Source of the DNA: Nocardia spumae
GTDB taxonomy: Bacteria > Actinomycetota > Actinomycetes > Mycobacteriales > Mycobacteriaceae
Direction: 5' to 3'
Length of the DNA stretch: 64,000 bases
Assembly: GCF_020733635.1 (NCBI RefSeq)
Contig: NZ_JAJFZL010000001.1
Span: 992,001 to 1,056,000, forward strand
How positions within the stretch are numbered: position 1 is the first letter of the stretch; every line of letters begins with the position of its first letter. A model generated the notes under the pieces. It did no database searches, was not told where the DNA came from, and saw only the letters and a program-made list of their open reading frames with translations. Position numbers and translations under genes: made by a program. Below, piece after piece: positions 1 through 64,000 of this stretch.

Positions 1-49
1 GGGTGGCCGCACCGTCGGCGCCGGCCGCGTCACCAAGGTCATCAAGTGA
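1..49 (+). CDS. tuf: Elongation factor Tu, C-terminal end (partial)
   Basis: Only the last 15 codons and the TGA stop are in the window; the first base completes a codon that begins outside. The peptide GGRTVGAGRVTKVIK is the characteristic C-terminus of bacterial EF-Tu, the GTPase that delivers aminoacyl-tRNA to the ribosome. The rest of the gene, with its GTP-binding motifs, lies left of the window. It is followed 36 bp later by a strong hairpin terminator and faces a convergent gene. The tail sequence is short but highly conserved, so the identification is good. Confidence 0.9.
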   Translation, partial: GGRTVGAGRVTKVIK

Positions 50-84
50 CCTTGTGATCGGCCGTCACGTCGAGTGACAGCACT

Positions 85-120
85 GAGAAGGGCCGTTCCC
101 CCAGGGGAACGGCCCTTCTC
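85..120. terminator. Intrinsic terminator hairpin after tuf
   Basis: A perfect 16-bp inverted repeat (85-100 with 105-120) closes on the 4-base loop CCAG. No U-tract follows, which is usual in actinobacteria. It lies between the tuf stop and the convergent gene ending at 148, so it could serve both directions. Confidence 0.9.
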
Positions 121-147
121 GCGTATCTGCGCCGAACCGCGGCCGGT

Positions 148-2061
148 TCAGCTCTCCGTGGCGGCCAGCAGCGCTTCGGCGAATTCGCGCATCTGCGCGG
201 CACCGCCGAACCAGGTGGTGACCAGTTCGACCGCGGCCGCGCGCGTGCGGTGGGCGGCGGTGATGAAGTCGTCGAGCGAGACATCGCCGGCCTCGGCGTT
301 GCGGGCCACATTTTCGAGAGTGTGGCTCGCCAGCAGAAGTTGCATCACCACGCCGACGTCGATGGCCGGCGCGTCACCGGTGGCTTCGGCGCGGCGACGG
401 CTGGCGCGCCGGGAGGTGGGTGCGATGCCGGTGCGGGAAGCGATGTCCTCGGTGGTCTCCCCGGCATGGTGGTCGGCCGCCGCGCGCCGGGTCCGGCGGG
501 ATTCGGAACCGGATTCGCCGGTCGGTGTGGCCTCCGCGTGGGCCGACGAATGCGGCTGTGCGACAGTAGCTTCGACGTTCACCCGCGCGTCCGGGGTATC
601 GGGTTCGGGGCGCGATGACGAGGTCGATTCCGCCGCGCCGGATTCGGTATCCGGGCGGCGCAGGACATCGGTATCTGCCGGCGCGCGCAGGGCAGTGGCC
701 GGCGTCGAGCGCAGGCCCACCGTCGCGCCGTTGCGCCCGGAGGCATGGGGGCGCGCGGGTGTCGCGGTCGCGGCGGCAGCGAGCGGATCGGATATCACCG
801 GGAACGAGGCGGTGTCCTGTGATGCGTCGCCGGGTTCGTTCGCGGTCGGCTCGGGATCGGTCTCGTCGGCCGCGTCGGACGGTTCCGGCTCGCTCGAATG
901 TCGGTGTGAGGGTTGGGCGGTGGGTGCGGGCGGGGTCTCCGGTGCGGTATCGGCCTCGTGTGCCCCCGCGATTGCGGGCGCCGGATCGGACGCGGGCTCA
1001 TCGTCGCGTGCCTGTGCTGCCGCGGCTTTCGCCGCGCGGGCGGGCAGGCGCCGATTCGGCAGGGCGGTGCTCGACGCGCCGCCGTTCGCCGGGGAGGGGT
1101 CGCCGCCGCGTTCCGGCTCGGCGGGCCGATCCTCGGTGTCGGCGTCGGCGGCCGCGTGCGACCGGTTCGGGGAGCGCAGCGGCAGTTGGGTGGGGGACGA
1201 CCCGCGGGTGCCGGAGTCGGCCGGGCGGAGCGGCTCGGCCTCGTCGCGGTCGGGATCGGTCTGCTCCGGACGCGGCGCGGATTCCACGGGGCCGTGCCCG
1301 CCGGTGTGCTCGCTGTTCGGTTGCCGACTGCCGATATCGGAGCGGTCGCCGCGCGTGCGGTGCGGCAGATCGGTATCGATGCCGAGGCTTTCGGCGATGC
1401 GGCGGACGGTGTCCTCGGGATCCTGGGATTCGGCCTCGGAGTCGGGGGCGGAGCTCGGCGTGGCCGCTGGTGTTGCCGCGAAGCTGGAGGTCGGAGCGGA
1501 TTCGTTGTCCATCGCGGCCAGGTGTTCGGGGGACTCGGGCTGGGTGTGCTCGTAGTCCGAGTCGAAGGGTGAGGCGAACATGGTGTGCGGCGCGGGTTCT
1601 CGGCGCGGCAGCGGCGGCGGGGTGGTCGCGGCGGATGCTGCCGAGTCGCGGGTGGGCAGTCCGGATCCGGGTGTCGGAGTGGAGGCCGGTGCCTGAACCG
1701 TGCTGCCGGAGAGGTATTCCGGTGTGTAGGTGGGGATATCGGTGGCCGATCCGCCGGGGGCGGGCCCGAAAACGCTGTCCGCGCCGCCCGGCGGATAGGC
1801 CTCGGCGGGGAAGGTCAGGGATTCGCCGTGGCCGGGTGCGGTATCGCGCCGGGGCAGCGCCGTCGGAGTACCGCCGGAGCGAGTATCGCCGAATTCGCTG
1901 CCGTCCCAACGCAGACCGTAATGCTCGCTACCCGGCGCGGCAGGGCCGGTGGTCTCCGTCCGCTGCTGCGCGTCCTCCTCCGGGCGGGTCAGCCGGTAAC
2001 CCTCTCGCGCAGCATGGGGTTCTCCGAAACGGGCATTGGTCGGATCCGTCATACGCCCCAT
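148..2061 (-). CDS. Large low-complexity hypothetical protein
   Basis: About 637 residues, rich in Pro, Ala, Ser, Thr, Glu and Asp; most of it should be intrinsically disordered. Short basic LP-R-type motifs recur (ALPRRD, PLPRRE, ALPNRR, QLPLRS). The last ~75 residues look folded and helical (from AIDVGVVMQLLLASHTLENV onwards, including LVTTWFGGAAQM), so this may be a C-terminal domain on a long flexible arm. I see no signal peptide or membrane segment. The chosen ATG has AGGGA nine bases upstream; an ATG nine bases further in (2052) is also possible. An open frame extends back to a TTG overlapping the stop of the cupin gene, but without a ribosome-binding site. It may be co-transcribed with that cupin gene. 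I do not recognise the family and infer no function. Confidence 0.72.
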   Translation of the reverse strand: MGRMTDPTNARFGEPHAAREGYRLTRPEEDAQQRTETTGPAAPGSEHYGLRWDGSEFGDTRSGGTPTALPRRDTAPGHGESLTFPAEAYPPGGADSVFGPAPGGSATDIPTYTPEYLSGSTVQAPASTPTPGSGLPTRDSAASAATTPPPLPRREPAPHTMFASPFDSDYEHTQPESPEHLAAMDNESAPTSSFAATPAATPSSAPDSEAESQDPEDTVRRIAESLGIDTDLPHRTRGDRSDIGSRQPNSEHTGGHGPVESAPRPEQTDPDRDEAEPLRPADSGTRGSSPTQLPLRSPNRSHAAADADTEDRPAEPERGGDPSPANGGASSTALPNRRLPARAAKAAAAQARDDEPASDPAPAIAGAHEADTAPETPPAPTAQPSHRHSSEPEPSDAADETDPEPTANEPGDASQDTASFPVISDPLAAAATATPARPHASGRNGATVGLRSTPATALRAPADTDVLRRPDTESGAAESTSSSRPEPDTPDARVNVEATVAQPHSSAHAEATPTGESGSESRRTRRAAADHHAGETTEDIASRTGIAPTSRRASRRRAEATGDAPAIDVGVVMQLLLASHTLENVARNAEAGDVSLDDFITAAHRTRAAAVELVTTWFGGAAQMREFAEALLAATES

Positions 2062-2132
2062 TCTTATCGGTCCCTGCTCCGGTTGCGAGTCCGCGGGGTG
2101 TGTGAGCGGTCCCGCCGTCGTTGCGCCGCAGC

Positions 2133-2513
2133 TCAATCCGTCCGAGGTTCGAGCTGGGTGCCGCGCCGCAGCGTCAGCGACATCATCTCGCCGGGTTCAT
2201 CGACCTCCAGTCGATGCCATCGTCCGCGTGGCACCACGAATGCCTGACCGGCGCGCAGCGCTACCGAATCGTCGGGGGCGTCGATCCCGCGCAGGCACAG
2301 TCGAATTCCACCCGCCAGTACCGCGACGAGTTCCGCTCCGTCCGGATGCATTTCCCAGAGGTCGCCGTGTACGTCGGCGTCGGAGGCCACCCGGAAGGCC
2401 GCCAGGGTCCAGCCGTCGACATCCCCGGACATCCGGCGCTGTTCGTCGAAGACGCGACCGTCGGTGAGCATTCGGATGCCACGGGCGAACAGATCGATAG
2501 GTGCGAGTTGCAT
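2133..2513 (-). CDS. Small cupin-domain protein
   Basis: 126 residues, essentially one small beta-barrel. The stretch from GDLWEMHPDGAELVAVLAGG through RAGQAFVVPRGRWHRLEV matches the two cupin motifs in order, with conserved glycines and His/Glu-type metal-ligand candidates (H55, E61, H99). Proteins of this size are usually metal-binding enzymes or ligand sensors of unknown substrate. The ATG has a good ribosome-binding site (GAGAGGA, seven bases away). The gene diverges from the TetR gene at 2616 over a 26-bp palindrome, so that regulator very likely controls it. The substrate cannot be told from sequence. Confidence 0.85.
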   Translation of the reverse strand: MQLAPIDLFARGIRMLTDGRVFDEQRRMSGDVDGWTLAAFRVASDADVHGDLWEMHPDGAELVAVLAGGIRLCLRGIDAPDDSVALRAGQAFVVPRGRWHRLEVDEPGEMMSLTLRRGTQLEPRTD

Positions 2514-2543
2514 GGTGTTTCCTCTCGTCGGTCACCGGCCACT

Positions 2544-2569
2544 TACTTTCTGTACATGTATAGAAAGTA
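2544..2569. promoter_or_regulatory. Palindromic TetR-type operator between cupin and tetR
   Basis: TACTTTCT, then a near-symmetric GTACATGTAT centre, then AGAAAGTA: 12 of 13 base pairs across the dyad are complementary. It sits in the 102-bp divergent intergenic region, 30 bp from the cupin start and 46 bp from the TetR start. That is where an autoregulatory operator controlling both genes is expected. The binding protein is inferred from position only. Confidence 0.7.
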
Positions 2570-2615
2570 GCCGACCGCCGCGTCCGCTGTCCAGGGCGCG
2601 TGTGAAGATGACGGG

Positions 2616-3260
2616 GTGAGTACTCGAACCGGACGTCCGCCGCGGCTCTCGCGTGCCCAGATCGTGGCCGCGGCACGCGAACTGATCGAGACCCACGGCG
2701 TACAGGCGCTGACCATGCGGCGGCTGGCCACCGAACTCGGCGCGACGCCGATGGCCGTCTACCACCACGTGCCGGACAAGGACGCGCTGCTGTTGTTGCT
2801 GCTCGAAGAGGTGGCGACGGCGGCGGAACATCCGTCGCTCCCGGCGGATCCGGCCGAACGCCTGATCGTCGCGGCGCGCGCGATGCACGACGTGCTGGCT
2901 CCGGTGCCGTGGATCACCGAGGTGCTGACGGCCGATGACCTGCTGTCACCGGTCGCGCTCTGGTATCCGGAGGTCATCCTCGACGCCGCGATGGATTGTG
3001 GTCTCGATGCCGAGCGGGCCGTGCACGCCTACCGTTCGATCTGGTACTACACCGCCGGCGAGATTCTGGTGCGCGCCGCTGCCCGCCGCCGGCGCGATCG
3101 CGATGACGGTCCGCCCTTCCGGGAGCGGGTCTTCGCCGATCTCGATGCCGAGCAGCTCCCTCGTCTCGCGGCGGTCGCGGATCGCTGGGCCGAACTCACC
3201 GCCGCCGATACCTATGAGCAGGGGTTGCGGGCCCTGGTGGCCGGATTGCTGCCGCGGTAG
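2616..3260 (+). CDS. TetR/AcrR-family transcriptional regulator
   Basis: 214 residues beginning at GTG. Residues ~10-60 form the TetR helix-turn-helix (IVAARELIETHG, then MRRLATELGATPMAVYHHVPDKDALL). The remainder is the all-helical ligand and dimerization domain, resembling the TetR_C class (W-Y-EVILDAAMDCGLDAERA). It is divergently transcribed from the cupin gene and faces a convergent MarR gene across a hairpin terminator. The palindrome at 2544-2569 is its likely operator. The inducer is unknown; a small hydrophobic molecule linked to the cupin enzyme is a reasonable guess but not shown. Confidence 0.9.
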   Translation: MSTRTGRPPRLSRAQIVAAARELIETHGVQALTMRRLATELGATPMAVYHHVPDKDALLLLLLEEVATAAEHPSLPADPAERLIVAARAMHDVLAPVPWITEVLTADDLLSPVALWYPEVILDAAMDCGLDAERAVHAYRSIWYYTAGEILVRAAARRRRDRDDGPPFRERVFADLDAEQLPRLAAVADRWAELTAADTYEQGLRALVAGLLPR

Positions 3261-3272
3261 GCCGCATCGGCA

Positions 3273-3302
3273 CCGGTCGCGGAAACCGTTCGCGGCGACC
3301 GG
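3273..3302. terminator. Bidirectional hairpin terminator
   Basis: An 8-bp perfect stem, CCGGTCGC (3273-3280) with GCGACCGG (3295-3302), encloses a 14-base loop. It sits exactly between the convergent TetR gene (ends 3260) and MarR gene (ends 3304). There is no U-tract. Confidence 0.6.
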
Positions 3303-3303
3303 A

Positions 3304-3771
3304 TCAGGCGGGGGAATCCGGTGATGTGCCGATATCGTCGGCGGCCTGCTGATAGGCCCGCGCCGCGCGGGCGAAATAGTCGAACAGCAGTTCGCGCTGT
3401 TCGGGACCGTAGCTCTGGATGATCTCGCCGATCCGCCGGCGCGCGGGGGCGAGCGCGCGATCCAGGCCCTCCGGCCGGCTCACCGGTTCGACGACGACCT
3501 TGCGGCGGTCGCCCGGATCCGGGGTGCGGCGCACATACCCGGCCTGTTCGAGGCGGTCGATGAGCCGGGTGGTGGGGCCGGTGGTCAGGCCGGCGCGGGC
3601 GCCCAGCTCGCCGGGGGTCATGGCGCCGCTCAACTCCAGGATGTTCAGCGCGTACAGGTCGGTGGCGCCGAGTCCGACGGCTTTCGCGCCCGCCTGGGCA
3701 TGGAGTACGACCGCGCTCAGGTACCGGCGAAAGACCTGACCGGGGTCGTCGTCGCGCCGTTCTGTTGACAC
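3304..3771 (-). CDS. MarR-family transcriptional regulator
   Basis: 155 residues from a GTG preceded by GAGGTGA. The winged helix-turn-helix runs from about residue 38 to 95: LYALNILELSGAMTPGELGARAG is the first part, TTGPTTRLIDRLEQAGYV the recognition helix, and RRTPDPGDRRKVVVEP the wing with the typical DPGDRR. The flanking helices form the dimer interface. It is divergent from the SgcJ-like gene at 3868; the shared intergenic region holds two inverted repeats that are likely its operators. MarR proteins usually repress efflux or detoxification genes and release DNA on binding aromatic or oxidising ligands; the ligand here is unknown. Confidence 0.92.
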   Translation of the reverse strand: MSTERRDDDPGQVFRRYLSAVVLHAQAGAKAVGLGATDLYALNILELSGAMTPGELGARAGLTTGPTTRLIDRLEQAGYVRRTPDPGDRRKVVVEPVSRPEGLDRALAPARRRIGEIIQSYGPEQRELLFDYFARAARAYQQAADDIGTSPDSPA

Positions 3772-3792
3772 GGGTCACCTCACTTCCTAATA

Positions 3793-3834
3793 TCTTCTTC
3801 AACGAAGAGAATGCTTTGAGGAAGAAAAATCTTC
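3793..3834. promoter_or_regulatory. Two MarR-type inverted repeats
   Basis: TCTTC-N6-GAAGA at 3793-3808 and GAAGA-N4-TCTTC at 3821-3834 share the same half-site. They lie in an AT-rich 96-bp region between the divergent MarR gene (start 3771) and the SgcJ-like gene (start 3868). Two copies of one half-site motif suggest cooperative binding by the adjacent MarR dimer. This is an inference from position and symmetry. Confidence 0.6.
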
Positions 3835-3867
3835 TAAGCAGATAATAACACGAGGGGAGTTCCGGCT

Positions 3868-4314
3868 ATGCCTGTGACCATGGACGACGCCGCTGCCATT
3901 CGCGCACTCATTCAGCGCACCCAGGACGCGTGGGCTCGGGGTGACGGTGCCGCCTACGGCGCCTGCTTCGCCGACGACGCCAGCGACGTCACCTATATGG
4001 GCACCGTCTACCACGGCGGTGCCGAGATCGGCCGTGCCCATCAGGTCCTGTTCGACAGTGTCCTCAGGGGCACTCGTCTCACCGTCGAGATCGTCGAGAT
4101 CCGTGGCTACGGCAGCGATACCGCGGTGGTCGTCACCCGGGGCGAATCCGCGAAGGGAGAACCCGGGAAGCTCGGAAAGCTCGCCACCTACACCGTGATT
4201 CGCGGTGCCGATGGGCAGTGGCGCATCGCCGCGGTGCAGAAGACGCAGCGCAGGCGGTGGATGGAGGCGCTGACCTTCAGGCTGCAGCCCGCATCCCGGC
4301 CACTGCCGCGTTGA
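3868..4314 (+). CDS. SgcJ/EcaC-family (NTF2/SnoaL-like) protein
   Basis: 148 residues with the NTF2-like cone fold pattern: an N-terminal helix (IRALIQRTQDAWARGD), then DAYGACFADDA-type turns, VTYMGTVYHGGAEIGRAHQ, and C-terminal strands ending in GQWRIAAVQKTQ. This matches the SgcJ/EcaC family, named from natural-product clusters; most members have no proven reaction and may bind or isomerise small hydrophobic molecules. ATG start, with AGGGGAG ten bases upstream. Probably repressed by the divergent MarR protein. It is likely monocistronic, since the next gene is convergent 31 bp away. Confidence 0.85.
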   Translation: MPVTMDDAAAIRALIQRTQDAWARGDGAAYGACFADDASDVTYMGTVYHGGAEIGRAHQVLFDSVLRGTRLTVEIVEIRGYGSDTAVVVTRGESAKGEPGKLGKLATYTVIRGADGQWRIAAVQKTQRRRWMEALTFRLQPASRPLPR

Positions 4315-4345
4315 CGGCGGCCACCGCGCGGTCGGGCGGCCTCGA

Positions 4346-4975
4346 TCAGCCGAGGTTGGTCATTCCGGCGGCGACGACCCGGGAGAGGTTCATGATCTCC
4401 TCGGCGCCGGCCAGGGTCAGGCCGTCGAGAGCGTGCAGCCGGTCGGTGCTCGCGATGGTCAGCATCGCCGATACCCACGCGGCCGCGCAGGCGCGCAGGG
4501 TGCCGGGCTGCACCTGGCCCGGTGCGCTGGCCTGCAGCACTCGTGCGGTGACGTCGAGGAGTTGATCGCGCATGCGCCGCAGCTGTTTCCGGACATCCGG
4601 ATGGGTATCGGCCTCGCGCCACATGATCACGCGCAGCACCGACGAGTGGTGGTCGCGCAGATTCAGTGCGGCGTCCAGCTTCACCAGGCTGGTCGCCGGG
4701 TCGCCGGGGGTGACCACGGTGGCGATGTCCTCGATCGGATGTGCGGGGACCCGCTCGGCCATCAGGGCCGACAGGATCGAGTTCTTGGTGGGGAAATAGT
4801 AGAAGACCAGACCCTTCGGAACATCGGCGAAGTCGGCGATCGCGGCCGTCGCGGTCGCGTCGAATCCGTGTGCCGCGAAGAGGTTTTCGGCGGCGTCCAG
4901 GATCAGAGCGCGGGCGTCGCCGTCGACCTCCCTGCTCCGGCGGCGCCCCGCTCGACGGGGTTTGTGCATCTGCAT
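4346..4975 (-). CDS. TetR-family regulator coupled to SPW protein gene
   Basis: 209 residues. The helix-turn-helix is clear: ALILDAAENLFAAHGFDATA, then IADFADVPKGLVFYYFPTKNSIL. The rest is a helical ligand domain. The ATG overlaps the TGA of the upstream SPW gene (TGATG, 4977-4973), so the start is well fixed and translation is probably coupled. An open frame reaching back to 5404 is only read-through over that gene. An 18-bp palindrome upstream of the two-gene operon (5373-5390) is a good autoregulatory operator candidate. A second dyad, TGCATCTGCA...TGCAGTATGCA, overlaps the start at 4965-4991 and may be coincidental. Confidence 0.9.
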   Translation of the reverse strand: MQMHKPRRAGRRRSREVDGDARALILDAAENLFAAHGFDATATAAIADFADVPKGLVFYYFPTKNSILSALMAERVPAHPIEDIATVVTPGDPATSLVKLDAALNLRDHHSSVLRVIMWREADTHPDVRKQLRRMRDQLLDVTARVLQASAPGQVQPGTLRACAAAWVSAMLTIASTDRLHALDGLTLAGAEEIMNLSRVVAAGMTNLG

Positions 4976-5322
4976 CAGTGTGCAGTATGCATCCGTGCCG
5001 ATACTTGCGGAAGTGCGGCGACGGCGACCACGACGGTCAGGACGCCGACGATCCACGCGGTCCACGAGGCGCCGCTGAAGGAGCTGTAGTTCATCACCCA
5101 CGGCGAGAGGAACAGCAGCACGCCGAACAGGCCCATCGCGTAATCGGTTCCGGCCATCGCCGGGCGGGTGAGCTGGGCCAGACCGGTCAGGGCGATCAGC
5201 ACGCCGAGCACGATCAGGGTCCACATGGCGCGGGAGCTGTGGTCGGTCCAGATGGGGGACAGGGCGGTGTACGCGCCGAGTACCACGGCCACGAAATCCT
5301 GGGTGCGGCTTTCGGTGAGCAT
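4975..5322 (-). CDS. SPW-repeat membrane protein
   Basis: 115 residues with four predicted transmembrane segments, at about 10-25, 33-51, 61-77 and 89-105. Two internal repeats carry the family signature: SPIW at 22-25 and SPW at 73-75, each at the end of a hydrophobic helix. SPW proteins are small integral membrane proteins of unknown function, common in actinobacteria. The ATG follows a strong GAGGAGG site. It is the first gene of an operon with the TetR gene that starts within its stop codon, so the regulator probably controls its own operon and perhaps senses membrane or solvent stress (inference). Confidence 0.88.
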   Translation of the reverse strand: MLTESRTQDFVAVVLGAYTALSPIWTDHSSRAMWTLIVLGVLIALTGLAQLTRPAMAGTDYAMGLFGVLLFLSPWVMNYSSFSGASWTAWIVGVLTVVVAVAALPQVSARMHTAH

Positions 5323-5372
5323 CGGGGGCCTCCTCGGGGGCGGAATTGTGTTCTCTATTCGGTATAGCTCTG

Positions 5373-5390
5373 ATTGACCGCCCGATCAAT
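5373..5390. promoter_or_regulatory. TetR-type operator upstream of SPW-tetR operon
   Basis: ATTGACCGCCCGATCAAT: seven of nine base pairs across the dyad are complementary, with outer arms ATTGA/TCAAT. It lies 51 bp upstream of the SPW gene start, in the promoter position, and is the natural candidate for autoregulation by the TetR protein encoded downstream. Confidence 0.5.
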
Positions 5391-5446
5391 ACCCGACCCG
5401 ACACAATCCTGCGCGACTGTCGGATATGGCGCCCGTCACCCTGGAT

Positions 5447-5460
5447 TAGAACGTGTTCTA
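5447..5460. promoter_or_regulatory. KstR-type operator upstream of ferredoxin reductase
   Basis: TAGAACGTGTTCTA: perfect TAGAAC/GTTCTA arms around a 2-base spacer. It fits the described KstR consensus TnnAACnnGTTnnA at every fixed position. It lies 72 bp upstream of the reductase start. KstR is the TetR-type repressor of cholesterol catabolism in mycobacteria and rhodococci; kstR itself is not in this window. Confidence 0.65.
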
Positions 5461-5531
5461 GAATATGGTGGATTGGTGCAGCAATACGTGCCAGCGACAG
5501 TGATCACCCCGATCGTGCGAGGAGTGCTGCG

Positions 5532-6716
5532 ATGACCGCCCCGATCGTGATCGTGGGAGCGGGTCTCGCGGGACTGCGCACCGCCGAGGAATTGCGGCGT
5601 GCCGGATACGAGGGCGGCCTGATCCTCGTCGGTGACGAGGCGCGTCTGCCCTACGATCGCCCGCCGCTGTCCAAGCAGTTCGTCCGTGGTGAGACCGAGG
5701 ACACCACCCTGCGGCCCGCCGAGTTCTTCACCGAGAAGAACATCGAACTGCGCCTCGGCGCGGCCGCCACCGGGGTCGACACCGCGGCCCGCACCCTGCT
5801 GTTCGCCGACGGATCCACCCTCGAATACGACCAGCTGATCGTGGCAACCGGCCTGCGCCCCAAACGAATTCCGGGTCTGCCCGAGGCCGCGGGTATCCAT
5901 GTGCTGCGCCGGCACGAAGATGCGGCCGCACTGCGCGACGGATTGGCGAGCGCGCGGCGCGCGCTGGTGGTCGGCGCCGGGTTCATCGGCTGTGAACTGG
6001 CCGCCAGCTTCCGTTCGCGCGGTGTGGAGGTCGTGCTGGTGGAGCCGCAGCCCACCCCGTTGGCCGCCGCTCTCGGTGAGACCGTCGGCCGTCTGGTCGG
6101 CCGGCTGCACCGCGAGGAGGGTGTGGATCTGCGGTGCGGTGTGGGGCTCGACTCGCTGCAGGCCGCGGGCGGCGCCGTCACCGGCGCGACGCTCGCCGAC
6201 GGGAGCGTCGTGAGTGCCGATCTGGTCGTCATCGGCGTCGGATCCGCACCGGTCACCGAATGGCTCGCCGATTCCGGTATTCCGCTGGCGGAGCCGCGGG
6301 CCGGGGGAGGCGTGCTCGCCGACGAGGTCGGACGCACCACGGTCGACGGTGTCTGGGCGGTGGGCGATGTCGCGGCCTGGCGTCACGACAACGGCCGGCA
6401 CAAGCGGGTCGAACACTGGACCAATGCGGGCGAGCAGGCCAAACTGCTGGCGACCGCGCTGCTCGGTGGCGAGATCCCGGTCGCGGCCCGGGTGCCGTAC
6501 GTGTGGAGCGACCAGTACGACGTGAAGATCCAGGTGCTCGGCACTCCGGCCGGGGCCGACGAGATCCGCGTGCTCGAGGACGACGGCCGCAAATTTCTGG
6601 CTCACTACTTCGACAATGGCGTGCTGACCGCCGTGGTCGGTGGGGGGCGCACCGGTCAGGTCATGAAGATGCGGGCCGAACTCGCGGCCAACAGCAGGGC
6701 GGCGACGGTCAACTAG
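5532..6716 (+). CDS. FAD-dependent ferredoxin reductase-type oxidoreductase
   Basis: 394 residues, typical of the rubredoxin/putidaredoxin-reductase family. FAD dinucleotide motif GAGLAG at 9-14, second Rossmann motif (NAD(P)H) GAGFIG at 148-153, and the FAD-contact motif VWAVGDVAAW at 274-283, followed by the C-terminal reductase dimerization domain. It would move electrons from NAD(P)H through FAD to a ferredoxin serving a cytochrome P450 or Rieske oxygenase. ATG start with GAGGAG upstream; a longer in-frame extension to 5346 has no support. A KstR-type box 72 bp upstream suggests induction with the steroid-degradation genes, for example to feed CYP125 or KshA; the partner ferredoxin is not in the window. 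Confidence 0.92.
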   Translation: MTAPIVIVGAGLAGLRTAEELRRAGYEGGLILVGDEARLPYDRPPLSKQFVRGETEDTTLRPAEFFTEKNIELRLGAAATGVDTAARTLLFADGSTLEYDQLIVATGLRPKRIPGLPEAAGIHVLRRHEDAAALRDGLASARRALVVGAGFIGCELAASFRSRGVEVVLVEPQPTPLAAALGETVGRLVGRLHREEGVDLRCGVGLDSLQAAGGAVTGATLADGSVVSADLVVIGVGSAPVTEWLADSGIPLAEPRAGGGVLADEVGRTTVDGVWAVGDVAAWRHDNGRHKRVEHWTNAGEQAKLLATALLGGEIPVAARVPYVWSDQYDVKIQVLGTPAGADEIRVLEDDGRKFLAHYFDNGVLTAVVGGGRTGQVMKMRAELAANSRAATVN

Positions 6717-6732
6717 GGCGCGGCCCGACGAC

Positions 6733-6763
6733 TGGACGGGCGGCCGGACCCGCTGTAATACAG
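6733..6763 (+). promoter_or_regulatory. Candidate near-leaderless promoter of the racemase gene
   Basis: TAATAC at 6756-6761 with TG just before it resembles an extended -10 element nine bases ahead of the GTG start at 6771; TGGACG near 6733 is a weak -35. No ribosome-binding site is visible, which fits a leaderless transcript. CTGTA-A-TACAG (6753-6763) is also a small perfect palindrome. Confidence 0.35.
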
Positions 6764-6770
6764 TTGGCCC

Positions 6771-7559
6771 GTGATCGTTGCGCTCATCGATTCGGGACTG
6801 GGGTTGCTGCCCACCGGCGCGTGGCTGCGCAAGCTGCGCCCCGACCTCGATCTGCTGCTGCAACTGGATCCCGACGGCGCGCCGTGGGGTCCGAAACCCG
6901 AGCAGTGGGTGATCGATCGCGTGCTCGCGGCCGCCCGGCGGTCGCTGGGGCTGGGCGCGGAGGCGATCGTGTTGCCATGCAATACCGCCAGTGTCACCGC
7001 ACTCGAACATGTGCGTGCCGAGGTCGGTCCCCAGGTGCCGGTCATCGGTACGGTGCCGGCGATCAAACCCGCCGCGGCCGCGTGCCGATCGGTGGCCGTA
7101 TGGGCCACCGCGGCGACCACCACCAGCCGCTATCAGGCCGATCTGATCGCGCGTTTCGGTGGGGAGGCCGATGTGACCGGGGTGGCCTGCCACGGCCTCG
7201 CCGACGCCATCGACCGCGGCGATCTGCCGGCCATCGAGGAGGCCATCGCGCGCGCCGCGGCGCAGACCCCGGACGACACCGAGGCGATCGTGCTCGGTTG
7301 CACCCACTATCCGCTGGTCCTGGATTCGATCGTGAGCGCGCTGCCCGCCGGTGTCCGGCTGTTCGACAGTGCGGAAGCCGTTGCGGGGCAGACACTCCGG
7401 CGGATCGACGCCTTGGGCCGCCCCACTGCGGGGACGGGCGCGGTCACCGTCTACAACAGTTGCCGGGCCGGGGAACTGCCCGCGAGTGCGGCGGCGTTCG
7501 AATCCGGTCGTGTACTCGGAGCGATCGATTGGATGCGCGCATCACAGAGCTTCAGCTGA
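6771..7559 (+). CDS. Aspartate/glutamate racemase family protein
   Basis: 262 residues, close to the length of MurI glutamate racemase. Both catalytic cysteine motifs are present: LPCNTAS (Cys70) and LGCTHYP (Cys177), plus the N-terminal Asp-Ser (IDSG, 6-9) and GT-x-PA (93-97). The usual FDSGVGG is reduced to IDSGLGL, so this is a divergent member and may not be the cell-wall MurI. MurI makes D-glutamate for peptidoglycan; this paralogue could racemise another acidic amino acid. It starts at GTG, apparently leaderless, and follows the ferredoxin reductase by 54 bp on the same strand. Confidence 0.85.
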   Translation: MIVALIDSGLGLLPTGAWLRKLRPDLDLLLQLDPDGAPWGPKPEQWVIDRVLAAARRSLGLGAEAIVLPCNTASVTALEHVRAEVGPQVPVIGTVPAIKPAAAACRSVAVWATAATTTSRYQADLIARFGGEADVTGVACHGLADAIDRGDLPAIEEAIARAAAQTPDDTEAIVLGCTHYPLVLDSIVSALPAGVRLFDSAEAVAGQTLRRIDALGRPTAGTGAVTVYNSCRAGELPASAAAFESGRVLGAIDWMRASQSFS

Positions 7560-7742
7560 TCTGATCCGCACGGTCCGACCTTCACTGGTCGCGGGAGTGC
7601 TGGCTGGCGCCGGGCACAGCTGCGCGACTGGGAGGAGGCCCTTCTGGTTGCCAGTCTCGATGGTGAATTCGCAGAGTCCGAGCCGGCTCGTCGATGCACT
7701 GCGCCTTGTCCCGGTCTGCGACCTAGCGGTGCGGGTCATATA

Positions 7743-7758
7743 TGTGACGTGTGTCACT
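7743..7758. promoter_or_regulatory. CRP-like palindrome upstream of flavoprotein-sigJ operon
   Basis: TGTGACGTGTGTCACT: TGTGA-N6-TCACt, matching the Crp/Cmr-type consensus TGTGA-N6-TCACA except for the last base; GTGAC/GTCAC arms are perfect. It is about 40 bp upstream of the flavoprotein start. Regulation by a cAMP-dependent Crp is inferred, not shown. Confidence 0.45.
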
Positions 7759-7796
7759 CCATGTCAGATCCGGGAGGTGCGGCGTGTCTCGAGGGC

Positions 7797-8990
7797 ATGA
7801 CTGATTTCAACGCCATGACCAAGGTTGTCGTTATCGGCGGCGGGTACGCCGGTGCCGTGGCGGCCAATCGGCTGCGGCTGCGTCGCGATATCGAGATCAC
7901 GCTGGTCAACCCGCGTCCGGAGTTCGTCGAGCGGATGCGGTTGCACCAGTTCGTGACCGGTACTCATGAGGCCGCTGTCGGTTACGACACGCTGCTCGGC
8001 GCGGGTGTGCGGCTGGTCGTGGATCGTGCTGTCCGCATAGATACCGTCGCCCGTAGGGTGGAACTGGGTTCGGGGCGCGCGCTCGGGTACGACTATGTGG
8101 TCTACGCGGTCGGTAGCACGGCCGTGGTGCCCGAGTCGGTGCCTGGCGCGGCTGAGTTCGCTTATCCGATCGCCGAATTCGAACACGCCCAGCGGCTGCG
8201 CGCCGCGCTGGGGGAGGTGCCCGCGCAGGCACCGATTGTCGTCGTCGGCGGCGGACTCACCGGGATAGAGACCGCCGCCGAACTCGTCGAGCATGGCCGC
8301 GCCGTCACGGTCGTGGGAGGCGGTATTTTGGCAGCGAACTTCTCGAATCCGGCCCGGCGGTCGGTGGCGAAGTGGCTGGCCGAGAACGGAGTCGAGGTGC
8401 GCGAACAGGCGCGGGTGAGCGAAGTGCGGCGTGGCGGGGTCGTATTGTCCGACGGCGATGTGCTGGCCAGTGCGATCACGATCTGGACCGCCGGATTCGG
8501 GGTGCCCGAGCTGGCATCGCGGAGCGGGCTGCGCACCGACGAACTGGGCAGGCTACTGACCGACGAGACGCTGACCAGTATCGACGACGATCGCATCGTC
8601 GCCGCCGGGGACGCGGTCGCGCCCTCGGGCCGGCCGCTGCGGATGAGCTGTTATGCCGCCCAGCCCTTGGGCGCCCAGGCCGCCGACAACGTGCTGGCCC
8701 GCATCGCGGGGTCCGAACCCAGCGTGCTGGACGTGGCCTTCGTAGCGTGCACCGTAGGTTTGGGCAGCCGCGCGGGTGCGATGCAGTTCAGCCGTCGTGA
8801 CGACACACCCGTGCCGATGTACATCGGCGGGCGCGTGGCCGGGCGGATCAAGGAGCGGGTGGGACTCGCGGGCCCGATCGGGACCATCCGCAAGGAGGCC
8901 CGCAAGCCCGGCGCGATCCCCTCCTTCATGGGCTTGGGCAGGCGCAGGGAATTGCGCGGAGCCGCACCGGAGGGGGGCGCGCGGCCGTGA
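7797..8990 (+). CDS. FAD-dependent NADH dehydrogenase-like oxidoreductase
   Basis: 397 residues of the pyridine nucleotide-disulfide oxidoreductase class II type (NDH-2-like). FAD motif IGGGYAG at ~13-19, NAD motif VVVGGGLTGIETA in the middle, and the second FAD-contact motif IVAAGDAVAP near residue 267. There is no C-terminal membrane helix. Such flavoproteins are commonly encoded with ECF41 sigma factors; here sigJ starts inside its stop codon. The start is uncertain: ATG 7797 is chosen and ATG 7815 is also possible. A good GGGAGG site instead precedes a six-codon GTG mini-ORF (7784-7804) that overlaps ATG 7797, which could act by translational coupling. Substrate unknown. Confidence 0.85.
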   Translation: MTDFNAMTKVVVIGGGYAGAVAANRLRLRRDIEITLVNPRPEFVERMRLHQFVTGTHEAAVGYDTLLGAGVRLVVDRAVRIDTVARRVELGSGRALGYDYVVYAVGSTAVVPESVPGAAEFAYPIAEFEHAQRLRAALGEVPAQAPIVVVGGGLTGIETAAELVEHGRAVTVVGGGILAANFSNPARRSVAKWLAENGVEVREQARVSEVRRGGVVLSDGDVLASAITIWTAGFGVPELASRSGLRTDELGRLLTDETLTSIDDDRIVAAGDAVAPSGRPLRMSCYAAQPLGAQAADNVLARIAGSEPSVLDVAFVACTVGLGSRAGAMQFSRRDDTPVPMYIGGRVAGRIKERVGLAGPIGTIRKEARKPGAIPSFMGLGRRRELRGAAPEGGARP

Positions 8991-9907
8991 CCGCCACCGA
9001 CGAGCACACCGAGCGTTTCCTGCACCTGCGACCGCTGCTGTTCACCATAGTCTACGAAATCCTCGGCTCGGCAACCGAAGCCGACGATGTGCTGCAGGAC
9101 AGCTATCTACGGTGGCGGCGGGTGGACCTGTCCACCGTCCGTGACACGAAATCCTATCTGGCTCAAATGGTCACCCGGCAGGCTCTGAACGTGTTGCGGG
9201 CCAGTGCCAGCCGCCGCGAGGAGTACGTCGGCCCGTGGTTGCCCGAGCCGCTGCTGCTCGCCGACGGCGACGCCTCGAGCGATGTGGTGCTCACCGAGTC
9301 GGTCTCGATGGGGATGCTGGTGGTGCTGGAAACGCTCACCCCCACCGAGCGGGCGGTCTTCGTGCTGCGCGAGGTCTTCGGCTTCGACTACGACGAAATC
9401 GCTTCCGCCACGGGCAAATCCGTCGACGCCGTGCATCAGACGGCCCGTCGCGCCCGCAACCACGTGCAAGCCCGCCGCAAGCGGTACGCCCCGGTCGATA
9501 CCGCTCGAACCGCAGCGGTCACCGAACGCTTCATAACAGCCGCGACCACCGGGGACATGACAGGTTTACTGTCGATGCTCGCGCCGGATATCACCTGGAC
9601 TACCGACAGCGGCGGCAAGGTGACCGCGCTGCCGGACCTGGTCATCGCCGGCGCCGAACGGGTGGGTGCGATTCTCATGGCGGTCTTCCGATACGCGCAG
9701 CGGCGACCGCAGGTACGCATCGAGACAATGAACTGCAACAGCCAACCAGCACTCGCGTGCTATATCGACGACAAACTGGAAGCCCTCCTCGTCTTCGACA
9801 TCGCCGACGACAAGATCATCAACGGCTACGGCATCCGCAACCCCGACAAACTGGCCACCCTCGCGATCCCCCGCGCAATCAGTCGCACCGAAACACCCAC
9901 GGCGTAA
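8987..9907 (+). CDS. sigJ: ECF41-group RNA polymerase sigma factor (SigJ-like)
   Basis: 306 residues: sigma region 2 at ~10-75 (LLFTIVYEILGSATEADDVL), sigma region 4 at ~110-165 (TPTERAVFVLREVFGFDYDE, then the DNA-reading helix SVDAVHQTARRARN), and a C-terminal SnoaL-like domain from ~175. The ECF41 markers are GPWLPEP at 82-88 in the linker and DSGGK at 207-211, a variant of the DGGGK motif. In ECF41 factors the fused SnoaL domain replaces a separate anti-sigma factor and both restrains and supports activity. The GTG start overlaps the stop of the upstream flavoprotein by 4 bp (GTGA), so the two are co-translated; that flavoprotein is the likely regulatory target or partner. Confidence 0.92.
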   Translation: MTATDEHTERFLHLRPLLFTIVYEILGSATEADDVLQDSYLRWRRVDLSTVRDTKSYLAQMVTRQALNVLRASASRREEYVGPWLPEPLLLADGDASSDVVLTESVSMGMLVVLETLTPTERAVFVLREVFGFDYDEIASATGKSVDAVHQTARRARNHVQARRKRYAPVDTARTAAVTERFITAATTGDMTGLLSMLAPDITWTTDSGGKVTALPDLVIAGAERVGAILMAVFRYAQRRPQVRIETMNCNSQPALACYIDDKLEALLVFDIADDKIINGYGIRNPDKLATLAIPRAISRTETPTA

Positions 9908-10007
9908 TCCCTACCCCGCACGTTGCCCGCGGGGCGCGCTCGCCGTCATACCGCTCGATGCGGAGGGACGATCCTGCGGTCAGCGTCTCGGTGCATGCCC
10001 GGCCGGG

Positions 10008-10038
10008 GCCCGAGGGGTCCGCTCGGACCGAGTCGGGC
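10008..10038 (+). terminator. Strong hairpin downstream of sigJ
   Basis: Nested arms GCCCGA/TCGGGC (10008-10013, 10033-10038) and GGTCCG/CGGACC (10016-10021, 10024-10029) form a long GC-rich hairpin 100 bp after the sigJ stop and before the next gene. There is no U-tract, so function as a terminator is probable rather than certain. Confidence 0.5.
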
Positions 10039-10152
10039 GTGGTGTCGCGCAACCGACGGGGTGGCATTCGAGGCTCGGCTGCGTCCGGTGCGCGATACTC
10101 TCCGCGTGGTCGAGACGGATGACGCGATCGGTGACGGTGCGGGGGTGCGCTC

Positions 10153-10893
10153 ATGACCGCCGGATATACCGCTGCCGAGGTGGCACGGGCCGTGGACGAG
10201 GCGGCGGATCCGGAGCGGGTGGCCGTGTTGCGGGGCTTCTTCAAGACCGGGCCCGGTGAATACGGCGAAGGTGATGTCTTCGTCGGCGTCACCGTGCCGA
10301 AGTCGCGGGCCATTGCCAAACGGTTTGCGGCGCTGCCGCTCCCGGAGATCGAGACATTGCTGGCGAGCGAGGTGCACGAGTGCCGCTTCGTCGCGCTGGT
10401 GATCGCGAACAATGCCATGACGAAAGCCGGGAAACCGCGGACCCGCGACGAGGCGGCCCAGCGTGAACTCGTCGACATGTATCTGACCGCCGTGCGCGGT
10501 GGCCGGGTGAACAACTGGGATCTGGTCGATGTATCGGCCGAGAACATCCTCGGGCCGTGGCTGCTGGAGCGGCCGCGTGATCTGCTCGACGAACTGGCAC
10601 AGGCGGATTCGCTGTGGGAGCGCCGAGTCGCGCTGCTGACCACCTTCGCGTTCATCAAGGCCGGAGACGCCTCCACGACCGTCGAACTGTGCGAGCGGCT
10701 ACTGCACGACCGGCGCGATCTGATCCAGAAGGCGGTCGGCTGGATGCTGCGCGAGGTGGGCAAGCGCATCGACCGCACCCTGCTGACGGGTTTCCTGGAC
10801 GAGCACGCCCAGGACATGGGCCGCACCGCGCTGAGCTACGCGACCGAGCACCTCGACCCCACCGTGCGAGCGGCCTATCGCGCTCGGCGATAG
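10153..10893 (+). CDS. AlkD-family DNA alkylation repair protein
   Basis: 246 residues made of HEAT-like helical repeats, the AlkD DNA glycosylase fold. Key family signatures are present: VGVTVPKSRAIAK (44-56), the NNWDLVDVSAENI core (120-132, with W122, D123 and D126) and WERRVALL (155-162, with R157 and R158), matching the aromatic, Asp and Arg residues that hold and hydrolyse N3- or N7-alkylated purines. It should excise positively charged alkyl adducts without flipping the base. ATG start with a GGGGGTG stretch upstream. It is monocistronic and convergent with kshB, with an 11-bp gap and no evident terminator. Confidence 0.9.
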   Translation: MTAGYTAAEVARAVDEAADPERVAVLRGFFKTGPGEYGEGDVFVGVTVPKSRAIAKRFAALPLPEIETLLASEVHECRFVALVIANNAMTKAGKPRTRDEAAQRELVDMYLTAVRGGRVNNWDLVDVSAENILGPWLLERPRDLLDELAQADSLWERRVALLTTFAFIKAGDASTTVELCERLLHDRRDLIQKAVGWMLREVGKRIDRTLLTGFLDEHAQDMGRTALSYATEHLDPTVRAAYRARR

Positions 10894-10904
10894 AACACGA
10901 GAAC

Positions 10905-11966
10905 TCAGAACTGGATCTTCAGATGATCGGTGACCGGATGCGCCTGGCAGCCGAGGATGTATCCGGCCTCGATGTCCTCCGGGTCGAGGATCTCCGAATT
11001 GTCCATCTCCACCTTGCCTTCCAGCACGGTGCAGGCGCAGGAGCCGCATTCGCCCTCCTGGCAGGAGTACGGAACGTCGAGTCCCTTGGCGAGCATGATG
11101 TCGACCAGGGTCTGGCGTCGCGGCCACTGCATGGAGTGGGTCTCGCCGTCGAGTTCGACCTCGACGGTGGCGGCGTCGGCGGACTCCTCCTCGCTCACCT
11201 CGGCCGGCGCGGTGTCGGCGAACGGGTCGCCGGACAGCGAGTTGAACACCTCGGCGTGCGTGCGGTTGCGCGGCACCTCCAGCTGCGCCAAGGCGTCGTG
11301 CACCCGGTCCATGAACGCCTTGGGGCCGCACATGAAGGCGCGGTAGCCGGTGTAGGGCGCGCACAGCGCGGCCAGGCCATCGGCGGTGGGGAGGCCCTGC
11401 AGGGGTTCCAGCCAGTGCACCACCACCAGCCGCTGCGAATTCTTGTCGGTGAGTTCGCGCAGTTCCTCGGCGAAGATGACGGATTCGGCATCCCGATTGG
11501 CGTACACCAGCACGATCCGGCCGCTGCCGCGCGCGAGCGCGGACTTCAGGATCGACATCACCGGGGTGACACCGCTACCGGCCGCGAACAGCAGCAGATC
11601 CTCGTCGAGATCCTTCGGCGTGAAGATGCCCGAGGGCGGCAGCACCTCGATCTCGTCGCCGGCTTTGACGTTGTCGCACACCCAGTTCGACGCGTAGCCG
11701 TCGACAGTGCGCTTGATGGTGACCTTGGGTTGATTATCGGTGTGCGGCGAGCTGGCCAGGGAATAGCAGCGCGCGACCGAACCGGTGCGATCGCTCGGAA
11801 TGCGCAGTGTCAGGAACTGGCCGGGTGAGTAGGCGAACCGTTCGCGCAGCTCCTCCGGCACGTCGAAGACCAGCGAGCAGGCGTCGGCCGTCTCGTTGAC
11901 GACAGCGGCGACCCGCAGCACGGCCGATCGTGAGCTGTGCGGTACGACGGGATCGACGGTGGTCAT
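10905..11966 (-). CDS. kshB: 3-ketosteroid 9-alpha-hydroxylase, reductase subunit
   Basis: 353 residues with the three-part class IA reductase layout. FAD domain with RCYS at 66-69; NAD domain with AAGSGVTPVMSIL from 128 and FMCGPKAFM at ~211; C-terminal plant-type [2Fe-2S] domain with ligands C302, C307, C310 and C340. This order (FAD-NAD-ferredoxin) and the terminal sequence match KshB (Rv3571-type, also called Hmp), which passes electrons from NADH to the Rieske oxygenase KshA. KshAB 9-alpha-hydroxylates androstadienedione and opens the steroid nucleus. GAGAGGA precedes the ATG. A perfect KstR-type box lies 47 bp upstream. kshA is not in the window. Homologous phenylacetyl-CoA or other reductases of this type are the alternative. 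Confidence 0.9.
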   Translation of the reverse strand: MTTVDPVVPHSSRSAVLRVAAVVNETADACSLVFDVPEELRERFAYSPGQFLTLRIPSDRTGSVARCYSLASSPHTDNQPKVTIKRTVDGYASNWVCDNVKAGDEIEVLPPSGIFTPKDLDEDLLLFAAGSGVTPVMSILKSALARGSGRIVLVYANRDAESVIFAEELRELTDKNSQRLVVVHWLEPLQGLPTADGLAALCAPYTGYRAFMCGPKAFMDRVHDALAQLEVPRNRTHAEVFNSLSGDPFADTAPAEVSEEESADAATVEVELDGETHSMQWPRRQTLVDIMLAKGLDVPYSCQEGECGSCACTVLEGKVEMDNSEILDPEDIEAGYILGCQAHPVTDHLKIQF

Positions 11967-12012
11967 GGTGTCCTCTCGGGCCGAGCGTGCAGCGACATCA
12001 GAGCATGGAAAC

Positions 12013-12026
12013 TAGAACATGTTCTA
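12013..12026. promoter_or_regulatory. KstR-type operator upstream of kshB
   Basis: TAGAACATGTTCTA is a perfect 14-bp palindrome fitting TnnAACnnGTTnnA. It lies 47 bp upstream of the kshB start and 2 bp beyond the stop codon of the upstream TetR gene, so kshB has its own KstR-controlled promoter. It shares the TAGAAC/GTTCTA arms of the site at 5447-5460. Confidence 0.75.
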
Positions 12027-12028
12027 AT

Positions 12029-12667
12029 TTATGATACGTGCCCGTCCCGCTGCCGGACAAGCTGGGCCTCCAGGCCGGCGATCAGCACCTCCATGCCGAA
12101 GTCGTAGGAGTACTTGCCGCGCAGATCGCCCATATGCTTGACGGCCCGCTCGACCGGCTCGGGAAGCGGCATGTCGACCAGTGCGGATCGGTCTCGCGGA
12201 TTGACCCGCGCCCGGCCGAACAGATAGGTGTGAATCGTGGCATACGCCGCGAGCACATTGCGATCGTCGAAGCCGGCGTCGGACAGGATCTCCATCACAG
12301 CGGCGATCAGGTCGAGCTGTTTTCCTAGTGTCTGTTCGATCAGCACATCGCCCAGTCCTGGGTGTTTGCGCAGCTTTTCGTCGATCTGGTCGATGAGTTC
12401 GCGTAGTCGCTGCTGCCAGGTGCCGAACTCCGGTGGCGGGGTGCGCACCCCGGTCAGCGCCGCACTGGCCACCAGATCCAGCAGTTCGCGTTTGTCGGCG
12501 ACGTAGTAGTAGGGCGCCATCGGGGAGACGCCGAGTTCGCGGGAGAGCCGGCGCATCGACAGCTTCTCCACTCCGTCGGCGCGCACCACGCGCAATGCGG
12601 CCTCGACGATCTCGGCTTCCGAGAGTGTGTTGCCGCCCCCGCTCGTCTGCATCCGTCCTACTCCCAT
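12029..12667 (-). CDS. TetR-family regulator with TetR_C-type domain
   Basis: About 212 residues. The helix-turn-helix is SEAEIVEAALRVVRADG, then MRRLSRELGVSPMAPYYYVADKREL; the C-terminal part (GTWQQRLRELIDQIDEKLRKHPG, then YATIHTYLFGRARVNPR) resembles the tetracycline-repressor type ligand domain. The start is uncertain: ATG 12667 (GAGGTGG just upstream) is chosen, ATG 12652 is nearly as good, and a GTG at 12712 has no evident site. It ends 62 bp before kshB on the same strand, with a KstR box between, so the two are probably not one simple operon. It is not KstR by sequence. Its target is unknown. Confidence 0.88.
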   Translation of the reverse strand: MGVGRMQTSGGGNTLSEAEIVEAALRVVRADGVEKLSMRRLSRELGVSPMAPYYYVADKRELLDLVASAALTGVRTPPPEFGTWQQRLRELIDQIDEKLRKHPGLGDVLIEQTLGKQLDLIAAVMEILSDAGFDDRNVLAAYATIHTYLFGRARVNPRDRSALVDMPLPEPVERAVKHMGDLRGKYSYDFGMEVLIAGLEAQLVRQRDGHVS

Positions 12668-13025
12668 GCCACCTCGAGAACTGCCGCAGCCCGCCCGACG
12701 GACACCCGTCACCTGCTGTTCAACGTGCTTGTCTTCCGCAGTCTAGAGTGCCTGTTCGCCGTGCTGGTCCGGTACAGGGGGGTGAGCGGTGGGTGCGTGC
12801 ACCGTCGTTCGAACCGAGGGTTAGCCAACGATGAGCCAGAGCGTCGTGTGATTCGGTCGGTCGCCCGGTGATCGAATGTTGCCGTGCGATAGCTAGATTC
12901 CGTACACCGTCATTGACAAGCGGCAACGCCGGACGCTGTGGATAGCGGTCGATTTCGTATCGAATTCGGCCCGTTTTTTTCGACAGGGGATGTCCGGAGG
13001 GCGGTTAGCGCATAGCATTCCTGGA
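12668..13025. other. Intergenic region between divergent tetR and mftF-like gene
   Basis: No convincing gene. It must hold the promoters of both flanking genes. Visible elements are TTGACA at 12913-12918 (a consensus -35, but no good -10 at normal spacing), a 7-bp inverted repeat GTTGCCG (12878-12884)/CGGCAAC (12921-12927), a T7 run at 12974-12980, and a palindrome over the downstream start codon. GC content drops relative to the genes. Confidence 0.5.
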
Positions 13026-13029
13026 ATGC
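13015..13029. promoter_or_regulatory. Palindrome spanning the mftF-like start codon
   Basis: GCATTCC-T-GGAATGC is a perfect 7-bp inverted repeat around one base, and includes the ATG at 13026. It could be an operator or a small RNA hairpin limiting initiation. If translation instead starts at ATG 12990 it lies inside the coding region. Confidence 0.4.
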
Positions 13030-14423
13030 GCCATGATCGACTGCCCAACGGGTTCGGGGTGCGAATCGATCCTCGGGTGCGCACCTACTCCGGTGGACGG
13101 CTCTTGGTCGGTGGCTCGCCGACGAGGTTGCTGAAACTTGCTCCGGATGCGGCCGCCCTGATCGGTGACGGGTATCTCGAAGTGACGGACCCCAAGTCCG
13201 CGGTGGTTGCCAGACGGCTGCTCGACTCCGGGGTGGCCAACCCGCGTCCACGCCTGCTGCCCGCGCCCGAGGATGTGACCGTCGTGGTGCCGCACTGCAA
13301 CGACGCCGCGGGGCTGCGCCGGCTGCTGTCCACGCTGCGTGGGCACAGCGTCGTGGTGGTGGACGACGGTTCCGACCGTCCGGTCCGGATTCCGCGCACC
13401 GGCGGACGCTGCCGGGTGACCGTGCTGCGGCACGATTCCCGCCAGGGGGTGGTCGCCGCCCGTAATGCCGGGTTACATGCCGCCACAACGGAGTTCGTGG
13501 CGTTCCTGGACTCCGATGTGGTGCCGCGCGCGGGCTGGCTGGAGGTGATGCTGGGCCATTTCAGCGATCCCGAGGTGGCGCTGGTCGCGCCACGCATCGT
13601 GGCGCGCGAACCGGATACGAGTGTGCTGGGCCGCTACGAGAGTGCGCGCTCCTCGCTGGATTTCGGCCGCCGTGAAACCGCCGTCAGTTCCCGCGGCGCG
13701 GTGTCCTACGCACCCGGGGCGGCGCTGCTGGTGCGGCGGCACGCACTGCTCGCCGAGGGGGGCTTCGACGAGCAGATGCGGTCGGCCGCCGATATCGATC
13801 TGTGCTGGCGACTCGAGCGCGCCGGCTGGCGGCTGCGCTACGAACCCGCCGCGCACGTGGCCTGTGACCAGCCGGCCTCGTTCGGTAAGTGGTTCGGACG
13901 CAAGGTATCTCACGGCGCGGGCGCGGCCCCGCTGGCCCGGCGGCACGCCGGGATGGTGGCGCCGCTGTCGGTGCCGTTCTGGACGGTCGCCGCGACGGCG
14001 CTGCTGGCCACCGCTTCGCGGGCCGGCATGCTGGGTGGTATCGCCACCCTGGTGGCCGCCCTGATCCGGCTGCGGCGCGTCTTCGCCGAACTCGACAACC
14101 CGACCCGGGTGGCGGCGATACATCTGGCTCGCGGCTTCTCCGCGGGGGTGTGGCGCATCGTCTCGGCGCTGTGCCGGCACTACTGGCCGGTGACCGTGCT
14201 GGCGATGATCGCCTCGCGCCGGATCCGGCGGCTGGCGGTGGCTCTGGCGATCGCGGACGGGCTGGCCGATTGGTTCACCCATCGCGATACCGGCGGCCTG
14301 GATCCCTTCCGCTATCTGCTGTGCAAGCGGCTCGACGACATCGCCTACGGGACCGGATTGTGGTCCGGCGCCATCCGCGCCCGCAATGTGGCGGCGCTAC
14401 GGCCGGCGGTCCCCCGGCATTGA
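13026..14423 (+). CDS. mftF: Mycofactocin-type glycosyltransferase (MftF-like, GT2)
   Basis: 465 residues. The N-terminus ([10 protein letters not shown], then [12 protein letters not shown] at ~29-40) matches the special N-terminal extension of MftF, the glycosyltransferase that adds beta-1,4-glucose units to mycofactocin. The GT2 catalytic domain follows: VVVDDGS at 110-116, the DxD metal motif FLDSDV at 160-165, and [12 protein letters not shown] at 256-267. Hydrophobic C-terminal segments suggest membrane association, ending with [13 protein letters not shown]. The start at 13026 is chosen because it aligns with MftF; ATG 12990 would add 12 residues. No mftA-E genes are nearby, so this is an orphan copy. 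It may glycosylate mycofactocin in trans or another acceptor. Confidence 0.82.
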
Positions 14424-14455
14424 TGGCGGGCGTCACAGCCCACCGCCGGATGCCG
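14415..14455 (+). terminator. Hairpin overlapping the mftF-like stop codon
   Basis: CGGCAT (14415-14420) pairs with ATGCCG (14450-14455), and inside it GGCGG (14425-14429) pairs with CCGCC (14443-14447). The structure spans the TGA at 14421 and precedes the next gene by 116 bp. Confidence 0.5.
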
Positions 14456-14570
14456 CCTACCTCACATTTCGCCGTGATCCCGGCACGGTGTGACCTGCCG
14501 GACAAAGCGGAAGCTTCACCCATGCCGTTCCCGACCCGCCGGTACAGTGTGGGACGGGAAAGAAAGGCAA

Positions 14571-15941
14571 ATGGTCAGCAATCTCACAGGCGATAATCGT
14601 CCAGGGCGCAGGGTCGAGCCCGGGACACAGCTCGGTGCGCTGGAAGCCTACGCCGCTCAGGCCCACGGCTACCTCAGCGTCGGGGGCGATCAGCTCAATC
14701 AGCTGCCCGGATTGCTGCGTCCGCTGGTTCTGGAGTCCTGGTTGCGCAGTGTGCGCGGCGGGGTCGATCCCATGGACATTCTCGACGGCCGCGGTCTGCG
14801 CGGTGCCGATCTGCAGCGCTATCGCGACAACCATCCGATTGCCGCGGTGATGCCGCTGGTCGACAAACTACTGCTGCAGGATGCGACCGGAATCGGTTTG
14901 ATCGTGGTGATCGCCGATCAGTTCGGCCGGGTGCTGTCGGTACACGGCAACCCGGACCGGGTGGAAGCGGCGGCCGAGGTCGGCCTCCGGGAAGGCGACG
15001 ATCTGTCCGAGCGCCGCATCGGCACCAATGCCGTCGGCCTGGTGGTCCGCACCGGCCGTGCCACCTGGATCCACGGGCCGGAACACTTCCTGCACCGGAT
15101 GCATCAGATCACCGGAGCGGCCGCACCCGTGCACGATCCGGACGGGCGTCTGGTGGGGGTGCTGATGATCGCGGGCGGGGTGCGCGTCGCCCGGCCGGAG
15201 ATCCTGGCCCTGGTGAAGGCCGCGGCCACCGCGGCCGAGATGGATCTGGTGCTGTCGGCGGTGCGGACCGAACAGCGTGGCGCACATCGTCGCGCGGTGC
15301 CCGGCCATTCGGCGCCGCGGCCCGCCGGCCGGTTGGCGCTGGAGGTGCTGGGGCTGGGGCAGCCGCAGTTGTCGGTCGATGGTGAGCGAATCGCGTTGTC
15401 GCAGCGGCACGCCGAGATCCTGCTGCTGCTGGCCGAACATTCCGAGGGGCTGTCGGCCGATCATCTGGCACTGCTGCTCGACGACACCGATCTCGACAAC
15501 GCCACCATCCGGGCGGCCATGTCGCGATTGCGTTCCGTGGTCGGTCCCGACGTCTTCGGCTCACGGCCCTATCGATTGCGGGTGCCGGTGTCCACCGATG
15601 TGGAGGCGCTGCGGGCGGCGCTGGATTCCGGTGATGTGCACAGCGCGGTCCGCCATTACACCGGTCCCGTGCTCCCGCGCTCGACCGCACCGGGAGTGAT
15701 AGACATTCGCGATGAATTGCGGGTCCGGTTGCGGACCGCTGTGTTGCGATCCGGTGACGCGGCGGTCCTGAGCCGGTGGACCTCGGGCGCCGAGGGGCGT
15801 GACGACGCCGCCGCCTGGGTGGCCTATCGGGCGACCGCCGATCGCGATTCCGCGCTGTACGCCCAGATCGAGGCCAAGATCCGGGTGCTCGATCGCCGCA
15901 TCGGCGCCGATGCAACGCAGATGCAACGTTTCGGCTCGTAG
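14571..15941 (+). CDS. GAF-domain transcriptional regulator with C-terminal winged helix
   Basis: 456 residues. Residues ~85-230 form a GAF sensor domain of the AcoR type, with the diagnostic SERRIGTNAVGLVVRTGRA (147-165) and the following HRMHQITGAAAPVHDPDG. The C-terminal third (~270-350) contains an OmpR-like winged helix: LSQRHAEILLLLAEHSEGLS, then IRAAMSRLRSVVG. No AAA+ or Fis domain is present, so it is not a sigma-54 activator. Similar actinobacterial proteins often sit beside aldehyde or alcohol dehydrogenase genes. ATG 14571 is preceded by GAAAGAAAGG; an in-frame extension to 14490 is unlikely. It is directly upstream of the giant NRPS on the same strand, so it could be the pathway regulator, but that is only positional inference. 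Confidence 0.85.
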   Translation: MVSNLTGDNRPGRRVEPGTQLGALEAYAAQAHGYLSVGGDQLNQLPGLLRPLVLESWLRSVRGGVDPMDILDGRGLRGADLQRYRDNHPIAAVMPLVDKLLLQDATGIGLIVVIADQFGRVLSVHGNPDRVEAAAEVGLREGDDLSERRIGTNAVGLVVRTGRATWIHGPEHFLHRMHQITGAAAPVHDPDGRLVGVLMIAGGVRVARPEILALVKAAATAAEMDLVLSAVRTEQRGAHRRAVPGHSAPRPAGRLALEVLGLGQPQLSVDGERIALSQRHAEILLLLAEHSEGLSADHLALLLDDTDLDNATIRAAMSRLRSVVGPDVFGSRPYRLRVPVSTDVEALRAALDSGDVHSAVRHYTGPVLPRSTAPGVIDIRDELRVRLRTAVLRSGDAAVLSRWTSGAEGRDDAAAWVAYRATADRDSALYAQIEAKIRVLDRRIGADATQMQRFGS

Positions 15942-16042
15942 GCTCCGCGTCTGAAAGTGTTACGGCTCACACTTCTGGGTCACAGTGTGGTTTCGGGCAC
16001 ATCTCTGTCCGGATGTCGAGAAGTTGGACGCTAGTCCGATAT

Positions 16043-16072
16043 TTTTTGAAGGATCTCATTCCTTTTTATTAG
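16043..16072 (+). promoter_or_regulatory. Candidate promoter of the NRPS operon
   Basis: TTTTTG (16043-16048), an 18-base spacer and TATTAG (16067-16072) form a plausible SigA-type promoter in the most AT-rich part of the region. It would give a leader of about 310 nt before NRPS1. The match is modest and unconfirmed. Confidence 0.3.
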
Positions 16073-16125
16073 TCTTCGGCCTAGTGTTCGCTGCATGACA
16101 CGGTGCGCGAGGCGCAACCGACGAG

Positions 16126-16224
16126 ATGCAGGAGATGAGGCCGCGGAACTCGCGGGCCGTGATGTTGGAGGACGTCGAGTTCGAGGATGATCCGGTGACC
16201 ATCAGGGTTCACCGAAAATACTGA
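16126..16224 (+). CDS. Possible 32-codon leader ORF (uncertain)
   Basis: An ATG at 16126 (or in frame at 16135) opens a 32-residue peptide ending [12 protein letters not shown]. Its composition (acidic middle, [10 protein letters not shown]) and third-position G/C are protein-like, but the ribosome-binding site is weak. It could be a regulatory leader peptide of the NRPS transcript, the remnant of a decayed gene, or chance. I would not rely on it without expression data. Confidence 0.2.
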
Positions 16225-16379
16225 GACACAATCTATTTCGATTCTCGCACCCACGCTGTCGCGTGTGGTGTATTCGCCGAACCATCCGGGGCCACGCCGC
16301 CGCACGCGCATTCGCGCAGTGTCCGGGGCTTATTTCGTGCTGCTCGAAAAGCGTTCGGTCGCTGGGTATTTCGTCAATC

Positions 16380-16386
16380 GAGGAGG
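16380..16386 (+). promoter_or_regulatory. Ribosome-binding site fixing the NRPS1 start
   Basis: GAGGAGG is the only strong Shine-Dalgarno sequence near the beginning of the open frame. It points to tandem GTG codons at 16392 (5-base spacer) and 16395 (8-base spacer), and argues against the in-frame upstream start at 16263. Confidence 0.7.
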
Positions 16387-16391
16387 CTCTG

Positions 16392-19300
16392 GTGGTGGGT
16401 TCGGAGTTGAGCGGTTCCGGTCCGGATGAACGACACACCGAAACCCCGGGGGGTTCGTCGCCGTTCCCGCTGACACCCGCGCAGCTCGGTGTCTGGTACG
16501 CGCAGCTGCTCGATCCGCAGACCCCGATCAATATCGCCCAGTACGTCGACGTGCACGGCGACCTCGATATCGCGGTTCTGCAGCAGGTCTCCGTCGACGC
16601 CGCCCGGGAATTCGGATCCACGGTCGTGCGACTCGGCGAACAGGACGGTGAGCCGTATCAGGTCGTCGATCCGCGGCTGCCGGTCGACATCGTCTCGATC
16701 GACCTGCGCGAGGCCGGCGACCCGGTCGCCGCAGCGCACGAGTGGATGCGCGCCGACTACACCGCACCGGTGGACCTGCTGACCGACCGCCTCTTCGCCG
16801 GGGCCGTCCTGCGGGTCGGCGACCGGCGCTGGTTCTGGTATCTGCGGGCCCATCACATCGTGCTCGACGGATTCGGCGCGCTCACCAACACCATGCGAGT
16901 CGCCGAGCGCTACACCGCCGCACTGCGCGGACTCGACCCCGAGCCGGCGAAGGCGGGCAGCCTCGAATCGCTGGTCGAGGGGGAACTCGGCTATCGCGAC
17001 AGCACCCGGTTCGAATCCGACCGGCAGCACTGGGCCGAACGGGTCCGGGATCTGGACGGCACTACCACTCTCAACGGCCGCAGCGCGCCCCGTGCCGCGG
17101 GCAATCTAGTCTACGGCCGCCGACTCCCGGATCGGGTCGTCACCTTGATGAACGACCTCGCCACCGCACACGACTCGTCGGCGGCGGTGGTCCTGCTGGC
17201 GGCCTTCGCGGCCTATCTGGGCCGGCTGACCGGTCGCGACGAGGCCGTGCTGAGCCTGCCGGTCACCGCCCGGACCACCGCGGTCATGCGGCGTTCGGCG
17301 GGGATGCTGTCCAATATCGTGCCGCTGCGGCTGCAGACCGGCGACGCCACCTGGGCGGAGCTGTTGCAGCAGGCCCGGGTCGAGGTCGCCGGGGCGCTGC
17401 GTCATCAGCGTTATCGGCACGAGGACATCCGGCGCGACGCCGGGATGGAAGGTCTGGCCACCCGGCGCGCGCTGTTCGGGCCGCTGGCCAACATCATGCT
17501 GTTCCGCAGCGATCTGACCCTGGGCGACACCGTCGGGCGATACCACGTGCTCTCGACCGGGCCGGTCGAGGATATGAGCCTCAATATCTACTACGGCGAC
17601 AGCGACCGGGTCCACGTCGACTTCGAGGCGAACCCGAACCTCTACGGCACCGACGACATCGCCCGCCATCACGCACGCTTCGTCCGGTTCCTGGAACGGC
17701 TGGTCACGCTGGACCCCGACCGTCCGTTGTCCGCGGTGGCGGTGACCACCGATCTGGAACACGAGGTGAGCCTGCGGATCTGGAACGCCACCGAGGCCGA
17801 TATCGACGAACTGGCCGGTCCGGACGCGACCCTGGTCTCGCTGTTCGAGCGGCAGGTCGCGCGCACGCCCGAGGCGGTGGCCCTGCGCGGCCCGGCTATC
17901 CGCAGCTACGGCGGGTTCGCCGCCGATGTGCATCGGCTCGCCCGGCATCTGATCGCGCGGGGCGCCGGTCCGGAAACCGCGGTGGCACTGCATATTCGAC
18001 GTTCGCCGGAACTGGTGGTCGCGATGTACGCGGTGCTCGCGACGGGAGCGGCCTATGTGCCGCTGGACCCCGACCATCCCGCCGAGCGCATCGGCTACGT
18101 CCTCGACACGGCACGACCGGTCTGCGTGCTGACCACGACTCGCGATCACGGCGCCGGGCCCGATGACTGGATCGATATCGATGAGCTGGAGTTGTCGGCG
18201 CTGCCGTCGGATCCGGTCACCGATGCCGAGCGAATCGCGCCGCTGCGCCCGGCCCATCCGGCCTATGTCATCTTCACCTCGGGATCGACCGGGCGGCCGA
18301 AGGGGGTGGCGGTCTCGCACGCCGCCATCGTCAACCGGCTGGTGTGGATGCAGAGTGCCTACCGGCTTGCCGTCGACGATGTGGTGTTGCAGAAGACACC
18401 GGCGACCTTCGACGTCTCGGTATGGGAGTTCTTCTGGCCGTTGCAGATCGGCGCGAGCCTGGTGCTCGCGGCGCCGGACGCGCACCGCGATCCGGCCCGG
18501 CTGCGCGCGGTGATCGCCGAATACGGCGTCACCACCGTGCATTTCGTTCCGTCCATGCTCGCCGCCCACCTCGCCGGGGCGGGCGCCGATACCGAACCGT
18601 CGTCGCTACGACGGGTTTTCACCTCCGGCGAGGAGTTGCCGGGGCCGCTGGCGCAGCGCATGCTGACCGCCGCTCCCCGGGCGGAGTTGCACAATCTGTA
18701 CGGTCCCACCGAGGCCGCGGTCGATGTCACCGCGCATCGGGTGGGACCGCTCGATACCACCGGGGTGCCGATCGGCGCACCGGTATTCAACACCCGGCTG
18801 TACGTGCTCGACGCACGATTGCGGCCGGTGCCCGTCGGCGTTCCGGGTGAGCTGTATCTGTCGGGGGTTCAGCTCGCCCGGGGCTACGTCGGGAGGCCGG
18901 AGCTGACCGCCGAACGGTTCGTCGCCGATCCGTTCGCGGGCAGTGCCTCCGAGGCCGGTCCCGGTGCGCGGATGTACCGCACCGGTGATCTGGTCCGCTG
19001 GACGGCCGACGGTGAGCTGGAATATCTGGGGCGCACCGACTTCCAGGTGAAACTGCGCGGACTGCGGATCGAACTCGGCGAGATCGAGACGGTGCTGGGC
19101 CTGGTGGCCGGTGTCGCCCGCGCCGTGGTCGTGGTCCGCGACGATGCCGGCACCGGCGCGCAACTGGTGGCCTACCTGGTCGAAACCACTTCCGGTGCGG
19201 TCGATGTCGCGCGGGTGCGCAGTGCGGCCGCCCGCGAACTGCCGGGATATATGGTGCCGGCGGCCTACGTGCTGCTGGAGTCGTTGCCGGTCAACGCCTC

Positions 19301-19631
19301 CGGCAAACTCGACCGCGCCGCGTTGCCCGCGCCCGAACGCAGCGCCGGGACCTATCGCGATCCGGCATCGGTGTCCGAACGGGCGGTCGCCGCCGTCTTC
19401 GCCGAGGTGCTCGGCCGCGAACTGGTCGGGCTCGACGACGACTTCTTCGCGCTGGGCGGCAATTCGCTGATCGCGACCCAGGTGGCCGCACGGCTCAACG
19501 CCGACCTCGGCTGCGGGCTGGGAGTGCGGGAGCTGTTCGAGGCCACCACGGTCGAAGGTCTGGCCGAACTGATCGACCGCGCCTTCGAGACCGACGATAT
19601 GTCCGAGGGTGTGGGACCGATCGCCGGTCCG
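16392..19631 (+). other. NRPS1 module 1: C(starter)-A(Ser)-T
   Basis: C1 begins [14 protein letters not shown] and has HHIVLDG; it differs from all the other C domains here (which begin PLSxAQxRMW) and resembles the EntF/DhbF-type first C domain. The A1 code is DVWHFSLVDK, the EntF serine code. The T1 serine codon is at 19464. A serine module loading an acyl or aryl group from another protein is the simplest reading. Confidence 0.85.
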
Positions 19632-22600
19632 CGCCCACCGCTGCTGCCGCTGTCACCGGCGCAGCAGCGCATCTGGTTCCTGAATCGCTTGGCCGGCGAC
19701 AGCGCCGACTACAACATGCCGTTCGTGGTCCGGATGCGGGGGGCGGTCGACACCGCGGCTCTGCGCGGCGCCCTCGCCGATGTCGTGGCCCGCCACGAGG
19801 TGCTGCGGACGGTGTTCCCGGCCGACGCCGATGCCATGGCATGCCAGCGCATCCTGCCCGCGGCACAGGTCGGACCGGAGACCTTCGCGGTGGAACCCGT
19901 TGCCGCCGAACAGCTCGACGACGAGCTGGCGCGTTTCGCGACCACGGGATTCGACCTCGCCCGTGAGATTCCGCTGCGGGCGGTGATATTCGACATCAGC
20001 GACTCCGCCGACGACTACGCTCTGGCCGTCGTTCTGCACCACATCGCCGCGGACGGCATGTCGCTGCCGGTGCTGGCGCGCGATGTCGCCGCCGCCTACT
20101 CCGCCCGCCGGTCGGGTGTCGATACCATCGCGCCGGCGCCGGCGGTCCAGTATGCCGATTACGCGCTGTGGCAGCGGGATCGGCTCGGTGATCCCGCCGA
20201 TCCCGAGTCCGCCTCGGCGCGGCAGCTCGCCTACTGGGCGGAGACGCTGGACGGGATACCCGACCAGCTCGACCTGCCCGCGGATCGCCCGCGTCCCGCG
20301 ATCGCCGGTGGCCGGGGCGCGGTGCACCGGTTCGAGCTCGACCCCGAGCTGCATCACGCGGTCACCGAACTCGCCCGTGCCCAGGGTGTTTCGACCTTCA
20401 TGGTGTTGCACGCCGCACTGGCCGCGCTGCTGGCGCGGGTATCGGGCGGCGACGACATCGCCATCGGCACCCCGGTGGCCGGGCGTGGCCATCGCGAACT
20501 CGATGATCTGATAGGCATGTTCGTCAACACGCTGGTGCTGCGGACACGCGTCGCGCCCGACATGCCGTTCACCGATCTGCTGCGCCAGGTGCGGACCGCC
20601 GATCTGGGCGCCTTCGCCCATGCGGATCTGCCCTTCGAGCAGCTGGTCGAGGCCCTGAACCCGGTGCGGTCGCGGGCTCGCCATCCGCTGTTCCAAGTGA
20701 TGCTGGGGGTGGCCGACACTCAGCACGTCGCGGTCGAGTTACCCGGATTGTCCGTGCGGACGAGTACATTGGACACGGGAGTGACCAAGTTCGACCTTCA
20801 ACTCTCGGTCACCGAAAGCTTCGCCGGTGCCGGTCCCGGGGAAGGTCCGGCACCGGCGGGGATCGCGGCGGAGTTCACCTACGCCACAGATCTTTTCGAC
20901 CGGGACACCGTCGTGGGCTACGCCCGCTGGTGGCGGCAGTTGCTCACCGGCGCGGTGGCCGATCCCGCTCGTCCCGTGGGTGAGTTGTCCCTGCTCGACG
21001 AGGTAGAGACGCGGCGCGCGATCGAATCCGGATTCCGTGGTGCCGCGGCGCCGGCCGACGAGGTCCTGAATCTGTTCGAGCGGCAGGTGCGCGCACATCC
21101 CGCCGCCGTGGCCGTGATCGACGGTGACCGGCAGCTCACCTACGCGGAGCTCGCCGCGCGGATCAATCGCCTGGCCCGGCATCTGGTGCGGGCGGGGGTG
21201 GGGCCGGAAGTCCCAGTGGTACTGGGGATGCGCCGGTCCGCGGATCTCGTGATCGCGGCCTATGCGGTACTCGCCGCGGGCGGTGCCTATGTGCCGATCG
21301 ATCCGGACCAGCCGCCGGCCCGGCTGCGGCAGCTGACCGACACCGCCCGGCCGATCTGCATGCTGACCGACGGCGCCGCACCGGAACTGGATCTCGAGCG
21401 GATCGCCATCGATGCGCCCGAGATCGCCGAGTACTCCGGCGCCCCGCTGACCGATGCCGACCGGATCGCCCCGGTGCGGGCGGAGAACACCGCGTATCTC
21501 ATCTTCACCTCGGGGTCCACCGGACTGCCGAAAGGCGTTGCGGTGCAGCGCGGTTCGATGGACAACCAAATCGCCTGGATCACCGCCGAGTACGGGATCG
21601 ACGAGCGGGATGTAGTGCTGTTCAAGACCCCCGCCACCTTCGACGTCTCGGTGTGGGAGCTGTTCGCACCGTTGTGCGCGGGCGCCCGGTTGGTGGTCGC
21701 CGAACCCGACGGTCATCGCGACGCCGCCTATCTCGCCGCTACCATCGCCCGGCACGGGGTGACCGCCACCTCCTTCGTCCCGTCCCAGCTGGCCACCTTC
21801 GCCACCGCGGTGGACCCGGCCGATATCCGGTCGCTGCGTTGTGTTTTCGTCGCGGGCGAAGCACTCAACGGCGCGGTCGTTCGGGCCTTCGCCGCGGTGA
21901 GCGCGGCCGCGGTCCACAACCTGTACGGCCCGACCGAATTCACCGTGCACGCGACGCACGCGCCGGTCGGGGCGGACCGGCAGGGACCCGCACCCATCGG
22001 TAAACCGGTGCGCGACAGCCATGTCCTGGTGCTCGATCGGCACCTGCGACCGGTGCCCGATCTCGTCGTGGGCGAGCTGTATCTGTCCGGTAGCCAGGTG
22101 GCCCGCGGTTACCAGGGGCGCTCCGCGGCCACCGCCGAGCGCTTCGTCGCCGATCCCTTCGGGCCGTTCGGGGCGCGGATGTACCGGACCGGCGATCTGG
22201 TGCGCCGCATGCGGTCCGGGGACCTGGAATATCTGGGCCGCAGCGATTTCCAGGTGAAATTGCGTGGTCAGCGCATCGAGCTCGGTGAGATCGAGGCGGC
22301 GCTGCTGGCGACGCCGGGGGTCGACGCCGCGGCGGTGCGGGTGTACCACCATCGGACCGGCGACCTGCTGGTGGCCTATGTGGTGTGCGACGGTGAGCCG
22401 CGGGCCCTGGTGGAGGAGCGGCTGCGGGAGTGGCTGCCGTCCTACATGGTGCCGGGGGCCTATGTGGCGCTGGCCGCCCTGCCGCTGACCGCCTCCGGCA
22501 AACTCGACCGCGCCGCCCTGCCCGATCCGGTGCTGGCGGCCAAGACTTTCCGCGCACCGGCCACCGCCGAGGAATCCGCCGTGGCGGAGGTCTTCGGCCG

Positions 22601-25600
22601 GATTCTCGGGGTGGAGCGGATCGGGCTCGACGACGACTTCTTCGCCCTCGGCGGCAATTCACTGGTCGCGACGCAGGTGGCGGCTCGGCTGGCCGATGCG
22701 CTGAACCGCGAGGTCGCCGTGCGCGAGCTGTTCGAACATCCGGATGTCGCGAGTCTGGCCCGGCGGCTCCGTGATTCGGCGCCGCGCCGCCGCCGCGCCC
22801 TGACCGCCGGGCCGCGCCCGGAGATCCTGCCGCTGTCCTACGCCCAGCAGCGGATGTGGTTCCGTAACGAGTTCGACTCCGCATCGGCGGTCGACAATCT
22901 CACCACCGCGCTGCGGCTGCAGGGTGAACTCGACTGCCCGGCACTCGCGGCCGCCGTCCACGATGTGCTGGCCCGGCACGAGGCCCTGCGCACCCGCTAT
23001 CCGGCCGCCGACGGCGTGCCGCGGCAGGAGATCCTGAACCCCGACCAGGTGGGGATCGACCTCACGCCGCAGGTGGTGACCGAGGCAGATGTGCCGCGGC
23101 TGCTGCGCGATCTGGCCGCCGAATCCTTCGTGGTGCGAGAGCGGGCGCCGATCCGGATGACCGTGTTGCGCTGCGCCTCCGATCTGCACATCCTGGTCGT
23201 GTCGATCCACCACATCGCCGCCGACGGTTGGTCGATCGCACCGCTGACGCGGGATCTGATGAGCGCCTACGCCGCCCGGACCGCCGGTGCCGCACCGCAG
23301 TGGCTGCCGCTGCCCGTGCAGTACGCGGATTACGCGCTGTGGCAGCGGGCAGTCCTCGGTGCGGAGGACGATCCGGATTCGCCGATCGCCGAGCAGATCC
23401 GGTTCTGGCAGCACGAATTGGCCGGACTGCCGGATGTGCTGGCGCTGCCCGGCGATCGCCCCCGGCCCGCGGTGGCGACGGGACGCGGTGCCCGGTACTC
23501 GTTCGCACTGCCGGCCGAGACGGTCACCGCGCTGCGGGCACAGGCGGAACGGTCCGAGGGCACCTTCTTCATGGCGTTGCACGCGGCCTTCGCGGTGCTG
23601 CTGGCCAAACTGTCCGGTCAGCGCGATATCGCGATCGGCACCCCGGTCGCCGGACGTGGTGAGGCCGCCCTCGACGATCTGGTCGGCATGTTCGTCAACA
23701 CACTGGTGCTGCGCACGGACGTGGCGCCGGAACTGTCGTTCGCGGGACTGCTCGCCGCGGTCCGTGACGGCGACCTGCGTGCCTTCGCCCATCGCGATGT
23801 CCCGTTCGAGCGACTGGTCGAGGTCCTCAACCCGTTGCGCTCGGCGGCCCGGCATCCGCTGTTCCAGGTGATGCTGGATCTGCGCGGTCCCGCGGCCGGT
23901 GAGCCGCGGCTGTCCGGACTGCGGGCCTCGACGATCGAACTGGATTCCGGCACCGCGAAATTCGATCTGCACCTCACCGTCGAGGAGCGGGCCGACGGTG
24001 GAGCGGCGGCCTGCTTCGAGTACGCGACGGACCTGTTCGACGAGCCGGCGATCGCGGCCTACGCCCGTCGGCTGGCCGCGTTGCTCGACACCGTCGCCGC
24101 CCGGCCCGATCAGCCGATCGGGGCCATCGAGCTGCTGTCGGACGAGGAGCGGGCCCAGGCCCTGGTGGTCCGCAACGACACCGCCCACCCGGTCCCGGAG
24201 ACGACCCTGGCCGACCTGTTCGCCGGACAGGCACAGCGCGGTCCCGATGCCGTGGCCCTGCGCTACGAGCAGGCCGAATGGACCTATGCGCAGTTGTCGG
24301 CCCGGGTGAATCGGCTGGCGCGACTGCTGATTTCGATCGGCGTCGGGCCGGGCCGCACGGTGGCCGTCGGTATGCGGCGTTGCGATGAGCTGGTGGTCGC
24401 CCTGTATGCCGTGATCGCCACCGGAGCGGCCTATGTGCCGCTCGATCCGGATCATCCGGTCGACCGGACTCGAGCGGTGCTCGACACCGTCCGGCCGGTC
24501 TGCGTCCTGACCCGCTCCACCGACGGACTCGATATCGATCCGGAGGGTTCGGCGGGACCGGAGGCCGTGCTCGATCTGGATCTCATCGATACCGGCGACT
24601 ACTCGCCCGCTCCGCTGGTCGATGCGGAGCGGTTGTGTCCGTTGCGGTCCGAGCATGTGGCGTATGTGATTTTCACGTCGGGTTCGACGGGTCGTCCGAA
24701 GGGTGTGGCGGTGAGTCACGGGGCGATTGTGAATCGTTTGGTGTGGATGCAGTCGGAGTACTGCTTGGGTGTCGATGATGTGGTGTTGCAGAAGACTCCG
24801 GTGACTTTCGATGTGTCGGTGTGGGAGTTGTTCTGGCCGTTGCAGGTGGGTGCGCGGTTGGTGGTGGCGCGTCCGGACGGCCACCGCGATCCGGCCTACC
24901 TGGCCGAACTGATCCGCGCGGAGCGGGTGTCGGTGCTGCACTTCGTGCCGTCGATGCTGGCGTTGTTCCTGGACTACGCGCGGCCCGGCACCCTGCGGCT
25001 GGTGTTCGCCTCCGGTGAGGCGCTGCCGGTGGACACGGCCCGGCGACTGCGGACCGCGACGGGAGCCCGCCTGCACAATCTGTACGGCCCCACCGAGGCA
25101 GCGGTCGATGTGACCAGCCACGAGGTGACCGACGCCGATACCGTGACCGTGCCGATCGGCCGCCCGGTGTTCAATACCCGGGTCTATGTGCTCGACGCCT
25201 GGCTGCGACCGGTGCCCGCCGGTGTCGCCGGTGAGTTGTACCTGGCCGGAAGGCAACTGGCCCAGGGATACCTCGCTCGCCCCGGCATCACCGCCGAACG
25301 GTTCGTGGCCGATCCGTTCGGCTCCGGCGAACGGCTCTACCGCACCGGCGATCTCGTGTGCTGGACCGCTCACGGTGAACTCGACTATCTGGGCCGCACC
25401 GACTTCCAGGTCAAGATGCGCGGGTTGCGCATCGAACTCGGGGAGATCGAGGCCGCGCTGACCGCGCAGCCGGATATCGCCCAGGCGGTGGTGGTCGTGC
25501 GCAACGATCCGCACACCGGTGATCGACTGGTCGCCTATCCGATCGCGGCCGAGGACGCCGACCTCGACCTGGACAATGTGAAAGCCGCGCTGGCACAGCG

Positions 25601-28600
25601 ACTACCGGCGTACATGTTGCCCGCGGCCTACGTCGTGCTGGACGCGCTCCCGCTCAATGCCTCCGGCAAGCTCGATCGCGCCGGTCTGCCCGATCCGGTC
25701 TGGCGGGCCCGCGAATACCGGGCTCCGGCCACCTCCACCGAGGCGCTGGTCGCGGCTGTCTTCGCCGATCTGCTCGGCGCCGAGCGGGTGGGCCGTGACG
25801 ACGACTTCTTCGATCTCGGCGGCAATTCGCTGCTGGCCACGCGAGTACTCGCGCGGATCAGCGCCGCGCTCGACACCCAGCTGCCGGTGCGGCTGCTGTT
25901 CGAGGCGTCCACGGTGGCCGAACTCGCGGCACAGGCGCAGCGGCGCGCGGGATCCGGTGCCCGGGCGCCGCTCACCGCCCGCCCGCATCCGGAGCGGGTG
26001 CCGCTGTCGGCGGCACAGCGGCGGATCTGGTTCCTCAACCGGTACCGGGCGCAGGAGCGGACCGCGGCGTCGGTCGACCTGATCCCGCTGGCCCTGCGTT
26101 TGCGCGGCGAACTGCGGATCGACGCACTGCGCGCCGCGCTCGCCGATGTGATCGCACGGCACGAAACCCTGCGCACCCGGTATCCCGACACCGCCGACGG
26201 CCCGATCCAGATCGTCGAACCCGCGGCCGGTCATCTTCCGGCATTGTCGCCGGAGCCGGTGGACGAGCAGTTGCTCGACGACCGGGTCGCCGCGCTCTGC
26301 GCCGCCGAATTCGACCTCACCGCCGAAACCGGTTTGCGCACCGCACTGTTCGAGCTGGCGCCCGATCATCATGTGCTGCTGCTGGTACTGCATCACATCT
26401 GCGCCGACGGATTCTCCCTCGGCCCGCTGGCCGGCGATCTCATGACCGCGTACGCCGCCCGCCTGGACGGCGTCGAACCCGAATGGCAGCCGTTGCCGGC
26501 CCAGTACCGGGACTACACGCTGTGGCAGGCCGAGGTGTTCGGCGATCCCGCCGATCCCGAATCGGAGCTGCATCGGCAGCGCGAGTTCTGGCGGGCGCAC
26601 CTGGCCGGACTGCCCGACCAGCTCGCGCTGCCCGCCGATCGGCCGCGGCCCGCGACACCGTCGCACCGGGGCGCCGAGCACCGCATCCAGATCGACTCCG
26701 ATCTGCACAGCGAGCTGGCCGAACTGGCCCGCAAACACGAGACGACGCTGTTCAGCACCGTCCACGCCGCGCTCGCCGTACTGCTCGCGCGGATGTCGGG
26801 CACCGCCGATATCGCGATCGGGACACCGGTCGCCGGACGCGGCGAACCCGCACTCGACCCGATGGTCGGCATGTTCGTCAACACCCTCGTGCTGCGCACC
26901 GAGATCGACAGCCGCGACCATTTCGACGCTGTACTCGATACCGTTCGGGCTCAGGATATTTCGGCGCTGTCGCAGGCCGATGTGCCGTTCGAGCAGATCG
27001 TGGAGATGCTGGCCCCGGCCCGCTCCGGGAATCGGCATCCGCTGTTCCAAGTGGCGCTGACCTTCCAGAACTTCGCACTGCCGGCGATCGAACTGCCGGG
27101 ATTGCAGGTCACCGGCGCCACGGTCGACGCCGCGGCCGCCGAATTCGATCTCCAGTTCACCGTCGTCGAAGCCGTCGACGGCGACGGCCACCTCGGCGGT
27201 ATGACGGTCGACATCACCTACGCCACCGATCTGTTCGACCCGGCCACCATCGCCGATCTGGCCCGCCGCTTCGAACAGGTGCTGGCCGCGGTGAGCCACG
27301 ATCACACCGTCGTCGTGGGCGATATCCAGCTGCTCAGTGCCGAGGAACAGCATCGCGCCCTGCACGAATGGTCGGCGACCGGCGTCGATCACGCCGAAAT
27401 CACCACGATCGCCGAGCGTTTCGAGGCCGTGGTCCGCGCCGATCGGGCGGCGATCGCGGTGCGCGCGGGTGAGACGACCGTCAGCTACGGCGAGCTGTCC
27501 GATCGCGCCAACCGGCTCGCGCGCCGGTTGATCGCCGCCGGTGCGGGACCGGAAAGCCTGGTGGCCGTGGCGCTGCCGCGCACCGCGGATCTGATCGTGG
27601 CCCTGCTCGCGGTCGTCCGCAGCGGCGCCGGATATCTGCCCGTCGACCCGGGGTATCCCGCCGACCGCATCGAATACGTGGTCGCGGACTCGCGGCCGAT
27701 CTGCGCGGTGACCGGTTCGGGCGGCCCGGCGCGCGGCTGGTTCGGCGGGCCGGTGATCGACCTCGACTGCCTGGACTGGGAGGACCTGGACCCGGCGCCG
27801 ATCACCGATGCCGACCGCCGGGCGCCGCTGCGCCCCGACCACACCGCCTACGTCATCTACACCTCCGGCTCCACCGGACGGCCCAAGGGCGTGCAGATTC
27901 CGCACGCGAATGTGCTGTCCCTGCTGGACAATACGCGTGACCTGTTCGGCTTCGACGCCTCCGACGTGTGGACACTGTTCCACAGCTACGCCTTCGATTT
28001 CTCGGTGTGGGAGCTGTGGGGCGCGCTGCTGCACGGCGGCCGCCTGGTCGTGGTCGACTACTTCACCTCCCGCTCGCCGCAGCAGTTCCGGGAGCTGTTG
28101 ATCGCGGAGGGCGTGACCGTCCTCAACCAGACGCCGTCGGCGTTCTACCAGCTGGTCAGCGCCGAGTTGGCGCAACCGCCGGCCGATCATCGGCTGCGAT
28201 ACGTGATCTTCGGTGGTGAGGCGCTCGAGCCGGCGCGGCTGCGGGACTGGTTCTCTCGCTATCCGGACGCGCCGCGACTGGTCAATATGTACGGCATCAC
28301 CGAGACGACGGTGCACGTCTCGTTCCGCCCGATCGACGCGCGCACCGGCGCGGCCAGTGTCATCGGCGGTGCGCTACCGGGGTTGACCGTACGGTTGCTG
28401 GATTCGCGGCTGCGGCCGGTGCCGGTGGGGGTGCCGGGCGAAATCTATGTCTCCGGCAGGCAACTCGCGCGCGGCTACCTGAGGCGGCCCGGACTGACCG
28501 CCGGGCGGTTCGTCGCCGATCCCTACGGTGCCGCCGGATCGCTGGCCTACCGCTCGGGCGATCTCGCCCGCTGGACCGCGGCCGGTGAACTCGAATATCT

Positions 28601-31600
28601 GGGGCGCGCCGACCAGCAGGTCAATCTGCGTGGCTTCCGGGTCGAGCTCGCCGAAATCGAGACCGCGCTGCTGGCCGTGGAGGCCGTGGCGGAGGCGGCG
28701 GTCGTGGTCCGCGCCGACGGGGACGAGGCCCGCATCGTCGGATACGTGGTCGGTTCCGCCGACCTCGATCCGCGCCGGGTGCGCCGGGCCGTGGCGCAGC
28801 GGCTGCCCGAGCACATGGTTCCCGCCGCCGTGGTCGCGGTCGAGCGCATTCCGTTGACCGTCAACGGAAAACTCGATGTGGCGGCCTTGCCCGCACCGGA
28901 GTTCGAGAAGGCGGTGTACCGCAAGCCGGAGACCGCCGCCGAACAGATCGTGGCCGATGTGTTCGCCGAGGTGCTCGGCGATATCGATGCCGAGCGTGCG
29001 GTCGGCGCCGACGACGACTTCTTCGCCCTGGGCGGCAGCTCGCTGGCGGCGGCCAAGGCGGTCGGCCGCCTCGGCGCGGCGCTCGGCGTGACCGTCCCGG
29101 TGCGGATGCTGTTCGAACACCCCCGTGTGCGCGATCTCGCGGTAGCGGCACTGTCCGGCGAGGACCGGCCGGTGCTCGCGGCCGGCGCGCGGCCGCAACG
29201 GTTGCCGCTGTCCCCGGCGCAGCAGCGTATGTGGCTGCTCAACCGGTTCGATCACACCCGGGCCGCCTACAACATTCCACTGGTGCTGCGGATGTCGGGC
29301 GAACTGGATCCGCGCGTGCTCGGCGAGGCGCTGCGCGATGTGGTGCGGCGCCACGAATCCCTGCGGACCGTGTATCCCGATATCGACGGTGCGCCCACAC
29401 AGGTGATCCTGCCCGCCGAACAGGTGCGGTTCGACGGTGCCGTGGTTCCCGTCACCGAGGGTGAGCTGCCGGATCGGATCCGGGAGCTGATCGGCCTCGG
29501 ATTCGACGTCACCGCCGATGTTCCGGTGCGGATGCGGGTGTTCGAACTCGCCGCCGACGACCACGTCCTGGCGGTGGTCCTGCATCACATCTGCGCCGAC
29601 GGCTCCTCGATCGTCCCGTTCGTCGCCGATCTGATGCGCGCCTACGACGCCCGGCTCCGCGATATCCGGCCCGGCTGGTCGCCACTGCCGGTGCAGTACG
29701 CCGACTACGCGCTGTGGCAGCACCGGCTGCTCGGTGCCGAATCCGATGCGGATTCACTGGCGGCCCAGCAGATCTCGTTCTGGCGGCACACGCTGGCCGG
29801 ACTGCCCGATCAGCTGGATCTGCCGACCGATCATCCGCGTCCGGCTCAGCAGAGCCTGCGTGGCCGCCGGGTCGAATTCACCCTGGACGCGGACACCCAC
29901 CGGCGGCTGGCGGCGGTGGGCCGCGCCCACGGTGCGACGGTGTTCATGGTGGTGCACGCGGCCTTCGCGGCCGTGCTGGCCCGGCTCTGCGATACCGGTG
30001 ACATCGCGGTGGGCACCCCGGTGGCCGGCCGCGGCGATGCCGCACTGGACGAGGTCATCGGCATGTTCGTCAACACCGTCGTGCTGCGCACGGTGGTCGA
30101 TGTCGACGCGCCGTTCGAGGTCGTACTGGAGTCGGTGCGCTCCGCCGATATCGCCGCGCTCTCGCATACCGACGTGCCGTTCGAGCGGCTCGTCGAGATC
30201 CTGAATCCGCGGCGTTCGACCGCGCGCCATCCGCTGGTGCAGGTCGGCCTGTCCTTCCAGAACCACGATCGCGCCACCTTGCGACTGCCCGGGCTGACCA
30301 TCACCGAGGTCGAATCCGACAGCGAGACCGCACAATTCGATCTACACCTGTTCGCCGTCGACCAGCACACCGACTCCGGCGCCCCCGCCGGCATCGAGCT
30401 GGCGCTGGGCTACGCGACGGATCTGTTCACCGCCGGTACCGCCGAGCGCATCACCGCGGCACTGGGCCGGATCCTGCACACCGTCGCGGCCACGCCGGAA
30501 ACCCGGATCCGCGATCTGGACCTGCTCGGCGAGCGGGAGACCCGGTTCGTGATCGAGGACGTCAACCGCACTCGGCGGCCCGTGCCGAATCTGACACTGG
30601 CCGATCTGCTCGACGCGCAGGTGGACCGGAGTCCGGCGGCGGTCGCCCTCGTCGACGAAACCGGTTCCGGGCGCGGTGAGATCAGCTATCGCGATCTCGA
30701 TGCCCGGGTCAACCGGCTGGCCCGCCATCTGATCGCACAGGGAGTCGGGCCGGACCGCACGGTGCTGCTGGCGCTGCGCCGGTCGGTGGATCTGGTGGTC
30801 GCGATGTTCGCGGTGGTCAAGGCCGGTGGCACCTACGTCCCGGTGGATCCCGGCCATCCCGCGGATCGCATCGCGCGGATCGTCGAGACCGCGGATCCGA
30901 TCTGCGTGCTCGGCGGCGGCGAGCTGCCGGGATCGCGAGCGGGCATCGAGATCGTCGATCCGGGCGCCGACTACACGCGGTACTCGGGTGCGCCGATCAC
31001 CGCCGCGGAACGGACGATGCCGCTGCGGCCCGCGCATACGGCGTATGTGATCTTCACGTCGGGTTCGACCGGCCGGCCCAAGGGGGTCGCGGTGTCGCAC
31101 CGCGCGGTGGTCAACCAGTTGCTCTGGCTGCGAGCGGAATTCGGAATCGGTGCCGCCGATCGGGCGCTGCTGCGGACGCCGGCCACCTTCGACCTGTCGG
31201 TGTGGGAATTCTGGTCGCCGCTGATCAGCGGTGGCGCGTTGGTCGTCACCGAACCCGGGAGCGAACGTGATCCGGACCGGCTGCGCGCGCTCGTGCGGCA
31301 GCATCGGGTCAGTCTGTTGTTCGCCGTGCCCTCTCTGCTCGGCATGCTGCTGGCCGGGGATACCGAACTGCCCGGGGAACTGCGCGCCGTCCTGGCGATC
31401 GGCGAGGTGCTACCGCAGGAGACCGCGCGGCAGATCGGAAGCCGCAGCGGTGCCACGCTGTTCAATCTGTACGGCCCGACCGAGACCGCGGTGTCGGTGA
31501 CCTCGCACCGGGTCGGCGGTGATCCGGATGCGGTGGTCCCGATCGGCGCGCCGGTCTGGAATACCCGCGCCTACGTGCTCGACCGCCGACTGCGGCCGGT

Positions 31601-34063
31601 GCCGCCGGGTGTGCCCGGCGAACTGTATGTGGCCGGTGACCAGGTGGCTCGGGGATATCAGCGGCAGCCGGCGCTGACGGCGGCGCGCTTCGTCGCCGAC
31701 CCGTTCGACGGCGGCCGCATGTACCGGACCGGCGATATCGTGCGCCGGCGTCCGGACGGAGCGCTCGAGTATCTGGAGCGGGCCGACTTCCAGGTCAAGA
31801 TCGGCGGCTTCCGGATCGAACTCGGTGAGGTGGAGGCGGCTTTGCTGCGCCGCTCCGGGGTCGAGGCGGCGGTCGCGGTGGCGCATACCGGCAGTGCGGG
31901 CGGATCCCGGCTGATCGCCTATGCCGCGGTTCCCGGGGGCGATGCCGACGCGGCCGGACTGCGCCGCGAACTGGGTGCCGAGCTGCCCGCGTACATGGTG
32001 CCGGCCGTGGTCGTCGTACTGGATGCCTTGCCGCTGAACGCGAACGGCAAGGTCGATCGCGCTCGTTTGCCCGCGCCGGTGCTGCCGGAGAGCGAATTCC
32101 GGGCACCCCAGACCGCGACCGAGCGCGCGGTCGCGGCGGAATTCGCCGATGTCATCGGTATCCGGGCCGCGCATGCCGACGCCGATCTCCGGATCGGGGC
32201 CGAGACCGACTTCTTCGAACTCGGGGGCAACTCGCTGTCGGCCGCACGCCTGGCCGCCCGGCTGGGTACGGCCTCGGGGGTGCGGGTGCCGGTGGCGGTG
32301 ATCTTCGCCGAGCCGACGGTCGCCGCGCTCGCCCGGTGGATCGACGCGGCCGACCGCGACGCCTATCCGCCGCTGCGGGCCCGGGCCGATCTGGGCGCGG
32401 TGCCGCTGTCGATGGCGCAGCAGCGCATGTGGGTACTGAATCGGCTGACCCCGGACTCGGCGGCCTATCACGTCCCGGTCGCACTGCGCCTGACCGGGAA
32501 CCTCGACGCGGAGGCCCTGCGGACCGCGCTGTCGGATCTGCTGCACCGGCACGAGATCCTGCGCACCCGCTATCCGGACACCTGGCAGGGGCCCGTGCAG
32601 GAGATCCTCGGCGTCGACGAACTGCCGCTGGATCTCGAGCCGATCACGGTGGCGCGCAGCGAGGTCGACGAGCAGATCGCCGCCGTCGTCGCCACCGGAT
32701 TCGACATCACCACCGCTCCGCCGATTCGGGTGCGGCTGCTGCGGGTGGCCGCCGACGAGCACATTCTCGTGGTGGTGGTGCACCACATCAGCGCCGACGG
32801 CTATTCGATGGGGCCGCTGACCCGCGATCTCATCGCGGCCTACACCAGCCGGCTGGCCGGTACCGCACCGCGGTGGAACGCCCTGCCGATCCAGTACGCC
32901 GACTACAGCGAATGGATGCGCACGGTGCTGGGCGCCGACACCGACCCCGGCAGCATGCTGTCCGAACAGCTCGACTACTGGCGCGCCCGGCTCGCCGACG
33001 CGCCCGAGCAGCTGTCGCTGCCGACCGATCGCCCGCGCCCGGCCCGCCGCGAGATGCGCGGCGCCACTGTCGATTTCGCGCTCGACGCACCGCTGGTCGA
33101 CCGGTTGACGGCCGTCGCGCGCCGGCACGGGACCACGTTGTTCTCGACGGTGCACGCCGCCTTCGCGGTGCTGCTGGCCAAGCTGTCCGGGCAGTCCGAC
33201 ATCACCATCGGCGCGCCGGTGGCCGGACGCGGAGAACGAGAACTCGACGATCTGGTCGGCATGTTCGTCAATACGGTGGCGCTGCGCACCGAGATCGACA
33301 GCCGCCTCACCTTCGCCGGACTGCTCGAACGCGTCCGGGAGGACGACCTCGCCGCGCTGAGCCGGACCGCGGTGCCGTTCGAGCGCGTGGTGGAGGCCCT
33401 GGGACGGACTCGGACCAGCGCCTACGCCCCGATCTTCCAGGTGCTGTTCACCTTCCAGAATCTGCCGACCACCGCGGTGACGCTGCCGGGGCTGCGGGTC
33501 GAGACCCTGGAACCGGCGCTGCCCGAGGCGAAATTCGATCTGCAGCTGACCGCGCTCGAGGAGTTCGACACCGAGGGCAGGCCGGCCGGGCTGCGGATGC
33601 AGTTCTGCTATCCCACCGACATCTTCGACGAGCGCACGGTCGCCCTGTTCGCCGAGCGCCTGCGGTCGGTACTGGCGACGGTGGCGGCGGATCCGTCGAT
33701 CACGGTGCGCGCCATCGATATTCGCACCGAAGCCGAACGGGAGCGGCGGCCCGCCCGCAACGGCGCACCGTCCCGGCTGCCGGACGACCTGGTGGATCTG
33801 ATCGCCGCCGCGGCCGGGACCGCGCCCGATACGGTCGCCGTCGAATTCGGCGGTCGCGGCGTCGGATTCGCCGAACTGCACCACAAGCTCGTCACCGTCG
33901 GTCGGGCCATGGGCGCGAGCGCCAGCACGGACGCGCTGATCAATGTCGCACTCGCCGGACTGCTGCCCGGCGTTCTCGCCGCCGGCGCCGGTGGGCTCAC
34001 CACCATGCTCGAGGCCCTGCAGGTGCGCGCGCAGGGCGTGATCACCACGGAAGGAACCCACTG

Positions 34064-34064
<1 letters not shown>
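16392..34064 (+). CDS. Nonribosomal peptide synthetase NRPS1 (C-A-T)x5-C
   Basis: About 5,890 residues. Domain order (approximate residues): C1 25-450, A1 475-985, T1 ~1000-1070, C2 1081, A2 1556, C3 2141, A3 2605, C4 3198, A4 3671, C5 4267, A5 4735, C6 5331, then an A-domain-like tail at 5796-5890. All six C domains keep HHxxxDG (HHIVLDG in C1), and the five T domains keep GGNSL or GGSSL. Specificity codes read by eye are DVWHFSLVDK (Ser) for A1 and A3, DFWNIGMVHK (Thr) for A4, DVWSFALVHK for A2 and DLWFLILVSK for A5 (both unassigned). There are no epimerization, methylation, cyclization or thioesterase domains. C1 at the N-terminus implies an acyl or peptidyl starter supplied in trans. The protein stops after a C domain, so module 6 is completed by NRPS2, whose ATG overlaps this TGA. 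No MbtH-like gene is in the window. The GTG start is set by GAGGAGG. Confidence 0.95.
19632..22811 (+). other. NRPS1 module 2: C-A(unassigned)-T
   Basis: C2 has HHIAADG. The A2 code reads DVWSFALVHK, close to the serine group in its first three residues but with Ser278 and His331; I cannot assign it. T2 has LGGNSL. Confidence 0.8.
22812..25982 (+). other. NRPS1 module 3: C-A(Ser)-T
   Basis: C3 has HHIAADG. The A3 code is DVWHFSLVDK (serine). The A domain contains a 267-bp tract that appears identical to parts of modules 9 and 10 and has atypical codon use. T3 has LGGNSL. Confidence 0.88.
24611..24877 (+). repeat. 267-bp tract shared with modules 9 and 10 (copy in module 3)
   Basis: By eye identical to 44421-44687 and 47589-47855. 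It covers core motifs A3 ([10 protein letters not shown]) to A4 (FDVSVW) of the serine A domain. It uses many TTG, GAT, CGT, GGT and TCG codons, while the flanks use CTG, GAC, CGC, GGC and TCC. It ends abruptly at GTCCGGA, after which the copies diverge. Confidence 0.85.
25983..29189 (+). other. NRPS1 module 4: C-A(Thr)-T
   Basis: C4 has HHICADG. The A4 code DFWNIGMVHK is the classical threonine code; the domain also has the typical [12 protein letters not shown] and [10 protein letters not shown] motifs. T4 has the GGSSL variant of the carrier motif. Confidence 0.9.
29190..32381 (+). other. NRPS1 module 5: C-A(unassigned)-T
   Basis: C5 has HHICADG. The A5 code reads DLWFLILVSK, related to module 13 (DLWHLILVSK) but not assigned by me. 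T5 has LGGNSL in an [12 protein letters not shown] context. Confidence 0.8.
32382..34061 (+). other. NRPS1 module 6 first half: C6 plus A-like C-terminal tail
   Basis: C6 has HHISADG and appears complete to about 33720. From 33777 a ~95-residue tail resembles the beginning of an A domain ([20 protein letters not shown]) but then ends without core motifs A2-A10. It is similar to the first ~110 residues of NRPS2, suggesting a docking function. Confidence 0.75.
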
Positions 34065-41623
<7,559 letters not shown>

Positions 41624-42612
41624 CCACCGACGAACTGCTGGCGGGATGGGAGCCCGGCCGCCGCTACCTCAACGGGTACGGGCCCACCGAGACCACGATC
41701 ATCTCCTCCTACGCGGTGCTGCGCGCGGGACATCCGATCACCATCGGCACCCCGGTGCACGGCATGTCGGCGCTGGTACTGGATCACCGGCTGCGGCCGG
41801 TGCCACCCGGCGTCGCGGGCGAGCTGTACCTGGCCGGCGGCGGCCTGGCGCGCGGCTACCGCAATAGGCCCGGCCTCACGGCCGATCGGTTCCTCCCGAA
41901 CCCCTGGGGTGCGCCCGGTAGCCGGATGTACCGCACCGGTGACGTGGTGCGCTGGCGCGTGGCCGAGCCGGCGCGACCGGCCGTCGAATCCGGCACGTGG
42001 GAACTGGAATACGTCGGGCGTTCCGATTTCCAGGTGAAGATCCGCGGCTTCCGCGTCGAACTGGGCGAGATCGACGCGGTGCTCGGTGCGCACCCCGACG
42101 TCGACTTCGCGACCACCATGGGCCGCGACCACGACACCCGCGGCACCATGCTGGTCTCCTACGTGCTGCCGAAGCCCGGGCGCGCGCTGGATCCGGTCGA
42201 CCTCACCGACTTCGCGGCGCGGCGGCTGCCCTCGCACATGGTGCCCGCGGCCCTGGTCGTCCTCGACAAGATTCCGCTGACCCCGGTCGGCAAGGTGGAT
42301 CGCAAGGCGCTGCCGGAACCGGTCCTGGCACCCGCGCGGTATCGCGCCCCCGTCGGTCCGGCCGAAGTCCTGGTCGCGCGGACCTTCGCCGCGCTGCTCG
42401 ATGCCCCGCGGGTGGGCGCGGACGACGACTTCTTCGCCCTCGGCGGCAATTCGCTGATCGCCACCCGGCTCGCCGCCCGTCTGAGTCGGAACACCGCGAC
42501 GGCGGTCCCGGTGCGCGCGGTCTTCGACGCGCCCACAGTGCGCGCGCTCGCCACCCGGATCGCACTGTCGGACAGTGGATTCGGGGATTCCGGGCCGACG
42601 GCTGTCACACCG

Positions 42613-45600
42613 CGACCGGAGATCGTCCCACTGTCCATCGCGCAGCAGCGCATGTGGATGCTGAACCGTCTGGACACCCGGGGTGGCGGCTACAACATCG
42701 CCTTCGCCCTGCGGCTCACCGGCGATCTGAATCCGGTCGCGCTGCGCGCCGCGCTCGGCGATGTCATCGCCCGGCACGAGACCCTGCGCACTCGCTATCC
42801 CGAATCCGACGGTGTGGCAACACAGGTCGTCGTCGCGGCCGAGGCTCCGGCACTCGATGTCGTCGAGGTCGATCCCACCGATATCGAGGCGCTGGCCGCG
42901 GAGTCGACGCACCACCGGTTCGATGTGACGACCGAGGTGCCGGTCCGGATCCGCCTGCTGCGGGTACGGCCCGCCCCCGACGCCGATCCTCGCGAACAGA
43001 CCCATGTGCTGCTGTTCGTCGTGCACCACATCGCCGCGGACGGCTGGTCCTTCGCCCCGCTGACCCGGGACCTCGCCACCGCCTATCAGGCCCGCAGTGC
43101 CGGTACGGCGCCCGGCTGGCAGCCGTTGCCGCTGCACTACGCGGACTACGCGCTGTGGCAGCGGCGCACATTCGGATCGGTCGCCGATCCGGAGTCGGAA
43201 TCGGCTCGGCAACTGGAATTCTGGCGTGCGCAGCTGCACGGCGCCCCGGAGCTGTCGGCACTGCCGACCGATCGCCCGCGCCCGGCGATCGCCTCCCAGC
43301 GTGGCGCCGCGCGGACCGCACATCTGAGTTCCGCGCTGCAGCAGCGGATTCACGATCTGGCCGCCACCGGCCGGACGACTCCGTTCATGGTGCTGCACGC
43401 GGCGCTGTCGGTGCTGCTGTCGCGCTTCGGCGGCAGTGACGACATCGTCGTGGGCGCGCCGGTCGCCGGTCGCGGCCATCAGGCGCTCGACGATCTGGTC
43501 GGCATGTTCGTCAACACGCTGGTGCTGCGCACCCCGGTACACGGCGGCGACCGGCTCACCGAGCATCTGGATCGGGTCCGCGCGGTGGACCTGGCGGCGT
43601 TCGATCACGCGGCGGTACCGTTCGAGCAGCTCGTCGACGCGGTGAATCCGGTTCGCTCCCAGGCACACGCGCCGCTGTACCAGGTGTCGCTGACGCTGCA
43701 GAATCAGACTCGCGCCGAACTGCGGCTCGAGGGATTGCGGATCGCCGCCGTCGACGCCGCCGCCGCGCCGATCCCGGTCGACCAGCACTGGACGGCCGCC
43801 GAATGCTATACCGACGACGGCACTCTCGCCGGCATCGATCTGCACGTGCACTATGCCGCGGATCTGTTCGACCCCGAGACCATCGATGCGCTGCTGGACG
43901 GCTTCGAACGCATCCTGACCGCGCTGACCGCCGACGGCGACATCCGCGTCGCCGACATCGAACTGATGGCGCCGGCGGAGCGGGATCGGCTGCTGGCCGA
44001 TACCACCGCCTACCCGGTCGAGCCGCGCACCCTGCCCGAGCTGTCGGCGGGCCGGCCCCGGCGCCCGGCCGCCCCGGCGGTGACCTTCGACGGGGTCAGC
44101 CTGTCGTATCGGGAATTCGATCGACGGGTCCAGCGGCTCGCGCGCTATCTGATCGGCCGCGGCGTGGGCCCCGATACGACTGTGGCCGTGCGGATTCCGC
44201 GATCGCTCGAGCTGGTCGTCGCCATTCACGCCGTGGTCGCCGCCGGTGCGGCGTATGTGCCGTTGGATCCGGAGCATCCGGTGGAGCGGGTGCGCTACGT
44301 CCTCGATATCGCGCGGCCGGAATGTGTGCTGACCACCTCGGCGGTGCCGGTGATCGATTTCCCGGACGGTCTGCCCGTGATCGCTGTGGACGGGCTGGAT
44401 CTCTCAGGTTTCGCCGATGGTCCGCTGGTCGATGCGGAGCGGTTGTGTCCGTTGCGGTCCGAGCATGTGGCGTATGTGATTTTCACGTCGGGTTCGACGG
44501 GTCGTCCGAAGGGTGTGGCGGTGAGTCACGGGGCGATTGTGAATCGTTTGGTGTGGATGCAGTCGGAGTACTGCTTGGGTGTCGATGATGTGGTGTTGCA
44601 GAAGACTCCGGTGACTTTCGATGTGTCGGTGTGGGAGTTGTTCTGGCCGTTGCAGGTGGGTGCGCGGTTGGTGGTGGCGCGTCCGGATGGTCATCGTGAT
44701 CCGGGGTATTTGTCGCGGTTGATGGTGGAGGAGTCGGTGACGACGGCGCATTTCGTGCCGTCCATGCTCGCCGTCTACCTCAGCGCGGTCGCCGAGATCC
44801 CCTCCTCGCTGCGGCGGGTGTTCACCTCCGGCGAGGCCCTGGGCGCCGTGACGGCGGCTCGGTGGCGGGAACTCGGTGGCGGTCCGCTGCACAATCTGTA
44901 CGGTCCGACCGAGGCCGCGGTGGATGTGACCTTCCACGAGGTGACCGCCGCCGACTCCGTGACCGTGCCGATCGGCCGCCCGGTGTTCAATACCCGGGTC
45001 TACGTGCTGGATTCGCTGCTGCGGCCGGTGCCGATCGGCGTCTCCGGCGAGCTCTACCTGGCCGGTGGCCAGCTCGCGCGGGGATATCTGGGCCGGTCCG
45101 ATCTGACCGCCGATCGTTTCGTGGCCGATCCGTACCATCCCGGCCTGCGCATGTACCGCACCGGCGACCTCGTGCGGTGGAACCGCGCGGGCGAACTGGA
45201 ATATCTGGGCCGCAACGACTTCCAGGTCAAACTCCGAGGGCTCCGGATCGAGCTCGGCGAGATCGAAGCCGCGCTGACCGGCCGGGAGGGGGTCGCGCAG
45301 GCCGCCGTGGTGGTGGCCGGGACGGGCGAGAACTCCCGCCTGCACGCCTATGTGGTGCCGGCCGCCGCCACCGTGGATCCGGCCGCCGTCCTGACCGCCG
45401 CCGGTCGTGCACTCCCGGCCTATATGGTCCCGTCCGGGGTGACGGTGCTGGCCGAACTGCCGGTGAACGCCTCCGGCAAACTGGACCGCGCCGCGCTTCC
45501 GGCCGTCGACCCGGGGGAGAGCTCTGCCTATCGCGCCCCGGCCGAGGGCGCCGAGGCCGTGGTCGCCGCCGTCATGGCGGAGCTGCTCGGATGCGAGCGG

Positions 45601-45795
45601 ATCGGCGCGGACGACGACTTCTTCGCCGCGGGCGGTAACTCGCTGTCGGCCATGCGAGTGGTGGCGCGGGTCAACGCCGCCCTCGGCTGTGACCTGAACG
45701 TCGCCGAGATCTTCGGTGCGCCCACCCCCGCATTGCTGGCCCGGATCGCCGACGCCGCGCCGGGCACGACCGTCGCGCCGCTGGTCGCGGGCCCG
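42613..45795 (+). other. NRPS2 module 9: C-A(Ser)-T
   Basis: C9 has HHIAADG. The C-A linker and A-domain start are shortened (RTLPELSAGRPRRP). The A9 code is DVWHFSLVDK. T9 has FFAAGGNSL, with Ala instead of Leu before the GG. It contains the left copy of the 549-bp repeat. Confidence 0.87.
44239..44787 (+). repeat. 549-bp direct repeat, copy in module 9
   Basis: By eye identical to 47407-47955, at a constant offset of 3,168 bp. It runs from AYVPLDPEHPVERV through the A3-A5 motifs to FVPSMLAVYLSA. Both borders are sharp. It contains the 267-bp tract also found in module 3. Confidence 0.9.
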
Positions 45796-48700
45796 CGACC
45801 GGAGCGAATCCCGTTGTCGCCGGCACAGACCCGAATCTGGTTGCTGAACCGCATCGATCCCGGCTCGGCGCGGTACAACATTCCGTTCGCGCTGCGGCTG
45901 TCCGGTGAACTCGACGAGGTGGCGCTGGCGGAGGCGGTGACCGATGTGCTGACCCGCCACGAGTCATTGCGCACGGTCTTCCCGGAGGACGCCCGGGGAC
46001 CGCACCAGCGCATCCGTGCGATCGGGGAGTGCGCCGCGCTGACCCTGCGCACGGTCGACGCCACCGATACCGACCTCGAACTCGCCGCCGCCGCGGCTCG
46101 GGGTTTCGATCTGCGCCACGATATTCCGCTGCGCGTCGACGCGTTCCGGATCGCACCGACCGAGCACATTCTGCTGGTGGTCGCCCACCACATCGCCGCC
46201 GACGGCGTGTCCACCGGGCCGCTGGCCCGCGACCTGATGACGGCCTACGCGGCGCGCCGCGCCGGTGCCGCCCCGGCATGGCAGCCGCTGCCCGTGCAGT
46301 ACGCGGACTTCGCGCTGTGGCAGCACGAGGTACTCGGCCGGGCCGACGATCCCGAATCACGGCTCGCCCGGCAGATCGATTTCTGGCGTGACGAACTGGC
46401 CGATCTGCCCGCGGTGCTCGACCTGCCCGGGGATCGCCCGCGCCCGGCGGTCGCCTCCGGAGCGGGTGCGGCCGTCGAATTCCGCGTGCCGGCCGACCTG
46501 ACCGCGGCGCTCGAGGCATTGGCCCGGCGCACCGGAGTCTCGCTGTTCATGGTGGTGCACGCCGCCTATGCCGCCGTACTCGCCAAGCTCTCCGGTACCG
46601 AGGATCTGGCCATCGGCACGCCGATCGCCGGCCGTTCCGCACAGGCCCTCGACGACCTGGTCGGCATGTTCGTCAACACACTGGCGCTGCGCACTCGGGT
46701 GCGCGCACGAGACCGGTTCGGGGAGCTGCTGGCCCAGGTCCGCGAGCACGACGTCCGGGCCTTCGCGCACGCCGATCTGCCCTTCGATCGGGTGGTCGAG
46801 GAACTCGATCCGGAGCGGTCGGCGGCCTATGCGCCGATCGTGCAGGTGCTGCTGTCGTTCGAGCAGCGCGCCGAGACCGCCCTGCGACTGCCGGGGCTCG
46901 ACGTGTCGGACCATCCGCTCGCCAATCCGGGCGCGCAATTCGACCTGGCGCTGGCGCTGTCGGAGATCGACGGTCCGGACGGCCGCGTCCTGCACGCGGT
47001 ATTGCGTTATGCCACCGATCTTTTCGACGAGGACACGGTGCACGGGTTCGGCCGCCGGCTGTTGCGGCTGCTGACGGCGGTGACCACCGATCCGGATATC
47101 CGCCTCGGTGACATCGACCTGCTCGAGGTATCGGAACGCCTGCAGGTGCTCGATATCTGGAATGCCACCGAAACCGAGATCGACCGCACCGCAACCCTTC
47201 CCGGCCTGTTCGACGCTCAGGCCGCGCGCTCGCCGCACGCCCCCGCCCTCACCTTCGAGGGGACGACTGTGTCCTACGCCGACTTCGCCGCCGAGGTGAA
47301 TCGGCTGGCCCGGCACCTGATCGCGTGCGGTGTCGGTCCGGGATCGCTGGTGGCGCTGCATATGCGGCGATCCCGGGAGCTGGTTGTCGGCATGTACGCG
47401 GCCCTGGCCGCCGGTGCGGCGTATGTGCCGTTGGATCCGGAGCATCCGGTGGAGCGGGTGCGCTACGTCCTCGATATCGCGCGGCCGGAATGTGTGCTGA
47501 CCACCTCGGCGGTGCCGGTGATCGATTTCCCGGACGGTCTGCCCGTGATCGCTGTGGACGGGCTGGATCTCTCAGGTTTCGCCGATGGTCCGCTGGTCGA
47601 TGCGGAGCGGTTGTGTCCGTTGCGGTCCGAGCATGTGGCGTATGTGATTTTCACGTCGGGTTCGACGGGTCGTCCGAAGGGTGTGGCGGTGAGTCACGGG
47701 GCGATTGTGAATCGTTTGGTGTGGATGCAGTCGGAGTACTGCTTGGGTGTCGATGATGTGGTGTTGCAGAAGACTCCGGTGACTTTCGATGTGTCGGTGT
47801 GGGAGTTGTTCTGGCCGTTGCAGGTGGGTGCGCGGTTGGTGGTGGCGCGTCCGGATGGTCATCGTGATCCGGGGTATTTGTCGCGGTTGATGGTGGAGGA
47901 GTCGGTGACGACGGCGCATTTCGTGCCGTCCATGCTCGCCGTCTACCTCAGCGCGCTGCTCGATCGGACGGCGGCGGCGCCCACCGCGCTGCGCCGCGTC
48001 TTCACCTCCGGCGAGGCACTGGATGTGACCACCGCCGCGCGCTGGCGCGAACTGTGCGGGGCCGCCCTGCACAATCTGTACGGTCCGACCGAGGCCGCGG
48101 TGGATGTGACCTTCCACGAGGTGACCGCCGCCGACTCGGTGACCGTGCCGATCGGCCGCCCGGTCGCCAATACCCGCGTCTACGTGCTCGATTCGTGCTT
48201 GCGTCCGGTCCCGGTGGGGGTCACCGGCGAGCTCTACCTGGCCGGCGCCCAATTGGCCGAGGGATACCTCGCCCGGCCGGATCTGACCGCCGATCGTTTC
48301 GTCGCCGATCCGTTCCATACCGGCGCGCGCATGTACCGCACCGGCGATATCGCCCGGTGGCGCGCAACGGGTGAGCTGGAGTACGTGGGCCGATCGGACT
48401 TCCAGGTGAAGGTGCGCGGTCTGCGCATCGAACTCGGGGAGATCGAGAACGCCCTGCGTGAACAGGACGGTATCGCCGCGGCGGTGGCTGTGGTGCGCGA
48501 CGACAACGGCACCGGTGATCGGATCGTGGCCTACGTGGTGGCCGAGTCCGGCCGCCGTGTCGACAGCGACCGGCTACGGGCCGAATGCGCCCGGCGACTA
48601 CCGGAGTACATGGTCCCCGCCCTGATCGTCACGCTGGACGCGTTGCCGCTCAACACCTCCGGCAAACTGGATCGCAAGGCCCTGCCGGAGCCGGTCTTCC

Positions 48701-48975
48701 TCCCGCTGACCTATCGTGCCCCCACCACGCGCGCCGAGCAGGCCGTCGCCGCGGCCTACACCGAACTGCTCGGGCTCGACCGCGCCGGGCTCGACGACGA
48801 CTTCTTCGCTCTCGGCGGCAACTCGCTGACCGCCACCCGGGTCGCGGCCCGGCTGGGTACCGAATTCGACGCCGACCTGCCCGTGCGCCTGATCTTCGAC
48901 GCTCCGACCGTCGCCGGATTCGCCGCGCGCATAGCGGAATTCGCCGGTCGTGGCACCGGCGTGCCACTGGTCGCG
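45796..48975 (+). other. NRPS2 module 10: C-A(Ser)-T
   Basis: C10 has HHIAADG. The A10 code is DVWHFSLVDK (Ser). It contains the right copy of the 549-bp repeat, 3,168 bp (exactly 1,056 codons) after the copy in module 9. T10 has LGGNSL. Confidence 0.87.
47407..47955 (+). repeat. 549-bp direct repeat, copy in module 10
   Basis: The second copy of the 549-bp tract. Synonymous sites are also identical, so the copies were homogenised recently. The flanking sequences of modules 9 and 10 differ at many synonymous positions. Confidence 0.9.
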
Positions 48976-51900
48976 CGCCCCCGCCCCGACCTCGTCCCGC
49001 TCTCGCCGGCCCAGCAGCGCATGTGGTTCCTGAACCGCTTGGACCCCGACCAGAGTGTGCACAACATCCCGGTCGCGCTGCGACTGACCGGCACGCTCGA
49101 GTTCGGCGCCCTGGCGGCGGCCCTCGCCGATACCGTGGCGCGCCACGAGACGCTGCGCACCGTCTACCCGGATATCGGCGGCATCGGCTACCAGCAGATC
49201 CAGCCCGCCGATCACGTGCCGGTGCTGTCGCGGCTGCACGGCGGCGATATCGCCACGGTCGTCGGCGAATTCGTGGCCGCACCCTTCGATGTGACCACCG
49301 CGGTCCCGCTGCGGGTGGGCGTGCTGGCCACCGGTGCGGCCGATGAGCACATCCTCGTCCTCGTCGTCCATCACATCGCGGCGGACGGCTTCTCGATGGC
49401 GCCGCTGGCCCGCGACCTCGCCGCGGCCTATGCCGCACGCAGTACCGGCGCGGCGCCGGCCCTCCCCGCGCTTGCGGTGCAGTACGCCGATTACGCACTG
49501 TGGCAGCGCGAGGTGCTCGGTGACGAATCCGATCCGGAGTCCCCGGCCGCGGCAGCGCTGCGCTTCTGGCGAGATCAGCTGCGCGGCCTGCCGACCCGGC
49601 TCGAACTGCCCACCGACCGGCCCCGCCCTGCCGTCGCCGGCCATGCCGCCGCCACCGCGACGGTGGACTTCGACGCGCGGTTGCGCGCCCGGCTCGAGGA
49701 GTTGGCCGCCCGCTACGAGTGCACGCCGTTCATGGTGGTGCACGCCGCGCTCGCGGTCCTGCTCGCGCGGATGTCGGGCACCGGCGATATCGCCGTCGGC
49801 GCCCCGGTCGCCGGACGTGGCGCGGCCGTGCTCGACGAGCTCGTCGGCATGTTCGTCAACACGCTGGTGCTGCGCACCGAAGTGACCGGCGCACAGCGGT
49901 TCTCGCAGCTGCTGCGGCAGGTTCGCGAACGCGATCTGGCCGCCTTCGGCCACGCCGACATCCCGTTCGAGCGACTGGTGGAGGTCCTCGACCCGCCGCG
50001 CTCCCAGGCCCACCATCCGCTGTTCCAAGTGGCGTTGTTCTTCCAGAATCTGGCGCCGGTAGCGCTGGAACTCGGCGACCTGTCCGTCGGGGAGGTGCTC
50101 CTGGACACCGCCGTGAATCCGTTCGACCTGCAGGTCACCGTCACCGAGCGGGAGATCGGATTCACTTATGCGACAGATCTTTTCGATCCGTCGACCGCCG
50201 AGGCCCTGGCCACCCGCTTCCTCGCCGTACTCACCGCCGTGGCCGAGGATCCGGAGCGCGTCGTCGGCGATATCGATCTGTTCGCCCCCGGGGAGTGCGA
50301 GCGCGTACTCACCGAATGGAATGCCTCGGCGCACCGGGGTTTCGGCGAGGAACTGCTGCTCGACGAGTTCGAGGCCCAGGCCGCGGTCGCCCCGCAGCTG
50401 GTCGCGGTGCGCTACGTTCCCGACGACGGTTCCGAGCCGGCCGTCCTGACCTACGGCGAGCTGGACAGCCGCAGCAATCGCCTCGCCCGGCATCTGATCG
50501 CCGCCGGAGTGGGACCGGAATCCTTGGTGGCCCTGTCGATTCGGCGCTCACCGGAGCTGGTCGTGGCGATGTACGCGGTGCTGAAGGCCGGTGGGGCCTA
50601 CGTGCCGATCGATCCGGATCACCCGGCGCAGCGCATCGCCCACATCCTCGATACCGCCCGGCCCGCGGTGCTGCTGTCGGCCACCGGCGCGACCGTGCCC
50701 TTCGACGGTCCGGTCGTGCTGGTCGACACCGTCGCCCTGGACGCGTACGCCGATGATCCGATCGCGGTGAACGAGCGCCACACCCCGATGTACGCGGCCC
50801 ATCCGGCATATGTGATCTTCACGTCCGGATCGACCGGAAAACCCAAGGGCGTCACGGTCTCACACGCCGCGATCGTCAACCAGACCACCTGGATGCAGGC
50901 CGAATATCGGTTCACCGCGGCGGATGTCTACCTGCAGAAAACCGCCACCACCTTCGACGTCTCGCTGTGGGGGTACTTCCTGCCGCTGCGGATCGGCGCC
51001 ACTCTGGTGCTGGCCGGCCCCGACGGTCACCGCGACCCGGGATATCTGGCCGAGGTCATCGCGGACAACGGGGTGACGGTCACCGATTTCGTTCCGTCCA
51101 TGCTCAGCGTGTTCGCCGCCCAGGCCCAGCCCGCCCAGGTGCGATCGCTGACCAGGGTGTTCGTCATCGGTGAGGCGCTGCCCGCCGAGACGGTGCGGGC
51201 GTTCGGCGTGATCAGCTCCGCGCGGCTGCACAACCTGTACGGACCCACCGAGGCGGCGGTGTCCATCACCCACCGCGATGTGACCGGTGTGGTGGACCGT
51301 CCCGCGCTGCCGATCGGTAGCCCCGAATGGAACAGCCGGGTCTACGTCCTCGATTCGCGGCTGCGGCCCACCCCGCCCGGCGTCGCGGGCGAGCTCTATC
51401 TGGCGGGCGCCCAGCTGGCTCGCGGATACCACGGCCGCGCCGACCTCACCGCCGACCGGTTCGTCGCGAACCCGTTCACCTCGGGCGCGCCGGGAGACGA
51501 GCACGGGTCGCGCATGTACCGCACCGGTGACCTGGCGCGCTGGGATACCAGCGGCGCCACACCGGAACTGGTGTATCTGGGCCGCACCGACTTCCAGCTG
51601 AAGTTCCGTGGTCAGCGCATCGAACTCGGTGAGATCGAAGCGGTGCTGGCCGCGGTGCCGGGTATCGCCGCGGCCGCGGTGCGGCTGGTGCCGGGGCCGG
51701 GCGGTGACCATCTGATCGGATTCGTGACCGTGACCGCGACCGCACCCGACCTGGAAGCCCGGGTGCGGCGAGCCGCCGCCGCGGATCTGCCCGGATATAT
51801 GGTGCCGTCCGCGGTGGTGGTGCTGGACGCGTTCCCGCTCAACGCCTCCGGGAAGCTGGACCGGGCGGCGCTGCCCGATGCGGCCGACCCGCGAGTGGCG

Positions 51901-52197
51901 GCGGTATTCGGCGGTGGTGACTTCCGCGCACCGGCCACCGCGGACGAACGACTGGTCGCCGAGGTCTTCGCGCAGGTTCTCGGCATCGAGCGGGCCGGCG
52001 CCGACGACGACTTCTTCGCACTGGGCGGTAATTCGCTCGTCGCGACCCGGGTACTGGCGAGGCTGGGGGAGCGGCACGGCCGCCGGATCCCGGTGCGCAC
52101 CCTGTTCGAACATCCGACCGTCGCGGGCCTCGCGGTGGCGATGAACGGCGCGGGCGACGGTGCGGGCACCGAACTGGCCGGACCGGTCGCCGGTGAG
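48976..52197 (+). other. NRPS2 module 11: C-A(unassigned, Asp278)-T
   Basis: C11 has HHIAADG. The A11 code reads DVWDFILVSK, one residue from module 7, with the same FDVSLWGYFLPL region; both probably load the same residue. T11 has LGGNSL. Confidence 0.8.
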
Positions 52198-55100
52198 CGG
52201 CCGGACACCGTGGCGCTGGCACCGGTCCAGCAGGGTATGTGGTTCCTGAATCGGCTCGATCCGGATTCGGCCGCCGACAATATCGCGGTCGCGGTCCGCA
52301 TCCTCGGCGATCTGGACGCCGCGACCATGCGCGGCGCCTTCGCCGATGTGGTCGCCCGGCACGAGGTGTTGCGGACCCACTATCCGCTCGATGCCGAGGG
52401 TTCGCCCTCACAGGTGGTGCTGACCCCGGAGCGGGCGGGCGTCGAATTCGCGGAGCTGACCGATTCGGCCTCGATCGCCGAATTCGCCGGGCGCGGATTC
52501 GACGTGACGGTCGCACCCCCGGTGCGGGCGCTGCTGATCCGCGAATCCGAGACCAGCCACGTCTTCGTCGTGGTCGTGCACCACATCAGCGCCGACGGAT
52601 ACTCGCTGAATCCGCTGGTGCGCGATCTGATCGCCGCCTATCTGGCCCGTCGCGCCGGTACCGCGCCGGACTGGCCGGACCTGAGCGTGCAGTACGCGGA
52701 TTACGCACTGTGGCAGCGCGAATCACTGGACGCGGTGGAAACCGAGCAGCTGGACTTCTGGACCCGCACTCTGGCGGAGCTGCCCACCGAACTCGCCCTG
52801 CCGACCGATCGTCCGCGCCCGCCGCTGGCATCACGCCAGGGGGCGGTGGAGCGCGGCCGGATCGACGGTGCCGTGGCCGCGGCCGTCCAGCGCATCGCCA
52901 CGGCGCACGGCGCGACCCCGTTCATGGTGTGGCACGCCGCGCTGACAGTCCTGCTGGGCCGGCTGTCCGGCGCGGACGATATCGCGGTCGGCACCCCGGT
53001 CGCGGGGCGCGGGGCCAGTGCGCTCGACGATCTGGTGGGTATGTTCGTCAACACGCTGACCCTGCGTACCCGGCCGCACCCCGAGCAGAGCTTCAGCGCG
53101 CTGCTCGATCACACCCGTGAAGTGGATCTCGCCGCCCTCGCCCATGCGGCCCTGCCGTTCGACCGGGTCGTCGACGCCCTCGGCGTGACTCGCACCGCGG
53201 CCCGGAATCCGCTGTTCACGGTCTCGCTGAGCTATCTGAACCTCGGCGCCCGGACCCACGCGGTGCCGGGGTTGATCCTCGAACCGGTCGAATTCGACCG
53301 CCCGGTGGCCAAATTCGATCTGCAGTTCACGGTGTCGGACGTACTCGATGCCGACGGCCACCTGCCGCTGGAACTCACCTATGCCACCGATCTGTTCGAT
53401 CCCGCCACCGCCGCCGGGCTCCTGCGCCGGCTGGGCCGGGTGATCGGTGCCGTCGTCGCCGAACCGCAGCGGCCGATCGGTGAGATCGAACTGCTGTCAC
53501 CGGCCGAACGCACAGCCCTGCTCGGCATCCGCCCGCGTCTCCGCACCGAGCCGGGCACCCTGGCGACATTCCTCACCGAGACGGTCCGGCACAACCCCAC
53601 CGGGATCGCACTGTCGGACGGCGGCCACGAGCTGACCTATGCCGAACTGGATGCCGAATCCACTCGGCTGGCCCGGGTTCTGATCGAATCCGGTGTCGGC
53701 GCCGAGGATTTCGTGGCCATCGCGATCACCCGCTCCCTCCGGTGGATCGTCGCGTGGTGGGCGGTGGCGAAGTCCGGCGCCGCCTTCCTCCCGGTCGATC
53801 CGGACTATCCGGCGGACCGGATCGCGCATATGCTCGCCGATTCCGGTGCGGCCGTGGGTATCACCACCGTCGACGACTCCGATGCCCTGCCCGCGACGGC
53901 GCGGCGGCTGGTGCTCGACGATCCGGAAACGGCCGCGCGGCTGCGTGCCGTGTCCGCCGATCCGATCGCGGAACACGAACTGGTGCGCCCGGTGCGTCCG
54001 GAGCATCCGGTGTGGATGATCTACACCTCCGGCACCACCGGCACGCCGAAGGGCGTGGTCGTGAGCCACGCCGGCGTCGGTGCGATCGTCGCCGCGCATC
54101 GTCGGCACTACCGCGTCGATCCGGACGCCCGGGTGCTGCACGCCTCCTCACCGAGCTTCGACGCCTCGATGCTGGAACTGCTGATGGCCTTCGCGGGTGC
54201 GGCCACCGCGGTGATCGCGCCGGTCGGCGTGTACGGCGGCGCGGAACTGACCGAACTGCTACGCGCCCAGCGTATTTCACATGCCTTCATCACCCCGTCG
54301 GTGCTGCGGACTCTCGATCCGGCGGTGCTGCCGCGGCTGCGGCGGCTCACGGTCGGCGGCGAGTCCTACGCCTCCGACCTCGTGGAGCGCTGGGCCGGCG
54401 ATCGCGAATTCCACAACACCTACGGGCCCACCGAAACCACCGTCTTCGCGACCGTGAGCGCGGTGAAACGGCCCGGCGACCCGCTCGATATGGGCGCCCC
54501 GATCGACGGTATGTCGGCGGTGGTGCTGGACGAGCGGTTGCGTCCCGTGCCGGTCGGGGTCACCGGTGAGCTGTATCTGCGCGGGCCCGGTCTGGCGCGC
54601 GGCTATCACGCCCGCCCGGCCTTGACGGCGCACCGGTTCGTCGCCGATCCGTACGGTCCAGCCGGACAACGGCTCTACCGCACCGGCGATCTGGTGCGCT
54701 GGCTGCGGCGCGACGACGAGTACGTCATCGAGTACGTGGGTCGTTCCGACCATCAGGTGAAGGTGCGCGGCCTGCGCATCGAACTGGGGGAGATCGACGC
54801 GGTGCTCGGTGCGCACGAATCGGTCGGCTTCGCCGCCACCATCGGCCATCGTGACGCCTCGGGGGAGACCGCGCTGGTCTCGTATGTGGTTGCCGCGCCG
54901 GGACATACCGTCGATGTCGAGGCCCTGGTGGATCATGCCGCCCGGAGCCTGACCGCCTACATGATCCCCGCCGCGGTCATGGTGATCGACCACATTCCGC
55001 TCACGCCGACCGGCAAGCTGGACCGCAAGGCCCTGCCCGAACCGGTATTCCGGATCGCCGAGTTCCGGGCGCCGCGCACGGCCGTCGAGGCCACCGTCGC

Positions 55101-55335
55101 CGAGATCGTCGCGGGTGTGCTCGGCCTCGCCGAATCCCGTCGGGTGGGAGTGGACGACGACTTCTTCGCCCTCGGCGGAAACTCGCTCACCGCAACCCGA
55201 TTGGCGGCCCGGCTGGGTGCGGCCTTCGACCGCGCGGTGCCGGTGCGGACGATCTTCGAACATCCGACCGTCGCGGCCCTGGCCGCCGCGATCGCGGCGG
55301 CCGACGGTGCGCCGGCACGGCCGGCCCTGACCCCG
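52198..55335 (+). other. NRPS2 module 12: C-A(unassigned)-T
   Basis: C12 has HHISADG and starts with the slightly divergent ALAPVQQGMWFLN. A12 belongs to the group lacking Trp239 (FDASMLELL, AFITPSVL); the code reads DALFLVTVFK. The A3 motif is TSGTTGTPKG rather than [11 protein letters not shown]12 has LGGNSL. Confidence 0.78.
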
Positions 55336-58300
55336 CGGTCGATGGACGGTCCGGCTCCGCTGTCGCCGGCCCAGCAGCGCATGTGGTTGCTGAACCGGAT
55401 GGACGAGCAGTCCGCCGCCTACACCATCCCGCTGGCCATGCGCCTGAGCGGCGATCTCGACAGCGCCGCGCTGTCGGCGGCCGTCGCCGATGTGGTCGCC
55501 CGGCACGAGGTGCTGCGCACCGTGTATCCGCAGACGGATGCCGGTCCGGTGCAGGTCGTGCTGCCGGTGGCCGACGCTCCGGTGCCACGGCTGGATCCGG
55601 TGCCGCTGCCGGGGCACGCGGTGGTCGCGGCGGTGTCGGAATTCGTCACCACCGCCTTCGATGTGACCACCGCGGTGCCGCTGCGGGCCCGGCTGTTCGC
55701 CCTCACCGACACACCCGGCACCGAACATGTGCTGGTCGTGGCCGTGCATCACATCGCCGCCGACGGATCCTCGCTGGTCCCGCTGGCCCGTGACGTGATG
55801 ACCGCCTACGCCGCCCGGCGAGCCGGTTCGGCACCCGGCTGGGCGCCGCTGCCGGTCCAGTACGCCGATTTCGCGCTGTGGCAACGCGAGGTGCTCGGCG
55901 CGGAGGACGATCCCGCATCGACCGCCGCACGCCAGCTCGGGTATTGGACCGAGACCTTGGCCCAGCTGCCCGATCAGCTGGCGCTGCCCACCGATCGACC
56001 CCGCCCCGCCACGGTCTCCACCGCCGGTGACAGCGTCGATTTCACTGTGGACGCGGCGCTGCACGCCCGGCTGGTCGAGATCGGTCGCGGCCGGGGCGCG
56101 ACCCTGTTCATGGTGGTGCACGCCGCCTACGCGGCCCTGCTGGCGCGGCTGTCGGCCACCACCGATATCGCGGTCGGCACCCCGATCGCGGGCCGCGGTG
56201 ACAAGGCGCTCGACGATCTGGTCGGCATGTTCGTCAACACCCTGGTGCTGCGCACCCGGGTCGACCCGGCCACCGGATTCGCCGACCTGCTCACGGCCGT
56301 GCGCGATGGCGACCTGGCCGCCTTCTCCCATGCCGACATCCCGTTCGAACGACTGGTGGAGGTACTCAATCCGGTCCGGTCGACCGCACGGCATCCGCTG
56401 TTCCAGGTCGGTTTCTCCTTCCACAACCAGGCGGCCGCGGAATTCGCCCTGGACGGACTGACCGTCGGCGCGGCGGATTTCGACACCGCGGTCTCCCAGT
56501 TCGATCTGCATCTGGTCGTGACCGATCGCTACGACGAATCCGGTGCTCCCCTCGGCATGGCCGCCTCGATCACCTACGCGACCGCGTTGTTCGACGCCGC
56601 CACCGTCGACGGCTTCGCCGCCCGGCTGGTCCGGCTGCTGGAGGCGGTGTGCGCGGATCCGTCCACCGCGATCGGCGCGATCGATCTGCTCGCGCCGCAC
56701 GAGCGCGTCCGGATGCTGGAGACCTGGAACGACACCGGCGACGCGACCATCGCCGCGACCACCCTGCCCGAACTGTGGAACACCACGGTGCGTGTGCGCG
56801 GTGCGGCGCCGGCACTGATCATCGATGGCGACGGCAGCACGCGAGTGACCTACGCCGAGCTCGCGGCCGAGGTGAATCGGCTCGCGCGACACTTGATTTC
56901 GCTGGGCGTGGGCCCGGAGACGCGGGTCGCGCTGGCACTGCGCCGGTCCCGGGAACTGATCGTCGCCATGTACGCGGTGAGCGTCGCCGGTGGCGCGTAT
57001 GTGCCCGTGGATCCGGATCAGCCGGCCGAACGCGTCGACTACATCCTGCGCACGGCCGAACCGCTGTGCGTGCTGACCGCCGGATCGGCCGCGGAGTCGG
57101 TGCGTGGCACGGGATTCCCGATCGTCGATCTCGGCGCCGTGGACCCGGCCGGGCTGTCCGCCGAGCCGGTCGACGATCGAGACCGCCGCGCGCCGTTGCG
57201 TCCGCAGCATCCCGCGTACGTCATCTTCACCTCCGGATCCACCGGACGCCCGAAGGGTGTCACCGTCGGCCACGGCGCGGTGACCAACCAATTGCTGTGG
57301 AAGAAAGCGGAATTCGGCCTCGGCGCGGATGATGCGGTGCTGCTGAAGACCGCCGCCACCTTCGATCTCTCGGTGTGGGAGTTCTGGTCCGCCGCCGTCG
57401 CCGGAGGACGGCTGGTCGTCGCCGGGCCGGACGCGCATCGCGATCCGGTCCAGCTGCACCAGCTGATGGCGCGTGAACACGTGACCACCCTGCACGCGGT
57501 GCCGTCGATGCTGGACGCCCTGCTCACCGTGGCGGACGGTCGCCTGCCCGAATCGTTGCGGCGGGTCCTCGCCATCGGTGAGGCGCTGCCCGCGGCGACG
57601 GCGCAGCGGATGCGGCGCGGCAGTACCGCCGCCCTGTACAACCTCTACGGTCCGACCGAGGCCGCGGTCTCGATCACGGCGCATGCGGTCGGCGATGCCG
57701 ACACCGCGGTCGTGCCGATCGGCCGCCCCGAGGCGAACAGCGCGGTGTACGTGCTGGATTCACGATTGCAGCCGGTGCCGGTGGGTGTACCGGGTGAGCT
57801 GTATCTGGCCGGTGCGCAGCTGGCGCGCGGTTATCACGGCCGGTCCGAGCTGACCGCCGAGCGGTTCGTGGCCGATCCGTTCGCGCCCGGGACGCGCATG
57901 TACCGCACCGGCGATGTGGTGTGCTGGACCGCCGCCGGCGAACTCGAGTATCGGGGCCGCACCGACTTCCAGGTGAAGGTCCGGGGCTTCCGGATCGAAC
58001 TCGGTGAGATCGAGGCGGCGCTGCGTGCCCTGCCCGCCCTCGCCCAGGTCGCGGTGCTCGCGGTCGCGGATCCGCGCACCGCCGATCGGCTGGTCGCCTA
58101 CCTCGTCCCCGCCGCTGCCGAGGTCGACGTCGCCGAGGTGAGAACCGCGCTGGCGCGGACACTTCCGTCGTACATGGTTCCGGAGGCGTTCGTCGTGCTC
58201 GACGCGTTGCCGCTGACCGTGAACGGCAAACTCGACCGCGCCGCCCTGCCGCGCCCGGAATTCGCGGCCGCCGCCTACCGTGCTCCGGCCACCCCGGCGG

Positions 58301-58545
58301 AACAGGCGATCGCGCGGATCTACGCCGAGGTGCTGGATGCGCCGCGGGTCGGCGCCGATGACGACTTCTTCGCCCTCGGTGGCAATTCGCTGCTCGCCAC
58401 CCAGGTCGCCGCCCGGCTCGGCGCCGCATCGGACACCCGGATTCCGGTGCGGCTGCTGTTCGAGGCGTCGACCGTCGCCGCGCTGGCGGTGCGCCTGAAC
58501 AGCCACATCGGCGCCGGCGACCGGGTCGCCCTCACCGCGGGCGTC
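55336..58545 (+). other. NRPS2 module 13: C-A(unassigned)-T
   Basis: C13 has HHIAADG. The A13 code reads DLWHLILVSK, one residue from module 5, with the same FDLSVWEFW region. T13 has LGGNSL. Confidence 0.8.
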
Positions 58546-61500
58546 CGGCCCGAGGCGCTGCCGCTGTCGCTGGCACAGCAGCGCATGTGGTTCCTCAACC
58601 AGTTCGAACCGGAATCGGCCGCGTACAACATCCCGGCCGCCGTGCGGCTGTACGGCGATTTGCGGGTGAGCGCACTGCGCGAGGCGATGGTCGACGTCCT
58701 CGGGCGCCATGAGGTCCTGCGCACCGTCTATCCGCAGACCACCGACGGCGTCGTGCAGCGGATCGTGCCGGTTTCGCAGGTGGCGGTGGATCTCCCGCCA
58801 CAACCGATCGACGCCGGCGAGGTGCCCGCGCGGATCGCGGAACTCGCCGCCGCGGGCTTCGACGTCACCACCGAGGCGCCGATCCGCACTGCCCTGCTGC
58901 GCATTTCGGAGACCGATCACGTCCTCGTGTTCGTGGTGCATCACATCGCCGCCGACGGCTGGTCGATGCGCCCGCTCACCCGCGATGTGATGCTGGCCTA
59001 CGCCGCCCGCAGTGCCGGTGCCGCCCCGCGGTGGTCCCCGCTGCCGGTGCAGTACGCCGACTACGCGCTGTGGCAGCGACAGGTGCTGGGCTCCGAAGAC
59101 GATGAGCAGAGCCTGATCTCGACGCAGGCCCGGTACTGGCGGGACCGCCTGGCCGGCCTGCCGGACGAGGTGAATCTGCCCGCCGACCGCCCGCGTCCGG
59201 CCGTGCAATCGGCTCGGGGCGGACGCGTGGTGTTCCCGCTCTCGCGGCAGCTGCGCACCGAGCTCACCGCACTGGGCCGCGACCACAACGCCACCCTGTT
59301 CATGGTGGTGCACGCCGCCTGGGCACTGTTCGTGGCGCGCATGTCGGGCACCGACGACATCGCCGTCGGCACCCCGGTGGCCGGACGCGGCGAGGCCGAA
59401 CTCGACGACGTCGTAGGCATGTTCGTGAACACCCTCGTGTTGCGCACCCGGGTCGACGGCCGGGCCGGCTTCACCGAATTGCTCGCCGCCGCACGCGAAA
59501 CCGATCTACAGGCCTTCGGCCACGCCGACCTGCCGTTCGAACGTCTGGTGGAACTGGTGAATCCGGAGCGGTCCACCGCGCGCCACCCGCTGTTCCAGGT
59601 GATGCTGACCTTCCAGAACCTGCCGCAACGCGGATTCGAACTGCCCGGATTGCGGGCGGAGGCGGTCGATTTCGATTTCGACGCCGAACAGTTCGATCTC
59701 TCGCTGACCGTGCAGGAAACCGAGGAAGGTCTGCTCGCGGATCTGTCGTACGCGCGTGATCTGTTCGACCACGCCACCGTCGAGACCTTCGCCCGTCGCT
59801 TCATCGGCCTGCTGGAGGCCGTCGTGGCCACACCCGAGCTGGCCGTCGGCGCGCTGCCGCTGCTGTCGGACGTGGAGTACGAGCGGTTCACCACGATGGA
59901 CGGCGGGCCGGTGATCGACGACGGCCTGCTGCCCGAGATCTTCGCCCGCGGCCTGCGTTTCGGCGCCGATCGGGTCGCGGTCCGCATCGCCGACCGCGAG
60001 GTGACCTACGGGGAGCTGGATCGGCAATCGTCTCGGCTGGCCCGGGTGCTCATCGACGCCGGTGTCGGCCCGGAGCGGTCGGTCGCGATCGCGCTGCCGC
60101 GCTCCTACGAGATGATCGCCGCGGTATGGGCGGTGGCGAAGGCCGGTGGCGCCTACGTCCCGGTCGATCCGAGTTATCCGCCCGACCGGGTCCGGCACAT
60201 GGTGACCGACTCCGGTGCGGTGATCGGCGTCACCACCACGGAATTCGCCGCGACGCTGCCGGCCGACACCGAATGGCTGGCCCTCGACGCACCCGCCGTC
60301 GCGCGAGCGTGCGCCGAGCGGCCGGCCGATCCGGTGACCGACGCGGAACGCCTGCGCCCGCTGCGTCCCGGCCATGCCGCCTACACCATCTACACCTCGG
60401 GCTCGACCGGACTGCCCAAGGGCGTCACGGTGACCCATCGGCGGGTGGCCAACCTGGCCACGCACGCTACCCGGCTGTGCCGGGTGGAACCGCGACACCG
60501 CTTCCTGCACGTCTGCTCGCCGAGCTTCGATCAATCGCTCGAGGAGTGGCTGATCACCTTCGGCAGCGGCGCCACCCTGGTGATCGCGCCGCCGTCGGTG
60601 CTCGGCGGCCAGGAGCTCGCGGATCTGCTGCGCGCCGAACGCGTCACCCACACCATGATCACTCCGGCCATGCTGGCGACCGTGGATCCGGCCGGGCTGC
60701 CGGATCTGGAGGTCGTGGGCGCCGGCGGCGACGCGACGACACCGGAGCTGCTGGCCAAATGGCAGCCCGGCCGCCGCTTCGTGAACAGCTACGGTCCGAC
60801 CGAGGCCACCATCTCCTCCGCCTATGCGATTCTGGTCGCGGGGGTGCCGATCACCATCGGCACCCCGGTGCCCGGATCCACCACACTGGTGCTGGATGCC
60901 CGGATGCAGCCCGTCGCACCGGGTGTCGCGGGCGAGCTGTACGTGGTGGGCGAGGCCCTGGCCCGCGGCTACCACGGCCGGCCCGGCCTGAGCGCCGAAC
61001 GGTTCGTCGCGTGCCCGTGGGGCACGCCCGGCACCCGGATGTATCGCACCGGCGATCTGGTCCGCTGGATCGTCGGCGGTACCGGCGACTGGGAGCTGGA
61101 ATATCTGGGCCGCACCGATTTCCAGGTCAAGGTCCGCGGCTTCCGCATCGAACTCGGGGAGATCGACTCGGTGCTCACCGGTCACGACGAGATCGACTTC
61201 GCGGTGACGCTGGGCCGGGAGACCCCCGCGGGCGCCACCGCCCTGGTGTCGTATGTCCGTGGGGTACCGGGCTCCTCGGTCGATCCGCGGGAACTGACCG
61301 TGTATGCCGCGCGGAGTCTGCCGTCGCATATGGTGCCCGCCGCGATCGTCGTTCTGGACGAGGTGCCGCTGACTCCGGTCGGCAAACTGGATCGGAAGGC
61401 GTTGCCGGAACCGCGATTCCAGGCGCGGCCCTACACCGAACCGGCCACCCCGCAGCAGCGCCTGGTCGCCACGGTGCTCGCCGAGGCGCTCGGGGCGCCG

Positions 61501-61698
61501 CGTGTCGGCGCCGACGACGACTTCTTCGAACTGGGCGGTAACTCGCTGATCGCGACCCAGGTGGTGGCACGGCTGGGTGCCCAGCTGGGGACCCGGATAC
61601 CGGTACGCGTCGTCTTCGACGCGCCGACGGTCCGGGCGCTCGCCGACACCCTCGCCGACCACACCGGCGGCGGCCGCCCGGAACTGATCACCCGAGCA
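58546..61698 (+). other. NRPS2 module 14: C-A(unassigned)-T
   Basis: C14 has HHIAADG. A14 is a third member of the group lacking Trp239 (FDQSLEEW, TMITPAML); the code reads DQEMVASISK. It supplies the intact reference for the frameshifted stretch in module 8. T14 has LGGNSL. Confidence 0.78.
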
Positions 61699-64000
61699 CG
61701 GCCGCGACGGCTTCCACTGTCGTTCGCGCAGCAGCGGATGTGGTTGCTGAACCGGATGGATCCGGAATCGGCGGCCTACAACGTGCCGTTCGTGGTCCGG
61801 CTGGACGGCGCGGTGGATGCCGCCGCGTTGCGGCGGGCGTTGTCGGATGTGATCGATCGGCACGAGGTGCTGCGCACGATCTATCCGGAATCCGAGCAGG
61901 GGCCGGTCCAGCGGATCCTGCCGACGGCCGAACCGGAGTTCGACATCCGTGCGGTCACCGAGGCGCGGGTGGAATCGACGGTCGCGCGGATACTTTCGCG
62001 TCCGTTCGATGTGACCGGGGAGATTCCGGTGCGCGCGGCCCTGTTGCGGGTGAGCGACGCGGCCGAACCCGCGCACATCGTCGTGCTCTCGATGCATCAC
62101 ATCTGCGCCGACGGTGCCTCCACGGCTCCGCTGACCCGCGATCTGCTGGTGGCCTACGCCGCCCGCACCGCCGGCACGGTGCCGCGGTGGGCGCCGCTGC
62201 CGGTGCAGTACGCCGATTACACGCTGTGGCAGCGGGAGCTGCTCGGCGCCGAGGACGATCCGCGGTCGCTGGTATCCGGCCAGCTGGGGCACTGGCGCAC
62301 CGCACTGGCCGGGATGCCCGAACAGTTGGAGCTGCCGACGGACCGGCCGCGGCCGATGGTGCGGTCGCATCGCGGGCGGGCCGTCGCGTTCGAGATCTCC
62401 GCGCGGCGGCACGAGCGGCTGCACCGGCTGGCCCGGGACCGGCACGCCTCACTGTTCATGGTCGTCCGGGCCGCGCTGTCGATCCTGCTGGCGCGCCTGT
62501 CCGGAACCGACGATGTCGCGGTCGGCGCCCCGATCGCGGGCCGCGGCGAGGCCGAGCTCGACGATCTGATCGGCATGTTCGTCAACACCCTGGTACTGCG
62601 CGCCCGAGTCGCACCGCGGGACTCCTTCGCCGATCTGCTCGATCAGGTGCGTGCGGGAGATCTGGCGGCCTACGCCAACAGCGACGTGCCGTTCGAGCGG
62701 CTGGTCGAACTGCTCGATCCGATCCGCTCGACCGCCCGGCATCCGCTGTTCCAGGTGGGCCTGTCGTTCCAGAACCTGGCCCGCACGCCGGTCCGCCTGC
62801 CCGGCGTCGCGGCCACCGAACTCGAAGTCGATACCCGGACTACGCAGTTCGACCTGCACTGGTATCTCACCGACACCTACGACGAGGCGGGTGCGCCCGC
62901 CGGCATCTCCGCCGCCGTCACCTACGCCACGGATCTGTTCGACTCGACCTCGGTGCAGCGCTTCATCGAGCGATTCCTGCGGATCGTGGACGCGGTGTGC
63001 GCCGACGATACGACGGCGATCGGGGATATCGACGTCCTGGACGCGGACGAACGACACCGCCTGCTGAGCGAGTACAACGCCACCGCGCGGGAACTGGCGC
63101 TGCCCTCCGGCGACGGTGACCATCCGCACACCCTCACCGCGCTGTTCGCGGCCGCCGTGGCCGCCCACCCCGAGGCGGTGGCCCTCGCCGAGGATCGCAG
63201 CGGCGCAGCGATGGCGGCGTCCACGCTGACCTACGCCGACTTCGACGCCCGGACCAACCGATTGGCGCGCTACCTCATCGCGCGCGGTATCGGACCCGAC
63301 CAGCGGGTAGCGGTGGCCCTGCCGCGCTCGGCCGATCTGCTGATCGCGATCTACGCGGTGATCAAGGCCGGCGCCGCCTATGTGCCGATCGACCCGGAGC
63401 AGCCGCGCGAGCGCATCCGCCACATTCTCGATACCGCCCAACCGGAATGCGTACTGGCGCACGCGGAATCGCTGGTGGACGATCGTGCGATCGCGATCGA
63501 TCGACTCGATCCGACGGAGTTCCGCGACGATCCGGTGACCGACGCGGATCGGCGAATTCCGTTGCGGCCGGACCATATCGCGTACGTGATCTTCACCTCC
63601 GGATCCACCGGACGTCCGAAGGGGGTGGCGGTCGCGCACCGCGCCATCGTCAACCGCCTGGCGTGGATGCAGGCCGAGTACGGACTCACCGCCGGCGACG
63701 TGGTCCTGCAGAAGACGCCTGTGACCTTCGACGTCTCGGTGTGGGAGTTGTTCTGGCCCTTGCAGGTCGGCGCGCGCCTGGTATTGGCCGCACCGCAGGG
63801 CCATCGCGATCCGCACTATCTGGCCCGGGTGGTGGCGGCCGAGTCGGTGACCACTCTGCATTTCGTGCCCGCCATGCTCGCCGCATTCCTCGCGGAGGCC
63901 GATATGCGCGACTGTGTCTCGTTGCGCCGGGTCTTCGCCTCCGGTGAGGCATTGCCGTCCACGGTGGCCCAGCAGGTGCGGGCGCGCACCGGCGCCCGGC
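61699..64000 (+). other. NRPS2 module 15: C-A(probably Ser), truncated by window end
   Basis: C15 has HHICADG. A15 is cut after ARTGAR, just before the NLYGPTE motif; the visible code positions are D, V, W, H, F, S as in the serine domains. Confidence 0.75.

Follow-up and report, generated by a model that had tools for sequence, protein, structure and literature searches.

The NRPS line described here is encoded by two genes whose boundary cuts a module in half. The window, that is the whole stretch of 64,000 nucleotides analysed here (G000:C1:992001-1056000), comes from a Nocardia genome of 7.07 Mb in 5 contigs. Open frames, Pfam scans and motif patterns revealed an NRPS of 15 modules across two genes, the features of which are collected in Table 1. 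With its repeating C, A and T domains, its intact motifs and a TE that closes gene 2 outside the window as release domain, this is a type I modular NRPS. The two genes are coupled by an overlap of stop and start codons, in agreement with the original prediction made on this DNA. Their junction splits module 6 between C and A, so that protein 1 must hold protein 2.

Table 1. Features of the NRPS locus, in window positions
Feature	Positions	Strand	Remarks
Open frame	16263-34064	+	5933 aa
Open frame	32336-41623	+	First frame of gene 2
Open frame	41161 to window-equivalent 65679	+	Second frame of gene 2, past the window edge
NRPS gene 1	16263..34064	+	Modules 1-5 (Ser, ?, Ser, Thr, ?) and C domain of module 6
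First C domain, starter-like	16464..17765	+	Pfam; C-domain tree
C domain of module 6, last catalytic domain in protein 1	32397..33743	+	Pfam
dC, A-domain-derived C-terminal domain of protein 1, proposed docking half	33747..34061	+	
TGATG, gene 1 stop overlapping gene 2 start	34062..34066	+	
dN and linker, A-domain-derived N-terminal domain of protein 2, proposed docking half	34064..34477	+	
NRPS gene 2	34064..64000 in window, end at window-equivalent 65679	+	A6-T6, modules 7-15, TE
Frame change inside module 8 A domain, gene 2	41486..41518	+	
TE (PF00975, E 1.9e-29)	Contig 1056942-1057601, window-equivalent 64942-65601		0.9 kb past the window

Pfam detected 15 condensation domains in the locus. 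The P-loop motif was present in 15/15 modules and the carrier motif with its serine in 15/15 as well (13 were caught by one pattern, modules 4 and 7 by another), while HHxxxDG was kept in all 15 C domains, meaning that none of them is of the cyclisation type. The C and T motifs are thus intact, as had been announced. E, TE, Cy and MT domains had been described as missing, which is true of the window: Pfam scans of the window frames in five pieces gave only AMP-binding, AMP-binding_C, condensation and PP-binding domains, with neither a TE nor a methyltransferase, and a consensus E motif was not seen in the locus. The missing TE was however an effect of the window edge, as the suggested look at the sequence to the right of the window found it there. 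Since this TE follows the last module, the "at least 15" modules of the original prediction become exactly 15. The start that had been placed at 16392 is plausible, the frame of gene 1 being open from 16263 and its true start possibly lying later. Upstream of the NRPS are MftF, MftR2 and a ferredoxin-reductase-like protein, the mycofactocin genes MftR2 and MftF standing directly upstream of the NRPS site at 12029-14423, and among the scanned neighbours of the locus no evident tailoring gene was seen. The upstream glycosyltransferase and reductase were common to 6/6 other genomes compared, and the regulator to 5/6 of them.

The one frameshift that had been noticed corresponds to a clear change of frame in gene 2, within the A domain of module 8. 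In G037, a Nocardia locus whose dN domain (see below) is 83% identical, gene 2 is open with ten codes in the same order, so that the break is either confined to this strain or an error in the sequence. That this strain has a mere pseudogene here, with no product, is quite possible, if somewhat short of an even chance, given this break in a gene that is open in G037; the catalytic motifs are nevertheless intact on both sides of it, as they would be if the break is recent or the sequencing was faulty. With G037 as reference, the earlier description of the line as functional apart from one frameshift was a reasonable one.

The codes of the A domains were read by motif alignment, except for those of modules 2 and 8, which were obtained with another pattern, module 8 being taken from the open orthologue G037. 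The alignment reproduced the predicted module order. Modules 1, 3, 6, 9, 10 and 15, the six expected to be specific for serine, carry DVWHFSLVD, a Ser-like code with 7/9 identities to what we take to be Ser codes; the scoring list of reference codes includes this very string, which makes its 9/9 rows for DVWHFSLVD circular. The single threonine was placed at module 4, whose DFWNIGMVH is presumably the Thr code. The other modules read DVWSFALVH (module 2), DLWFLILVS (5), DVWDFVLVS (7), DPLISGGII (8, from G037), DVWDFILVS (11), DALFTGTVF (12), DLWHLILVS (13) and, for module 14, DQEMGGSIS by motif alignment or DQEMEVSIS by a second pattern. For seven other codes the best matches reached 4-6/9, scored or by eye, and gave no confident residue; the module 8 counterpart in a second giant NRPS that this genome encodes had a best match of 4/9.

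This other giant NRPS (G000:C1:1079316-1129799) lies 21 kb past the locus. Its single frame encodes 16,827 aa, has 14 P-loop motifs as well as two E-type domains, and closes with a C domain and a truncated, A-like stretch that lacks the P-loop; a TE motif was not found, and an ABC-transporter gene follows the frame. In a tree restricted to the C domains of this genome, the first C domain of our locus grouped with that of the 16,827-aa enzyme, and the remaining 14 were separate from those C domains of this enzyme that follow E domains. These groupings suggest an N-acylated, all-L peptide, which would be released by the TE.

Our preferred reading, which we consider probable and by no means certain, is that of a 15-module line on two proteins, making an N-acylated, all-L, Ser-rich peptide, in which binding between dC and dN bridges the cut that separates C from A. 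Ser-1 would be acylated by the starter-like first C domain. Protein 1 has modules 1-5 together with C domain number six, and protein 2 has A6-T6, modules 7-15 and the TE. The homologous dC and dN would bind each other and so replace the missing covalent C-A link, and protein 2, once held, could bring the carrier of module 6 to its own C domain. Finally, the terminal TE would release a Ser-rich peptide of 15 residues. Of all this, the domain anatomy, the kinship of dC and dN, their terminal location, their conservation and their return in further genera are observed, and the binding, the acylation, the stereochemistry and the product are inferred.

The homologous domain pair at the gene junction, like the spread of the locus through the genus, goes beyond the original prediction. 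dC and dN, of about 100 residues each, are 42% identical over 72 residues, and their profiles matched with 99.5% probability in a comparison of these two profiles only. In likewise two-profile comparisons, A-domain N-termini matched dN at 96.2% and dC at 94.7% probability. Positions 12-60 of the 109 of the family profile match A-domain N-termini (LgrA, E 3.8e-8), and Pfam gave weak PF00501 matches in 11/47 family members; for the window pieces holding dC and dN, Pfam at E up to 1 returned only chance-level, unrelated hits. Judged from these matches, dC and dN go back to the N-terminal part of an A domain. They are the only strong copies in this genome (E 1e-81 and 2e-9, the next being at 1e-3). 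AlphaFold2 was run twice, on the dC-stop-dN read-throughs of G083 and G173, and folded both halves (mean pLDDT 76.1 and 82.7, respectively), with the predicted order helix-strand-strand-helix-helix-helix in both runs. Neither run gave a confident dC-dN arrangement (pTM 0.51 and 0.49), and the predicted fold had no structure match among the matches listed.

A search with dN gave matches in 61/148 relatives, every one of which belongs to the same genus as the window. That this genus is Nocardia follows from three named relatives of the dN region, which are Nocardia kruczakiae, N. nova and N. vermiculata. The 57/61 genomes that were fetched (G005, G007, G026 and G062 were left out) yielded 57 dN and 56 dC, no dC being seen beside the dN of G084. 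In 56/56 cases, 6-59 residues separate the end of dC from the stop. Where the locus is linked and has both halves (48 loci), the core of dN starts 26-89 bases past the last codon of dC, and the junction reads TGATG in 45/48, TAGCT in two and TGACC in one. The distances of dC and dN correlate at 0.59, which, taken without a control domain, is no more than expected of neighbours. Motifs and codes were read in seven linked loci, that of the window included. In all seven, gene 1 shows six C motifs (the code pattern caught four or five), which we read as five modules plus a C domain. Gene 2 carries 8 codes in G020, G044 and G053, 9 in G073, 10 in G037 and in the window locus (there over two frames and with module 8) and 12 in G011. 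Together, the counts for the two genes give 13-17 modules.

In eight genomes (G016, G032, G038, G046, G058, G061, G065 and G076), the halves are on different contigs or far apart, and both persist in all eight. The dN match of these unlinked loci starts at residue 16-98 of an open frame. In G038, the halves are 1.8 Mb apart on one contig of 7.3 Mb: gene 1 is at the same site as in the window genome, and the distant gene, whose neighbours differ from those of gene 1, has dN-A at its start and a TE at its end. After gene 1 of G038 comes a frame of some 1030 residues with neither dN nor P-loop, the start of which is also found in G016, G061 and G076. The A domains of this G038 frame lack the P-loop yet contain no stop, and the frame may be decaying or reused. 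The other four unlinked genomes show a weak second match after gene 1 (14.7-21.5 bits). Mean identity between unlinked and linked copies is 34.5% for dN and 53.8% for dC; as the unlinked dN have diverged, the genes that carry them may not be true partners, and the partnership is a putative one.

Beyond Nocardia, a profile built from 47 members matched 195/401 genomes of the family in 18/31 genera at E 1e-8, an upper bound because weak matches include ordinary A-domain N-termini. In a sample of the class, 4/296 genomes matched at E 1e-12, all of them Mycobacteriaceae. We searched again 24 genomes chosen for genus spread and scanned 18 loci: 12 dC are 1-10 residues away from a stop and 12 dN have an A domain after them (some dN positions are counted from the last stop, the start codon not being fixed), one copy is internal, and two copies are in small frames. 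Pairs of dC and dN thus recur in other genera of Mycobacteriaceae. The halves are 11 kb apart in G174, and G188 has a single dC but two genes with dN, identical to each other at 100/104 residues, possibly a line that branches from one to two. Frames of 144 and 259 residues in G159 and G279 bear the domain near their end, with no NRPS domains or C motif seen, and could be stand-alone adaptors.

Single chains carry the domain too. In 10/11 single-chain loci examined, one copy stands between C and A of one protein, a setting that calls for no docking, and the eleventh (G164) is an ordinary A domain; G335, a single-chain NRPS of 11,280 aa, has it at modules 3 and 5, and the A domain that follows its first copy has an odd core. 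These single copies tie the domain to the C-A boundary; where this boundary is cut, its likely role is docking. They could also mean that the domain serves certain C-A boundaries, inside one protein or from one to another, as a structural adaptor or spacer and that joining proteins is not its main job, which we regard as rather unlikely, since split junctions have two copies, one per terminus. Moreover, a fusion could have left the single-chain copy behind as a scar; in 8/11 rows its C-part is closer to dN, and in 5 of these 8 its N-part is closer to dC, no more than a suggestive pattern.

Alternatively, dC and dN could have no function and be what an A-domain duplication left behind at the point where an ancestral gene was split. 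Their common origin in the N-terminal piece of an A domain agrees with this, and so does a constraint that is moderate, with a median dN/dS near 0.46 (0.46 for dC and 0.47 for dN; pN was lower than pS in 99.6% and 98.9% of pairs, respectively). Remnants nevertheless appear improbable to us, because both termini keep the domain in 48/48 fetched linked Nocardia loci with both halves, and at junctions in other genera, and because the second half (alpha-3 and alpha-4) is common to dC and dN and unmatched in sequence by A-domain N-termini. We give equally little credence to a contact through the dC tail on the model of the beta-hairpin class, in which a folded N-terminal domain is bound by a short C-terminal motif. 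SEG stands within the last 8 residues of dC in 42/56 cases, a possible tail motif, and the predicted order of elements resembles the alpha-beta-beta-alpha-alpha of beta-hairpin docking domains, as given in the available text of PMC9113145. However, the TubC_N profile matched dN with a probability of 0.2% and dC with 0.03%, and this genome has no TubC_N match, so that membership of the beta-hairpin (TubC_N) family was itself rejected.

Returning to docking as the role of dC and dN, we propose, tentatively and at just under an even chance, a docking class of its own found across Mycobacteriaceae, whose two homologous halves would each have been made from the N-terminal part of an A domain, would join C to A and would allow both the 1.8 Mb separation of G038 and one-to-two feeding in G188. 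The likeness of the predicted element order to a known docking class lowers the odds that the class is a separate one. Docking domains are the means by which NRPS engineers join subunits, and the C-A boundary is a site that they already cut. If our proposal is true, a natural pair of domains of about 100 residues for this boundary would be useful to engineering and easily testable. dC and dN would also help to pair far-apart orphan NRPS genes in Nocardia and its relatives; halves of one line could be encoded as far apart as in G038, and one upstream synthetase could feed two downstream ones, as in G188.

Some known systems resemble the locus. GCF 6 of Mannle et al. 2020 is described, in the available part of that paper (PMC7413640), as a conserved NRPS of 7-13 modules, always with a nitropropane dioxygenase, and like our locus it is large, variable in size and widespread in Nocardia; that the locus is GCF 6, already noted by these authors, is very improbable, since the nitropropane dioxygenase, the only one of the five GCF 6 neighbours in the available part on which our comparison relies, is absent among the neighbours of this locus and lies near other NRPS genes, at 6304941 beside frames 6284057-6300707. 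These NRPS frames and the dioxygenase (G000:C1:6284057-6305909) are the probable GCF 6 site of this genome. Putative lipopeptide lines with a starter C domain and a TE are reported from Rhodococcus in the available text of PMC5550956; they share with our locus the rows of C-A-T, the starter-like first C domain and the terminal TE, whereas here 15 modules are shared out between two proteins and the cut falls between C and A. With the N-terminal subdomain of A domains, dC and dN share the helix-strand-strand-helix start (profile positions 12-60 of 109), but they are of about 100 residues, lack the P-loop and the catalytic core, and have a second half of their own.

The dC-dN pair is not described in the available text of PMC9113145, PMC7413640, PMC12153302, PMC10212144 or PMC5550956. 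The NRPS docking classes given in that of PMC9113145 are COM, PAX and beta-hairpin, which sit at E/C, PCP/C or PCP/Cy junctions and have unlike halves, none being at a C|A cut or made of homologous halves; for the beta-hairpin class, one upstream partner serving two downstream ones is reported there. A COM domain was rejected, the junction being C|A and not E/C, with no E domain, and a PAX domain as well, the junction not being PCP/C and the predicted fold having a pair of strands and not a helix bundle. dC and dN thus share with the three classes their proposed place, at the termini of subunits, but differ from them in joining C to A, in having homologous halves and in being derived from an A domain.
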